A DNA stretch of 64,000 bases from assembly GCA_024686335.1 (NCBI GenBank), contig JAILCI010000006.1, positions 32,051 through 96,050 of the forward strand, given 5' to 3'. This stretch comes from Bacteroidales bacterium (GTDB lineage Bacteria > Bacteroidota > Bacteroidia > Bacteroidales > WCHB1-69). Every line of letters starts with the position of its first letter. Position 1 is the stretch's first letter. Below are positions 1 to 64,000 of the stretch, in pieces. A program made the translations under genes and the position numbers. The notes below the pieces were generated by a model. The model saw only the letters and a list, made by a program, of their open reading frames with translations, searched no databases and was not told the origin of the DNA.

Positions 1-502
1 TTACAACGTTGAGGAAGGTATTGCTATAGCGGACAGAATCGTCGCACTGAATCAGAGACATTTCAGCGCTTTTGCCTAAGTAGATGACGTGACGATTTTG
101 CACAAGCAGGTCGCGCTGGGTGTTGACGACTGAGATGATCTGGAAGGGATCGGCAACTTTCACATCGTCAGGGATGTAGATGAAAACGCCGTCGGTATAT
201 TGGGACTCATTCAGAGTGGTGAGTTCGTCTTTTTCGGTATGACTGAATGCCTGGTGGCAGTTTTGGATGATTTCGGGGTAGGACTCTTGAGCGGCGCGCA
301 GACTGCCGAAAACGACTCCGTTTTCAAGGCGAGTGAGCGGCTGCTGTTTGTGCATGTACCAGCCGTTGAGCATCGGCAGAGTGGTGGTGTCCAGGTTCCA
401 GATCTGGCATTTGAAAACCTCCTCTAACGGACGGTAGGGGTCTGGTTGTGCCTGCAGCTGAAACTGCGATAACTTTTGAGCATAAGATGTTTTGGCTTTC
501 AT
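1..502 (-). CDS. sufD: Fe-S cluster assembly protein SufD (partial, runs off window start)
   Basis: Minus-strand reading from ATG at 500-502 (MKAKTSYAQKLSQFQLQ...DGVFIYIPDDVKVADPFQIISVV...) is SufD-like and directly follows sufC. Confidence 0.8.
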   Translation of the reverse strand, partial: MKAKTSYAQKLSQFQLQAQPDPYRPLEEVFKCQIWNLDTTTLPMLNGWYMHKQQPLTRLENGVVFGSLRAAQESYPEIIQNCHQAFSHTEKDELTTLNESQYTDGVFIYIPDDVKVADPFQIISVVNTQRDLLVQNRHVIYLGKSAEMSLIQCDDSVRYSNTFLNVV

Positions 503-508
503 CACTCT

Positions 509-1267
<759 letters not shown>

Positions 1268-1338
1268 AATACTATAGTTCTATAATAAGAATCGGCAAAA
1301 GTACAAAAAAAAGGTTGCATTTTTTAGGGCAAAAAGGT

Positions 1339-1346
1339 TATTTTTG
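1339..1346 (+). promoter_or_regulatory. Bacteroidota-type -7 promoter box (TATTTTTG)
   Basis: Matches TAnnTTTG just upstream of the 1370 ORF. Confidence 0.5.
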
Positions 1347-1369
1347 CCCTCTTAATTATTACGTCAATC

Positions 1370-4300
1370 ATGTTTAAAACTTATTCTGCTTCAGCTGGTT
1401 CGGGTAAGACCTTTAACTTGGTGGTTGAATATTTGACCGTCTGTTTCAAAAATTTATGTGTCAAGAAACCTTTTCAGTCTAATGAAACCCCGTCGTCTGC
1501 ATCCCGCGAAACGTTCCGTAAAATATTGGCTATGACCTTTACCAATAATGCAGCTGCCGAGATGAAGCAACGCATTATGGATGTTCTGAAAGAATTGGTT
1601 TCCACGCCGGTCGATGAGGAGTTGCCCAATTATCATGATTACTATAAAAACATTATTACCCGAGTCTTTGGTGATCCGCTGCCGATTTCATCCTATGAAG
1701 CTAGACAGAGAATCCAACGTGCTGCCCAATTGCAATTGCAGAGTATTCTTTATGATTATGACCGCTTTGCTGTTACTACTATTGATAGTTTTAACCAACG
1801 AATAATTCGTTCTTCAGCTCTGCGCTTAGGTCTTAACCTTAGTTACTCCGTGGAAATTGACCTGGAGGAGTTCTATCTGCAAGTGGTCAATGAAGTGCTG
1901 GACGATCTGCGTAGTGGTGACAAATTGACTAGTCGGATTATGAAGTATCTGAGAAGTGAAGTTGAGGAAAAAGGTAGTGCTAATGTTGAATTTTTTCTCC
2001 TTTCTACCTTGAAACTTTTATATGGAAATACAGAAGATAACTACAAATATCTTGCAAGGTTAAGAATGTTGGATAACGCCCTTTTTGAGCAAAAAATTGA
2101 AGAGTGGCGTAAATTTGTCTATGAAACGGTTCCAAATGATTTGAAATCAAATGCAGTGCCATTTTGCCAAAAGATTCTCAATTGTTTAAAAGTTTCCATG
2201 GATAAGACTCCAAAGAGTGTTAATGATAATTTGTTTAAAGCTGTCAGCAACTGGGTTGCGAATCCTACTGTTTTATTAAACGCAACGAAGTATACTTCAA
2301 ACGTAAATTACATTAATAAACTTGTTGATGGACTTTTTTTAAATAAAGGCAATACGATGGACGATGATTCTATGAAAATTGTCCGTGATGAGGCTGAACA
2401 TTTAAGTTTATGGGTTAATGAAAATCTTAAAAAATATTTCAACTACTCAATATTGCTTAAAAATGCTGATAAGTTGTTGATTATTTTTGATATGCAGAAG
2501 AAAATGGATCAGTTGAAAGAGATACGTGGTCTCTTTTTCCTGTCAGAATCCAATATCATGCTGCATGAGGAGTTGTCTAAAACGGGTGATGATTCTCCCG
2601 TGATTTATGAGAATCTCGGTTTCCATCATTTTTTCTTGGATGAATTCCAAGATACTTCTATTATGCAGTGGGACAATATGAAGCCTTTGATTAGCAACAA
2701 TGCACTTTCAGAAACGGGTGATGCTTTTCTTTTTGGGGATGTAAAACAGGCTATCTATCGATGGCGTAATGGAGATGCGCAGATTCTACAAGATCTCTCT
2801 TCTTTTGTTACTCAAAATGCTCATGGTTACGGTTTTACAAACCTTTCTAAAAGTGGCTTTCAGAAGGAGGTACTAGACAACAATTTCCGTACTCTAAAAA
2901 AAGTAGTGGAATTCAATAATGATTTTTTTAAAAATTATGCGGCCAAAGCTGGTAATCAGGAGATGTACCAAGATGTGAAGCAGATTCCACATCAGCAGGA
3001 TTCGGGTTTGGTGGAGGTTTTTTTCTATAATAAAAATAAGAAAAAAACAGGAAAAAATAAAACGGAAGAGCAGAGTGGAAATGATTATGAATTACAAGTT
3101 CCAAATCTGCCAAAATCTTTTTCTCAATTAAAAGAATTTGCAGAAAAATATAAGAAAGAGTTGAAAGCAGTGGATTTTGAGATCCTTTTTGCCGTGCAGG
3201 ACGCCCTAAACCGCGGTTATTCAGCTTCGGACATAATGCTCCTTTTCCGGTATAACCGAGAATTGACAAACGCTTCACAATGGCTTATTCGTTATGGTCT
3301 TCAGGTGGAGACGAAAAAGTCTTTGCTATTGAGTGAGGCTCCTGAAGTTATGGTCATTATCGAAACTTTAAAATTGCTGAAGAACCCTAATGACAATCTT
3401 GCCAAAGCTAATATCATTATTACGTTGGCTCAACTTGCTGACCTTCCTGATGTTTTTTCAGAGAATGTTTTTTCTTTGCAGAGGAGGGATGAGGATTTTT
3501 TCCAGAGTTTTATAAAGAAACATTTCGGCAAGGAAATTCCATTGAATGAATGGCGCAGGGAATCTCTTTGGGTCATTATCGCGAATATTATTTCCACTTA
3601 TAAACTCAATGAACTGAAGAGTCCTTTCATCCATGATTTTCTCGATTATGTCTTTAATTTTCTCGCAATTAGAAATGACGATGTGGCACTTTTTCTGGAT
3701 CGTTGGGAATTCTTGATGAATGATAAGGACAAGAAGATGCCATCCATACAGTCGTATGCCAAACAGAATGCCGTTAAATTGATGTCTATTCATGGTTCCA
3801 AAGGTAAAGAGAGTCCTGTCGTCATCTATCCGTCTGGCAGTGCAACACGAAAACCTTTGGAGTTGTGGACTGATGATTTGACGGATACAACCAAAGACAA
3901 AGAAATACAGCGAGTCGCCTATGTGGGAGGTAGTGAATCTCTTTTTATGGTTTCAGACTTCGCCGAAGAATATTCCATTGCACGAAGTAGGGAGGACGTT
4001 GATGATCTGAATGTTACCTATGTGGCACACACTCGTGCTAAAGATATTCTCTATTTGGTGGCTGAACAAAAAGATGATGACAAGAAAGTCACTTATTCTC
4101 AAGTTTTGCGAGATTTTGTTCTTCATGCTAAGAATAGTGAAGGAAATCATTATTTTATTGCTGATGAATCAATTAACAACCACTTTTTTGTCGGGGATAT
4201 TAATTGGGTGAAAAGAAAAAAGAAGGAGAAAGTGGTTCCGCAATCGAATCATCCAGCAATGACTGTTTCCAATTTCTCGATTAGTGACTTAGTTGTCTCT

Positions 4301-4717
4301 ACCGACATGCCTGATAATGATCCTCGCGCTATAGGTACGAAAGTCCACGAATATCTGTCACGTCTGATTTCTTTCCCGCAAAATGAAGCGGAAGTGGAAA
4401 GTGCTCTTCGTGAGACACCAGAACTATATCAGCCCTATCTGGAGAAGTTCTTCCATCAGATCATCTCCGACCCAGAACTCAAGCTTTTTTATGGCCCCGA
4501 TGCCAAAGCCTATAACGAGATCACAATTATGATTTCTGATAAGGTGACGAAACGCCCAGATCGGGTAGCATTTCTCAATGGCCAGGTTCGGGTATATGAC
4601 TACAAGACAGGTCATGATGATCCAGAATACAAAAATCAGCTGGAAGAGTACTGCCAGCTGATTCGTGAAATGGGTTATGAAGATGTGCAGGGGCGCCTGA
4701 TCTTCCTGAACTTATAA
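1370..4717 (+). CDS. UvrD/RecB (AddA-like) helicase-exonuclease
   Basis: N-terminal ASAGSGKTFNLVVEYL, internal DEFQDTSIMQW, C-terminal nuclease motif VYDYKTG. Confidence 0.85.
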   Translation: MFKTYSASAGSGKTFNLVVEYLTVCFKNLCVKKPFQSNETPSSASRETFRKILAMTFTNNAAAEMKQRIMDVLKELVSTPVDEELPNYHDYYKNIITRVFGDPLPISSYEARQRIQRAAQLQLQSILYDYDRFAVTTIDSFNQRIIRSSALRLGLNLSYSVEIDLEEFYLQVVNEVLDDLRSGDKLTSRIMKYLRSEVEEKGSANVEFFLLSTLKLLYGNTEDNYKYLARLRMLDNALFEQKIEEWRKFVYETVPNDLKSNAVPFCQKILNCLKVSMDKTPKSVNDNLFKAVSNWVANPTVLLNATKYTSNVNYINKLVDGLFLNKGNTMDDDSMKIVRDEAEHLSLWVNENLKKYFNYSILLKNADKLLIIFDMQKKMDQLKEIRGLFFLSESNIMLHEELSKTGDDSPVIYENLGFHHFFLDEFQDTSIMQWDNMKPLISNNALSETGDAFLFGDVKQAIYRWRNGDAQILQDLSSFVTQNAHGYGFTNLSKSGFQKEVLDNNFRTLKKVVEFNNDFFKNYAAKAGNQEMYQDVKQIPHQQDSGLVEVFFYNKNKKKTGKNKTEEQSGNDYELQVPNLPKSFSQLKEFAEKYKKELKAVDFEILFAVQDALNRGYSASDIMLLFRYNRELTNASQWLIRYGLQVETKKSLLLSEAPEVMVIIETLKLLKNPNDNLAKANIIITLAQLADLPDVFSENVFSLQRRDEDFFQSFIKKHFGKEIPLNEWRRESLWVIIANIISTYKLNELKSPFIHDFLDYVFNFLAIRNDDVALFLDRWEFLMNDKDKKMPSIQSYAKQNAVKLMSIHGSKGKESPVVIYPSGSATRKPLELWTDDLTDTTKDKEIQRVAYVGGSESLFMVSDFAEEYSIARSREDVDDLNVTYVAHTRAKDILYLVAEQKDDDKKVTYSQVLRDFVLHAKNSEGNHYFIADESINNHFFVGDINWVKRKKKEKVVPQSNHPAMTVSNFSISDLVVSTDMPDNDPRAIGTKVHEYLSRLISFPQNEAEVESALRETPELYQPYLEKFFHQIISDPELKLFYGPDAKAYNEITIMISDKVTKRPDRVAFLNGQVRVYDYKTGHDDPEYKNQLEEYCQLIREMGYEDVQGRLIFLNL

Positions 4718-6811
4718 TGTCAAGCGAACTCCCACGAAGAAGGATCTTGGGAGCAGCGGACCGTAAATGTAGCTGGATTCGCGGCTCATACCAACACCTA
4801 GGTCTTTCTGATAGGAATTGAAGATGTTTTGTACTCCGGCATTGAGTTGGAGAACAGCGGAGGTTTCCTTCTTGCCTTCTTGTGTAAGACTTTTGTTTCT
4901 GATTTGAAAATCGTAGGCTATTTTGCCGCTTAGGTCAAAAAAGGTCTGGGTTACGGTCAGTGCGGGGGTCGGAATCTCATGAGGTACGAGCATCGGACCT
5001 GTGAGGGTGCCGTTGAGAGACAGAATCAGATGGCGCCAGGGGTTACTTTCTATCATCAAATTACCATAGATGTTGGGTGTTCTGAGCATACGTTGCTCGG
5101 GTGCTGCCTCTTCACTCCATTGAATCGGTTTGTTATAGCGGCTGCTTTGAATGGTCAGACCTACGCTGGCGTTAATCCATTGCTTCCAGGTTGCGTTGAT
5201 TTCCACATGGGCTCCCATAACACTACCTTTATCTGCATTATAACGCTCCATCCACTCTTGTCCCAAACTGTCAGTGACACGTCGGGTGGCAAAGATATGG
5301 TTGAGGAAGGTGTAGAATCCCTCAACTTCCATGTCCAGACGTAAAGCGCCTAAGCGAAGGTCATAGTCAACAGATACTGTTGCGCTGTGGGAGCGCTCTT
5401 CGCGGAGATCATCGGCCAGACGGCCTTGAACGCGCTCGCCTTCGACCATGGCCACATGAAGATCATCGTCATAGGCTTGCGGTGCTCGGAATCCTGTGCC
5501 GTAGCCAATGCGTATCGACAAGGGGCGGATGGGACTGTAACGTACACTTACACGCGGACTTACTATCGGTTTTGCCATTAAGGAATGTTTGTCGAGACGT
5601 ACACCAATAAGGATAGACCATTGTTTGTTTTGCCATTCGTTTTGCAAGTATGCACTGTAAATATGCACTAACTGGTCGGTGTAGTTCTGATACCCGGGAA
5701 CGGAGTCGTGGAGGATGTCTAGGTTATATTCGATACCGGCGGTGAGAGTTGCTGGCATGAACCATAGTTTGTCAAAGGAGTATGTGTAGCGTGCGCCATC
5801 AAGAGTAGAGAAACTGTGTGTGTAACCATAGCCGTTCAATGCGTTGGCGATCTCTTCGGCACTGCCCCAGCCAATGCCACCATTGTAGCTTTCGCGATTA
5901 GTATTTTGGAGGCTGGCGTAAACTTCCAGACAGTGTTTGCCAAAGTGAACGTGGTAATCGATTTGTCCACTGTGGAGACGATGCTCCGCGCCTTCCGAGA
6001 TGTTGGACTCGTGAGGTTGCAATCCCAGATTGTTGCCGCCGCGGTGCTCATCACGCAGCGTGTGATATTGGATGCTCAACTTGGAATGTAGTGAAGGGCG
6101 CCAGTAGGCATTGAATCCAAGGGCAAGGTTCCGCAGTTTTGGAATATCACTGAATCCGTCGTTGTTATGATCGTAAGGGTTACGAATACGGCTCTGCCCG
6201 AACATGTGGATACCCGCTCTGTTGTTGGGGGTTACCAATGACACGGATGCTCCGGTAGTATTGTCAAAGGCTGAGATGCCACCGATGCCTGTGAGCGTAT
6301 GGCTGACTGTTGCCGTATTGCGCATGCTCTCCTTGGTGATGATGTTGATGGTGCCACCGACAGCCGATGCGCCGAACAGAGCACTGCCGCTGCCGCGAAT
6401 GATCTCCACACGGTCAATCATCTCTGCTGGAAGCTGCTCAAGCCCGTATGCTCCACCCATGGCGGAGACGACTGGACGAGAGTCAATCAAAATTTGTGTG
6501 TATTGGCCACCTAATCCGTTGATGCGCGCTTGTGTGAAACCACAAGTCTGGCAGCCGGTCTCAACTCGCACACCCGTGGAGTAAGATAGACCCTGTGCCA
6601 GACAGACAGAGTTGGTCGTCTGCATGGTTTTGGCCGATAATACCTCTACCAAGGTGGGCGCCTGATGCCGTAAGGTTTGCTCTCGGTTGGATGAGACAAC
6701 CACCTCATCCATTTGAACTGTATCTTGATAATCTAAATTCTGAGCCGTCAAGCTCAAAGCACATACCCACACCATAAGCGTGAGTAAATACTTCAAATGT
6801 ATATATCTCAT
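4712..6811 (-). CDS. TonB-dependent receptor
   Basis: Signal peptide, plug domain (INGLGGQYTQILIDSRPVVSAMGGAYGLEQLPAEMIDRVEIIRGSGSALFGASAVGGTINIITK), C-terminal beta-barrel. Confidence 0.9.
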   Translation of the reverse strand: MRYIHLKYLLTLMVWVCALSLTAQNLDYQDTVQMDEVVVSSNREQTLRHQAPTLVEVLSAKTMQTTNSVCLAQGLSYSTGVRVETGCQTCGFTQARINGLGGQYTQILIDSRPVVSAMGGAYGLEQLPAEMIDRVEIIRGSGSALFGASAVGGTINIITKESMRNTATVSHTLTGIGGISAFDNTTGASVSLVTPNNRAGIHMFGQSRIRNPYDHNNDGFSDIPKLRNLALGFNAYWRPSLHSKLSIQYHTLRDEHRGGNNLGLQPHESNISEGAEHRLHSGQIDYHVHFGKHCLEVYASLQNTNRESYNGGIGWGSAEEIANALNGYGYTHSFSTLDGARYTYSFDKLWFMPATLTAGIEYNLDILHDSVPGYQNYTDQLVHIYSAYLQNEWQNKQWSILIGVRLDKHSLMAKPIVSPRVSVRYSPIRPLSIRIGYGTGFRAPQAYDDDLHVAMVEGERVQGRLADDLREERSHSATVSVDYDLRLGALRLDMEVEGFYTFLNHIFATRRVTDSLGQEWMERYNADKGSVMGAHVEINATWKQWINASVGLTIQSSRYNKPIQWSEEAAPEQRMLRTPNIYGNLMIESNPWRHLILSLNGTLTGPMLVPHEIPTPALTVTQTFFDLSGKIAYDFQIRNKSLTQEGKKETSAVLQLNAGVQNIFNSYQKDLGVGMSRESSYIYGPLLPRSFFVGVRLTL

Positions 6812-6884
6812 AGTGAATTTTTCTGTTAAATAAATGATGAAATACGACTTTTACAAGCCGATGAGATGAAGAAGGAAATGATAT

Positions 6885-7262
6885 TTAACAGAAAAAAGGC
6901 GGTGCTCGCCATAAAGCAAGATCTATGGAGGATTGGACAATCTTTTCCTCTGTGTATCTATGATGTACCGTGGTTTCGTTACAAGAAACAAAACCATCAT
7001 TCGGTTGGTTTTCAACTACCTTGACAATGGAGAAGTTGCAGATGAGACACTCTTCATCGTTTACTCCTTCATATTGGGAGATTACGGTGTGACTGTTGTT
7101 GTGGTCGGAAATGTGAAGACCCTCCAACGGACAGATGACATCCTCAAATACGACAGTGTGGTGGTGGTGAAACGATTTGCCTACCATCATTACGCAGAAC
7201 GCTGCGCATAAAAAACAGGATAATATCTGAGTTAAACGCTGTCGCATATTGAACGGCCGCAA
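6885..7262 (-). CDS. Small His/Cys-rich exported or membrane protein, candidate metal-related
   Basis: 125 aa with N-terminal hydrophobic segment, FHHHH, CPL, HISDHNNSH and ECLIC motifs; immediately upstream of the TonB receptor on the same strand. Confidence 0.6.
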   Translation of the reverse strand: MRPFNMRQRLTQILSCFLCAAFCVMMVGKSFHHHHTVVFEDVICPLEGLHISDHNNSHTVISQYEGVNDEECLICNFSIVKVVENQPNDGFVSCNETTVHHRYTEEKIVQSSIDLALWRAPPFFC

Positions 7263-7635
7263 AAATATAAAAAATGATGTTTTGTTAACGATAAAATGAT
7301 ATTTTTTTAGGACATATCGTTTGTTTGGTGATTCCAGTAATCTTTGACCTACCTTTTATTTTTACTGTATTAGCACACTAATACACTTTTTCTCCGAAAT
7401 TTTAGTCGTTTTTGTGAAGAATAAATCGAATGCTAGTTGTAAATGGTTGATAATAAGCAAGAAAAAATTTTCATTATGCGAAACAACCTATTATTCAAAA
7501 CTATATTTTTGCGGTGTTCTAGTTTATTAATACACCAAGTCAGTATTCTCTGTCTTTCAGTAACCTAGAAAATCGTATTATTGCTCCCCCTTTCGGTTTA
7601 TATAGATTATTTTTAATAACAAATTTTATACCAAT

Positions 7636-9681
7636 ATGATAAAGAGAATTTTCCTATGCGTGATCTGCGCGCTTTTTCTCCTTCCGACATTCGCTCAGGA
7701 GAAAATGAAAGCTCAACCTATTAAGAGCAAGTCGGGCATTCATTATGAATATATGGACCCCTCCGTCAATCCTGGCGACGATTTTTTCAAATATGCCACG
7801 GGTAATTGGATCAAACACAATCCTCAACCGCCCATCTATCCGATGTGGGGTTCTTTCACGAAACTCGATGACGATAACACCAAGGCTGTAGCCGGTATTA
7901 TTCAAGACATTGCGAAAAGACGCAATAAGCCGGGTACAATTGAGCAGAAAATAGGTGACCTCTACAATATGGCAATGGACAGCGCCCGCCTAAATCGAGA
8001 GGGTGCCGCCCCGCTGTTGGCTGAGATTGCCCGCATCAAGGCCGTTCAAAGTCGCGATGAACTGTTCAAATATCTCACGCGTGAGCACGACAACCTTCTA
8101 TGGTCTCTCTACATTGGCGTGGACGATAAGAATGCCTCCCAGCATATTGTCTCTATCAGCCAAGGAGGTCTCTCTATGGGTAACCGTGACTACTATGTAT
8201 CCAAAGACCCGGAGATTGTGAAAATCCGCAAGGCTGCTATTGAGCATTACGAGAACCTCTTTAAATTGTGTGGTTACTCTGCCAAACAAGCTAAGAAGAA
8301 TGTGAAGACTATCTGGGCTATGGAGACCAAAATGGCAAAGGTCAGCTACTCCATTGAACAGATGCGTGATCCAGAGGCTAATTACCACAAGATGACTGTG
8401 GCAGAGCTTTCCAAGAGTTGCAACAACTTCGATTGGGCTACCTATCTTCGCAATTATGGTTATGATAGAACTTCTGAGGTTTTGGTAGGTCAACCTGAAC
8501 CTGTAGCGCTCGGTTGTGATATGATGATGAAAGAGTCCCTTGAGAATCTCAAACTCCTTTACATCTTCCGTGCTATCCAAGGCGCCGCTCCCTATCTTTC
8601 CGATGATTTCATTGCAGAGAATTTTGCATACAACAGCAAAATTTCCGGCGCTAAGGAGATGACACCTCGTTGGCAACGCTCTGTTGATCTGGTTAGCGGT
8701 TTCCTCAACGATGCTGTTGGTCAGATGTATGTCAAGAAATATTTCCCGCCTGAAGCTAAAACTCGTATGCTGGAGTTGGTCAAGAATCTTCAGATTAGTC
8801 TCGGTGAGCGTATCAAGGCCCAGACATGGATGAGCGAAGAGACTAAGAGAGTGGCTCTTGACAAACTCAACGCCTACTATGTTAAGATTGGTTATCCTGA
8901 CAAATGGGAAGATCTGTCCAAACTCGTTGTTGACCCTAGAAAATCTCTCTATGAGAATATTATTGAGGCTAGCCGTTTCTACTTTGAACTTGACAAACAG
9001 AAAAACTACAATAAACCTGTAGATCGCGACGAATGGCATATGCCCGCACAGATGGTGAATGCCTACTACAATCCTACCACTAACGAGATCTGTTTCCCCG
9101 CTGGAATTCTGCAACCTCCTTTCTTTGATATGAAAGCCGATGATGCTACCAACTATGGTGCTATTGGCGTGGTTATCGGTCATGAGATGACTCACGGCTT
9201 TGACGATCAAGGCAGTCAATACGATAAGGATGGTAATCTCAAAACCTGGTGGGCAGAGTCTGACGTGAAAGCCTTCAAACTCGCTACCGAGAAAATGGCA
9301 GTTTATTTTGACTCCTTGTGGGTAATTCCCGGACAATTGCATAGCAACGGTCGCCAGTGCTTGGGCGAGAATATCGCTGACCATGGTGGACTGAACGTAG
9401 CTTACGATGCTCTGCAAATGGCTCAGAAGAAACATGGTCGTCTGCCTGATGAGAATGGCTTCACACCTGAACAACGCTTCTTCCTTTCATTCGCCAATGT
9501 TTGGGCCGGCGTCTCCTCTGATGAGATTCTGCGCTATCTCACAATTAACGATGTCCACTCGGTTAACTATCTCCGTGTAAATGGAGGATTGTCTCAATGC
9601 GAATATTGGTACAAAGCCTTCAACATCCAACCCACTAACAAACTCTATGTGGAACCCTCAAAACGAGTAGACATCTGGTAA
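7636..9681 (+). CDS. pepO: M13 family metallopeptidase (PepO/neprilysin-like)
   Basis: Signal peptide; VIGHEMTHGFDDQGSQYD zinc motif; GENIADHGGL. Confidence 0.93.
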   Translation: MIKRIFLCVICALFLLPTFAQEKMKAQPIKSKSGIHYEYMDPSVNPGDDFFKYATGNWIKHNPQPPIYPMWGSFTKLDDDNTKAVAGIIQDIAKRRNKPGTIEQKIGDLYNMAMDSARLNREGAAPLLAEIARIKAVQSRDELFKYLTREHDNLLWSLYIGVDDKNASQHIVSISQGGLSMGNRDYYVSKDPEIVKIRKAAIEHYENLFKLCGYSAKQAKKNVKTIWAMETKMAKVSYSIEQMRDPEANYHKMTVAELSKSCNNFDWATYLRNYGYDRTSEVLVGQPEPVALGCDMMMKESLENLKLLYIFRAIQGAAPYLSDDFIAENFAYNSKISGAKEMTPRWQRSVDLVSGFLNDAVGQMYVKKYFPPEAKTRMLELVKNLQISLGERIKAQTWMSEETKRVALDKLNAYYVKIGYPDKWEDLSKLVVDPRKSLYENIIEASRFYFELDKQKNYNKPVDRDEWHMPAQMVNAYYNPTTNEICFPAGILQPPFFDMKADDATNYGAIGVVIGHEMTHGFDDQGSQYDKDGNLKTWWAESDVKAFKLATEKMAVYFDSLWVIPGQLHSNGRQCLGENIADHGGLNVAYDALQMAQKKHGRLPDENGFTPEQRFFLSFANVWAGVSSDEILRYLTINDVHSVNYLRVNGGLSQCEYWYKAFNIQPTNKLYVEPSKRVDIW

Positions 9682-9704
9682 TCAGAATACTCGATAATCT
9701 ATAC

Positions 9705-9743
9705 GTCCCTCAGAGGTTGATGAAGACCTTTGAGGGATTTTTT
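9705..9743 (+). terminator. Rho-independent-like terminator after pepO
   Basis: gtccctcagaggt / acctttgagggat stem followed by T-run. Confidence 0.75.
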
Positions 9744-9860
9744 TATTTAATTGAAAATTAAAAGTTGAAAATTGAAAATTTGTTTATCTTCGCTGCCATA
9801 TTGTATATGGCCATTATCATTATGGTACGTTTATTTTTTTAACATCGAAATTTCTTAAAA

Positions 9861-11714
9861 ATGAAAAAAACGATACTTTTTAGCGTCTTTTTGATGATTG
9901 TATGGGCAATCCAAGCTGTTCCTCAACCGACAGATAACAAGTCGATTACGAGTGTGGTGGTGACCCCCGACACCCGACTTGTAGGTGTGGGAAATCACAA
10001 TGAGTTGATGATGAGAGTGTTAGTGAACTATACTGGAGAGTCTGTCGGCCTGACATCTCTTACTTTAAATATGGATGGCTCTTCCCATTCTGGTCTTGTG
10101 GATCAGGTGAAGGTTTACTCCACAGGGAGCACGGGATATTTTGACGGACGCACTTTGACAGGCGCCACCCTGTTGGGCAATTGTGTTCCAGGTTCGGGAG
10201 ATTTCGTTTGTCCGTTGCAGGGAAGTCTCGTTCAAGGTGCTAATTATCTGTGGATTACGGTAGATATTGCTGATGCTGCTGATGAAGGTGAGGTGGTGGT
10301 CGCGACCCTTAAGTTTGTGAATACCGCTGAGGAAAATTATGCTGTCTCCACCTCTGCCGGTAGCGGAATGCGCGAGATCATCCTTCGTCGTACGGTAATC
10401 TATCGCCCTGGCGACTATAACTCTACCAACTATCGTATCCCGGCGGTCATTACAGCCTCTGATGGATCGATTGTTGTCGCCACGGACAAACGTAAATACA
10501 ATGAAAATGACCTGCCTGAAGATATAGACATCATCTGTAACCGTAGCACCGATGGTGGGCGCACGTGGAGCGAGCCGGTCACCATTGCCCAGGGTACTGG
10601 TTATGCGCAGGGCTTCGGCGACTGCGCTTTAGCTCGGACTAATGAGGATAATACCCTCATAGCAGCTTTTGTCGGTGGAGTAGGGCTCTGGAACTCTACC
10701 CCTTCCAATCCAATGCGTTCCTATATCTCAAAGAGTTACAATAACGGTCTGACATGGAGTACGCCCGTCGATATTACCCATTTTATCTTCGGCAGTGACT
10801 GTGATGTGCCCGCACACCGTAACTGGCGAGGCTCTTTCTTTGGTTCCGGCAATGGTCTGCTGACCTCCACAGGACGTATCATCTTCGTGGCAGCCATTCG
10901 TGAGAATTCCGCCTATTCGCTTAACAACTACGCCGTCTATTCCGACGACAACGGTCAGACTTGGCATGTTTCCGGACGCGCATCGGTTGGTGGCGATGAG
11001 GCTAAGGTCACCGAACTCATAGATGGCCGTATTTTGATGAGTATCCGCCATAACGGTGAGCGCTGGTACAACATTTCGGAAGATGGCGGTGAGACATGGC
11101 AGCCTACTACCTCTTCATGGAGCGACCTGATTGCTCCGGCTTGCAATGGCGATCTGATTCGCTATACAACTGTCAGTCAAGGTTTGGATAAGAACCGCTT
11201 GCTTCATTCTTTACCACGTGGCACCGAACGGACTGACGTCACGGTCTACGTTAGTTATGATGAGGGTAGCACATGGCCTGCGAGCAAGTGCATCGTGCCT
11301 TATGCCTCCGCATACTCCTCCCTTTGCGTCCTCCCTGATGGAACCATTGGCCTCTATGTGGAGGAGAAATATGGAGAAGAGACAGGCTATTCCACTGTTT
11401 ACTATAACTTTAGTCTTGAATGGTTGACCGATGGTGCCGATGTGTGGACACCTACATCTTTAGCAGATTATTTGTCAGACGATGACTCGTTGACACTCTA
11501 TCCCGTACCGGCCACATCAACAATTACCATCTTGGCAGATAATGCTAAAACTATCCGTGTCTTTGATGCACAAGGTCAACTTATCAAAGCATTGACTGTT
11601 GACGAAAGGACAAATATCTATCTGGATATCTCCACGCTTACCCCAGGACTCTATGTCGTGGAGAGCATCGATAAAGACGGTGTGCGTAAGACAGGCCGGT
11701 TTGTGAAGAAGTAA
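9861..11714 (+). CDS. Exo-alpha-sialidase with C-terminal T9SS sorting domain
   Basis: YRIP motif; several Asp-boxes (STDGGRTW, SYNNGLTW, SDDNGQTW, SEDGGETW, SYDEGSTW); C-terminal LYPVPATSTITI...GLYVVESIDKDGVRKTGRFVKK. Confidence 0.93.
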   Translation: MKKTILFSVFLMIVWAIQAVPQPTDNKSITSVVVTPDTRLVGVGNHNELMMRVLVNYTGESVGLTSLTLNMDGSSHSGLVDQVKVYSTGSTGYFDGRTLTGATLLGNCVPGSGDFVCPLQGSLVQGANYLWITVDIADAADEGEVVVATLKFVNTAEENYAVSTSAGSGMREIILRRTVIYRPGDYNSTNYRIPAVITASDGSIVVATDKRKYNENDLPEDIDIICNRSTDGGRTWSEPVTIAQGTGYAQGFGDCALARTNEDNTLIAAFVGGVGLWNSTPSNPMRSYISKSYNNGLTWSTPVDITHFIFGSDCDVPAHRNWRGSFFGSGNGLLTSTGRIIFVAAIRENSAYSLNNYAVYSDDNGQTWHVSGRASVGGDEAKVTELIDGRILMSIRHNGERWYNISEDGGETWQPTTSSWSDLIAPACNGDLIRYTTVSQGLDKNRLLHSLPRGTERTDVTVYVSYDEGSTWPASKCIVPYASAYSSLCVLPDGTIGLYVEEKYGEETGYSTVYYNFSLEWLTDGADVWTPTSLADYLSDDDSLTLYPVPATSTITILADNAKTIRVFDAQGQLIKALTVDERTNIYLDISTLTPGLYVVESIDKDGVRKTGRFVKK

Positions 11715-11743
11715 TTATTTACATAGACCACGCATTTGCGCAC

Positions 11744-11820
11744 GAAGACCGGAAACTGGAGACCGAAGACCGAAGACCAGAGACCAGAGACCGAAGACCG
11801 GAGACTGAAGACCAAAGACC
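11744..11820. repeat. Degenerate 7-bp tandem repeat, 11 units
   Basis: gaagacc ggaaact ggagacc gaagacc gaagacc agagacc agagacc gaagacc ggagact gaagacc aaagacc. Confidence 0.9.
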
Positions 11821-11984
11821 TGTAGGGACAATGGTAAAGGAAGCTGTGAAGTTCGACTGAGAGACTGCGTTCATTTTTTTCAAAAAAAAATTTTAAAAAA
11901 AGTTGCATTATTCTAAAAATTTTATATTTTTGCGTGATATTATTTTGATATCATTACAACATCAAACATTTAAAATATAAAGAT

Positions 11985-12956
11985 ATGGAATCAAAAGAAT
12001 TCACACAGAAATTTTCAGCATTAAACAATGGTTTTTTGCATCTGTTCATCAACTTGGCCTTGTTGGCCGTTTCAATTTGCATTGTCGTTTGTTTAGGCAA
12101 ACTTGACTGTATGGTTGATTTTGCCGGCGAACCGACAGGTTGGATCATGTTACCTATTTTTACGGGCGTGATTTTGCTCTTCGTCTACATTCTTCACTTA
12201 GCTGGCTTTATGATTATTCAACCCAACGAGTCACGAGTGCTCACCTTCTTTGGTAAGTATTCCGGCACGGTGAAAGACAATGGCTTTTTCTGGGTTAACC
12301 CATTCTATGGTAAAGAGAAACTCTCCCTTCGTGCCAAGAATATGGATGTGGAGCCCATCAAGGTTAACGATAAAAACGGTAACCCAATTATGATCGGTTT
12401 GGTGCTGGTTTGGAAAATCAGTGACACCTACAAAGCTTGTTTTGAGGTCGACTCTGACGTGCGTACCTCTGTTACCGAGAACTCGATGAAGTCCGTGAAG
12501 AGTTTCGACTCTTTCGTGCGTGTACAGAGCGATGCTGCATTACGTAAGGTAGCAGGCATGTATGCATACGACAATATGGACCGTGACGATCAGGAGATTA
12601 CACTCCGTTCTGGTGGTGAAGAGATTAACGACCGTCTGGAGCAGGAGCTTCGCAAGCATCTGGAGATTGCCGGCATTGAAGTTGTAGAGGCTCGTATCAA
12701 CTATTTAGCATACGCTGCCGAGATTGCCAGCGTGATGTTGCGTCGTCAGCAGGCCGATGCCATCATCTCCGCTCGTGAGAAAATTGTGGAAGGTGCTGTC
12801 AGCATGGTTGACCTCGCTCTGAAGAAGCTCTCTGACGAGAAAATTGTGGAACTTGATGAAGAACGCAAGGCTGCCATGGTCTCCAACCTCCTGGTAGTGC
12901 TCTGTGCCGACGAGTCCGCATCCCCGGTTATCAATACTGGTACGTTGTATCAGTAG
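11985..12956 (+). CDS. SPFH/Band 7 domain protein
   Basis: Two N-terminal TM segments, IIQPNESRVLTFFGKYSGTVKDNGFFWVNPF, coiled C-terminal half. Confidence 0.88.
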   Translation: MESKEFTQKFSALNNGFLHLFINLALLAVSICIVVCLGKLDCMVDFAGEPTGWIMLPIFTGVILLFVYILHLAGFMIIQPNESRVLTFFGKYSGTVKDNGFFWVNPFYGKEKLSLRAKNMDVEPIKVNDKNGNPIMIGLVLVWKISDTYKACFEVDSDVRTSVTENSMKSVKSFDSFVRVQSDAALRKVAGMYAYDNMDRDDQEITLRSGGEEINDRLEQELRKHLEIAGIEVVEARINYLAYAAEIASVMLRRQQADAIISAREKIVEGAVSMVDLALKKLSDEKIVELDEERKAAMVSNLLVVLCADESASPVINTGTLYQ

Positions 12957-12966
12957 AAACATCATT

Positions 12967-12994
12967 GTAGAGACGCAATGCATTGCGTCTCTAC
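12967..12994. repeat. Perfect 28-bp REP-like palindrome
   Basis: gtagagacgcaatgcattgcgtctctac is self-complementary along its full length. Confidence 0.9.
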
Positions 12995-13009
12995 GGGAAA
13001 AATCATATT

Positions 13010-13198
13010 ATGAAGAAAAACTTTGCATTACGTGTTGATTCGGAAATCTTCGAGGCCATCGAAAGGTGGGCCTCCGATGAGTTCCGTAGCACTAATGGTC
13101 AAATAGAGTGGATTTTGTCCACTGCACTGAAGAAGGCGGGACGTTTGCCTAAAAAGAAACGTTCCTCCGATACGCAGAATCCTGCCGAACAGAGTTAG
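13010..13198 (+). CDS. Small ribbon-helix-helix (Arc-like) DNA-binding protein
   Basis: MKKNFALRVDSEIFEAIERWASDEFRSTNGQIEWIL; ATG at 13010 preferred over the longer track ORF. Confidence 0.75.
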   Translation: MKKNFALRVDSEIFEAIERWASDEFRSTNGQIEWILSTALKKAGRLPKKKRSSDTQNPAEQS

Positions 13199-13227
13199 GA
13201 TGACTGTTATTGTACGACGATGATTAC

Positions 13228-13252
13228 GGGTGCTCACGGGCACCCTTTTTTA
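13228..13252 (+). terminator. Terminator between the Arc-like gene and the convergent sulfatase gene
   Basis: gggtgc tcacgg gcaccc followed by T-run. Confidence 0.65.
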
Positions 13253-15202
13253 TTTCTTTTCTGAATTTGCTGGCAACAGGTCGCCTTTTCCCACATGGGC
13301 ATAATAGGATTGGAGTGTTGCTTTTAGGTCTCGCTCTAAAGACTTTTGTGGCAAACTGTTCATGTCCAGTATATTATGCTGTTGTAAAGTGTCGGTGGCA
13401 CTGTAGACAAACAGACGGCGTTCCCCATCGAAATAGAGACTCAAAGAGTCGGTTAGGGCCTGATAGGTCTGTTGCACACAGTTGACAACCAGAGGTTTCC
13501 GTTCGGGCTCGTTGAAGACATCGCGCCCAAAGGCAAAATAGGGCTTGTCATAACCCATCAAACCCAATGTGGTGGGCATAATGTCAATCTGTTGGGTGAC
13601 ATGCTCGTAGCGACCCTTGATGGAATGGTCTGGGGTGTACATGAAATAGATGATGGCGGTGTTACCTCTGGCAGTACGTGTCTCTTCCGCAGCAATTTGT
13701 GGTGAGACATGGTCGGCCACAAAGATAAACAGCGTGTTTTCATACCACGGCATTTTGGAGGCAGTCTCGAAAAAACTACGCAGAGAGAGGTCGGTATAGG
13801 CCACACAGGGCTGCACCAGTGTGTTTCCTTTCGGCATTCTCTCCATGTACCCCTCAGGCAGATCGTATGGATGATGGGAGCTCAAGGTAAATACCGCCGT
13901 AAAGAATGGTGTCTCCTGCCGGTTGATCTCTTCAGCTACATATTGCAGAAACGGCATGTCCCAGATTCCCCATACATTGGCGTTTCCTTTTTCGGGATGA
14001 AGTTTTTCGAAATCCTCCCGATTGTGGAAGTTCTCGATGCCACACAACGTGCCGAAAGCCTCAAAACCCATCTGATTTTTGGTGGCTCCACAGAAAAAAT
14101 GAGTGTTGTAACCCTGTCGCGCAAGGATGCGTGGCAATGCCTCCAGATCGGTCAAAGACTGTGGCATCAAGGCAAACGGGGCTCGATAGGAGGGAATCGA
14201 AGAAAAGATTGATGGTAGTGCCTCAATGGATTTCATGCCGTTGGCATACGCATTAGTGAACACCAACCCTTCCTGCATCAGCGAATCCAGGAAGGGAGTG
14301 TAGCCACCGTTAGGATTCAGATGAGGTGCCAAATAGTGGGAATGCTCCCGACTGAAACTCTCCAATACGAAGATAACTACATTTTTACCCTTTGCTACAG
14401 GTTCTTGAGCAAGATGTGGATAATGATAGGGAGAATAAACATCTGCTAGCTCATCCTCACTAAAATAATCGGGTGATTCTAATTGATGCTTCCCGATTGT
14501 ACGGAACAGGCAGAACGGATTGCTCAACACCAATGCCCCCTTCTGCGGCGACTGCGTGTAATAGGCCACATTACCTATCATCATAGGGAAAGCTTTTTTG
14601 TCAACAGAACCTCTGATGCCGAGTATCCATAATGGAACCGCAATCGCCAAGCCTAGAACGCCAACTCCATAATAGAGCCAATTATTCGACAATTGTGTGG
14701 GATGGTACTTGATTTTTTTATAGACAAAAACCAAAAGAAATATCAATACTGCGCCAAGCAACACGAGGTACCAGTTCTCTCCCAATGCCTTTAATAGGAC
14801 GCCGAATGTACTGTCGTTTTCCCGGAAGAAGTGCATCTCCTCGGAAGAGATTCGTTTGAAGGCATAGCGGAAATAGACGGCGTCGGAAAGATTCAACACT
14901 ACAAGACCGATGGAATTGGTGATGCCGTAAAGCCATAACAGCATCTTTTGATAACCGTTTTTTTGACGGAAACGGAAAGGCAGCAGCGATAGCAGAATAA
15001 ACGGAGCATTTAGAAAGAAGATGGACGCGGTGGCAAACTTTAGCGATCCGGCAAGAAGCATAGGGATTTCCGACCAGGTCAATGACCCGAGCAGCATCCT
15101 ATTGTATAGATAAAAGGCAATCTGGGTTATAAAGATGCAGATATAAAGAGGCAAAAGCCTCAAAAGCAGCACCGTGAAATCATTCTTGAGAATCTTCTTC
15201 AT
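13250..15202 (-). CDS. LTA synthase-family membrane sulfatase/phosphotransferase
   Basis: N-terminal TM segments, VVIFVLESFSREH and IFVADHVSP sulfatase motifs. Confidence 0.85.
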   Translation of the reverse strand: MKKILKNDFTVLLLRLLPLYICIFITQIAFYLYNRMLLGSLTWSEIPMLLAGSLKFATASIFFLNAPFILLSLLPFRFRQKNGYQKMLLWLYGITNSIGLVVLNLSDAVYFRYAFKRISSEEMHFFRENDSTFGVLLKALGENWYLVLLGAVLIFLLVFVYKKIKYHPTQLSNNWLYYGVGVLGLAIAVPLWILGIRGSVDKKAFPMMIGNVAYYTQSPQKGALVLSNPFCLFRTIGKHQLESPDYFSEDELADVYSPYHYPHLAQEPVAKGKNVVIFVLESFSREHSHYLAPHLNPNGGYTPFLDSLMQEGLVFTNAYANGMKSIEALPSIFSSIPSYRAPFALMPQSLTDLEALPRILARQGYNTHFFCGATKNQMGFEAFGTLCGIENFHNREDFEKLHPEKGNANVWGIWDMPFLQYVAEEINRQETPFFTAVFTLSSHHPYDLPEGYMERMPKGNTLVQPCVAYTDLSLRSFFETASKMPWYENTLFIFVADHVSPQIAAEETRTARGNTAIIYFMYTPDHSIKGRYEHVTQQIDIMPTTLGLMGYDKPYFAFGRDVFNEPERKPLVVNCVQQTYQALTDSLSLYFDGERRLFVYSATDTLQQHNILDMNSLPQKSLERDLKATLQSYYAHVGKGDLLPANSEKK

Positions 15203-15248
15203 ATCATGTTTTGGTAAACGAGGAACAATGGATAGGAATGAGGAAATC

Positions 15249-16505
15249 TTACCAGCGGGGCTGACGTTTCAGCACTTGCGTCATGCAATGAGCTGCACCG
15301 TATCCTTTGATAAGGCTTTCCATTGGTACCCATTCTACCTTTACGCCAGCTTCTGCAAAACGTTTTTGCAAGGTTTCAGATTGTCCGCGCACCGCCATAA
15401 TGTGTCGCGGCGCAACGGTCAGGAAGTTGATGGCACAATGCATCTCGTCTTCGCTATCTATGGGAATAATCTCAAAGTCTCGCTCCTCTAAGAACTTCAC
15501 AAAAGAGAGATTATTGCGTGTCAATGTGTATTTCTTTGTGCCAGGAGTACGTACCCACACATCACAGTTGATGTAGTCAGGGTCGCCGGGTTGTGCCTCA
15601 ATTCTGCTCAATGACATCGCACAAAGATCAGCATCAATAATGTTGAAATAGGTATTCAAGTGCATCTGCTTCTGCCAGAATTTATGGTCGCGAACTACCA
15701 CTACAGTGTCGTGCCCAAAAGCATCAGCTTCCATCATCTGACGGATACCCTCATCGTTGGTGCGCATGCCATTTCCGATGAAAGAGATGTTACCTGCAGG
15801 CAGGTAGTCACCTCCCTCCAAACGTCCTTCATCACTGATACAAAGTATTGGTTGTAGGCCAAGGTGAGCATAGCAATAACGGATTATATCAGCTTCCGGT
15901 TCTCGCTGCGTTGAGTTTAAATTACCTATCACAATTCCGCGGGGTGTGACAATGCTTTGGTCTCGAGTAAAATAGAGATTCATCAGCGGATTGTGGATAT
16001 ATTGCGCCTCATAACCAGTATTTTGACCTGTCTTATATAGCACCACCGAAGGCTGAAGCAGGATGCATCGGATCATGTCGGCTCGACTCATCTTAGCAAG
16101 CACCTCTTGTTTGTAACGGTCAGCGCCAGCTGCATCTTCTTCATCTAACGTGGTGACATCATACTGCAATAGTTGTCCGGCCAAGAAACGCAAACTATCA
16201 AGACCCATCTCCTCAAGGATATCCCTTACATTATAGACCTTAATACCATTTTTTTGCAACATACGGATGTAGTTCTGATGTTCCGCTGCTGCCACATCCA
16301 CGTCAAAATAGTCTTCAAAAAGACCTGCGGAGGGATGAATAACACCGTTGAAGAGCTCTTGTCCCGGAGTGTGCATAAGGACAATACCCGCCTTTGACCA
16401 TTCAGCTTGCGGATTGTCCATTTTGTTTTTTTGTGCAAATGTACAATTAACTGATCCACAAAACAATAGGGTAATCAGAAGTGCCCATATCCAATCATTT
16501 TTCAT
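15249..16505 (-). CDS. Arginine deiminase/amidinotransferase-family protein with N-terminal signal peptide
   Basis: NLYFTRDQSIVTPRGIVIGNL, EGGDYLPAG, C-terminal GYGAAHCMTQVL; start MKNDWIWALLITLLFCGSVNCTFAQ reads as a signal peptide. Confidence 0.82.
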   Translation of the reverse strand: MKNDWIWALLITLLFCGSVNCTFAQKNKMDNPQAEWSKAGIVLMHTPGQELFNGVIHPSAGLFEDYFDVDVAAAEHQNYIRMLQKNGIKVYNVRDILEEMGLDSLRFLAGQLLQYDVTTLDEEDAAGADRYKQEVLAKMSRADMIRCILLQPSVVLYKTGQNTGYEAQYIHNPLMNLYFTRDQSIVTPRGIVIGNLNSTQREPEADIIRYCYAHLGLQPILCISDEGRLEGGDYLPAGNISFIGNGMRTNDEGIRQMMEADAFGHDTVVVVRDHKFWQKQMHLNTYFNIIDADLCAMSLSRIEAQPGDPDYINCDVWVRTPGTKKYTLTRNNLSFVKFLEERDFEIIPIDSEDEMHCAINFLTVAPRHIMAVRGQSETLQKRFAEAGVKVEWVPMESLIKGYGAAHCMTQVLKRQPRW

Positions 16506-16581
16506 TGCTTTTCCTTTCATTAGAAATATAATCGGCAAAAATATATTTTTTCGAGCGTCGTAGCCATACGTATTGTGAACA

Positions 16582-18039
16582 TTATTGTTCGCCCAAAATG
16601 CGATCCATGAATAAGCCGATGTGATTTAACACTGGACAGGCGCGACTTTGGTCGATATATACGCGAACTCTTTTTGTGGTGACGGTCTCGGTCAGCACAA
16701 TACGCTTATATCCAATAGTAGTCTCCGTGGCGATGGTGTGCCAACTGCCGTCCTCGTTCTGAACGTCAATATGGAAGCGCTCCACCCGTTGTCCAAGAGG
16801 GATATACTCCTGCACCATCACGCGGTTGAAAGTCTGCGGTGCATTGAATTTTAATTCCACGTATGCGCTACGCACACTGTCGTCAGTGGCCCAATAGGTG
16901 TTATAATCGTCATCAATGAGCCATAATGGATCAAAACGTGTTGGGCGGATAATACAATCCTTGGTTTTAGTTCTCATATTAGAGCCGTTGACCAAATATG
17001 CTTTTTTCGCCAAATCGTTCGAAAAGATGCTGTCCAGTGCGGCGCGGAACTCCATAAGACGTAAGGAATCTTCTGCAGGGATAAGGCCGCGATTATCAGG
17101 AGGTACGTTGAGCAACAATAGAGAGTTGCGTCCTACGCTGTTGTAGTATATTGTGAGCAACTCTTGTACCGACTTTGGGTGCTCACTGTCACGCCAGAAC
17201 CAGCCCGGACGGATGGATACGTCGGTCTCGGCTGGAATCCAACAGACGCCGTTATAGTTTCCCGCGTTGAGAGTGTCTTGTGATGGAGCGTTCTTGCCTG
17301 GTTCACGACCTTCCACGTCGAGACGCGACCAGCAAGTACGTCCGCATTTTCCCTCTTCATTGCCAACCCAACGGCAACCTGGACCCACATCGCTGAAAAT
17401 TACAGTTCTGGGTTGTTTTTTGAGGGTTTGGGCATTGAATGTCTTCCAATCATAAACTTGACGCTTTCCATTCGGACCCTCACCATTGGCCCCATCAAAC
17501 CATTGCTCAAAGATAGTACCATAGTTGGTGTGCGCGTGCTTTAAAGTTCTGAGAAACACTTTGTTGTAGGCAGGTGTGCCGTATGTTGGCGCGTTGCGGT
17601 CCCATGGAGAAATGTAGATGCCAAATTTCACATTGCCTTTTCTGCATGCCTCTGACAGTTCCCTCAGAACATCACCTTTGCCATTGCGCCAGGTACTTTC
17701 CCGAACGGTATGGTCACTTTCTGGATTAGGCCAGAGACAGAAGCCATCGTGGTGCTTAGCAGTCAGGATGATGCCTCGAAATCCCGCATTTTTTGCTACC
17801 GTCACCCACTGGTTACAGTCGAGTGCGGTAGGATTGAAAATATCTTCGGCTTCCGTGCCCTCGCCCCACTCAAGACCGGTAAAAGTATTTGGCCCGAAAT
17901 GGCAGAACATGTTGAGCTCCATCTTTTGCCACTCCACCTGCGCGGGTGTCGGCACTGGTCCATAGGGTTTCGGGGGCTTCTGCGCAGTAAGCATTAGCCC
18001 GAAAAGAACGATAAACAGTGACAAAAAGGTCTTTTTCAT
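16582..18039 (-). CDS. Alpha-L-fucosidase (GH29)
   Basis: Signal peptide; MFCHFGPNTFTG, LTAKHHDGFCLWPN, EQWFDGANG. Confidence 0.92.
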   Translation of the reverse strand: MKKTFLSLFIVLFGLMLTAQKPPKPYGPVPTPAQVEWQKMELNMFCHFGPNTFTGLEWGEGTEAEDIFNPTALDCNQWVTVAKNAGFRGIILTAKHHDGFCLWPNPESDHTVRESTWRNGKGDVLRELSEACRKGNVKFGIYISPWDRNAPTYGTPAYNKVFLRTLKHAHTNYGTIFEQWFDGANGEGPNGKRQVYDWKTFNAQTLKKQPRTVIFSDVGPGCRWVGNEEGKCGRTCWSRLDVEGREPGKNAPSQDTLNAGNYNGVCWIPAETDVSIRPGWFWRDSEHPKSVQELLTIYYNSVGRNSLLLLNVPPDNRGLIPAEDSLRLMEFRAALDSIFSNDLAKKAYLVNGSNMRTKTKDCIIRPTRFDPLWLIDDDYNTYWATDDSVRSAYVELKFNAPQTFNRVMVQEYIPLGQRVERFHIDVQNEDGSWHTIATETTIGYKRIVLTETVTTKRVRVYIDQSRACPVLNHIGLFMDRILGEQ

Positions 18040-18300
18040 AATCGTTATTTAGACGGCGAAGATACGAAAAATGGGAATCTATTTCGTTGGCTTCATAATA
18101 AGAATTGAAAACACGTGTTAAACTTGACTAATTCTGTTTTCTGAAAATAACCCTTGAATGTGAATGTTAAATTAAACGATAAGAGTCCATGCAAGAATAA
18201 TTTTTATCACGATCTCTTTAATATTTTGAATGGATTTCATGATTTAAAAATTAAGATCATATATTTACTTTTATTCCTTTCGTTTTTTATTTTAAAAAAA

Positions 18301-18328
18301 TAGAGACGCCGATATTATGACGTCTCTA
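18301..18328. repeat. Partial REP-like inverted repeat (tagagacg ... cgtctcta)
   Basis: 8-bp arms resemble the ends of the 12967 palindrome. Confidence 0.55.
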
Positions 18329-18353
18329 ACAGTGTATCTTTAATATTCAATTA

Positions 18354-18854
18354 TTAATTTTGTTTTGCCAGTCTTTCATTCAGTAGTTCGCAAATCGCCT
18401 CAGGCTTCATCGTTAGCCCGTCCACAGGGATAGCCTCTTGGGCGCCGATGGCTTCTACATTTATCTTTCGGGCAGCCCGTCCAACAGCAGTGTCCTCCTC
18501 TATTTTTTGAGATTCAATATTCTGTTTGTAGTTGATGGTAATCATTTTGCTTGTCGCATGCTGAACTAGAGAGAAAGATTCGACGTCAGCAAAAGCAATT
18601 TTCCACTCTTTAGTCATGTTCATCTTGACCTCTTTATCCGTTATGATGAGGTAAGCTTTACCTGACAATCGTTCTTTTAGCACGAGAAATGCCATAAAGA
18701 GTCCTCCACCACCGAAAAAGAGCAAACATAGCCATGATATGAAGAGCATCTCCTTGTTTATTATAAGGTAAACAGAACATACGACGAATATGATACACAC
18801 AGCAAATAGCGGCAGTTTCTTTAATAGTGAGTGGTTGATTTTGATCTCTTCCAT
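18354..18854 (-). CDS. STM3941-like membrane protein
   Basis: Two TM segments, LIITDKEVKMN...; start at ATG 18854 (MEEIKINHSLL). Confidence 0.6.
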   Translation of the reverse strand: MEEIKINHSLLKKLPLFAVCIIFVVCSVYLIINKEMLFISWLCLLFFGGGGLFMAFLVLKERLSGKAYLIITDKEVKMNMTKEWKIAFADVESFSLVQHATSKMITINYKQNIESQKIEEDTAVGRAARKINVEAIGAQEAIPVDGLTMKPEAICELLNERLAKQN

Positions 18855-18993
18855 TGCTTTGGGTTTATTGATGATTATTAAAAAGCAAAAATACATTATT
18901 TTAGTGACTATTTTTTTTCATCTTTTTTTAAAAAATTAAAACACATATTGAAAAAATTGTACTTTTGTGTTTTCTATTTTAAATTAAAAAATT

Positions 18994-19596
18994 ATGGCTG
19001 AAAATTACGATTCAAACAATGAGCAAAAGGGATTCTTCCAAAAATTTTTGGATTTATTCAAAACAAAATCAAAAGTGGTGGCCGATAAGGTAGAAGACAC
19101 CGTACAAGATGTCAAAAATTCCGAATTTGGTGCAAAAGTAGCTAATGCTGCTGAGAATGTCCGCGACAAAGCCAAAGATGTGGTTGAAGATGTCAAAAAT
19201 TCCGAATTTGCCGGAAAAGTAGCCGACGTTGCAGAGAATGTCCGCGACAAAGCTAAAGATGTAGTCGAAGACATCAAGGACAGCAAATTTGCTGACAAAG
19301 TTGAGGACGTTGCCGACAAAGCTAAGGGAATGGGCGGCAAAGCTCTCGAAAAACTTGGAACATTGGCAAATCTTCCAGTGTTGATTAACGCTGGTAAGAA
19401 GCTTCAAGAGTCTGCTGAAGATACTACTGAGAAAGAGAATCTTCTCAAAGCTCTTGATGCCAAGGTGGCAACTATCCTTGAAGATGGCGTTATCACTCCA
19501 GAAGAGGAGACTGCTCTTACGGAAGAAGCCAAGGCTATCGGTATCGATGTCGATGAATTCCTGACAGAAGTCCGTGGAAGATTGACTGCTAAATAG
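18994..19596 (+). CDS. LEA/YtxH-like repetitive amphipathic protein
   Basis: Tandem ~28-aa repeats (ENVRDKAKDVVEDVKNSEFAGKVADVA) followed by LEDGVITPEEETALTEEAKAIGI. Confidence 0.7.
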   Translation: MAENYDSNNEQKGFFQKFLDLFKTKSKVVADKVEDTVQDVKNSEFGAKVANAAENVRDKAKDVVEDVKNSEFAGKVADVAENVRDKAKDVVEDIKDSKFADKVEDVADKAKGMGGKALEKLGTLANLPVLINAGKKLQESAEDTTEKENLLKALDAKVATILEDGVITPEEETALTEEAKAIGIDVDEFLTEVRGRLTAK

Positions 19597-19633
19597 CAAC
19601 TCACTTTTTGACGAATTATTCGTCTTTTGCATT

Positions 19634-19674
19634 AAAAAACGCAATGATGATTGGATTTCATCATTGCGTTTTTT
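19634..19674. terminator. Bidirectional terminator
   Basis: Perfect 17-bp arms aaaaaacgcaatgatga / tcatcattgcgtttttt with 7-nt loop. Confidence 0.9.
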
Positions 19675-19682
19675 TAGGTAGG

Positions 19683-19707
19683 GTCGATGCGTGCATCGTG
19701 CATCGAC
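19683..19707. repeat. REP-like inverted repeat (gtcgatgc ... gcatcgac)
   Basis: 8-bp arms around gtgcatcgt. Confidence 0.5.
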
Positions 19708-19758
19708 AGAGTTGGAATTACTTGATGCTTGTTACATTCTTCTTTGAGCTTATTTTCA

Positions 19759-20466
19759 TTAGTCCTCTTTAACAATCGGATAAAGTTCGACGAATTCGCC
19801 TTGATGAATGCGACCGTCATTGATCAATTCGGCCATTTTTGCACCGACGGTTTCAATATCATGGAAACCTGGAAGCGCCATGTTACCATTCAGGTCGGTA
19901 GTTGTCGGACCAGGATGTACAGAGAAGATCTCCAGTGGCGTGCCTTTCTGCTGGAATTCCATTGCCATCACGCCCATCATAGCGTTCTGTGCAGCCTTGC
20001 TCGTTACATAGGCTAGTGGGTGCCAGTAAGGACTGATTTCCGATGGAACGGTGACGTTGACAATTCTCCCATGGTTTTTCTCCAATAGAGGCATAAGCGC
20101 TTGCGTGAGCATGAAAGTCCCAATGAAGTTTACCTCTACTGTCTCACGGATATCACATAGTTCGGTGTGACCGCTGTCAACAGACATGTCGCCAGGTATG
20201 CCGGCATTGTTTACTAGCAGAGTCAATTCCGGATATTTCTCATTTACCTCTTTGGCTGCCTGCTGAAGGGTGGACTCGTCTGCCAATTCGACATTTACCC
20301 AACCGGCAACATCGATTCCGATCGATTGCAGTTCTTTAATTGCTTTTTCTGCCCGTTCAGGACAACGCGCGCCTATTATAATACGCCAGCCACTAAGTCC
20401 TAGATGTTTGGCAATGCCAAATCCGATGCCTTTGTTGGCACCAGTTACTAATGCAGTCTTTTTCAT
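19759..20466 (-). CDS. SDR-family oxidoreductase
   Basis: ALVTGANKGIGFGIAKHL, LVNNAGIPGD, YVTSKAAQ; start at ATG 20466. Confidence 0.92.
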   Translation of the reverse strand: MKKTALVTGANKGIGFGIAKHLGLSGWRIIIGARCPERAEKAIKELQSIGIDVAGWVNVELADESTLQQAAKEVNEKYPELTLLVNNAGIPGDMSVDSGHTELCDIRETVEVNFIGTFMLTQALMPLLEKNHGRIVNVTVPSEISPYWHPLAYVTSKAAQNAMMGVMAMEFQQKGTPLEIFSVHPGPTTTDLNGNMALPGFHDIETVGAKMAELINDGRIHQGEFVELYPIVKED

Positions 20467-20551
20467 CTTCTTGAAAGTTAACATTATGTGTTTTTTAATT
20501 GGCAAAAATACATTTTTTCATAAAGATGAGGAAGACTAATTTAAAAGCAGA

Positions 20552-21853
20552 TTACTTTGCAGAGGGCCCTTTATATTCATCATCAAAATAGGAAAAGAAC
20601 TGTCGAACTTTCTCTTCCATCGCTGAGTATTCCGGATCCACCTCTCTTAAAAAATCGGGCCTCTTTTCGATCAGGTGTTTTTTCCATTCAGATGCATTTA
20701 AGATATGGGTATATTCCTCCTCGAGTTTAGGGTAGCCCAGCATTTCCACGTTGATTTTCTCATAAATATCAATGAGCCATTGAAGCAGTTCGTTAGCAAC
20801 CTGCTCGGCTGTGTCATGTACGGTGTAGAATAATAATTTTCTGTCCAGCTCATAAAATCGGAGAATGGGATCTGCAAGGTCCATCTGCCCCATAGTCCAA
20901 AGGATGAATTTAACCTGAGAAAATGAAAATAGAGACTGTGTTGTGTGGTTGACCTCCTCACCGTTTATTCCGAGCAGGTGGAAATAGATTAAAAGATAGT
21001 ATCCGCGAATATTCTGAAAATCGTTAAACGGTACTGGAAACATTAACTCTTCGATCACGTGATTGAAAAAAAAGTCGGTGGACAACATCCCGTTTTTATC
21101 CAGAGTAAAATTATCCCAGGGGGTAGAGAGGCGATGTCTTTCATTGTTTCTTTCTCCGCGTGTCAGGATGCACTCCACTTCTGATGCAATGCCTTGATAT
21201 AGAATTGTTTCAAGTTCATCTTGATGCTCGGTCAGTTTTAGATTCAGGATAGTCCGTACCTTCTCCATGGGCACGAGGTCGTCCAATTTTCTCATTTCCG
21301 GACGGATATTCCAAAGGCGTTGTCTAACCCAGTGTTGTCCAACCAGTTGCGCCAGTATCTCACTCCGCTGCTCAACAATATCGTCAGAAAGATGGTACAT
21401 GATGATCTTAGCGCATTCCTCATCGTGAAGCTGGTCGAAAAGATCTACTATCTCTTTCTCATATTCTGGATGCCATTCGTGTTTGAGTTTGCGACATGCC
21501 CACGTTCTTTCTTGCTTAGGTTGGTGGAGCATCAGTTTGACGATCCTTTTCTGGTCGTTCGCACTCACTTTCGGGTAGTAGTCCATAAGTCTTGAGCGCA
21601 ACCAGCATTTTTGTTTGCAATCTGGAGATTCCAGTTCTTGGATGTATTTGTTGATTTTTTTATGCAGAAACTGCCTGTATTTGGCTTGAATCTTTCGTTT
21701 TTCAACGATAGAATACAGAAAAGGATGATTTTCTATCAATTTAAAAAGTTCCTTGTCTGGTAATGTGTTCGCCAGGTCGTACCACAATGCATTTTTGTTT
21801 AAATACATCCAATCTTCCCGGATTTTCTCCATTTTTTGAATAATTGTTTCCAT
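20552..21853 (-). CDS. Hypothetical protein, alpha-helical
   Basis: 433 aa from ATG 21853, no motif recognised; appears all-helical. Confidence 0.7.
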   Translation of the reverse strand: METIIQKMEKIREDWMYLNKNALWYDLANTLPDKELFKLIENHPFLYSIVEKRKIQAKYRQFLHKKINKYIQELESPDCKQKCWLRSRLMDYYPKVSANDQKRIVKLMLHQPKQERTWACRKLKHEWHPEYEKEIVDLFDQLHDEECAKIIMYHLSDDIVEQRSEILAQLVGQHWVRQRLWNIRPEMRKLDDLVPMEKVRTILNLKLTEHQDELETILYQGIASEVECILTRGERNNERHRLSTPWDNFTLDKNGMLSTDFFFNHVIEELMFPVPFNDFQNIRGYYLLIYFHLLGINGEEVNHTTQSLFSFSQVKFILWTMGQMDLADPILRFYELDRKLLFYTVHDTAEQVANELLQWLIDIYEKINVEMLGYPKLEEEYTHILNASEWKKHLIEKRPDFLREVDPEYSAMEEKVRQFFSYFDDEYKGPSAK

Positions 21854-22052
21854 ATTAGCTGATTTACAGTTGTTTAGGTTGAAAATATTGGTCATGCAAA
21901 GATATGCTTTTTATTTGAAAAAGTCCCCAAAAGAGAGCTTAGATTGAAAATTTTGTTTTAAATGGTTGGTTGATAGTACTTTTGTTGCAGATGGCTATAA
22001 AAGGCCGATGTGACATCAGTCACCGCATTTATTAGAATTCATAACATTTTTC

Positions 22053-22060
22053 TACCTTTG
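22053..22060 (+). promoter_or_regulatory. -7 promoter box TACCTTTG
   Basis: TAnnTTTG upstream of the 22129 ORF. Confidence 0.5.
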
Positions 22061-22128
22061 CATCCTGTTTTATTAGATTATTTTATTTTATATCGATTTT
22101 TAAATCAAACAATTATAATAAATCCATT

Positions 22129-22650
22129 ATGAAAAAGATTAACATTATTATGCTGTTCGTTGCTATTTTTATGGTATCATTGTCACAGGTAAATGCGCAG
22201 GCTCCCTATAAAAATGGTATAGGTGTCACACTTGGTACCACGCAAGCCTTGTCATATAAGACTTTTCCCACCAATCATTTTGCCATCCAGATTGATTTGG
22301 GTACTAAATATTGCTATGTCTATGGCACACATCTCTGGTCTGCGGAATTGGCTCCCAATTTCATGTATCAAGGTCGTCTTGCAGGAAATCTTTATGGTTT
22401 TGTGGGCGCCGGTGGAAGTGTTGGCTATACCTGGAAAAATTATTCATATTTTGACAACTATGGGGAGACCTCAAGTAACCACAATGCCAAGGCTGGCTTG
22501 AACGGCTTCTTCGGACTGGAATACAAGTTCGGGGCTCCGGTTGCGTTGCAGTTAGACTTCCGTCCAGGATACCGCTGTGTCTTCAACAGATATTTTGCTG
22601 AACATATTTTCGACTGGGGACTTAACTTTGGGGTTCGCTATACCTTCTAA
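22129..22650 (+). CDS. Outer-membrane beta-barrel protein
   Basis: Signal peptide ending VNAQA; alternating beta pattern; terminal GVRYTF. Confidence 0.7.
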   Translation: MKKINIIMLFVAIFMVSLSQVNAQAPYKNGIGVTLGTTQALSYKTFPTNHFAIQIDLGTKYCYVYGTHLWSAELAPNFMYQGRLAGNLYGFVGAGGSVGYTWKNYSYFDNYGETSSNHNAKAGLNGFFGLEYKFGAPVALQLDFRPGYRCVFNRYFAEHIFDWGLNFGVRYTF

Positions 22651-22658
22651 GGATACTT

Positions 22659-23093
22659 TTACATCACCACATGGATGATTCCTGCTACTGCCATGTATCG
22701 TAAGCCTTTGCCTATGAACATGAATAGGGTGGTAGGGACTACGCGGGTACGGACTAGTCCGAGGCATAGTGCGATGACGTCGCCGATGCCAGGTAACCAA
22801 GCCAGTATCGCTGCCAATGAACCATATTTTTCAACTTTAGTGTGCGCTTTAGCTAGTGTTTCCTCCTTGACTTTCAGGTACTTTTCTATCCAAGACCATT
22901 TGCAGAGCCAGCCCAGTAGATAGCAGGTCATGCCGCCAATAGTGTTGCCGGTAGTGGCAACCAAAACAACAGTCCACGGCGAGTAGTCGAGCAATAACGC
23001 GCCACTCACCAAAGCCTCCGATGAGAAGGGAATTATCGTCGCCGACAGCAGGCAACCGAGAAAAAGTCCGAACAGTCCGAGATTTTCTAGCAT
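22659..23093 (-). CDS. YqaA/DedA-family membrane protein
   Basis: PFSSEALVSGALLL, ATTGNTIGGMTCYLLG, WLPGIGDVIALCLG. Confidence 0.85.
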   Translation of the reverse strand: MLENLGLFGLFLGCLLSATIIPFSSEALVSGALLLDYSPWTVVLVATTGNTIGGMTCYLLGWLCKWSWIEKYLKVKEETLAKAHTKVEKYGSLAAILAWLPGIGDVIALCLGLVRTRVVPTTLFMFIGKGLRYMAVAGIIHVVM

Positions 23094-23274
23094 GTTAGAT
23101 TATTGTATTGCAAAAATAAACAAATATTGTCATAATAGAGAGTTTTATTCCATCAGATATGCTTGTTTCTAAAACATAATTGCACATTCTAACTATCAAT
23201 TATCAACTATCAATTATCAAATCATTTGCGTACTGTTTTTTTATCTATTTTTGCCGTCATAAAACAATTTGGTC

Positions 23275-23856
23275 ATGAAGTTCTATCGCTTTCTAATGTG
23301 GCTCTTCCGTTTTCGTCCGGTAGGCTATGAGCAGTTACCTGTCAAAAAGTGCGTTATCCTGATGGCACCTCACACCAGCATCATTGATTTCTTCTATGGA
23401 ATGATCTGTATTCGCTGGCTGCGTCTCAAGATGGCTATGGTCATGAAGAAGGAGTTTTTTGTATTTCCCATAAAGGGTTTTCTGAAACGTATTGGATGTG
23501 TCCCCGTTGACCGCAAACATGCCAACAACTTTGTCAATTATGCTGTCGACCTTATCAAAAATCGTGAGGAGGTAGCCTTCTTAATTTGTCCAGAGGGCAC
23601 TCGTAAGCGTGTAGAGAATTGGAAGAAGGGTTTTTACCATATAGCCATGGGTGCGGGAGTGCCTATCTTCTGTAGTCATATCGACTACGTGAGCCGTACG
23701 ATGGGCGTTGGTAAAATTATCTATCCTACAGGTGATTACGAAAAAGATTTTGAAGAGATTCAGCACTATTATGAGGGTATGAGAGGTTGGAGAAAGGGGT
23801 TTTTCAACTTGGAGGACAAGCCTTACTCACATCCGGAGTGGCTTAAGAAAAAGTAA
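23275..23856 (+). CDS. 1-acyl-sn-glycerol-3-phosphate acyltransferase family protein
   Basis: PlsC-type APHTSIIDF and CPEGTRKRVENWKKGFYHIA. Confidence 0.88.
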   Translation: MKFYRFLMWLFRFRPVGYEQLPVKKCVILMAPHTSIIDFFYGMICIRWLRLKMAMVMKKEFFVFPIKGFLKRIGCVPVDRKHANNFVNYAVDLIKNREEVAFLICPEGTRKRVENWKKGFYHIAMGAGVPIFCSHIDYVSRTMGVGKIIYPTGDYEKDFEEIQHYYEGMRGWRKGFFNLEDKPYSHPEWLKKK

Positions 23857-24091
23857 TTGTTTATTAAGCTATTAAATTTATTAATCTATTAAACTATAAG
23901 ATAAACAGTTAGGTTTATTAGTGCGTGTTTTGAACGCATCTTGCAACAATTTTTTATACTAGTTTGTCGTTACATTCCTGTAATTGCCTATTACCGAAAA
24001 ATGAGTATCTTTGCAACCCAATCAAAGGTACCATTGTTGAATTAGAATAATGGGCTGTATTTTATTATTGTTGAACGAGTTATAAATAATC

Positions 24092-25186
24092 ATGCTCAAC
24101 CCGAATTATTATTGCGTCATTATGGCCGGCGGCATTGGTGCACGTTTCTGGCCCATGAGTTCAAGCGCACTCCCTAAACAATTTCTTGACATCTTTGGTG
24201 AAGGCGTCACAATGATTCAGAAGACCTTCAATCGATTTGTCCAAGTATGTCCTCCCGAGAACATATACGTTGTAACAAGTAAAGCCTATAAACAGTTGGT
24301 TCAGGAACAACTGCCTCTTATCTCCGAGGATCGTATTCTTTTGGAACCCTATCGTAGAAATACTGCTCCCTGTATTGCCTATGCCAACTATAAGATAAAA
24401 TCCAAAAACCCGAACGCAGTTATCGTCGTTTCTCCTTCCGATCATCTCATCATGAAAGAGGATGTCTTTAAGGATGTGATTTTGAAGGGTATGCAAGCTG
24501 TGAGCGAGGATAATTGTCTGCTCACTATCGGTATTCGTCCCTCTTCTCCGAATACAGGTTACGGATATATTCAATATGATGAGGAGCGTGTCTCTCCCAC
24601 CAACCCTTCCATTTATGAGGTGAAGACATTTACCGAGAAACCTGCATTGGAGATGGCCAAGAGTTTTCTCGAAAGTGGTGATTTCTTATGGAATGCCGGC
24701 ATCTTTATGTGGTCACTATCAACAATCCAGCACTCTTTTGAGGAATTTCTTCCTGACGTGAATAATCTTTTCAAAGAGGGCGAGGGATTGTATAATACTC
24801 CAGAAGAGGAGGCTTTCATAGAACGGATCTATCAAGAGTGCCATAGCATCTCTATCGATTATGGTATCATGGAGAAGGCTAACAACGTACGTGTGTTTGC
24901 TGCCAATTTTGGCTGGTCCGATGTGGGTACATGGGGATCCTTGTATGAATTGAGCAAGAAAGACGCTGAGTTGAATTGCGTGAAGGGTGCTCGCGTTCGT
25001 CTCTATGACTCCACTAAGTGCATCGTTCAGATGTCAGACAAAAAAGTGGCTGTTATAGAAGGCTTGGAAGACTATATCGTGGTGGATACGGATGATGTAC
25101 TGTTGATCTGCAAGAAGTCCGATGAACAGCAAATCCGTCAGTTTGTCACGGATGTGCAGGCCGACTTCGGCAACAAGTACATATAG
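24092..25186 (+). CDS. Mannose-1-phosphate guanylyltransferase
   Basis: IMAGGIGARFWPMSSSALPKQFLDIFG, VSPSDHLI, FTEKPALEMA, WNAGIFMW. Confidence 0.93.
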   Translation: MLNPNYYCVIMAGGIGARFWPMSSSALPKQFLDIFGEGVTMIQKTFNRFVQVCPPENIYVVTSKAYKQLVQEQLPLISEDRILLEPYRRNTAPCIAYANYKIKSKNPNAVIVVSPSDHLIMKEDVFKDVILKGMQAVSEDNCLLTIGIRPSSPNTGYGYIQYDEERVSPTNPSIYEVKTFTEKPALEMAKSFLESGDFLWNAGIFMWSLSTIQHSFEEFLPDVNNLFKEGEGLYNTPEEEAFIERIYQECHSISIDYGIMEKANNVRVFAANFGWSDVGTWGSLYELSKKDAELNCVKGARVRLYDSTKCIVQMSDKKVAVIEGLEDYIVVDTDDVLLICKKSDEQQIRQFVTDVQADFGNKYI

Positions 25187-25195
25187 TAAACTGTT

Positions 25196-27274
25196 ATGCG
25201 ACATCTCTTTCAGCATCGGCTTCTGGCTGTTCTGATTCTCTTTTTGTGTTTGTTTTTTCTGAAACCAGATGGATATGCACAACAAGATACTGCACAGTCT
25301 ATGCAACTGAAAGAGGTGCTCATACAGGGTTATGGCGAAAACAAGCCTCTGGTTACCTTCTCTACCGCTGCCGTGCAGACTCTTTCCACTAAGGAGATCA
25401 AGCTTCTCCCGACATTACAACTTTCTGATGCTTTGAAATATATGTCAGGTGTGGTCATTAAGGACTATGGCGGCATTGGTGGGCTGAAGACAGTCTCCGT
25501 GCGCGGGTTGGGCTCGCAGCATACAGGCGTCCTCTATGATGGTATCCCCCTCACCGATTGTCAGACCGGTCAGATTGACTTGGGCAAGCTCTCGCTAGAG
25601 AATCTTAGTTCTATAGAGTTGACGGTGGGTACAGATGAACATGTGCTCATGCCGGCTCGTGCTCATTCGTATAGCAATTTGGTTAAACTCAGTACTTTCC
25701 ATACATTGCCGTTGAAGCCTGTCCAACTGAAAGCCTCTTTTACGGTGGGTTCATACGGTTTCTATTCTCCTTCGGTACAGTTTACCAATTTGATAAAAAG
25801 CAAAAAGCAGACACAGCGCTATCTGTTGTGGAATGTCAATGCTATGTTCATGAATTCAGAGGGTAATTACCCCTATATTCTTCATTATGGCGGTGTTAAC
25901 GATAGCATCTCTCATGAAGTGCGTCAGAATACCGATATTACAACACTCTCTGCTGAGGTAAATGCGTTGTTGCAATTGAGGCAGGGCGAGCAGCTCTCGT
26001 TCAAGGGATATTATTACGGTTCCGACCGCGGTCTGCCCAATGCGACGATCTTCTATAACCTTAACGCCCGCCAGCGGTTGACTAACCGCAACGGTTTTGG
26101 GCAGATGAGTTACCGGAAATTGTTTGACAGTCGCTGGAGTTATCTTCTCAATGCGAAGTTCAATTACGATTACACGCATTATGTGGATCCGGACTACTTG
26201 AATGCTGCACATCTATTGGATAACACCTACGAGCAATATGAGGGATACATTTCCAATGCTGTCACTTTTGCTCCATTGCATAGCAAAGAGGAACTGGGTG
26301 AGGCCACGCGCCGTCATGACGTGATCATAGGACTTGCCAACGATCTATTTTACAATCAGTTGGAGTCTGATAATATCGACTACAAGCACCCAACCCGTTT
26401 TACCTCTCTAACGGCTTTATCTGCTCGTTATGACAATCGCAAGGTTACCATCAACGGTAATTTGCTTTTCACTACGGTCAACAATATGGCGCAAGATACG
26501 GCTGTTGGTAAAACATTTTTGCACTTGTCACCCGCGCTAAGTGTTTCTTGGCGCATTCATAAGTACGTGCAGATGAGAGTTTTCTATAAGGATATCTTTC
26601 GCATGCCTACTTTCAATGACCTCTATTATCGAGAGGTGGGTAATCTTAGGTTGAAACCGGAGAAGACGCAGCAGTGGGATCTCGGGTTCATTATGGAGAC
26701 TCCGCATCTGTGGGGCGGTGCTTTCCATCTTGCTGCTACGATGGATGCATACTATAATATTGTAAGGGACAAGATTGTCGCCTTTCCCACGCGCAACCTC
26801 TTCTATTGGAGTATGCTCAACTATGGGAAGGTGCACATTGCGGGTGCAGAGCTCAACATCAAGACTGTCTACACCTTTCATCGCGATTGCCATCTGATTG
26901 TCAACGGCAACTGCACCTTCCAGCATGCCGTGGATAGAACCTCTGTTGATTCTCCAACATATGGGCATCAGATTCCCTATACTCCGCGTTGGTCTGGGTC
27001 TGTGTCGGCCACTGTACAACTGCATTTTGTCAGTGTCACCTATGCGGTGATGATAGGCGGGAAGCGTTATGCGTTGGGGGAGAATATTCCTGCCAATATG
27101 GTTGCCGGTTATGCTGATCAGAGCATCTCCGTGCAGCATGAGTCCCACATTAAAGATCATACATTAGGATTCAAGTTTGAGTTGTTGAATCTTTCAAATC
27201 AAAACTATGAAATAGTGCGTAACTATCCTATGCAAGGGTCTGGCTTTAGGTTCAAAATGTACTATCAGTTTTAA
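25196..27274 (+). CDS. TonB-dependent receptor (BtuB-like architecture)
   Basis: Plug domain VRGLGSQHTGVLYDGIPLTDCQTGQIDLGKL; C-terminal barrel ending KMYYQF. Confidence 0.88.
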   Translation: MRHLFQHRLLAVLILFLCLFFLKPDGYAQQDTAQSMQLKEVLIQGYGENKPLVTFSTAAVQTLSTKEIKLLPTLQLSDALKYMSGVVIKDYGGIGGLKTVSVRGLGSQHTGVLYDGIPLTDCQTGQIDLGKLSLENLSSIELTVGTDEHVLMPARAHSYSNLVKLSTFHTLPLKPVQLKASFTVGSYGFYSPSVQFTNLIKSKKQTQRYLLWNVNAMFMNSEGNYPYILHYGGVNDSISHEVRQNTDITTLSAEVNALLQLRQGEQLSFKGYYYGSDRGLPNATIFYNLNARQRLTNRNGFGQMSYRKLFDSRWSYLLNAKFNYDYTHYVDPDYLNAAHLLDNTYEQYEGYISNAVTFAPLHSKEELGEATRRHDVIIGLANDLFYNQLESDNIDYKHPTRFTSLTALSARYDNRKVTINGNLLFTTVNNMAQDTAVGKTFLHLSPALSVSWRIHKYVQMRVFYKDIFRMPTFNDLYYREVGNLRLKPEKTQQWDLGFIMETPHLWGGAFHLAATMDAYYNIVRDKIVAFPTRNLFYWSMLNYGKVHIAGAELNIKTVYTFHRDCHLIVNGNCTFQHAVDRTSVDSPTYGHQIPYTPRWSGSVSATVQLHFVSVTYAVMIGGKRYALGENIPANMVAGYADQSISVQHESHIKDHTLGFKFELLNLSNQNYEIVRNYPMQGSGFRFKMYYQF

Positions 27275-27291
27275 AGTCTTTGTTACACCTT

Positions 27292-27600
27292 TTATTTTGA
27301 AATGTTTTTAGACGGAATGATTCTATCCACAACTACCATGTCTTCAGTAATGTGGAATACGTAATTCCATTTGCGATTGTGTGATAGCATTCTACGGGCT
27401 TTTGGATGTATGTTTTGCAACATCTCGGAGTGGCTCGGCTGATATAGGCTCGCAAAAATCGACAAAGATTGTACTTCTGAGATCAAAACATCAATATAGC
27501 GGTTAGCTCCTTCCCGTGTCATGACCGTTTTGAGAAAATCTAAAAGTTTATCCAGGTCAGACAGGGCAGATTTTTTAATCATGACTTTGTACGTTGTCAT
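27292..27600 (-). CDS. RelE/ParE-family toxin
   Basis: YKVMIKKSALSDLDKLLDFL ... YVFHITEDMVVVDRIIPS; overlaps the preceding small ORF. Confidence 0.78.
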   Translation of the reverse strand: MTTYKVMIKKSALSDLDKLLDFLKTVMTREGANRYIDVLISEVQSLSIFASLYQPSHSEMLQNIHPKARRMLSHNRKWNYVFHITEDMVVVDRIIPSKNISK

Positions 27601-27781
27601 AATATTCGTTCACCATGGTTCTTAATTTGCCAAAATATTCCTCCACACTCATAAGGTCGTCCATATTTTCCGAATATGGGTTTGAAACAGCATTTGGACG
27701 TCCTGAATCAGTACGATTGTAATCTACAATAGGCTCGCAAACCTTTGGTTCATTGTCTTCTTGGTCTTTTTTCTTTTTCAT
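27575..27781 (-). CDS. Putative antitoxin partner of the RelE/ParE toxin
   Basis: 68-aa acidic ORF overlapping the toxin start. Confidence 0.65.
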   Translation of the reverse strand: MKKKKDQEDNEPKVCEPIVDYNRTDSGRPNAVSNPYSENMDDLMSVEEYFGKLRTMVNEYYDNVQSHD

Positions 27782-27861
27782 TGTTTTTGTTTTATTTCAA
27801 GGATGCAAATATACGAAAAATCCAAAGGAGGTGTGTGTTCGCGCGGATTTATTTAAAAAAA

Positions 27862-28300
27862 GGGAGTTATATACATGATGGCACAACAAATATGAGTATA
27901 AAGTCAAAAAAATGCATTTTAACCCCTTCATGATTTACTGAGGCACTTGACCATAGAGCACGCGGGCGGGCAGGCCGACATGCGGTGCGGACGCGGTGTG
28001 AATGGCCGGCCTCCAACAGCGGCGTGCAAAGGCGCTTGCGTTTACAAAATGCATGCCTTCCCTGTATTTTCTCTTTTGCCACATGCTGCATTTTTGTTTC
28101 CGTTTGCCGCCGATGTCAGAGGGCGGACAGAGCGGGCGGGATTCATGTCGGCTTGATCTTTTGACAACTTTTCTATTAAGAGAAAAGTTGAAGAATTATA
28201 ATGATGGAAGTTGACTGCCATGAAGCCCTTGCCTACCTCAAGAAAACATCTATTAGCAACATACTTAGGTATACAAGGTGCCATCAGGTATATAGTCCCC
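27862..28300 (+). mobile_element. MITE-like dispersed element, copy A (439 bp)
   Basis: Near-identical to three other copies; terminal inverted repeats gggagttatatacatgatggcac / ggggactatatacctgatggcac; flanked by 8-bp direct repeat TAAAAAAA (27854-27861, 28301-28308). Confidence 0.85.
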
Positions 28301-28334
28301 TAAAAAAATACGAAAATTGTCATGGATTTCTGAT

Positions 28335-28368
28335 GTAAAAAAGGGGCGCAACAAACGTTACGCCCCTT
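28335..28368 (-). terminator. Terminator for methylmalonyl-CoA mutase gene
   Basis: Minus strand aaggggcg ... cgcccctt stem followed by T-run. Confidence 0.75.
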
Positions 28369-28390
28369 AATTTCTAATGTCATTTCAGAC

Positions 28391-30538
28391 CTATTCTGCC
28401 ATCAGGAGTTCCAGCATGGCGATTGCGGAGGTGGCAATAGGGGTGCCAGGTCCGAAGATGGCGGCGACGCCACAATCGTAGAGGAACTGATAGTCTTGCG
28501 GCGGGATAACGCCACCGACGGTGATGATGATGTCCTCGCGGCCCAGTTTCTTGAGTTCCTCGATCACTTGCGGAACGAGGGTCTTGTGACCTGCAGCCAG
28601 AGAGGAGACGCCGAGGATGTGGACGTCGTTCTCGACAGCCTGCTTAGCGGCCTCTGCGGGAGTCTGGAACAGCGGTCCCATATCCACGTCGAAACCGATA
28701 TCGGCATAGCCGGTAGCGACTACTTTGGCGCCGCGGTCGTGGCCATCCTGGCCCATCTTGGCAACCATTACACGGGGGCGACGGCCTTCCTTCTTGGCAA
28801 ACTCATCGCACATCTTGCAAGCCTTCTTGAAGGCTTCATTGCTTTGTTGTTCTGCACTATACACGCCTGAAATCAGATTAATTTTTGCTTTATAACGACC
28901 GAATACCACTTCGAGGGCATCGGAAATTTCACCTAAGGAGCAACGAGCACGAGCGGCCTTGATGGAGAGGTCGAGGAGGTTGCCTTCGCCTGTGCGGGCG
29001 CACTCGGTCAGGGCATTCAAAGCTGCCTTCACCTCGTCATCGTTACGGTTGGCACGCAACTCGGCCAGACGTTTGAGCTGAGCCTCGCGCACGGTCGTGT
29101 TGTCCACCTCGAGCGTCTCGATGGGCTCTTCCTTGTCGAGTTTGTACTTGCTGACACCGATGATGGACTCTTTGCCGGAGTCGATACGGGCTTGCTTACG
29201 GGCAGAAGCCTCTTCAATACGCATCTTCGGCACACCAGTCTCGATAGCTTTGGCCATGCCACCCAGGGATTCAACCTCCTGGATGTGCTGCCATGCGCGG
29301 TGAGCAATTTGATGGGTCAGACTCTCTACATAGTAGGAACCAGCCCACGGATCTATGGATTTACAGATCTTCGTCTCTTCTTGGATGTAGATCTGCGTAT
29401 TACGAGCGATACGGGCGGAGAAGTCGGTCGGCAGGGCGATGGCTTCATCCAATGCGTTGGTGTGCAGTGACTGGGTGTGACCCAGAGCGGCACCCATTGC
29501 CTCCACACAAGTACGGCATACGTTGTTGAACGGATCCTGCTCGGTGAGAGACCAACCGGAGGTCTGGCAGTGCGTACGCAGAGCCATAGACTTCGGATTC
29601 TGCGGGTTGAACTGTTTCACGATCTTAGCCCAGAGCATACGGGCAGCACGCATTTTGGCAATCTCCATGAAGTGGTTCATACCGATACCCCAGAAGAAGG
29701 ACAAACGCGGTGCAAACTCATCCACGCTCATACCGGCGTTGACACCAGCGCGGAGGTACTCAAGACCGTCGGCCAACGTGTAAGCCAGCTCGATGTCATC
29801 AGTAGCACCGGCCTCTTGCATGTGATAACCGGAAATGGAGATGGAGTTGAACTTCGGCATGTTCTTGGAGGTGAACTCAAAGATGTCGGCGATGATCTTC
29901 ATGGATGGCAACGGAGGATAGATGTAGGTGTTACGCACCATGAACTCCTTCAAAATGTCGTTTTGGATGGTACCCGACAGCTTGTCCATGCTGACGCCCT
30001 GCTCCTCAGCAGCGAGGATATAGAAGGCCAGGATGGGCAGCACGGCTCCGTTCATCGTCATGGAGACAGACATCTTGTCCAACGGAATCTGGTCGAAGAG
30101 GATACGCATGTCGAGAATGGAATCCACGGCCACACCAGCCTTGCCCACATCGCCCACCACACGGGGATGGTCGGAGTCGTAGCCTCTGTGCGTCGCCAAG
30201 TCGAAGGCGATGGACAGACCCTTCTGACCGGCGGCCAAGTTGCGGCGGTAGAAGGCATTGGACTCCTCGGCGGTGGAGAATCCGGCATACTGACGGATAG
30301 TCCAAGGACGGAAGGCATACATCATGGAATAGGGTCCGCGCAAGAAGGGAGGAATACCGGCGGCATAGTTCAGGTGCTCCATTCCGAGAAGGTCATCCTC
30401 GCCATATACTTGTTTCACAGGTATTTGCTCGGATGTCATCCAGTCGGTGGAGATGCCATGTTCCTTTTCCCACTCGCGGAAATCTTTCTTTTCTTGAGAG
30501 ATTTTCTTGAAATCTACATTACTGAAATCACAACGCAT
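28391..30538 (-). CDS. mutB: Methylmalonyl-CoA mutase, catalytic subunit
   Basis: [58 protein letters not shown]-terminal B12-binding [24 protein letters not shown]. Confidence 0.95.
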
Positions 30539-30779
30539 AATCTAATTGCACTTTCTATATTTTAAGACGGCAAAAATACAAAAAAAATGGTACGATTTTG
30601 CAGTGCGAAAGTTTTTGATAAGTCACGAGGAAAGTTAAGAGTGGAGAGTGATCTGTGATCAGTTCGAAGCTCGGAATTCAACAAATCAACAGTTCAACGA
30701 TTCACCCTCTACCCTGAATTCCTTAGTTTCTTAACTCCCTTAACCTCTTAACCCATTTTTTGTATGTAACACCTCGTCT

Positions 30780-31346
30780 TTAAAACCTATGCTCATACCC
30801 GACTCGCAGCATGACGGTGTACCTCGGGTAGCCTAAGGATAACTGGCCATTGTCATTGACCTCTTCCCAGTTGCAGAAGAGTGTGCTGTGTACGCCTATG
30901 GTCAGTTTGTCTTGATTTGTCAAGCTGATGCGGCCTCCCAGACCCAGGGTGCCCCCAAGGTCCAGCACCTCCTTTGCGTTGGCGGCGACAGGACTGTCGA
31001 AGCAAACACCGAGCAGGATGCCTCCCTGCACATAGAAATGAGGCAGATGAAACTCCATTTCCACGGGAATGAGCAAGCTGTTGATGTGTTGGGAACCGAA
31101 AAAGAAGATATGTTCGTAGCGTAGCCCTGTGCGCACGCCCCAGTAACGATGGAAGTCATAGCGCATCCCAATGCCAAGGCCAAAGCCGGGAGAAACATCA
31201 TCGTAAAGAAATGGCAGTCTGTTAATGCCGCCACTTACATCGGCAGTGATGTTGTATCCTTTTTGAAATTCAGAATTGGGATTCTGGGCCTCTGCCGGAA
31301 GCACAGTCCAAAGACATAAACATAAAATTGGAATGATTTTTTTCAT
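30780..31346 (-). CDS. Outer-membrane beta-barrel protein
   Basis: Signal peptide MKKIIPILCLCLWTVLPAEAQ, beta-barrel pattern. Confidence 0.7.
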   Translation of the reverse strand: MKKIIPILCLCLWTVLPAEAQNPNSEFQKGYNITADVSGGINRLPFLYDDVSPGFGLGIGMRYDFHRYWGVRTGLRYEHIFFFGSQHINSLLIPVEMEFHLPHFYVQGGILLGVCFDSPVAANAKEVLDLGGTLGLGGRISLTNQDKLTIGVHSTLFCNWEEVNDNGQLSLGYPRYTVMLRVGYEHRF

Positions 31347-31526
31347 AACAATGTATTTTAGAGTGTGTTTATTGGATATTTGTTGTCGGTGTGTCAAAAG
31401 TTTTGCCGTTGGCCATTATCCATTGGCTTTTTAACTTCTTAGATTCTTCTCTCCTCTACAATTCAACAAATCAACACTCTATCCTCTAACCCCATTTACC
31501 CTAGAGGGCTTCTTCTCTCCTCAATG

Positions 31527-32588
31527 CTACAAATACCTTCTTCTAATCAGGTCGCACAAGGATAGGTAAGCGGTAGAGGTGGTATCCCAAAAGTGGGCTT
31601 TCTTCAAGTCTTCCAGACAGTTGAAGGCCTCGTCCATATCCTTGCACTGGTTCAGTTTGTGGATGGCTGAACTGAATTCTTCACCTCTGTTGTTGAAGAG
31701 TTCACGGATAAAGGTGAACTTGTCGTTTACGGAGATGGCTTTCGTAAGATCGACCACTTTCGACTGCTGGAACTGTCCGGCGACGGAGCGGTCTTCATTT
31801 TTAGGAGTGAAGAGATCGTTCAAAGAGCGTTGAGAAGCTGCCACCTTTGGGATTACCGGTTCAGCAGGTTTTGTAGTCTGTGGTCTTGGTATTTCCACTT
31901 TAGGCTCATCGGTTTTGGGCTCTGTTTTTACCTCGGCAGGTTTCTCCACAGGCTTGGGTTCCGGCTTTACCTCAACGGGTTTTTCAACGGGCTTTACCTC
32001 TACCGTTTTCTCCACAGGCCTAGGCTCCGGTTTAACTTCAACAGGTTTTTCGATCGGTTTTTCTTCCACGATCTTCTCTTCCAGCTTGGGTTCAGGTTTC
32101 ACCTCGGCAGGTTTGTTCTTCTCAGCAAAGAGAAGCAGGTCGTCCTCCTCAGTGCCGGTGGCGGGCTGGTCCTTTGCCTCGTCAAATAGCTCAGACATAA
32201 TGTCGTCGATACGCTCTTCGTCGGTAGGCTGCGGCTCCTCTTCGCCATCCTTTTGGGGCAGGTCAAGAGAGAAGAAAAGGTCCACATCCTCTTCCATCTT
32301 GGCATGGGTGTTGTATTTTTCCTCTTCGTGGGAAAGTTCCTCCACGATGGGCTCCAGATCTTCTACGGGCGTTGGTTCCTCAGGCTTCTCTTCAGCCACG
32401 GGTGGAATGGGTGCGGCGACTGCCTCTGTAGGCTCTTCCGTGACAGTGATAGCGGAGATGCGGGTATAGAGCTGGCGCAATTGCTCCATTAGAATATCTC
32501 TCTCTATTAGCGATATTTGAGCATCTTGCTCCAACAAACTGCGCAAAGAGTTGATAAGATTTTGAATCTGTTGATAAGTATTCTCCAT
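31527..32588 (-). CDS. Hypothetical protein with Pro/Glu/Lys-rich repetitive linker
   Basis: Coiled N-terminus; KPVEVKPEPxPVEK repeats; compact C-terminal region (NDKFTFIRELFNNRGEEFSSAIHKLNQC). Confidence 0.7.
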   Translation of the reverse strand: MENTYQQIQNLINSLRSLLEQDAQISLIERDILMEQLRQLYTRISAITVTEEPTEAVAAPIPPVAEEKPEEPTPVEDLEPIVEELSHEEEKYNTHAKMEEDVDLFFSLDLPQKDGEEEPQPTDEERIDDIMSELFDEAKDQPATGTEEDDLLLFAEKNKPAEVKPEPKLEEKIVEEKPIEKPVEVKPEPRPVEKTVEVKPVEKPVEVKPEPKPVEKPAEVKTEPKTDEPKVEIPRPQTTKPAEPVIPKVAASQRSLNDLFTPKNEDRSVAGQFQQSKVVDLTKAISVNDKFTFIRELFNNRGEEFSSAIHKLNQCKDMDEAFNCLEDLKKAHFWDTTSTAYLSLCDLIRRRYL

Positions 32589-32690
32589 TTTTAGGTCAGG
32601 TTTGATGGTCTTTGAACGTGTTTTTTTTTAATTTTGCCGTGCAAAAAAATCGGACAAAAATACAAAATTTCTCAATAGCTTTTTTCAAGA

Positions 32691-33275
32691 ATGTTTTTAG
32701 AAAATAGAGCCAATAGAAATACTAAACGCGGATGGATTGAGGTCATCTGCGGATCGATGTTCTCGGGCAAGACAGAGGAGTTGCTGCGCCGAATCCGTCG
32801 TGCTGAGTTCGCCAATCAGCAGATAGAACTCTTCAAACCAGCCATCGATACGCGATATGACGAGACGGAGGTGGTATCCCACAACGATTCCTCCCGCATC
32901 TCCACGCCGGTCCAGAACTCCTCCGAGATTTTGCTCTACGTTAATTTTGAGAGTGTCCAGGTGGTTGCTATCGACGAGGTGCAGTTCTTCGACGAAGGCA
33001 TTGTGGATGTTTGCAATAAATTGGCCGATGCAGGTATTAGGGTGATTGTCAGTGGATTGGATATGGATTATTTAGGAAATCCTTTCGGTCCAATGCCTCA
33101 GTTGATGGCTATTGCGGAATATGTCTCCAAACAGCATGCCATCTGCACCCGCTGTGGTGATTTAGCTCAGTTTTCCCACCGTATCACTGCCCAGGAGGGT
33201 CAGGTGGTCCTCGGCGAGAAGGATAAATATGAGCCGCTGTGCCGTCACTGTTTTAACGAAGTCAACAAGAAATAA
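32691..33275 (+). CDS. tdk: Thymidine kinase
   Basis: [30 protein letters not shown], zinc-binding CTRCGD. Confidence 0.95.
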
Positions 33276-33304
33276 CAATTTTAAATCAATTAAAAACTTG
33301 TATT

Positions 33305-34312
33305 ATGAATTTGATAGACAAGATTAAAGAAAACGCCATCAAAGCCAACAAAAGAATTGTTTTGGCAGAGGGCGAAGAAGAGAGAAACCTCAAAGCTGCT
33401 GACATCATCCTTGAAAAGGGTTATGCAGGCATCATCCTGTTGGGCAACAAGGCTAACATCGATGCGAAGGCTGCTGAATGGGGTCTGAAAAATATTGCAA
33501 AGGCAGAGGTTATTGACCCGCACAACAATCCTAAAAAGGAGTTCTATGCTGAGATGCTTTGCGAGATCCGTAAGAAAAAAGGCATGACCATGGATGAGGC
33601 TCTCAAGTTGGTTGAGGATCCTTTGTATCTGGCTACCCTGCTCATCAAGAATGGTGACGCTGACGGTGAAGTTACCGGTGCTGAGCACGCCACTGGCGAC
33701 GTTTTGCGTCCTGCCTTCCAGATCGTAAAAACCCTCCCGGGTATTTCCGTAGTTTCTGGCGCTTTCATCATGTGCTTCCCTGACAAGAAGTGGGGCGATG
33801 ATGGTATCATGGTCTTCGCTGACTGTGCTGCTGATCCGAACACGGATGAGAACAAGTTGGCTCAGATTGCAGTTGTTACTGCTCAGACCGCTCGCACCAT
33901 CGCAGGTATCGAACCGCGCGTGGCTATGTTGAGCTTCTCCACCAAGGGTTCCGCTAAGCACGAGCTGGTAGACAAGGTTGTCAATGCCACACGTATCGCC
34001 AAAGAGATGGATCCGAACCTCGTCATCGACGGTGATTTGCAGGCTGATGCCGCTATTGTTCCGTCAGTAGGCGAGAAGAAAGCTCCGGGCAGCCCTGTTG
34101 CTGGTAAGGCTAACGTTCTGGTGTTCCCGTCCCTCGAGGTCGGCAACATCGCTTACAAGTTGGTTCAGCGTATGGCAGGTGCCGACGCTATTGGACCGGT
34201 TATGCAGGGTATGGCTGCTCCTATCAACGACCTCTCCCGCGGTTGCTCCGTGGATGATATCGTCAGCCTCGTAGCCATCACTGCTTGCCAGGCCGCCGGC
34301 AACGCCTTCTAG
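33305..34312 (+). CDS. pta: Phosphate acetyltransferase
   Basis: RIVLAEGEEERNLKAADIIL, GEVTGAEHATGDVLRPAFQIVKT, LQADAAIVPSVGEKKAPGSPVAGKANVLVFPSLEVGNIAYKLVQR. Confidence 0.95.
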   Translation: MNLIDKIKENAIKANKRIVLAEGEEERNLKAADIILEKGYAGIILLGNKANIDAKAAEWGLKNIAKAEVIDPHNNPKKEFYAEMLCEIRKKKGMTMDEALKLVEDPLYLATLLIKNGDADGEVTGAEHATGDVLRPAFQIVKTLPGISVVSGAFIMCFPDKKWGDDGIMVFADCAADPNTDENKLAQIAVVTAQTARTIAGIEPRVAMLSFSTKGSAKHELVDKVVNATRIAKEMDPNLVIDGDLQADAAIVPSVGEKKAPGSPVAGKANVLVFPSLEVGNIAYKLVQRMAGADAIGPVMQGMAAPINDLSRGCSVDDIVSLVAITACQAAGNAF

Positions 34313-34315
34313 TTT

Positions 34316-34337
34316 CCAACTGCGAGGACGCAGTTGG
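34316..34337. repeat. Dispersed hairpin ccaactgcg-agga-cgcagttgg
   Basis: 9-bp perfect arms; core actgcgaggacgcagt recurs as its reverse complement at 50022. Confidence 0.8.
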
Positions 34338-34382
34338 CTCCGTGATTGGAGCAATCCGCGTCTCGCGGATTGAGATTTTCTT

Positions 34383-34418
34383 AAACGCAGAATACGTTTT
34401 CGTGTTCTGCGTTTTTTT
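34383..34418 (+). terminator. Terminator after pta
   Basis: aaacgcagaa ... ttctgcgttt followed by T-run. Confidence 0.85.
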
Positions 34419-34424
34419 ATATAT

Positions 34425-36467
34425 TTGACCAAAAAACAAAATATGAACTTCTCTAACTACCCTCTACTCAAAATTCTAATCCCTTACGTTTTTGGTCTGT
34501 TATTGGGCTATCTCGTGCCATTACCGACCTATTTTTGTCACTTCTCCTTCTTTATAGCCGCCTGTTTCTGGCTTCTTTCTTTGTTTTTTCGTCAAGAAAC
34601 AAGTGATTTTTGGCGGACGATAAAGACTCTTTTTTTGTGGTTGATATTCATTTTTGCGGGATTGTCGGCGATGACTTGGCGAATGATGCCGTCGGTGACA
34701 GCAGATGAGGAGCGGGTGATGGCGGGAGAAGAAGACTGGATTGTGGAGGTTGTGGAGGTGCCGGAGACGCGCGCGCGGAGTGTACGTGCCACGGCACAGG
34801 TTCTGGGAGGCGCGCGCGGTTCCTCCTTCCGCGAGAAGGTGCTGCTCTACCTTGCCCCCGACTCATTACATCCTATCCACTACGGAGACCTTTTGCTTGT
34901 TCATACGCAACTCAATGCCGTTGAAGAGCCAAAAAATCCAGATATGTTTGATTATCGCAGTTATTTGCATAAGCGCGGCATCTCCTTGACAGGCTATGTT
35001 GCCAAAGGCGGTGCTATGTTGTTGAGTCACCGCACTCCCGATCCATTGAAGGTCTTCTCGCAACAGATACAGAATCGTCTGGCTGGCCTTTTTCGGCAGT
35101 CGGGGATGAGCGGCCGCGAGTATGAGATTATCACGGCTATCCTGTTGGGTGCCGGCGGCAACCTGGATCCCGAACTCCGGCAGTCGTATGCCGCCGCCGG
35201 CGTCAGCCATATCCTCTGCGTTTCAGGTATGCATGTTGGCGTCATCTTCATGATTCTCAACTTCCTGATGAAACCCATGGAGCTGGCCCGCCAAACCCGC
35301 GCGGTCAAAGCTATCCTGCTTATCCTTACCATCTGGCTCTATGCCTGCATCACCGGACTCTCGCCCTCCGTTATCCGATCTGCCACCATGTTCTCATTTG
35401 TTACCATCGGCGGAATAGTTCACCGCAACACTAACATCTTTCATAGTCTTACCGCATCACTCTTTATCTTATTGATTATAAATCCATTACTATTATTCGA
35501 AGTTGGATTTCAACTTAGTTATCTCGCCGTTTTCGGTATTGTTCTTTTTCAGCCACTAATCGTTTCTATCTATCATGCTAAAACGAAAATTGGACGCTAT
35601 CTTTTTGAACTAATCTCAGTCTCCATTGCTGCTCAACTTGGAACTTTTCCTATCTCCATCTTCTATTTTGGACAGTTTCCTAACTATTTTATCTTTTCCA
35701 ACCTGTCGGTTATCACGTTGTCGTCCGTTGTCATAATCACAGGCATCGTGTTATTGGTTACCTCTTTTATTCCCTTTTTAGTTAAGGGAGTGGCGCTTAT
35801 TTTGACTGGAGAAATTCGTCTTATGAACAATATCATTGGCTTTATAGAGCAGTTGCCGCATTCTGTCACCGACAATATCGATTATCATTATTTGCAAGTG
35901 ATCTTTTTATACGTCGCTATTTTTGGTTTTTATCTTTTGATTATTCATAAACGTAAGCACTGGTTTTGGATTACTTTGAGTGCTTTTACCCTTTTTTCTG
36001 GCTGTTTCGCCATCAAAAAAGTCTGGTTAACTAGTAGCGATGAAATGGTTATCTATCAGATTCGAGGTGTGAGTGCGATAGGATTTCGCGATGGGAATGA
36101 ATGTGTTTTTCTCTCTGATTCTATTAAAGATTTAGAGAGTTCTCTATTTGAATATAACATAGGTAATCATTATCGAAAACAGCATGCGAAATATATCTTT
36201 GTAAATGTTGATTCAAGCAAATATTGTAATGATTTTGTCTATAAAAATGGTCGATTTATCTGTTTTAAGAAGAGCAAATATTTTTTATTAAAGAAAAATG
36301 AAAAGATTTATCCCGCTATTCATCCTATTGAGGTGGATGGGATTATTCTCCAATACAATCCACGTCAACTACCTGAGGAGGTGTCACGGGGTGTGCATTT
36401 TCGGTCAATCATTATGGATGGCACGGTGACACCTTTTTATCGGAAACGATGGCAAAATGTTCCGTAA
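34425..36467 (+). CDS. ComEC/Rec2-family competence protein
   Basis: YRSYLHKRGISLTGYV, AILLGAGGNLDPELRQSYAAAGVSHILCVSGMHVG, TGLSPSVIRSATMFS. Confidence 0.93.
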   Translation: MTKKQNMNFSNYPLLKILIPYVFGLLLGYLVPLPTYFCHFSFFIAACFWLLSLFFRQETSDFWRTIKTLFLWLIFIFAGLSAMTWRMMPSVTADEERVMAGEEDWIVEVVEVPETRARSVRATAQVLGGARGSSFREKVLLYLAPDSLHPIHYGDLLLVHTQLNAVEEPKNPDMFDYRSYLHKRGISLTGYVAKGGAMLLSHRTPDPLKVFSQQIQNRLAGLFRQSGMSGREYEIITAILLGAGGNLDPELRQSYAAAGVSHILCVSGMHVGVIFMILNFLMKPMELARQTRAVKAILLILTIWLYACITGLSPSVIRSATMFSFVTIGGIVHRNTNIFHSLTASLFILLIINPLLLFEVGFQLSYLAVFGIVLFQPLIVSIYHAKTKIGRYLFELISVSIAAQLGTFPISIFYFGQFPNYFIFSNLSVITLSSVVIITGIVLLVTSFIPFLVKGVALILTGEIRLMNNIIGFIEQLPHSVTDNIDYHYLQVIFLYVAIFGFYLLIIHKRKHWFWITLSAFTLFSGCFAIKKVWLTSSDEMVIYQIRGVSAIGFRDGNECVFLSDSIKDLESSLFEYNIGNHYRKQHAKYIFVNVDSSKYCNDFVYKNGRFICFKKSKYFLLKKNEKIYPAIHPIEVDGIILQYNPRQLPEEVSRGVHFRSIIMDGTVTPFYRKRWQNVP

Positions 36468-36579
36468 TTTAGTGAACTACAAAGGACCATTAAAAGTTCT
36501 AGTATGATAAAGAAAGGCTCTACTTTCGCAAGCCCTTCTTTCATAAATTCATAGTTTAATAGTTTAATACTTTCATAAA

Positions 36580-38184
36580 CTATTCCCATTCAATCGTGGC
36601 GGGTGGTTTGGAGCTGATGTCGTAGCATACGCGGTTCACGCCTTTCACCTTGTTGATGATATCGTTGGAGACCTTAGCCATAAACTCATAAGGCAGATGT
36701 GCCCAGTCGGCGGTCATGGCATCGGTGCTGGTGACGGCGCGCAGGGCTACCGCCTGCTCGTAGGTGCGCTCGTCGCCCATGACGCCCACACTCTTGATGG
36801 GCAGCAGGATGACACCGGCTTGCCAAATTTGGTCATATAGCGACACTTCAATCTCTCCATTAGACATGTTGGCGGGTACTCCGGCGGCCAAAACTTTTCG
36901 GGCATCTTCGCCACTCAGTTTGACTTTCCAGTCGCGGAGCCCTTGGATGAAGATGTCGTCGGCATCTTGCAGGACGCGTACTTTTTCTCTGGTGATGTCG
37001 CCTAAAATTCGAACTGCCAGGCCCGGTCCCGGGAATGGATGGCGTGTGATGAGGTGCTCGGGCATGCCTAACTGACGACCCACGCGGCGAACTTCGTCTT
37101 TGAAGAGCCATTTCAGCGGCTCGCAAAGCTGAAGATGCATCTTCTCGGGCAGTCCACCCACATTATGGTGACTCTTGATAACCATACCGGTAATGCTGAG
37201 ACTCTCGATACGGTCAGGATAGATGGTGCCTTGTGCTAACCATTTTGCATCAGTAATCTTTTGTGCTTCAGCGTTGAAGACATCGATGAATCCTGCACCG
37301 ATGATCTTGCGCTTGCGTTCTGGTTCTGACACGCCTTCCAATTCTTTGAAGAACTTCTCGCTGGCATCTACACCAATGACGTTCAGTCCCAGTCCTTCGT
37401 AGTCACGCATCACATTCTCAAACTCATGTTTGCGTAATAAACCGTGATCTACAAAGATGCAAGTAAGGTTCTTACCGATGGCACGGTTCAGCAGCACTGC
37501 GCAGACGGATGAGTCTACGCCGCCGCTCAAGCCCAGGATGACGCGATCGTTGCCAATCTGCTCTTTAAGTTCTGCCACTGTGGTCTCCACAAAGGAGGCT
37601 GGGCTCCATGTCTGGTGACCTCCACAAATACCGACCACAAAGTTCTTCAGCAGTTGTGTACCTTGAACTGTATGGAATACCTCGGGATGGAATTGTACGC
37701 CCCAAACTTGCTCGCCTTCAAACTGATAGGCAGCGAAGTCAACCTTGTCGGTTGAGGCAATCTTGCGACAGTTTTCGGGCAGTCGGGTGATGGTGTCGCC
37801 ATGACTCATCCACACTTGAGTGTTGTCAGCAAGTCCCTGCAGCAGAGGGTTGTCATGCTCGAAGGATGATAAGTTGGCGCGGCCGTATTCACGACTGCCA
37901 GCAGATTCCACGTTACCACCATTGGTATAGGCCATGTACTGTGCGCCGTAGCAGATTCCTAAGATGGGCAAACGTCCGCGAATGCCTGTCAAGTCTACCT
38001 TGAATGCGCGCTCGTCGTAGACGCTAAACGGAGATCCACTCAAAATGACTCCTATTACATCTTTATCATCATGAGGAAATTTGTTATAGGGAACGATTTC
38101 ACAGAACATATCCAGTTCACGGATACGACGACCTATCAGTTGGGTGGTTTGGGAACCGAAATCGAGAATGATAATTTTTTCCAT
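36580..38184 (-). CDS. guaA: GMP synthase (glutamine-hydrolysing)
   Basis: [49 protein letters not shown]-terminal [11 protein letters not shown]. Confidence 0.98.
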
Positions 38185-38372
38185 AGGGCAGAACTTTGCT
38201 TAAAAGAGAGCGCAAAAATACATAAAAATCGTTTTCTCTCCACAAGTCGCTACATCTCACTTTTTCACGAATGTTTTGCGGAGTTTGAAACGACCTTGTC
38301 GATAAACATCGGTCGCTCATTAAAGGTATTTGCTATAACTAATGTATTTTTATTATTTTTGCCTCGTTTTTT

Positions 38373-39470
38373 ATGAAAGGAAAGAGAATACATATCATCT
38401 TGTTTTTCTCATTGTTGCTCATCGGGGCAAATGGCTATGCTCAGACTGGCGGTAGGAGCGTATATAACTTTCTCAGTTATAGTTACGCTAGTCGTGTGAC
38501 TGCCTTGGGTAGTGGTTTGATATCTGTTTATGATGATGATCCGACTCTTCTGATGGTCAATCCGTCTTATATTGGCGCACGACATCACAACACGTTGGCT
38601 TTGGATTTCACCAACTACTTTGCAGGTACCAACTATGCTTCGGCTCTTTACTCATATACGTTTCCAAAGGCAGGAAGTTTTGCCATCGAAGCTCGCTATG
38701 TCAACTATGGCAAGTTTACCGGCACAGATGAGAGTGGCGTCACTACTGGCAACTTCTCAGTCAATGACGTGGCCTTGACGTTAGGGTGGGGACGTGAGTT
38801 ATCTCAGCATTTCAGCATTGGTGCTAACCTCAAGTTTGTCTATTGCGGCTATGAGAGTTATCACTCTTTTGGACTGGCAGCTGATGTGGCAAGTAGTTTC
38901 TTCACAAAGGATAAAAACATATCACTTACCTTGTTGGCTAAGAATATAGGAACAGAGGTGAAACCTTTCTATGCAGGTAATCTTGAACGTTTGCCCTTTG
39001 ATTTACAGCTTGCTTTTTCTCAGCGTCTCGCCCATGTGCCCATCCGCTATCATATCTCCCTTCACTCACTTTATCGGTGGAATATGAACTACTACGGAGC
39101 CGACAATCCATTTATGGAGACAGACGCTCTGACCAATACTCTCATATATCCTTCGAAAGCTAAACAATTCTTTGATAATTTCTTCCGCCACATTATCTTT
39201 GGACTGGAGATTGAGCCATCCAAATATTTCTCAATACAACTGGCCTATAACCATAATATCCATCAGGAGATGAAGGTGTTGGCCCGTCACTCTATGGCTG
39301 GCTTTTCATATGGTTTCATGCTGAATATCAAGGGTTTGCGTTTCGGTTTTTCCCGTTTGCAGTATGCTCCTGGTGCCGCGCCTAACTGTGTCAACCTAGC
39401 CCTTAATTTTGGAGAGTTGGCTAAGTGGAAGAAATCTGATAATCCTAAAAAGTTGAAAAAGATGAACTGA
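38373..39470 (+). CDS. porQ: Type IX secretion system protein PorQ
   Basis: [42 protein letters not shown] and PorV/PorQ-like barrel. Confidence 0.85.
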
Positions 39471-39498
39471 TTTAATCAGTGACCTAATATATTTTTCT

Positions 39499-39969
39499 AT
39501 GTCAAGAAGTAATGAAGAACTGAAAGGAGTCACGCTGTTAGGCAATCAGCAGACTCAATATAACTACGACTACACGCCCGAGGTGTTGGAAACTTTCGAC
39601 AACAAGCATCCGGAGCAGGAATATCTCGTCACACTGGATTGTCCTGAGTTCACCTCATTGTGCCCAAAGACTGGTCAGCCGGATTTCGGACACATTATCA
39701 TCCGTTATATTCCACGTATCCGTATGGTTGAGAGCAAGAGCCTTAAACTCTATCTTTTCAGTTTCCGTAATCACGGCGATTTCCATGAGGATTGTGTCAA
39801 CATTATCATGAAGGATCTTGTCAAGTTGATGGATCCCAAGTATTTGGAGGTGGTGGGACTCTTCAATCCGCGTGGAGGTATCTCCATTCTTCCCTTTGCC
39901 AACTATGGCGATGCTGATCATCAGGATATGGTGAAGGCACGTTTAATGGCTAACATGCAAAATCAGTAA
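39499..39969 (+). CDS. queF: NADPH-dependent 7-cyano-7-deazaguanine reductase
   Basis: [46 protein letters not shown]. Confidence 0.95.
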
Positions 39970-39971
39970 CG

Positions 39972-40634
39972 ATGGCAAAAGATGCAGTCATAATTATTTC
40001 TGGAGGCATGGATTCCACCACCATGCTCTACGAATTCATGGATGAAATTGCAATGGCCATAACCTTTGACTACGGTTCCACACAAAACGGCCGTGAGCAA
40101 AAATGTGCCATAGAGCACTGCCGTCGCTTAGGAATCCCTCATCTTGTGATCCCCTTGGAATTTATGCACAAGTATTTCAAAAGCACACTGCTCATGACCG
40201 CTGATGATATCCCCGAGGGTAACTATAATGATGAGAATATGAAGTCTACTGTGGTTCCGTTCCGTAATGGCATTATGCTCGCTATTGCTTGCGGTATTGC
40301 AGAGAGCAACGGTCTGAAGAGGGTGATGATTGCCAATCATGCTGGTGACCACTCTATTTATCCCGACTGCCGTCCTGGTTTTGTCAATGCTATGAATCAG
40401 GCTATGCAAGAAGGTACTTATGAGAACATTTCCATTTTTGCACCTTATACTAATATTGACAAGGTGGAGATAGCCCGCCATGGCAAAGCGTTAGGTCTTG
40501 ATTATGCTGAAACCTACTCTTGTTATAAGGGCGGAGAGCACCATTGTGGCAAGTGCGGCACCTGCCGCGAACGTCGCGAAGCCCTTGCCGCCGCCGGCAT
40601 CAACGACACGACAATTTACGATGCTGAGTCGTAA
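39972..40634 (+). CDS. queC: 7-cyano-7-deazaguanine synthase
   Basis: IISGGMDSTTMLYEF; zinc-binding CYKGGEHHCGKCGTCRERREAL. Confidence 0.95.
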   Translation: MAKDAVIIISGGMDSTTMLYEFMDEIAMAITFDYGSTQNGREQKCAIEHCRRLGIPHLVIPLEFMHKYFKSTLLMTADDIPEGNYNDENMKSTVVPFRNGIMLAIACGIAESNGLKRVMIANHAGDHSIYPDCRPGFVNAMNQAMQEGTYENISIFAPYTNIDKVEIARHGKALGLDYAETYSCYKGGEHHCGKCGTCRERREALAAAGINDTTIYDAES

Positions 40635-40702
40635 ATTGTCAATGCCTGAAATAAGTTGACCGTTTTTAGTACCCAAATCACCAAATCAAAAACGGATCAA
40701 CA

Positions 40703-41113
40703 ATGGAAAAGTTAACAAATGAGGAACGAAAAAGAAGAAGGTTCAGCGAGAGTTTCAAGCGGAAGAAAGTTCAGGAGATAGAGAGCGGTCAAGCGAAAAT
40801 TTCCGAAATTTGCCGCGTTTATCAAATTAGCCGCCCGAATGTGGAGAGGTGGCGTCGCAAATACGGGAGTATGCAACAGAAAAAGGAACGACTTATCATA
40901 GAGACGGAGAGCGACACGCTGAAAGTCATAGAGTTACAGAAGCAGGTGGCCGAGCTGGAGCGCATCATCGGCCAGAAGCAGATAGAGATAGACTTCAAGG
41001 ACAAGATGATAGAGCTGGCCGAAGAGGTGTATCATGTCGACATCAAAAAAAAATTCTGCACCCGACCATCCAATGGTTCAGGGACCACAGAGACGAATAC
41101 CCATACTCACTGA
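40703..41113 (+). CDS. IS3-family transposase OrfA (HTH)
   Basis: RKRRRFSESFKRKKVQEIESGQAKISEICRVYQISRPNVERWRRKYG followed by leucine-zipper-like coil. Confidence 0.9.
   Translation: MEKLTNEERKRRRFSESFKRKKVQEIESGQAKISEICRVYQISRPNVERWRRKYGSMQQKKERLIIETESDTLKVIELQKQVAELERIIGQKQIEIDFKDKMIELAEEVYHVDIKKKFCTRPSNGSGTTETNTHTH
41045..41053 (+). other. Probable programmed -1 frameshift slippery site (A9)
   Basis: caaaaaaaaattc where orfA and orfB frames overlap; orfB is in the -1 frame. Confidence 0.6.
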
Positions 41114-41115
41114 AC

Positions 41116-42039
41116 ATGTTGTATAAGGCATTGAATATAAGCAAGCAGGCGGTGCATCAGCACAAGGCCTCCGTTGACCGCAAGATGGAGGAGCTGAGCT
41201 ATGTGGCCATGATTGTGGAGCAGGTGCGTGCCGACCATCCCACCATGGGCGTGCGCGACATCTACTACATGATGCGCCCGGAAGGCATCGGGCGGGACCG
41301 CTTCGAACTCCACTGCCGGGAGCTGGGGCTTTCCTCTTTCCGTACGGTGAACCCGTGCCGCACCACCGACAGCAGCGGGGTGATACGCTTCCCGAACCTG
41401 CTGGAAGGCTTCGCCATAACAAAGGTCAACCAAGTGTGGCAGAGCGATATAACATACTTCGAGGTGAACGGTAAATTCTACTACATCACTTTCATCATCG
41501 ATGCTTTCTCCCGCATGATTGTCGGGTACAGCGTGTCCAAAAGGCTTTTCACGGAGGACACAGTCATTCCCGCCCTGGAAATGGCGGTCAGATTCCGGAA
41601 AGGGGTCGATTTGGCGGGGCTGATCTTCCATTCTGACGGCGGAGGCCAGTACTATTCCAAGAAGTTTCTGGAGTTGACCGAAAAACTCCATTTCAGGAAC
41701 AGTATGTGTTTGTACTCTTGGGAGAACGGCAAAGCTGAGAGAATCAATGGCGTGATAAAGAACAACTATCTGGAGCACAGGCTCATCAACTCCTACGAGG
41801 GACTCGTCAAGGAGGTTGACCGTTCCGTCACCCTTTACAACAACGAGAAGCCCCACATTAAGCTACACCGGATGAGCCCCGCGCGGTTCGAAAAAAATTT
41901 TACCTTTGCAGAGTCTGATTTCACGGCCCCCGGGAGCCGTGAAATCAGACTCTGCAACCAAAAGAGTCGCATAGAAATGCAAAAGAAAATTAATAAAAGA
42001 GCAATCAACAATAAGAGACAAACGGTCAACCTTATTTAG
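41116..42039 (+). CDS. IS3-family transposase OrfB (DDE integrase core)
   Basis: NQVWQSDITYFEVNGKFYYITFIIDAFSRMIVGY, FHSDGGGQYYS, WENGKAERINGVIKNNYL. Confidence 0.93.
   Translation: MLYKALNISKQAVHQHKASVDRKMEELSYVAMIVEQVRADHPTMGVRDIYYMMRPEGIGRDRFELHCRELGLSSFRTVNPCRTTDSSGVIRFPNLLEGFAITKVNQVWQSDITYFEVNGKFYYITFIIDAFSRMIVGYSVSKRLFTEDTVIPALEMAVRFRKGVDLAGLIFHSDGGGQYYSKKFLELTEKLHFRNSMCLYSWENGKAERINGVIKNNYLEHRLINSYEGLVKEVDRSVTLYNNEKPHIKLHRMSPARFEKNFTFAESDFTAPGSREIRLCNQKSRIEMQKKINKRAINNKRQTVNLI
41906..41957. repeat. Perfect 22-bp inverted repeat with 8-nt loop inside the 3' end of orfB
   Basis: ttgcagagtctgatttcacggc - ccccggga - gccgtgaaatcagactctgcaa. Confidence 0.92.
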
Positions 42040-42094
42040 GCATTGACTAATTAAAACTGATAACTGAAAACTAATAACTGTCAACTTTTTAAAT

Positions 42095-42445
42095 ATGTAT
42101 TACGTTCGTAAAACCCTTGAAATCTCTTCCTGTCACCAGCTCTATCTCGATTATGAGAGCAAATGTGAGAATCTGCACGGTCACAACTGGATCGTGAAGG
42201 TCTATTGTCGCTCCAAAGAGTTGGACTCCAATGGTATGGTCTGTGATTTTACAGAGATTAAAAGACTTATTCACAACAAGATAGATCATAAGAATCTCAA
42301 TGAGGTTTTGGATTTCAATCCCACTGCTGAGAATATTGCCCGTTGGATTGTGGATACAGTGCCAAACTGCTATCGTGCAGATGTTTGGGAGTCACGCGAC
42401 AACAAGGCGTGCTACATTGCCGATGATGCGCCGCAGAACTTCTAG
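42095..42445 (+). CDS. queD: 6-carboxy-5,6,7,8-tetrahydropterin synthase
   Basis: ISSCHQLYLDYESKCENLHGHNWIVKVYC; WESRDNKACY. Confidence 0.92.
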   Translation: MYYVRKTLEISSCHQLYLDYESKCENLHGHNWIVKVYCRSKELDSNGMVCDFTEIKRLIHNKIDHKNLNEVLDFNPTAENIARWIVDTVPNCYRADVWESRDNKACYIADDAPQNF

Positions 42446-42447
42446 GT

Positions 42448-43038
42448 ATGTATCGCATTAATGAGATTTTTCACTCTCTTCAGGGAGAGGGTTTCCATAC
42501 TGGCACTCCGGCGGTCTTCGTTCGGTTCAGTGGTTGTAATCTGCGCTGCAATTTCTGTGACACAGACCATCATGATGGTCGTATGATGTCTACCGAGGAG
42601 ATTATCGCGGAGGTGAAATCTCTCCCGAAAGCTCCTATGATTGTCCTGACGGGCGGGGAGCCTTCCCTATTCATCAATGAAGAACTTGTGCGCCAGTTGA
42701 AGTCGGCCACCAACATGTCAATTCATATAGAAACCAACGGAACTCATCCGATTCCAACATCTGTCGATTGGATAACGCTGTCGCCCAAGACTGGTTTTCC
42801 GGGTGGCGATTCAGAGCCTTGTATTCTTCGCAAATGTGATGAGTTGAAAGTGGTCTACACAGGCCAAGACTTATCCATGTATGACGGAATAGAAGCTAAT
42901 TACCGTTTTTTGCAACCGTGTTATACTGATGATGTTAACCAGTCAAAGCAAAATGTTCAAGATTGTGTCCAGAAAGTTTTGGACAATCCAGATTGGCGTT
43001 TGTCCCTTCAGATTCATCGTATTTTAAGATTGAAGTAG
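42448..43038 (+). CDS. queE: 7-carboxy-7-deazaguanine synthase
   Basis: FHSLQGEGFHTGTPAVFVRFSGCNLRCNFCDTDH radical-SAM motif. Confidence 0.95.
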   Translation: MYRINEIFHSLQGEGFHTGTPAVFVRFSGCNLRCNFCDTDHHDGRMMSTEEIIAEVKSLPKAPMIVLTGGEPSLFINEELVRQLKSATNMSIHIETNGTHPIPTSVDWITLSPKTGFPGGDSEPCILRKCDELKVVYTGQDLSMYDGIEANYRFLQPCYTDDVNQSKQNVQDCVQKVLDNPDWRLSLQIHRILRLK

Positions 43039-43057
43039 AAGGAATAGAAAAAAATCC

Positions 43058-43065
43058 TATCTTTG
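43058..43065 (+). promoter_or_regulatory. -7 promoter box TATCTTTG driving the TPP riboswitch leader
   Basis: TAnnTTTG a few bp upstream of the riboswitch 5' end. Confidence 0.65.
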
Positions 43066-43072
43066 CCGCCGT

Positions 43073-43147
43073 TTTGAAAGGGGTGCCGAAAGGCTGAGAT
43101 TAGACCCGTTGAACCTGATGCGGATAATGCCGCCGTAGGGAGATAAA
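43073..43147 (+). promoter_or_regulatory. TPP riboswitch (THI element)
   Basis: ggggtgccgaaaggctgagattagacccgttgaacctgatgcggataatgccgccgtagggaga matches the conserved THI box. Confidence 0.95.
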
Positions 43148-43205
43148 CAACGCCTCTTATCCCTCTTTCAGTATTGTTTAATTAAAAAATAAAACTGTTA
43201 GAGTT

Positions 43206-45473
43206 ATGCGTAAAAACAATCTACGTTTTTTCAAAATTACTTCCATCTTCTTCTTAGTGATGGCTCTTGTCGTATTACCTTCAGCGCTTTTAGCACAGGT
43301 AGACACTGCCCAACACTACGAGTTGGAAAGTGTGGACATCTTTTATCAGAAACCTACCGTTCAAACGGCTGGCAACACTACTCTGATGTCCTTCCCGCAA
43401 ATCCGTGCCCAGCAAGGTAACGGTAGTGTCAACAACCTTTTGGAGATGATGCCCTCCATCGTCACCACTTCTGAGTCAGGTACTGGACTTGGTGCTACTT
43501 ACATGTTCATCCGTGGCATCGACCAGACCCGTATCAACACCACCCTTAATGGTGTCACCATCAACAATGCAGAATCTCAGGGTTCTTGGCTGGTGAACCT
43601 GCCCGATATGGGAACCTATATTGAGAATGTCAGTGTGCAGAGCGGCGCCAACACCTCCGAGGGTTCTACCTCCTATGGTGCTCGTGTGGACTTTGTGACT
43701 CGTGACATTCCGACAAAAGCTTTTGCCGAGGCAAGAAGCTCATATGGCTCTTTCAACACCTTCCACAATACTGTTAGCGCCGGAACGGGTCTCATCGGCA
43801 AGCGTTTTTCCATGTTGGCATCTTTCTCCGATATCCGCAGCGACGGTTACATCGACCACTCTGGTGTCCGTCTCAACTCCGGTTTTCTGACCGCTCAGTA
43901 CAATCTTTATAACTTCAAAAAGAATAAAGACTATGGTAAACTGAGATTCCACATGTTGTATGGCAATGAGAATACGCAGCTTGCCTGGAACGGTGTGCCT
44001 TATGAATTATTGGAGACTAACCGTACATACAACGATTGTGGTGCCTATTATACAGACAATGGCGATCTCTGCTATTATGATGAAGCCAAAGACCATTATA
44101 CTCAAACCTTCTACCAGCTTGAGTATTTGAAAGATTGGATTCGTGACGAAGGTTTCCAGACTCACAAATTGCAAGTGATGCCTTATCTTACCCGCGGTTT
44201 TGGCTATTATGAGCAGTACAAAGATGACAAGAAAATCCGTAACTATGGCCTCGAGCCTCTGTTTGACTCTTTAAATCGTGCAGACTTTGTTACTCAGAAA
44301 TACTTGGACAACTACTATTATGGTGCTCTTGCTCAATATACTGGTACACAAATCTTTAAAAACCACAAAGAGCAGGGTATGCGCTGGATGGCAGGTATGG
44401 ATGTTAGCAACTACAAAGGTCATCATTATGGTAACCTGATTTGGGAACAACCCAATCGCATTTTGGATTGTCCGGCTAACTACGAGTGGTATAGAGGTGT
44501 TGGCAATAAACTGCAGTCAAAGATCTTCGGCAACTTGCGCTACTGGTACAAGAACTTTAGCGTGACGGCTGAATTGCAGTATCGCCGCGTGGATTATACC
44601 ATCGATGGTGTCAACGATGAGCTGACTCCTATTGATCAGGATTATCATTGGAATTTCATCAATCCTAAGATTGCCCTACACTACTACCTGCAAGGTGAAA
44701 AGCTGCAACACAGTTTCGACCTCTCTTTTGCTACCGCTAATCGTGAGGCTACTCGTGATGACCTCATTGGCGCTCCTGAAGGTCGTAAGCCTGTTCCTGA
44801 GACCGTCTATGACCTGGAGTTCAGCTATTTGATGCACAATGATAAGTTCTTCTTCAACACTACTCTCTATGGTATGTATTATCAAAACCAGTTGGTACGT
44901 ACTGGCGAACTTGACCAGACCGGTGATCCGCTCATGACCAATGTGGACAAGAGCTATCGTGCTGGTATTGAGTTGTCTGCAGCCTATCGTCCAGTACGTT
45001 TCTTCACTTGGCATGTCAATGGCGCTTTCAGCCTCAACCGTATTCTCAACTATGTACACTACACTGAGGATTGGGATAATGGCGGTTATGTTGAGCGTCA
45101 ATGCGGTAACACACCTATCGCCTTCTCACCGGCTATCATCATTGGTAATGACTTCACATTTACCCCGATAAAGGATTTCAACATCTCTCTTATCACCAAG
45201 TTTGTCAGCAAACAATATCTTAACAACTCTGCCGATGAGACTTATGTTTTGAAACCTTATACCTATACTAATCTCCGACTCTCCTACACTTTCCATTTCA
45301 AATGTCTTAAGGATCTGGAACTCTTCTTCAACATCAACAACCTTTTCAATACGAAATATGAAAACAACGCTGCATTATACACAGGTTGGTCTGGTGGCGA
45401 AACTTATTACTACCCTTATTATTTTCCGCAGGCTGGTATTAACTTCCTTGGTGGTGTAAGAATAAAATTTTAA
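43206..45473 (+). CDS. TonB-dependent receptor, probable thiamine transporter (TPP-controlled)
   Basis: Plug FIRGIDQTRINTTLNGVTINNAESQGSWLVNLPDMGTYIENVSVQ; barrel ends GGVRIKF; directly downstream of the TPP riboswitch. Confidence 0.88.
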   Translation: MRKNNLRFFKITSIFFLVMALVVLPSALLAQVDTAQHYELESVDIFYQKPTVQTAGNTTLMSFPQIRAQQGNGSVNNLLEMMPSIVTTSESGTGLGATYMFIRGIDQTRINTTLNGVTINNAESQGSWLVNLPDMGTYIENVSVQSGANTSEGSTSYGARVDFVTRDIPTKAFAEARSSYGSFNTFHNTVSAGTGLIGKRFSMLASFSDIRSDGYIDHSGVRLNSGFLTAQYNLYNFKKNKDYGKLRFHMLYGNENTQLAWNGVPYELLETNRTYNDCGAYYTDNGDLCYYDEAKDHYTQTFYQLEYLKDWIRDEGFQTHKLQVMPYLTRGFGYYEQYKDDKKIRNYGLEPLFDSLNRADFVTQKYLDNYYYGALAQYTGTQIFKNHKEQGMRWMAGMDVSNYKGHHYGNLIWEQPNRILDCPANYEWYRGVGNKLQSKIFGNLRYWYKNFSVTAELQYRRVDYTIDGVNDELTPIDQDYHWNFINPKIALHYYLQGEKLQHSFDLSFATANREATRDDLIGAPEGRKPVPETVYDLEFSYLMHNDKFFFNTTLYGMYYQNQLVRTGELDQTGDPLMTNVDKSYRAGIELSAAYRPVRFFTWHVNGAFSLNRILNYVHYTEDWDNGGYVERQCGNTPIAFSPAIIIGNDFTFTPIKDFNISLITKFVSKQYLNNSADETYVLKPYTYTNLRLSYTFHFKCLKDLELFFNINNLFNTKYENNAALYTGWSGGETYYYPYYFPQAGINFLGGVRIKF

Positions 45474-45480
45474 TGAAGGT

Positions 45481-45508
45481 AAAGTGGTGAGGTTCTCCTC
45501 ACCACTTT
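45481..45508. terminator. Terminator after the TonB receptor
   Basis: aaagtggtgagg ttct cctcaccacttt. Confidence 0.8.
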
Positions 45509-45538
45509 TACTTTGAGCTTGTGTGTATGTGACCGCTG

Positions 45539-48076
45539 TTATTTGTTGATTGGGATATCCCAATAGAAACCTGCTGTCAGGGTCTGCTCTTGAAGTGTGT
45601 TGGGGAATAGGGTTGCCATTGTGCCGACAGGAATCCTCACGAACATCTTGTTGTCATTGATTTTGATGCGGATGGAGCCGTAAGGAGTGGGTTGGGTGAC
45701 CTCTATCTGGTCGACATCTTCGATAATTTGCGGGTCGATGTAGAAGTGGCGATATCCTGGGCCAATCTCGTCAGGGCGGATGCCGGCGAGGGCTTGATAG
45801 AACCAGGTGCCGATGCCATTGTAGCAGTTGTGGATATGGCTGCGGTCACCGTTCCAGGACTCCCACGTCGTAGTGGCACCGTTGGCAATCATGTTGAGAT
45901 AGCTGGGATAGTCGGGTTGTCGCAAGATAGTCGCTATTAGGTCGGCCTGGCGTTCGTGGATGGCCCATTCAGTGAAGATGGGCACGCCGACGAGACCAAC
46001 GGCGATATGGGAATTGTATTTGCGATAGGAATCATCGAGTAGACGCTCTTGAACAGCATTTCTTGTTTCGCTGTCTGGCGGTATGTTTGCCACTAGGGAA
46101 TATGCTAGGTCTACGGGTGTGCCGCTCCCATAGGTTTGAGAGTCAGGATGGTAGAAACGGGCGTGGATAGATTCATTGAGTTTCCGACGTTGCATCATGA
46201 ACTCCTCCATCTCACTCTCATGGCCAAATACATATGCCATTTTAGCCATGTCTCTTAGACAATCGCTGAGGAAGCAGTTGCTGACGAATATGGCTGATTC
46301 GCCGTGGACGTTGATGCCGTCGGGAGCTAGCCAGTCGCCGAGGCACCAAGTGTGGCGCTCGTTGTCGGGCCAGGGCTGCAGAATACCTTCTGAAAAATAG
46401 TGTTGCAGATAGCCAAGCCACTGTTTCATCTGCTCATAGTACTGCTCTATCAAGCGCCAGTCACCGTAGTTGAGGTAAGTGCGCCACGGGGCTTTGATGA
46501 TAAATCCGCACCAGTAGGGCCCACCTCCCGTCCGGAAGTCAGGAGCCACATAAGCCAACTCACCATCTTCGCCCATCGCGTCGCCCCACGCTGTCATCCA
46601 GTTGTGATAGGTGGGCAGCACGTCGTACATCGTCTGGAGTGTCATGGTGGAGGAGTTACCGTCACCGCCATAACCCATACGCTCAAGATGAGGACAGTCA
46701 ACCATATAGCCACTGTAGGTGAGACAAGAGAGCGTGTACTTTATAAGATCGTGAACAGCATTTAATAGTGTGTCGGAACAGGAGAAGTTGGCACCTTGTT
46801 CTGGATCTATGGCGCTGATCTGCAGAGCCTCTGCGTACTTGATTTCAGCACCGCTTATTCTCACATAGCGGAAGGCGTGATAGTGGAATTTGTTGCAGAA
46901 AGAGGGACTCTTGCGCCCGTCGGAGATGTAGATGTCGCTCTCACCTTGTGGGGTGAAGGCTGCCCCTGTGGGGATGTGATCAGAGTACTCTATCAGCACC
47001 TCCTGTCCTTTTGGTAGAGATTCAAAAGCAACATTTAACCATCCTGTTATTGCGCGGCCAAAGTCCAAAACTAATGAGCCATCGTCCTGTTTAATGATGC
47101 TTTTTACCTGAAGCGTGTCGATAATTCTGTTGCCCTCAAACTGTTGCGGGGAGGATTGCAAGTCAAGTACAGTAATCAAGTTGGCGGGATGCCAATCAGG
47201 TTTTATGCGTGCATCCAGACATTCCCCTCCGAACTGCAAGGGTTGCCAGCTGCCGGTATAGCTGTATCCGCTTCCCGACACTTCCCACGTGGCATCGGTT
47301 TGTGCGATTTTTATCCATTGTCCGTCAACCAGTTCGCAAACTTCGGCCTGTACGACTGCATTAGTGTTATAGATGCGTCCCCAGCCTTGTCCGACCCACA
47401 ACAAAATCTCGTTTTTGCCTTTGCGAAGATAACTGGTAATATCGTAGGTAACGATAAGTGAGCGTTTATCCAACTGTGACACTGCGGGTTGCAAGACTTT
47501 GTCACCCACGAGTTTACCATTGATATACAGTTCATGATATCCGAGGGAGTTGATATAGACAAAAACGGGGTTTTTGGCTGATGTTTTGAAATATTGCCGG
47601 AACATCGGGGTTTGCGCCAAACTATCGCCCTGTTGACATCCAATGAAATCAGCTGCAAGTCCGTCAAGTGCCCCGATGGCGAAGCGTTCGGTAGAGCTCC
47701 AGTTTGTCACTTCACCCTTTTCGTTCCAAGTGCGAACGCGCCAGAAACAGAGTTGCCGAGTGGAGAGCGGTCGACCTTGATATTCAATCATCAGCTGTTC
47801 ATCTGACTCTACACGTCCACTGCGCCAAAGGTCAGCATTGCCTCGTTCCAGCGCGATGCTGTCAGAGGCCACCTCAATCTCGTAAGCGGTCTGCTCTTGT
47901 CCATTATGGGTTAGAGTATTCTTCCAACTGAAATGGGGAACCTTACTCTCAATTCCAAGCGGAGTGCGCATGCCATCACAACGCAGGTCGTAGACCTGGG
48001 CTTGAGTAAGTGCGCTTATAAGCACGAAAAGCAGTGAAATGGCGATTTTTCTATAGCCTGACATCATCTTTGTCAT
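45539..48076 (-). CDS. Alpha-L-rhamnosidase (GH78-like)
   Basis: FSWKNTLTHNGQEQTAYEIEVAS, VDCPHLERMGYGGDGNSS, ATTTWESWNGDRSHIHNCYNGIGTWFYQALAGI. Confidence 0.92.
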   Translation of the reverse strand: MTKMMSGYRKIAISLLFVLISALTQAQVYDLRCDGMRTPLGIESKVPHFSWKNTLTHNGQEQTAYEIEVASDSIALERGNADLWRSGRVESDEQLMIEYQGRPLSTRQLCFWRVRTWNEKGEVTNWSSTERFAIGALDGLAADFIGCQQGDSLAQTPMFRQYFKTSAKNPVFVYINSLGYHELYINGKLVGDKVLQPAVSQLDKRSLIVTYDITSYLRKGKNEILLWVGQGWGRIYNTNAVVQAEVCELVDGQWIKIAQTDATWEVSGSGYSYTGSWQPLQFGGECLDARIKPDWHPANLITVLDLQSSPQQFEGNRIIDTLQVKSIIKQDDGSLVLDFGRAITGWLNVAFESLPKGQEVLIEYSDHIPTGAAFTPQGESDIYISDGRKSPSFCNKFHYHAFRYVRISGAEIKYAEALQISAIDPEQGANFSCSDTLLNAVHDLIKYTLSCLTYSGYMVDCPHLERMGYGGDGNSSTMTLQTMYDVLPTYHNWMTAWGDAMGEDGELAYVAPDFRTGGGPYWCGFIIKAPWRTYLNYGDWRLIEQYYEQMKQWLGYLQHYFSEGILQPWPDNERHTWCLGDWLAPDGINVHGESAIFVSNCFLSDCLRDMAKMAYVFGHESEMEEFMMQRRKLNESIHARFYHPDSQTYGSGTPVDLAYSLVANIPPDSETRNAVQERLLDDSYRKYNSHIAVGLVGVPIFTEWAIHERQADLIATILRQPDYPSYLNMIANGATTTWESWNGDRSHIHNCYNGIGTWFYQALAGIRPDEIGPGYRHFYIDPQIIEDVDQIEVTQPTPYGSIRIKINDNKMFVRIPVGTMATLFPNTLQEQTLTAGFYWDIPINK

Positions 48077-48162
48077 AAAAAAGTGAAAGGCAAAGATACA
48101 ATTTATTTGTCCCGAAAAAAACAGAGATTTCTTAGGCTTTATAAAGTTCTATAGATAATATT

Positions 48163-48909
48163 TTATACCTCTTTCCACGTGGTGGCTATACGACATAGTT
48201 CAGCACCGCTCTCGGCTTCAAAGATGGAGGCATTGAAATGATTCGGCTCGCTTTCACACTGCAAGATATGGAAATGCTCTCCTGGACGTGTCTGTATCAA
48301 GTAGTTAATGGAGATGAAAGTGAGACGGTGCTTCTGATGAAACTCGTAGTCGAAGTTGTCTGTTATCCAAGTGATGTATGCAGTGTTGTTAACGTGCTGA
48401 TTCAGGTCGAGGTGAGAATAGAGCACAGGACGGATCTCCGACCACTCTCCATCGGTGACCTTGCGGAGGCGGGTGGCAGCCTGTTCCCGTGCGTGGCAGC
48501 CTAACCGGTGCCGCAAACCTGTACTTATCTCGTCAATGAGATGAGGCTTTCCCTCTAAGTCTAGCAATGCCCAGTTGGATGTAGCTCGTACTAACAATTC
48601 CCCGTCTTCCGTCTCAACGAGGAAGTCACGAGGTTGTGTCAACAGATGATGCTCTTTGCTCCAAGTGATGATTCTGATCTTCTCCAGCCATTTTGGCATT
48701 CGGATAATCTCTACGTCAAGTTTCGACAAGGCCCAGAACAAACCCATTTCATGAAGCGCATCCCAACCCATGCCTAATGTTTCAGAATGGCTTACCGCCG
48801 CTTCCTGTAGGATGTTAAAGAGCTGGTTGGGAAATAGTTCACGGTTAAAATCCGCATTGTGAGACCCAATTTCAAAGGTCATGATAAAGGATTTGTCGGG
48901 TTGTAGCAT
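48163..48909 (-). CDS. Acyl-ACP thioesterase
   Basis: FPNQLFNILQEAAVSHSETLGMGWD, YSHLDLNQHVNNTAYITWITD. Confidence 0.9.
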   Translation of the reverse strand: MLQPDKSFIMTFEIGSHNADFNRELFPNQLFNILQEAAVSHSETLGMGWDALHEMGLFWALSKLDVEIIRMPKWLEKIRIITWSKEHHLLTQPRDFLVETEDGELLVRATSNWALLDLEGKPHLIDEISTGLRHRLGCHAREQAATRLRKVTDGEWSEIRPVLYSHLDLNQHVNNTAYITWITDNFDYEFHQKHRLTFISINYLIQTRPGEHFHILQCESEPNHFNASIFEAESGAELCRIATTWKEV

Positions 48910-49008
48910 AGAGTCAGTATAAAAAATGTTTAACTTGCCGTTAGTTTTTTAGGCGGCAAAGATACTCTTTTTCAAGATTTTTTGCTAATAAATATCGGTT
49001 GGGCCTTT

Positions 49009-50007
49009 TTAGATGAACAGCTTAAAAACCGAGCATAAAATGACGAGTAGACTGAACCATTGCAGAATATTACGGGCGAGAAACCAACGTATTGCAAACC
49101 AGCCGAGCCCTTCTTTCTGAATCATATCCCAGTGCTCAATAGGCCCAAACCACCACTTGCGAGGAAATTCCCGTTCAGGATGATAGCAGAATTGTATCAT
49201 CAGGTAGAAAAGGTAACTCGAAAGAGGAAGATTCAGCAGCGTGATCAAGAATAACGGGGGCAAGGTGCGCGTGATAACAGCCATGATAACGAGTATGTAG
49301 GGCAGAAAGTTGAAAACAGCGCACGCAGTAAGATTAAGAGCAGGACGCTTCAGAACCGCTGCCAAAGTTTTCTTGCCATTGGCGATATCGGGTTTGTAAT
49401 CAAGGATAGAGTGGGTGAAGAGGATATTGATGACCAATAATCCCATGGCGCAGGAGAGGTAGAAAATCTGATTGTTGAGGTGTCCTACGGTTGAGTAGTA
49501 GACCCCGCACATCAGCAGGGGACCAAAAATTGTGCCGATGATCAGCTCCCCTAGACCGTGATACGAAAGACGTAATGGTCTTCCGGAGTAGAAATAACCC
49601 AGGAATCCGGCCGCACCAGCAATGTAGAGACAGGTAATGCCTCGCTGCCACACGATGATAAGCCCTAACAGTAACGCCGTCAAGGCGAAGAGAGAGGCCA
49701 CAATGAAAAGTTGCTTGGGAGTTACCTCGCCTGAGACGAGGTAAGGACTCTTGGCGATGCGGGCACGCTCGCCCTGTTGTTCCAACTCCTCCCGAATCTC
49801 ATTGCCACGTGTCTGAAAATCAAAATAGTCATCAAAAAGATTCATTGACAGGTGCGCGATGGCTACAATTAGGACAGCTAACAATCCCAAAAGAAGGGAA
49901 TAATCAGTATCCCCGATAGGCAGACATAAAGCAACAATGGCAGGTAACACACTTTGTGGTAACGCGTAGGCACGAGCATTTTGAATCCAGTATAAGAGTT
50001 TTTTCAT
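49009..50007 (-). CDS. UbiA/MenA-family prenyltransferase
   Basis: ARAYALPQSVLPAIVAL, NLFDDYFDFQTRG, GYFYSGRPLRLSYHGLGEL. Confidence 0.85.
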   Translation of the reverse strand: MKKLLYWIQNARAYALPQSVLPAIVALCLPIGDTDYSLLLGLLAVLIVAIAHLSMNLFDDYFDFQTRGNEIREELEQQGERARIAKSPYLVSGEVTPKQLFIVASLFALTALLLGLIIVWQRGITCLYIAGAAGFLGYFYSGRPLRLSYHGLGELIIGTIFGPLLMCGVYYSTVGHLNNQIFYLSCAMGLLVINILFTHSILDYKPDIANGKKTLAAVLKRPALNLTACAVFNFLPYILVIMAVITRTLPPLFLITLLNLPLSSYLFYLMIQFCYHPEREFPRKWWFGPIEHWDMIQKEGLGWFAIRWFLARNILQWFSLLVILCSVFKLFI

Positions 50008-50019
50008 GTTGTTAGGAGT

Positions 50020-50039
50020 AAACTGCGTCCTCGCAGTTT
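50020..50039. repeat. Dispersed hairpin aaactgcg-tcct-cgcagttt
   Basis: Reverse-complement match of the core of the 34316 hairpin. Confidence 0.75.
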
Positions 50040-50184
50040 GGCACTATTATATTATTAAGCTATTAAGTTATTAAACTATTAAACCATGAATTTATTATCA
50101 GCTACTATTTTCTGTTACGAACCACTTCGCCTCTCTCTATCAAGTGACTCCGTACTATAATTTTCAATTTTCAACTATCAATTT

Positions 50185-51762
50185 TCAATTATTCGTAATC
50201 ACTATTTTCCTGTCTTTCGCCGCCTGAAGCCCGAAGACCGTCTCGTTGGTGGCGGAGGTGTTGAACTGATGTTGTACTGCGCCTTGTGGGTCGCGGGTGA
50301 TCACGAGCCCAGTTTTTTGACCTTCCAGATAAGGCCTGAAGAAGCCTCCTTCTACAACTCGTAAGTAGTTGAGTAGACTGACGATACGTCGCGATGAGAG
50401 GTGTAAATTGTAATCGCTGTGATGCAAAGGCGAAGCGAAGCCGCTGATGTTGATGGCCACAGTGTCGCCTTTTTCCAGAGCCTCTTTGAGGTAGTGGGTC
50501 AGCATCATAAGTCGCTCGTAACCAGTTGCTACGGAGTCGCGCATAAAGTCTGCCATCGCCTCACGTACCTGCCGTAGCGTATCGCCCTCCAATTCACCAC
50601 CAGACTCTTCTACATAGTGCCCAATTTCCTCCACATATTGTCGGTAGAGCATCGCGTAGTGTGTCTCCGTGGTGTCGCTCGTGCTGCGCGGGTCGGGACT
50701 GTCATTCTGAAAGTAGAGCGTGATAGGCAGCACGGAGGCAATCTTTTCGGCTACCGTGATCTCTTTCGGTGTTACTGGCACTACTGTGTCCTCTTCTATC
50801 CATTTGAAATAATAAATATCGTTGCAGCAGGTGTCTCCATCATAAACGTCATTGGGGCGGTTGGAGGATAAATAGCCACTCTTCAAATCTGTATTAATGT
50901 TGAAATAGTAGTCGTGATAGGTGGAATTGAACGGCACTCCCATATTGGAAACCTCACCCCATTGGCTGAGCGCACCTTCTGAGTAGAAGATGTCGTAACC
51001 GCCGATGCCGATATGCTCGTCAGAACTGAAGTAGAGTCGCTTCTCTGCCGAGCAGTAGAAAGGTGTCACCTCGTTACCCTCAGTGTTGATGGTGTGTCCA
51101 GCATTTATGGGTGCGCCATAGTTGCCGTCCTTGACGATGGAATACCAGATGTCTAAACCGCCAACCCCATGTTCTCGATTGGATACGAAGTATAGCACGT
51201 CGTAATCCTTCTCTTCGATGAGACAAGGCTGCATATTGCTGCTGTTAGGCACGTTGATGGTCTTGGGCAAAGCCTTGGGCTTCTCCCAACCCTTCTTGCC
51301 GAGTTGAGATTGCCATAAAGAACAGTGCAATTCTCCATTGCCTGTTTTGCTGCAGCGGGTAAGAATAAGTTTGTCATACTTTTTGTTAAAACAGAAGTTG
51401 CTGTTGAACAACTTTACACTGTTGATAGTCTTAGGCAATACTTCTGCTTTTGCATAGTTTCCCTCTTCAGTTAGTCTGCTCTGATACAGATAGCAATACC
51501 AGCTCGTTTCAAAGAAACGGTCGTAATCTTCCTCGACGTCAGCGCGCATGGAGGTGAAGTAGAAGATGGAGTCGGGAGCCAGATGCGAAGCGTATTCCGA
51601 AAAGTGTGAGTTGATGCGCGAGGGCAGGCGCTCTACTAACACTGGCAACGTGTCTTTGGCGATAAAACGTTGCTGTGCCCGCCGTTGCGCACTCGTCAAG
51701 GGCTGCGCTTGCGTCACGATGATGCTTAGAAAGGATAATATGACTAGCAATCCTTTCCTCAT
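50185..51762 (-). CDS. PD40/OmpA-like protein, probable T9SS PorE-type partner of PorP/SprF
   Basis: Signal peptide; PD40-like YFVSNREHGVGGLDIWYS and YFSSDEHIGIGGYDIFYSE; OmpA-like C-terminus; start overlaps upstream stop as TAATG. Confidence 0.75.
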   Translation of the reverse strand: MRKGLLVILSFLSIIVTQAQPLTSAQRRAQQRFIAKDTLPVLVERLPSRINSHFSEYASHLAPDSIFYFTSMRADVEEDYDRFFETSWYCYLYQSRLTEEGNYAKAEVLPKTINSVKLFNSNFCFNKKYDKLILTRCSKTGNGELHCSLWQSQLGKKGWEKPKALPKTINVPNSSNMQPCLIEEKDYDVLYFVSNREHGVGGLDIWYSIVKDGNYGAPINAGHTINTEGNEVTPFYCSAEKRLYFSSDEHIGIGGYDIFYSEGALSQWGEVSNMGVPFNSTYHDYYFNINTDLKSGYLSSNRPNDVYDGDTCCNDIYYFKWIEEDTVVPVTPKEITVAEKIASVLPITLYFQNDSPDPRSTSDTTETHYAMLYRQYVEEIGHYVEESGGELEGDTLRQVREAMADFMRDSVATGYERLMMLTHYLKEALEKGDTVAINISGFASPLHHSDYNLHLSSRRIVSLLNYLRVVEGGFFRPYLEGQKTGLVITRDPQGAVQHQFNTSATNETVFGLQAAKDRKIVITNN

Positions 51763-52778
51763 TACATCAAGTCATATGGGCACGGTTCCTTGCCGATGCG
51801 GGTGATTCTATTTTTACGGAAAATATAGGTGATAGAGACCTCTAACGCCCCCCGACCACTGGTGGCTGTCACGAATTTGGAGACATTGACATCGTAGCTA
51901 ATCCCAATGCGGAGGTTCTGCCAGTCAAAGAATGCATCTACAATGACGGCGTCGTTCCAACGGTAGAAGACACCTCCGCCAAAAGAGAATAGGGTAGTGT
52001 AACTGTTCTTTTTCTGGAAATATTCTAGGTTGGTACCAAAGGTGTACTCGCTGAATTTGCGTTGCCAAGTCATATAGGCGCTCGGCTCCAATGCGAGGTT
52101 GTCGCTGAGACTGATGCGAGCAAGCGCATGTGTCGTCCAGCGCAGAGGCAACTGCAGGAAACCGTTGCTGAAGACCTCTTTGGGCATGTTGAGATGCGAG
52201 ACACTCATGCCTACTTGGTAGTTGTCAGTTTTGTTGGGCGAGAAACTCCAGAAGAGTCCGGCACCACAGTCAAAGAAGAGCTGCTTGGTGTTGTCAAAAA
52301 TATCTTGAACAGGTACCGTAGGATCGTAGTAGCCGTCATGATATTGCTCATCTAGTCGGGCAGCATACTGATTGTATGCATTATTGATGATACCTCCGTA
52401 GATGCCTAGTCCGATTTTGTGGCGGTTGCGTCGGCCCACGTAACGGATTAAAGACAGCGATCCTGTTGCCTGCAGAGATGTATAGTTGAGGTCGCCGGCT
52501 TTGTCGCCATTAAAGGAGAGCCCGGCGCCGATGAGCGTTTGCCGCCGGTTGTTGCGGTAGATAGCCCCGTCAACACTGGCTCCGATGGTCAGGAAAGGCT
52601 CTGTGACCGAGAGCCATTGTGTCCGTTGGGTGACACCAGCCCTGATGAGTCCGTCATAAGCACCCGTCAGCGCAGGATTGAGCGCTGTGGGTTGCGTGTA
52701 ATATTGGGTGAAATGATAGTTCTGAGCCTCTGCCCGATTTAAACTAAAAAAAAAACTTAGTGCCACGAGCAGAAGCAT
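51762..52778 (-). CDS. PorP/SprF-family T9SS membrane protein (alternative internal start within the rarA ORF)
   Basis: Internal ATG 52778 opens with signal peptide MLLLVALSFFFSLNRAEAQ followed by the PorP/SprF signature. Confidence 0.7.
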   Translation of the reverse strand: MLLLVALSFFFSLNRAEAQNYHFTQYYTQPTALNPALTGAYDGLIRAGVTQRTQWLSVTEPFLTIGASVDGAIYRNNRRQTLIGAGLSFNGDKAGDLNYTSLQATGSLSLIRYVGRRNRHKIGLGIYGGIINNAYNQYAARLDEQYHDGYYDPTVPVQDIFDNTKQLFFDCGAGLFWSFSPNKTDNYQVGMSVSHLNMPKEVFSNGFLQLPLRWTTHALARISLSDNLALEPSAYMTWQRKFSEYTFGTNLEYFQKKNSYTTLFSFGGGVFYRWNDAVIVDAFFDWQNLRIGISYDVNVSKFVTATSGRGALEVSITYIFRKNRITRIGKEPCPYDLM

Positions 52779-54047
52779 CACATAATGATATTTCTCTTTC
52801 CAGCACTGTTTCAGATAGCGCCGCAACTCGTTCTCCCGCGGATTGTTTTGCGGGTCATATAGTTGCGTACCACTGATACTTTCCGGAAGAAACTCCTGAG
52901 TGACGAAGTTGTGCTCGAAGTCGTGAGCATATTGGTAGTTTTTGTGATACCCCAACTCCTTCATCAGTTTGGTTGGGGCGTTGCGGATGTGGAGCGGCAC
53001 GGGCAGGTCGCCAGTCTGCTTGACCAGCGCATAGGCTTTGTCAATGGCCAGGTATGAGGCGTTGCTCTTTGGCGAAGAGGCCAAGTAGATGCATGTCTGC
53101 GCAAGTGGGATACGTGCCTCAGGCATGCCGATGACGTTGACTGCCTGGAAACAGTTGTTGGCCAGAAGCAGCGCGTTGGGGTTGGCATTGCCGATATCTT
53201 CAGAGGCGAGGATGACCATGCGCCGGGCAATGAAGAGTGGGTCTTCGCCACCTACTAACATGCGTGCCATCCAATAGACTGCCGCATTGGGGTCACTTCC
53301 CCGCATCGACTTGATGAAGGCAGAGATGATGTCGTAATGCTGCTCCCCTTTTTTGTCGTAGAGTGCCAAATTCTGCTGGATGACGTGTACCACCTGCTCG
53401 TGGGTGATGTGTATTACACCATCCACAGGTTTAGTCATCCAAGTAACCAACTCTATAGCATTGAGTAACTTACGAGCGTCGCCGCCAGAGATACGCAAAA
53501 GCGCCTCGGTATCTTCAATCTCAATTTTGCAGCTCATCTGTTGCGACAGATAATCGACAGCCGTGCCTAAGATGGTCTCCAGATTCTCTCTGGAGAGACT
53601 CTTTAAGACATATACTTGGCAGCGTGATAGCAGTGGAGAGATAACTTCAAAGGAGGGATTCTCCGTGGTGGCACCAATAAGGGTGATGATGCCCTGCTCC
53701 ACAGCACCTAACAATGAGTCTTGCTGTGACTTAGAAAATCGATGGATTTCGTCGATGAAGAGGAATGCCTGTTTCTCAGACTTTTTGGCCTTCTCGATAA
53801 CGTCACGGATATCCTTGACGCCACTGTTGATGGCGCTGAGCATGAAGAAGTCGCCATCCGTCAACTCTGCGATTAGCAGTGCCAACGTTGTTTTGCCCAC
53901 GCCCGGTGGCCCCCAGAAGATCATGGACTGGATGCTACGCTGCTCAATCGCATTGCGCAAAACAGCACCCTTGCCCATCAGATGCTCTTGTCCAATGTAG
54001 CTGTCGAGTGTGTGAGGTCGTAATATCTCAGCCAGTGGTTTCTGCAC
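51762..54047 (-). CDS. rarA: RarA (MgsA/WRNIP1-like AAA+ ATPase) ORF continuing in frame into a PorP/SprF T9SS membrane protein
   Basis: N-terminal RarA: QKPLAEILRPHTLDSYIGQEHLMGKG, WGPPGVGKTTLA, FIDEIHRFSKSQQD; C-terminal PorP/SprF: NYHFTQYYTQPTALNPALTGAYDG; GTG start at 54047 preferred over track ATG 54080. Confidence 0.85.
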   Translation of the reverse strand: MQKPLAEILRPHTLDSYIGQEHLMGKGAVLRNAIEQRSIQSMIFWGPPGVGKTTLALLIAELTDGDFFMLSAINSGVKDIRDVIEKAKKSEKQAFLFIDEIHRFSKSQQDSLLGAVEQGIITLIGATTENPSFEVISPLLSRCQVYVLKSLSRENLETILGTAVDYLSQQMSCKIEIEDTEALLRISGGDARKLLNAIELVTWMTKPVDGVIHITHEQVVHVIQQNLALYDKKGEQHYDIISAFIKSMRGSDPNAAVYWMARMLVGGEDPLFIARRMVILASEDIGNANPNALLLANNCFQAVNVIGMPEARIPLAQTCIYLASSPKSNASYLAIDKAYALVKQTGDLPVPLHIRNAPTKLMKELGYHKNYQYAHDFEHNFVTQEFLPESISGTQLYDPQNNPRENELRRYLKQCWKEKYHYVMLLLVALSFFFSLNRAEAQNYHFTQYYTQPTALNPALTGAYDGLIRAGVTQRTQWLSVTEPFLTIGASVDGAIYRNNRRQTLIGAGLSFNGDKAGDLNYTSLQATGSLSLIRYVGRRNRHKIGLGIYGGIINNAYNQYAARLDEQYHDGYYDPTVPVQDIFDNTKQLFFDCGAGLFWSFSPNKTDNYQVGMSVSHLNMPKEVFSNGFLQLPLRWTTHALARISLSDNLALEPSAYMTWQRKFSEYTFGTNLEYFQKKNSYTTLFSFGGGVFYRWNDAVIVDAFFDWQNLRIGISYDVNVSKFVTATSGRGALEVSITYIFRKNRITRIGKEPCPYDLM

Positions 54048-54324
54048 GTCATTTAAATTATTGGGAATGCAAAAATACAAAAATTTATACGTGATGGAAA
54101 AGGATGCAAAAAATCAAAATTTTATGGTGTTTTTGCATAAAAATCACTACCAAAATGCCATAAATGGAAGGCATTTGATTATTATATATCTAAATATTTG
54201 TTAACAATTCCTTTTCTTGTTTAGTATAACATTTTGAAAATAAGGAGGTTGTTTTGTTCGGTTATAGGCAGTCTCTTATGAAATATTTTTTCAATTTTCT
54301 TGTTGATTTTGACAAAAAAAAATA

Positions 54325-54332
54325 TATTTTTG
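54325..54332 (+). promoter_or_regulatory. -7 promoter box TATTTTTG
   Basis: TAnnTTTG upstream of 54364, with an upstream ttgac. Confidence 0.5.
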
Positions 54333-54363
54333 TAACTCTAATAATTAAAAAAAACAGTTTACT

Positions 54364-54813
54364 ATGAATGAGCAAGAGAACAATGTCCCCTTTTTCCGTT
54401 TTGAGGATTTGAGGATCTATGCTAAAGCGATGGACTATATCACTTGGCTGTATCAAACATTGAATGTGGAGTTTAGCAATGACAATGTGCGTTTTTTGGT
54501 AAAATCTTTTCTAAAATCAGCACATAATATTGCATTGAATACAGCTGAGGGCTCATCACGAAACAAGGCACAGTTTCTTTACTATTTGAAGATGGCGAAG
54601 AGCGCTGTACGTGAGTGTGTGGTGTTCACTGAGATTGCCAAAAATAACAACATTTTAAATGACACAGATTATGAATTTTCCCGTGGGAAGTTGGTAGAGC
54701 TTACCAAGATGATTGGCTCACTTATTGCTTCTCTGCAGAGAATCACAAATAATCAGGAAACCGATGCGGATATGGATGTATCCACTCCATCCTTCCCTGA
54801 TGAATTAGAATAG
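54364..54813 (+). CDS. Four-helix bundle (S23-like) protein
   Basis: FEDLRIYAKAMDYITWLYQ ... SAHNIALNTAEGSSRNKAQFLYYLKMAKSAVREC. Confidence 0.88.
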   Translation: MNEQENNVPFFRFEDLRIYAKAMDYITWLYQTLNVEFSNDNVRFLVKSFLKSAHNIALNTAEGSSRNKAQFLYYLKMAKSAVRECVVFTEIAKNNNILNDTDYEFSRGKLVELTKMIGSLIASLQRITNNQETDADMDVSTPSFPDELE

Positions 54814-54845
54814 TCCTCAAAAAAGAAATCTTTAAATCAAACAGA

Positions 54846-54880
54846 AAAGCGGTGATTTTCAGGATGAAGGTCACCGCTTC
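54846..54880 (+). terminator. Terminator after the S23-like gene
   Basis: agcggtga ... tcaccgct plus T-rich tail. Confidence 0.65.
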
Positions 54881-54897
54881 TTTTATGATGAATCGCT

Positions 54898-55461
54898 TTA
54901 GAAGGTGTAGCCAACCTTGGCCTCAATACCTCCGTTGAAACCATTGTCGCTAGGAAAGGTCCTGAAGAAGAAGCCTCCAGTGAAGGAAAATGCCTTCACA
55001 CGAAAACCTCCAGCAAGGGTGGCATATAAACCAATGCCGTTTCTTGGCTCAGAGGCATAATACTCATTATAGATAAATCCAGAATCATCTTCATGAGTGA
55101 CGTATAAGTCCTCATCCCAAAAATGAAATGCAGCACCGACGGCAATATTGATACATGGCATCAGTTTGCGGCCGCGGTCGAAGTAGTGACGGTAGTTCAA
55201 AAACAACGGAACCTCCTGGAAGGTGCCAGTGTTAATGCCATAGCCGACACCAATGCCAACATTATCCATTTTGTTGATGCTGATCCCATTAATGAAGACA
55301 CCTGAGAAACCTACATTCTTACCGAAGAAGAAACCATACTCATTGATGAAGTTGTATTGGACTTTCTTTTCGGGTTGATTTTCCTCTTGAGCTGAAAGCA
55401 TTCCTGCACTGAGGAACAAGACAGCAAATAAGACTAAAATGATTCTGTAACTCTTTTTCAT
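54898..55461 (-). CDS. Outer-membrane beta-barrel-like protein, paralog 2
   Basis: Signal peptide; near-identical segments to the next ORF (LFLNYRHYFDRGRKLMPCINIAVGA). Confidence 0.75.
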   Translation of the reverse strand: MKKSYRIILVLFAVLFLSAGMLSAQEENQPEKKVQYNFINEYGFFFGKNVGFSGVFINGISINKMDNVGIGVGYGINTGTFQEVPLFLNYRHYFDRGRKLMPCINIAVGAAFHFWDEDLYVTHEDDSGFIYNEYYASEPRNGIGLYATLAGGFRVKAFSFTGGFFFRTFPSDNGFNGGIEAKVGYTF

Positions 55462-55481
55462 ATGTTTTATTTTTTGGAATT

Positions 55482-56045
55482 TTAGAAGGTATAGCCAACT
55501 TTAACCTCTATACCACCATTGAAACTCTTGTCGTTGGGGAATGTTCTGAAAAAGAAACCTCCAGTGAAGGAGAATGCCTTGACACGAAAACCGCCAGCGA
55601 CGGTGGCATATAGACCTATACCCTTTTTGGGCACATAGTCATAAAAATCATAGTAAGTATAACCATATTCATCCACATGGGTTATAGCAAAAAGATCTTC
55701 CCAGAAATGGAAGGAAGCACCAACGGCTGCATTGATGCACGGTACCAGCTTTCGACCACGGTCGAAGTAGTGACGGTAGTTCAAAAACAACGGGACCTCC
55801 TGAAAGGTAGCAGTGTTGATGCCATAGCCGACGCCAATACCGATAGCGTCCACCTGGTTGATGGTGATACCATTGACAAAGACGCCTGTGAAACCAACAT
55901 TCTTGCCGAAGAATCCACCATACTCATTGATGAAATTGTATTGGATCTTCTTTACGGGTTGATTTTCCTCTTGAGCTGAAAGCATTCCTGCACTGAGGAA
56001 CAAAACAGCAAACAAAGCCAAAATGATTTTGTAACTTTTCTTCAT
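55482..56045 (-). CDS. Outer-membrane beta-barrel-like protein, paralog 1
   Basis: Tandem paralog of 54898-55461; start at ATG 56045 (MKKSYKIILALFAVLFLSAGMLSAQ). Confidence 0.75.
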   Translation of the reverse strand: MKKSYKIILALFAVLFLSAGMLSAQEENQPVKKIQYNFINEYGGFFGKNVGFTGVFVNGITINQVDAIGIGVGYGINTATFQEVPLFLNYRHYFDRGRKLVPCINAAVGASFHFWEDLFAITHVDEYGYTYYDFYDYVPKKGIGLYATVAGGFRVKAFSFTGGFFFRTFPNDKSFNGGIEVKVGYTF

Positions 56046-56195
56046 ACTGATTATTTTTTTATACATAAAATAGAAAACGAACTTTCTTAAACTATATTGC
56101 ATTAGTTGATGAAAATTTTGGCGAAAAGAAATATCATCTCATTTTTATATAAGATGCAAAAATCGAGAAAGGTTGCAAAATAATGGATGGAGTGA

Positions 56196-56630
56196 TATAC
56201 ATGATGGCACAACAAAAATGAGTACAAAGTCAAAACAAAATGCATTTTAATCTTAACATGATTTACCGAGGCACCTGCCCATAGAGCACGCGGGCGGGAA
56301 GGCCGACATGCGGTGCGGACGCGGTGTGAATGGCCGGCCTCCAACAGCGGCGTGCAAAGGCGCTTGCGTTTACAAAAATGCATGCCTCCCGTTTATTTTT
56401 CCTTTTGCGACATGCTGCATTTTTGTTCCCGTTTGCCGCCGCTGTCAGAGGGCGGACAGAGCGGGCGGGATTCATGTCGGCTTGATCTTTTGGCAACTTT
56501 TCTATCAAGAGAAAAGTTGAAGAATTCTATTTATGGGAGTTGCCAGCCATAACGCTCTTGTCTCCTTCAAAAAAACGTCTATCAGAAACATACTTGGGCA
56601 TAAAAGGTGCCAAGGTATATAGTCCCAAAA
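56196..56630 (+). mobile_element. MITE-like dispersed element, copy B (~435 bp)
   Basis: High identity to copies A, C, D; flanked by 14-bp direct repeat aatggatggagtga (56182-56195, 56631-56644). Confidence 0.8.
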
Positions 56631-56662
56631 AATGGATGGAGTGACGGCATCATCCTTTTTTG

Positions 56663-56670
56663 TATCTTTG
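56663..56670 (+). promoter_or_regulatory. -7 promoter box TATCTTTG for xylB
   Basis: TAnnTTTG 47 bp upstream of the ATG. Confidence 0.55.
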
Positions 56671-56715
56671 TCCGCTATTTTTCTCAGTGATGTTTGATCA
56701 AGTAAATTGACGACT

Positions 56716-58200
56716 ATGTATTTTTTAGGAATAGACTTAGGAAGTTCTTCGGTAAAGGTTACTCTTTTGGATGGCGATACTGGCAAAGTTGCCGCCAGTG
56801 CCTCCGCCCCGCAACAAGAAGCCCCGATTTTGGCTGTCCAGAACGGATGGGCGGAGCAGAACCCAGCCGACTGGTGGAGTTATATGAAGACGGCCTTGCA
56901 GACGGCTCTGCAATCAGGCCAGGTCAATGCCAAAGACATAAAGGCTGTCGGCATCACCTATCAGATGCATGGTTTGGTGCTGGTCGACAAGGGTTTGCAA
57001 GTGCTGCGTCCCTCCATCATTTGGTGCGACAGTAGGGCTGTCCCTTACGGAGAGAGGGCCTTTGAGACGTTGGGTCATGACTACTGTCTGCAGCATCTTC
57101 TCAACTCGCCTGGCAACTTCACCGCGGCTAAGCTGGCGTGGGTGCGCGAGAACGAGCCCGAACTCTTCGAACGTGTTTATAAGTTTATGCTCCCCGGTGA
57201 CTATCTGGCTATGCGTATGACGGGCGAGGTGCGGACCTCAGTGCCCGGCCTCTCCGAAGGAATGTTCTGGGACTTTGAGAACAATACCGTCTCTGAGCCG
57301 TTGCTCACCCACTTTGGTATCCCTGTGGAGATGATTGCCGACACCGTGCCGACTTTTGGAATACAGGGTGAGCTGTTGTCGTCTGCAGCTGCAGAGTTGG
57401 GTCTTCCTGCTGGTATCCCTATTTGTTATCGCGCCGGTGATCAGCCTAATAATGCCTTCTCCCTCAATGTGTTAAATCCTGGCGAGGTGGCCGCCACTGC
57501 AGGCACCTCCGGCGTAGTTTACGGCATCAATGACCAGGTCTGTACGGATCCTAAATCCCGTATCAACATTTTCGCTCATGTGAACCATCAGCCTGACCAG
57601 CCCCGTTTGGGCGTGATGCACTGCACTAACGGAGTGGGTATCCAAAACGCCTGGATGAAACGGATGGTGGCCCCGGAGGTCTCCTACGACCAATTTAACG
57701 AGATGGCCGCGCAGGCTCCCATAGGCTCCGACGGCGTTACAGTGATACCCTTTGGCAATGGCGCCGAGCGTATCTTGGAAAATCGTCAACTGGGTGGTTC
57801 TATCCATGGATTGAATTTTAACAATCATAATGCCAGTACTTTAGCCCGCGCCGCCCAAGAGGGTGTGGCCTTCTCTTTCAAGTATGGAATGGATATCATG
57901 CGTGAGACAGGCATGAACACACGCGTCATACGCGCAGGCCACGCCAATATGTTCCTGAGTCCTATCTTCCGAACGACTCTGGCAACAGTGGCTGATGCTA
58001 CAATAGAACTCTATGACACTAATGGTTCTGTGGGTGCCGCTATTGGCGCCGCATTGGGATCAGGTTATTATAAGTCTTCGCAGGATGCTTTTGCCCCACT
58101 GCAAAAATTGGCCGTTGTGGAACCCGATACTCTCCAAAAAGAGAGATATGAGGAGGCATACAATCGTTGGAAATCGGTTCTGAATATGAATTTGGGATAG
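56716..58200 (+). CDS. xylB: Xylulokinase (FGGY family)
   Basis: LGIDLGSSSVKVTLLDGDTGKV, GITYQMHGLVLVD, PGDYLAMRMTG, ATAGTSGVVYG. Confidence 0.93.
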   Translation: MYFLGIDLGSSSVKVTLLDGDTGKVAASASAPQQEAPILAVQNGWAEQNPADWWSYMKTALQTALQSGQVNAKDIKAVGITYQMHGLVLVDKGLQVLRPSIIWCDSRAVPYGERAFETLGHDYCLQHLLNSPGNFTAAKLAWVRENEPELFERVYKFMLPGDYLAMRMTGEVRTSVPGLSEGMFWDFENNTVSEPLLTHFGIPVEMIADTVPTFGIQGELLSSAAAELGLPAGIPICYRAGDQPNNAFSLNVLNPGEVAATAGTSGVVYGINDQVCTDPKSRINIFAHVNHQPDQPRLGVMHCTNGVGIQNAWMKRMVAPEVSYDQFNEMAAQAPIGSDGVTVIPFGNGAERILENRQLGGSIHGLNFNNHNASTLARAAQEGVAFSFKYGMDIMRETGMNTRVIRAGHANMFLSPIFRTTLATVADATIELYDTNGSVGAAIGAALGSGYYKSSQDAFAPLQKLAVVEPDTLQKERYEEAYNRWKSVLNMNLG

Positions 58201-58323
58201 ATTTTAATTCATAAACATCTGATTTACATAATGCCATTGATGTCAGTGTTGCCTTTTGTGTATGCGCTGGACTTTGTATCGGTTATGAACATAAGTTTTA
58301 ACCCTAACATCTCTATCTTTTTT

Positions 58324-58768
58324 AAGGGACTACATACCTGATGGCACCTTATATGTCCAGGTATGTTGCTAATAGACATTTTTTGAGGGAGAAAAGGGCT
58401 TTATGGCAGGCAACTCCCATATATTTAATTCTACAACTTTTCTCTTGATAGAAAAGTTGCCAAAAGATCAAGCCGACATGAATCCCGCCCGCTCTGTCCG
58501 CCCTCTGACATCGGCGGCAAACGGGAACAAAAATGCAGGACGTGGCAAACGGGAAATATCACGGAAGGCATGCATTTTTGTAAACGCAAGCGCCTTTGCA
58601 CGCCGCTGTTGGAGGCCGGACATTCACACCGCGTCCGCACCGCATGTCGGCCTGCCCGCCCGCGTGCTCTATGGGCAGATGCCTCGGTAAATCATGTTGG
58701 GCTAAAATGCAATTTGTTTTGACTTTATACTCATCTTTGTTGTGCCATTATGTATACACCCCTCCTTT
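58324..58768 (-). mobile_element. MITE-like dispersed element, copy C (~445 bp, inverted)
   Basis: Reverse-complement match to A, B, D; flanked by direct repeat tatctttttt (58314-58323, 58769-58778). Confidence 0.82.
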
Positions 58769-58800
58769 TATCTTTTTTGAACACAAAAACAACTCCGACA

Positions 58801-59802
58801 TCACTCAAAACGCTTAGCACGTCCAATGTTGGCATGGTATTCCTTTTGGCAATTACCAGTAATATCAACTTCACCAGTAAAGGAATAATTGGAAATATAT
58901 GCTGTGCCTGTAACATTGGCATGGATATCTCCGACCCCTGAGTGTGTGATGTGGGCGATGGCACTCTTTAATTGTTGGGCAGAGACACTGCCGGAGCCAT
59001 CGCTCACCAGGTTTAGCGATACGGCTTGGCCGGTAAGACGTGTGTCGCCGGTGCCATTGTTTTTCAACCCTAGTTGTTTTGCACATATGTTGCGAATGGT
59101 AATGTCGCCAACTCCTTTATTCTGCAATGTGGCATTCTCAGTCTGCCAGCCCATCATATTAACCAATATATCTCCTGTACCTAGATTGTTGGCAATCATT
59201 GATTTGCTTATATAACTGGATGTAATAGTGACATCTCCCACCCCAGCATTATGGATAAATAGAGAAGGGACGGTGACTGTGGCAGAGGCAGGAAAAACTA
59301 TATCCCCCACACCAGTGTTGTGAATCTCCAGCGACTCCTCTAAATCCAGTTGTTTTATTAGGCAATCCCCCACACCGGAATTATAGATTGATATTCTTTT
59401 TTCGGTGCGTGGTTCCATTGTTGCATCACCAACGCCTCGATTGGTCAGTTCCTCTAAATGTGGTGTGTAGATCTCCACCTGAATAGCTGCTTTTTCAAAA
59501 GAGACATCTTCATCGCTAATTTCGATATATAGTTTTTCTTCAGCTACTCTATGACGGACATATCCCTCGATATTGTCATCCGCCTTTACCACAACTTTGT
59601 GTTCAGGACCTTGTTTGATTACAACACTTCCCAAGAAGTTGATATCTATAGAGTTGAAGGGTTCTTCCGTGTATTCCCTGGTGACGATATTTCCACTGGC
59701 AACAATTCGTTTTTGTGCGCTGATCATACTGATGGGAAGTATGAGAAGCAGTATTAAAAATGTCTTTTTCATAATGTTTGTTTTTAAAAATATCTTTTTC
59801 AT
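58801..59802 (-). CDS. Head GIN (DUF2807)-domain exported protein
   Basis: Signal peptide; FNSIDINFLGSVVIKQGPEHKVVVKADDNI; repeated GVGD/NxGVGD beta-helix-like motifs. Confidence 0.85.
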   Translation of the reverse strand: MKKIFLKTNIMKKTFLILLLILPISMISAQKRIVASGNIVTREYTEEPFNSIDINFLGSVVIKQGPEHKVVVKADDNIEGYVRHRVAEEKLYIEISDEDVSFEKAAIQVEIYTPHLEELTNRGVGDATMEPRTEKRISIYNSGVGDCLIKQLDLEESLEIHNTGVGDIVFPASATVTVPSLFIHNAGVGDVTITSSYISKSMIANNLGTGDILVNMMGWQTENATLQNKGVGDITIRNICAKQLGLKNNGTGDTRLTGQAVSLNLVSDGSGSVSAQQLKSAIAHITHSGVGDIHANVTGTAYISNYSFTGEVDITGNCQKEYHANIGRAKRFE

Positions 59803-59816
59803 AATGTTTGTTTTTA
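59763..59816. repeat. 30-bp-period tandem duplication over the head-GIN start codon
   Basis: tctttttcataatgtttgttttta at 59763 and again at 59793. Confidence 0.9.
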
Positions 59817-61211
59817 GTGGTGATTAATAAGATCCTCTTTAGAGTGAGCTACTGGCACCGCAATATTGCCCTGCAAGTCTATAAAGCCGTAGAAGTTGCC
59901 CTTGCGAACCAGAGCGAGACCATCTCTGTAGAATCCGAATTTGCCGATCTCGTCGTATTGGGGGTGCACGACTTCTCGACCGCTACTGTCCACGAATCCC
60001 TTGAATCCAAAGAGGTCCACCAAGGCCCAGCCGCTCCGATATTCGTCAAAGCAGCCGATGTCACTGTATTTTGGTTCAACCACCATCTGGTCCAGCTCAT
60101 TGGCTAACCCGCAATAGCCGTTGCGCTGGACCTTTTTTAGGCTATGACAATTCTGCTTTGGCGCTGGAGATGACTTATCCTCCACTGTTATTATGGTGGT
60201 TTTTTTCTTTACTGCATGACCTAGGGTGTTGTACAACTCATCGACACTTATCTTTATTGTTTTTGGTTCCTCTTCTGCCTCTTCTGCCTCTTTTGCCTCC
60301 GATGTTTGTTTTTCGGCAGATTCGGCTGCAACAACTTGCGGAGGTTCTATAAATGAAATAGTGTCAATTTCTGGCACTGGTTCCATGGTTTGTACCTGAG
60401 TAGTGTCAATGACAGGCTCGGCAGGAGTTGGGGCACTTGGCTCTGCTGGTTGTGCCTGCCATACAGCGACAGAGCCGGCAACTGCGGTGGTGAGGACACC
60501 CGTGGCGATGGCTGGAACTTTGGCGGCAGAGAGGGTCAGCAGGGCAGAGGTCTTGGGCGCCGTGGCCCATTCAAAGCCCGTCAGCGGTGACGGAGCGGAA
60601 GGCGCCACGACCAGATGCCTCAGCTTGGCTCGGCAGATGCGATCCACCGCATGACCCCGTAATGATAACAGAGATAGTATGACCATGATGCCTGATTTTT
60701 TATGATTGTGTTTGTTTTTTAAAATCTCCTGTAATTGCGTTCGCGCCTCTGCCAAGTATCGTTTTGAACTGCGGACCCCAATCTGCAACATCTCCGCAAT
60801 TTTTGTATGTCTTTGGTTTTCAAATACGTATAGATTGAAAACGGCTCGTTGTTTGTCGGGAAGATGGTGGATGGCTTCCAGAATGTCCTCTTCGGTGAAA
60901 TCGTCGGGCGATATCTCCGCATCATTGGTCGATTCAACCGGATCTGAATACGCTTCTTCCATTTCGTCAATCGGCAGGAACTGTGGCTGCCGGCGGAGGT
61001 AATCCAGCGTGTTGTTCAAGTTGATACGCATCAGCCATCCGTCGAAGTGACCCAGCTGGCGGAAACTGTCCGACTTCTCAATAGCTCGGATGAAGGCTTC
61101 GTGCGCCAAATCCTCCGCCGTAGCCTTGTCCTTGACATAGCGACAGTTGACGCCGATCATCTTGCCGATATTGCGTTGGTATACCCGTGTCCAGAAACGT
61201 TCCGCCTGCAT
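59814..61211 (-). CDS. ECF-type sigma factor fused to TM segment, acidic linker and WG repeats
   Basis: Sigma region 2 (DKATAEDLAHEAFIRAIE...FDGWLMRINLNNTLDYLRR), region 4 (LPDKQRAVFNLYVFENQRHTKIAEMLQIGVRSSKRYLAEARTQLQ), hydrophobic VPAIATGVLTTAVAGSVAVW, WG repeats YRSGWALVDLFGFKGFVDSSGREVVHPQYDEIGKFGFYRDGLALVRKGNFYGFIDLQG; ATG 61211 preferred over track TTG 61235. Confidence 0.85.
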   Translation of the reverse strand: MQAERFWTRVYQRNIGKMIGVNCRYVKDKATAEDLAHEAFIRAIEKSDSFRQLGHFDGWLMRINLNNTLDYLRRQPQFLPIDEMEEAYSDPVESTNDAEISPDDFTEEDILEAIHHLPDKQRAVFNLYVFENQRHTKIAEMLQIGVRSSKRYLAEARTQLQEILKNKHNHKKSGIMVILSLLSLRGHAVDRICRAKLRHLVVAPSAPSPLTGFEWATAPKTSALLTLSAAKVPAIATGVLTTAVAGSVAVWQAQPAEPSAPTPAEPVIDTTQVQTMEPVPEIDTISFIEPPQVVAAESAEKQTSEAKEAEEAEEEPKTIKISVDELYNTLGHAVKKKTTIITVEDKSSPAPKQNCHSLKKVQRNGYCGLANELDQMVVEPKYSDIGCFDEYRSGWALVDLFGFKGFVDSSGREVVHPQYDEIGKFGFYRDGLALVRKGNFYGFIDLQGNIAVPVAHSKEDLINHH

Positions 61212-61232
61212 CTTCTCTTTTATAATATGACG

Positions 61233-61240
61233 CAAAGATA
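61233..61240 (-). promoter_or_regulatory. -7 promoter box TATCTTTG for the ECF-WG gene
   Basis: Minus-strand TATCTTTG about 22 bp upstream of ATG 61211. Confidence 0.6.
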
Positions 61241-61285
61241 CAAAAAGGGGCCAATTTTTTTTCGGCCCCTGTTCTGATTATTTTA

Positions 61286-61725
61286 GGGAGGTATATACAT
61301 GATGACACAACAAAGATGAGTGCAAAGTCAAAAAAAAGCATTATAACCCCAACTTGATTTACCGAGGCACCTGCCCATAGAGCTCGCGGGTGGGTAGGCC
61401 GACATGCGGTGCGGACGCGGTGTGAATGGCCGGCCTCCAACAGCGGCGTGCAAAGGCGCTTGCGTTTACAAAAATGCATGCCCTCCCTGTATTTTTTCTT
61501 TTGCTACATGCTGCATTTTTGTTCCCGTTTGCCGCCGATGTCAGAGGGCGGACAGAGCGGGCGGAATTCATGTCGGCTTGATCTTTTGGCAACTTTTCTA
61601 TCAAGAGAAAAGTTGAAGAAATATAACTATAGGAGTTGCTTGCCATGAAGCCCTTCCCTCCCTCAAGAAAACATCTACTAGCAACATACTTAGGCATACA
61701 AGGTGCCATCAGGAATATAGTCTAC
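61286..61725 (+). mobile_element. MITE-like dispersed element, copy D (440 bp)
   Basis: Flanked by perfect 8-bp direct repeat TTATTTTA (61278-61285, 61726-61733); same inverted-repeat ends as copy A. Confidence 0.87.
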
Positions 61726-61740
61726 TTATTTTATTGAAAA

Positions 61741-63438
61741 CTATTCAACTCTTTTCTTCAAAAATTCAGTACACTCTTCAAATGTTTTGAATGTGTTCTC
61801 TTCTGGGATGAGGTCCGGGATGACGTCTAATGTCTTGAGCATGTACATAGGCTGCGGTTGGATGATGGTCATCAGTACCAGCACGCCGCGTGCCTGCAAC
61901 TCTTTGATGGCCGTCTCCATCGCATACAAACCTGACTGGTCCATAAAGCTGACAAGGCGCATGCGGATGATGACGATCTTTGCATCCTCAGGGACATCGT
62001 TCATCACACTTTGGAACTTGGTGATGGTGCCGAAGAAGATGGGACCATTCAGACGTTGGATGTAGATTTTGTGTTGGGCTGTATCGGGCATGCCACCCTC
62101 ATCTTGCCAAGGGCTCTCCTTGTCGAAGTGGGTCATCTCGGCAGAGCTGTAACCGCCCTCCACCAGGTCACTGGCGCGTTTCATGAAGAGCACGCAGGCG
62201 ATAACCATGCCGATGCCAACGGCGGTGAGGAGGTCTACAAAGACGGTGAGCAGGAAGACGATGATGAGGACCACGGCGTCAGCGCGCGGGATCTTGAGCA
62301 GATCCTTGAATCCTTTGAAGTCGATGATGCCCCAACCGACGGTAATCAAAATGCCGGCAAGCACGGAGAGCGGGACATAGCGCACCAGACTGCCCAAGCC
62401 TAACAGAACGGCGAGCAGAAGCATAGAGTGAACCATACCGCTGATTTGAGAGCGTCCGCCACTCTTAACGTTTACAACGGTACGCATAGTAGCACCAGCA
62501 CCACTGATACCACAGAAGAGACCGCTGATCATGTTGCCGATTCCCTGGCCGATAAGTTCGCGGTTACTGTTATGGTGAGTCTTGGTGATGTTGTCGGCAA
62601 CTACAGAGGTGAGCAATGTGTCAATACTGCCTAGACCAGCCAACGTAAGTCCTGGAATGACAGAGGCTTTCAAGATGGCGCCCCAGTCGAGACCCGTCAG
62701 GCTGAGACCCTCTTTGGCGAATGCTGGCATCGGGAATCCAGAGGGAATCTGACCGATGAGGAGTTTCTCGTCCATGTTGAGGAATAAGGAGATGATGGTC
62801 ATCACCAATAGAGCCACCAAAGTGGAAGGTATCTTCTTGGTTATTAATGGGAAAAGATAGATAATGGCGATGGTTCCAATGCCGAGCAGAAGGGCAGTGA
62901 AAGAGACACCACCAGCCAGACGCATCGGAAGTTCCTTAATCATATCGACTACCAAAACTGGTGATTTACAGCCGATTAAAGGATATAACTGTTGGATGAT
63001 GATGATGACACCGATACCGCTCATGAAGCCCGATAGGACGGGGTAGGGGATATAACGCACATACTTGCCTATCTTCAAAATACCGAAGAGAATCTGGAAG
63101 AGACCGCAGAAGAGACCCGCGAGCGACATGCTGATGAGCACGGCGCTCATGGAGTGCTGCGCTGCCCACACACCGCTGAGCAATGATGCGGTGATGACCG
63201 TCATTGGTCCAGTAGGTCCGCTGATCTGTGAGTGTGTGCCGCCGAACAGAGAGGCGAAGAATCCAAGGAAGGTGGCGCCTATGAGTCCGGCCAACGCACC
63301 CATAGAGCTTGCCGAGGGATCGTCAATGCCTCCAAATGCCTGTATGCCGAATGCCAAAGCCAACGGTAATGCCACGATTCCGGCAGTAATTCCGCCAAAA
63401 AGATCGCCCTTTAGATTATCGGTTTTAATCCATGCCAT
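61741..63438 (-). CDS. SulP-family anion transporter with STAS domain
   Basis: GDLFGGITAGIVALPLALAFGI, SGPTGPMTVITASLL, C-terminal STAS-like RMRLVSFMDQSGLYAMETAIKELQARG. Confidence 0.95.
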   Translation of the reverse strand: MAWIKTDNLKGDLFGGITAGIVALPLALAFGIQAFGGIDDPSASSMGALAGLIGATFLGFFASLFGGTHSQISGPTGPMTVITASLLSGVWAAQHSMSAVLISMSLAGLFCGLFQILFGILKIGKYVRYIPYPVLSGFMSGIGVIIIIQQLYPLIGCKSPVLVVDMIKELPMRLAGGVSFTALLLGIGTIAIIYLFPLITKKIPSTLVALLVMTIISLFLNMDEKLLIGQIPSGFPMPAFAKEGLSLTGLDWGAILKASVIPGLTLAGLGSIDTLLTSVVADNITKTHHNSNRELIGQGIGNMISGLFCGISGAGATMRTVVNVKSGGRSQISGMVHSMLLLAVLLGLGSLVRYVPLSVLAGILITVGWGIIDFKGFKDLLKIPRADAVVLIIVFLLTVFVDLLTAVGIGMVIACVLFMKRASDLVEGGYSSAEMTHFDKESPWQDEGGMPDTAQHKIYIQRLNGPIFFGTITKFQSVMNDVPEDAKIVIIRMRLVSFMDQSGLYAMETAIKELQARGVLVLMTIIQPQPMYMLKTLDVIPDLIPEENTFKTFEECTEFLKKRVE

Positions 63439-63542
63439 AGTCTAAAATATTTATTATCAATGCATTAGAAAAATAGCAGGGTGGTTTATCCTGCTATTTG
63501 AAATTCGGCGCGAAAATAGGTTTTTTTTAAATATGGCAAAAC

Positions 63543-63941
63543 CTACCGTATGGGCGAACTTTCGCCTCCAAAATCCCAATTTTGCGGATTGCGTTTAATA
63601 TATTGGATAATATTGTAATATGATGTCCTATCCCGAATGATGTGTTCATAATAATTGCGTTGCCATGGCGAAAAACCAATTTGTTTTGTCACCCCGATTT
63701 TGAATCCCCGGACCACAGATCCTACGGTGCGCGATGTGCCATTGGGTCGGTATTGTAATGGTTGTTGGTTTGGTTGCGATTGTGGGGATTGTTGTTGCGA
63801 TTGTGGGGGTCGTAGGGGCGAATAATTATTCGCCCGTACAATACCCGCCATATTGCAATGATCCCCCGTATTATTCGCCCGTACAATACCCGCCATATTG
63901 CAATGATCCCCCGTATTATTCGCCCGTACAACACCCGCCAT
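63543..63941 (-). CDS. RAYT-like (REP-associated tyrosine transposase) C-terminal region; 5' part lies beyond window end
   Basis: GSVVRGFKIGVTKQIGFSPWQRNYYEHIIRDRTSYYNIIQYIKRNPQNWDF is typical of Y1-transposase/RAYT C-termini; the upstream reading is a 15-aa repeat array open to the window edge. Confidence 0.7.
   Translation of the reverse strand: MAGVVRANNTGDHCNMAGIVRANNTGDHCNMAGIVRANNYSPLRPPQSQQQSPQSQPNQQPLQYRPNGTSRTVGSVVRGFKIGVTKQIGFSPWQRNYYEHIIRDRTSYYNIIQYIKRNPQNWDFGGESSPIR
63816..63835. repeat. Perfect 20-bp REP-like palindrome
   Basis: gggcgaataattattcgccc is fully self-complementary. Confidence 0.92.
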
Positions 63942-64000
63942 ATTGTAATTATCCCCCCTATTATTCGCCCGTACAATACCCGCCCTATTGGAATGATCCC
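63826..64000. repeat. 45-bp tandem repeat array (about 3.9 copies, truncated by window end)
   Basis: ttattcgcccgtacaatacccgccatattgcaatgatcccccgta starting at 63826, 63871, 63916, 63961. Confidence 0.95.

Follow-up and report, generated by a model that had tools for sequence, protein, structure and literature searches.

A MITE of Bacteroidales genomes with a conserved core of predicted RNA-like fold

MITEs such as those of Porphyromonas gingivalis (PMC4596501) and Coxiella (PMC5896051), reviewed in PMC10969869, are short, have no transposase, end in inverted repeats flanked by target duplications and occur in many intergenic copies, some with internal deletions, all of which they share with the element described here. 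IS1595-family elements usually generate 8-bp target duplications, and the ends of the related Merlin elements begin with GG (PMC8101967); the present element has both traits, and its end sequence resembles that of IS1595-like genes of the same genomes. With the structured RNAs of Rfam 15 and of comparative surveys (PMC2864571) its core has in common covarying stems, conserved unpaired motifs and a probable pseudoknot. We put at roughly 0.8 the probability that the element is a MITE whose ends are used by a trans-acting DDE transposase, most likely of the IS1595/Merlin type, and which carries a structured cargo module of a wider Bacteroidales repeat family. The transposase would recognise the 22-23-bp ends in trans and insert the element, with an 8-bp duplication, between genes in A+T-rich DNA, for instance in the T-run that follows a terminator. 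The cargo would be a module of ~220 nt from the much wider family, arranged as outer stem, inner stems, variable tip and a hairpin whose loop could pair with TTGAT just upstream, and its role as RNA might be that of an element-level or a host regulatory RNA.

The window, that is the whole 64,000-nt stretch of DNA analysed, contains four blocks of ~440 bp that an earlier note had described as one repeated element. They are indeed copies of one element, as seen from a repeat search of the window (pairwise matches of up to 342 bp with 84-93% identity), from BLAST and from the end sites. The coordinates that the note gave for copies A and D are exact, with 8-bp TAAAAAAA and TTATTTTA, respectively, at their bounds, and the inverted ends of copy A match at 19 of 23 positions, as it had counted. 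The borders of B and C are imperfect: TATCTTTTTT lies on both flanks of copy C, 2-4 bp outside its best bounds (58326-58765), and the bounds of copy B (~56188-56626) are approximate and non-canonical, because its left end is damaged and overlapped by the 14-bp AATGGATGGAGTGA repeat. The features are as follows.

27862..28300, + strand: copy A, full-length element, 439 bp (BLAST, end comparison, flank comparison)
27854..27861, no strand: target duplication TAAAAAAA, 8 bp, left of copy A (flank comparison)
28301..28308, no strand: target duplication TAAAAAAA, 8 bp, right of copy A (flank comparison)
27862..27884, + strand: left terminal inverted repeat of copy A, GGGAGTTATATACATGATGGCAC (end pattern)
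28278..28300, - strand: right terminal inverted repeat of copy A, GGGGACTATATACCTGATGGCAC, read inwards (end pattern)
27974..28193, + strand: predicted structured core of copy A, long stem and pseudoknot-type hairpin (covariance model R1, 245 bits)
56188..56626, + strand: copy B, left end damaged, 14-bp direct repeat AATGGATGGAGTGA on both sides (BLAST)
56302..56522, + strand: predicted structured core of copy B (covariance model R1, 266 bits; fold z -3.7)
58326..58765, - strand: copy C, inverted (repeat search, BLAST)
58431..58651, - strand: predicted structured core of copy C (covariance model R1, 259.5 bits)
61286..61725, + strand: copy D, full-length element, 440 bp, site empty in relative G015 (flank and empty-site comparison)
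61278..61285, no strand: target duplication TTATTTTA, 8 bp, left of copy D (flank comparison)
61726..61733, no strand: target duplication TTATTTTA, 8 bp, right of copy D (flank comparison)
61398..61618, + strand: predicted structured core of copy D (covariance model R1, 262 bits)

All four copies are intergenic, and their Pfam-matched neighbours comprise a TonB receptor, methylmalonyl-CoA mutase, an FGGY kinase, a DUF2807 protein, a sigma-70 plus WG-repeat protein and a sulfate permease. None contains a transposase reading frame, in agreement with the earlier note; the longest stop-free frame spans 120 codons and is unlike between copies. Elsewhere in the window, a tandem paralogous ORF pair with 79-84% identical DNA and no Pfam match adjoins copy B (54897-56102), a TPP riboswitch (RF00059, 43069-43158) precedes the ORF at 43206, and 45-bp tandem repeats (ATTATTCGCCCGTACAATACCCGCCATATTGCAATGATCCC..., 63825-64000) overlap the ORF at the window end.

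A genome-wide blastn search, the check proposed at the outset, finds further copies, with 44 matches to copy A in the 2.74-Mb, 64-contig genome, and the end pattern, its sites paired inwards, occurs at 68 positions compared with 0 for the reversed pattern that served as control. Together with the long repeat matches, these counts argue that the likeness of the blocks is not due to chance. Merging of BLAST matches and end sites yields ~55 copies and deletion derivatives. The element is 439-445 bp long, short enough for a MITE at a limit of ~600 bp, has no conserved ORF and is bounded by terminal inverted repeats of 22-23 bp, GG...TATATACNTGATGGCAC, with GGGAGT, GGTAAT and GGTGAT as observed starts, while derivatives of 141-350 bp are devoid of parts of the interior and many of them retain both ends. 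A protein-coding core was rejected since no frame is common to the copies, as was a phage, plasmid or viral origin, for which there was no match. The end family is found in 16 of the 40 genomes of the window's genus and in one other genus, to which two genera the MITE ends are nearly confined in a family-level comparison. We note that in G001, G016 and G020 identical transposon ends surround an unlike, G+C-rich interior with its own inverted repeats (L132:337-1013, L140:1008-1522, L143:1501-2172).

The 8-bp flanks are identical in 25 of 94 end-bounded elements from the window's genome and related genomes, compared with 4.3 expected from randomly paired (shuffled) left and right flanks, which allows for A+T richness. 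These duplications are A+T-rich, with TAAAATAA, AACTTTAA and AATATTAA among the non-homopolymers, and the element frequently resides in the run of Ts that follows a terminator-like hairpin. Flanks were joined, both for the G018 sites and for copies A and D of the window, and looked for in eight relatives; continuous sites without the element were recovered for copy D in G015, for L178 in G019 and for L173 in G011, the empty orthologous sites that the earlier note had looked to relatives for. In addition, G018 and G019 have one insertion in common that differs by an internal deletion. The element is thus a non-autonomous transposon (MITE), given the 8-bp duplications, the interior-deletion derivatives, the empty sites and the common insertion, and the original proposal of a non-autonomous mobile element in A+T-rich intergenic DNA is borne out.

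Within this genome, the 23 full copies contain two near-invariant blocks (~101-196 and 227-338 of the element) separated by a variable stretch (~197-226) that forms the stem tip; core divergence is 1.7%, compared with 9% outside the core, and the ends and spacers vary at ~9-14%. This contrast cannot be read as per-copy selection in this assembly, because derivatives with a broken fold are equally conserved (1.9%), and such selection was dropped as unsupported. Rather, gene conversion, recent deletion or assembly loss of private variants may explain it. That gene conversion or assembly homogenisation, and not selection, is mainly responsible has a substantial chance of being right, if short of even: the near-equal divergence of broken and full copies fits it, and in a 64-contig assembly private variants of high-copy stretches could have been smoothed away, but a variable 30-nt loop persists in the middle of the core, and from species to species and genus to genus the core is under constraint, with compensatory changes. 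The case for constraint on the core is therefore the comparison between species.

In the predicted fold, the core of ~220 nt forms a long stem and a hairpin with a probable pseudoknot. The outer stem, GCCGACATG/CATGTCGGC, encloses inner stems CGGCCTC/GAGGGCG, ACAGCGGCG/CGCCGCTGT, GCAAA/TTTGC and ACAAAAATGCA/TGCATTTTTGT, and 3' of these the hairpin CAACTTTTCT/AGAAAAGTTG exposes a loop, ATCAA, that can pair with the upstream TTGAT. An alignment of 50 sequences has 98.3% paired cells and double compensatory changes at 43 of the 50 pairs, compared with 42-49% and 12-16 pairs when partners are slid by 1-3 columns; the alignments, being fitted to a covariance model, favour structure, but the effect is far above these slid controls. 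None of 500 shuffles reaches the observed covariation, and in the order-wide alignment 96.5% of cells pair and 49 of 50 pairs covary. Pairing of the loop with its upstream partner is kept across TTGAT/ATCAA, TTGAC/GTCAA, TTGAA/TTCAA, AAGAT/ATCTT and GCTC/GAGC (mean complement 4.6 nt, compared with 2.8 with shuffled loops), and GTGAATG, CAGAGCGGG and TTGATNTTTTG are conserved as unpaired motifs. The structured repeat that the earlier note had offered as its alternative thus describes the interior, an evolutionarily constrained fold as judged from the double changes in 43 of 50 and 49 of 50 pairs. An extra closing helix outside the core is unsupported, 215 of 500 mismatched pairings being equally good.

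The core extends well beyond the ends that carry it here. A first covariance model, built from 17 sequences, detects it in 9 of the family's 17 genera (32 of 104 genomes), and a second in 62 of the 174 genera of the order Bacteroidales (69 of 247 genomes), mostly without MITE ends. Matches across the phylum (84 of 345 genomes) are weak outside Bacteroidales and often comprise the outer stem and hairpin only, such that an occurrence beyond the order is tentative. Some cores without MITE ends adjoin genes whose reading frame starts MKSENLNINLLTDFGFKRFFG (L250, with three cores in 2.5 kb, and L255), which resemble Rpn/PD-(D/E)XK-type nuclease genes. The core has no match in Rfam 15 at the gathering score and no credible one at E up to 10, and the element, which the earlier note allowed might prove to be an annotated entry, matches no Rfam 15 family.

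The transposase is probably of the IS1595/Merlin type, as proposed from the 8-bp duplications, the GG ends and the likeness to the ends of local IS1595-like genes. Four such genes are intact in the window's genome (PF12760, PF12762, NF033547); the local gene ends, CAATAGATACNTGTTGGC, have 14-15 of 17 bases as in the MITE ends, and intermediate ends, TATATACYTGWTGGCAC, occur on MITEs of genus g4 (G043). PF12762 genes number 22, in 11 of the 40 genus genomes, where the best end likeness to the MITE is 14-15 of 17 and none is exact. Scans of the solo ends, of every PF12762 locus in these 40 genomes and of the G043 ends gave no autonomous partner with identical ends, the IS with matching terminal repeats that the earlier note had suggested looking for. 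The IS1595-like genes (L110-L131, e.g. L110:1343-2358) mostly form units of 975-1072 bp with inverted repeats of 17-18 bp, CAATAGATACNTGTTGRC, the inner bases of which agree within any one unit; no target duplications are found at these genes in the genus genomes, and they are possibly domesticated or unusually moved. Since no gene with exact MITE ends was found and the IS1595-like genes are without target duplications, the assignment is likely but unproven. Movement of the ends by a transposase of another family would account for the missing identical partner and for several MITE-rich genomes, G001, G016 and G020, that give no PF12762 match despite many ends; it is somewhat doubtful in view of the 8-bp duplication, the GG ends, the likeness at 14-15 of 17 bases and the intermediates in G043.

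With respect to how the fold acts, the pairing pattern leans slightly towards RNA, read from the strand that starts GCCGACAT. The order-wide helices contain 58 G.T and 11 A.C oppositions (30 and 9 columns), an excess expected if that strand folds with wobble pairs, although these cells are not independent observations and the model itself may favour G.U. Action as DNA, as a cruciform or single-strand hairpin involved, for example, in binding or in a replication or transposition structure, would agree with the mostly Watson-Crick pairs and with the folding of both strands that inverted-repeat symmetry entails; indeed, a good fold is obtained for the opposite strand too (z -5.3), and thermodynamic folding does not separate the two. 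The G.T excess, the RNA-like unpaired motifs and the pseudoknot pairing nevertheless make a DNA structure unlikely. We give even odds to the fuller model suggested by the RNA reading, in which the core would be a previously undescribed, high-copy, pseudoknotted structured-RNA family found throughout Bacteroidales, perhaps all Bacteroidota, and captured by transposon ends in the window's genus, which would amount to a mobile gene for a non-coding RNA. Finally, an immobile, domesticated repeat spread via recombination or segmental duplication, to which the imperfect borders of B and C and the cores without MITE ends might point, is very improbable and largely refuted already by the 8-bp duplications that directly abut the ends and by the empty sites in relatives.

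Should the core prove to be a functional RNA, the current annotation of a major phylum of the gut and rumen would lack an abundant class of non-coding RNA that a transposon spreads. Even with the core acting as DNA, a fold that compensatory change preserves over many Bacteroidales families, in and out of transposons, raises the question of whether the element's spread or a host process selects for it. Both questions are directly testable in cultured species with many genomic copies.

In contrast to the MITEs of P. gingivalis and Coxiella, the present element has an interior, the cross-genus structured module, that is better conserved than its ends, and its parent IS was not found. Compared with IS1595 and Merlin elements it is devoid of an internal transposase, and none with the same ends was found; compared with known structured-RNA families its core is without an Rfam match, has very many copies and here travels on a transposon. 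Searches of the open full-text literature gave no description of the element or its core, although subscription papers were outside this search and one may exist elsewhere. The MITE type is already known, whereas a MITE with a cross-genus structured module as its conserved part is new.
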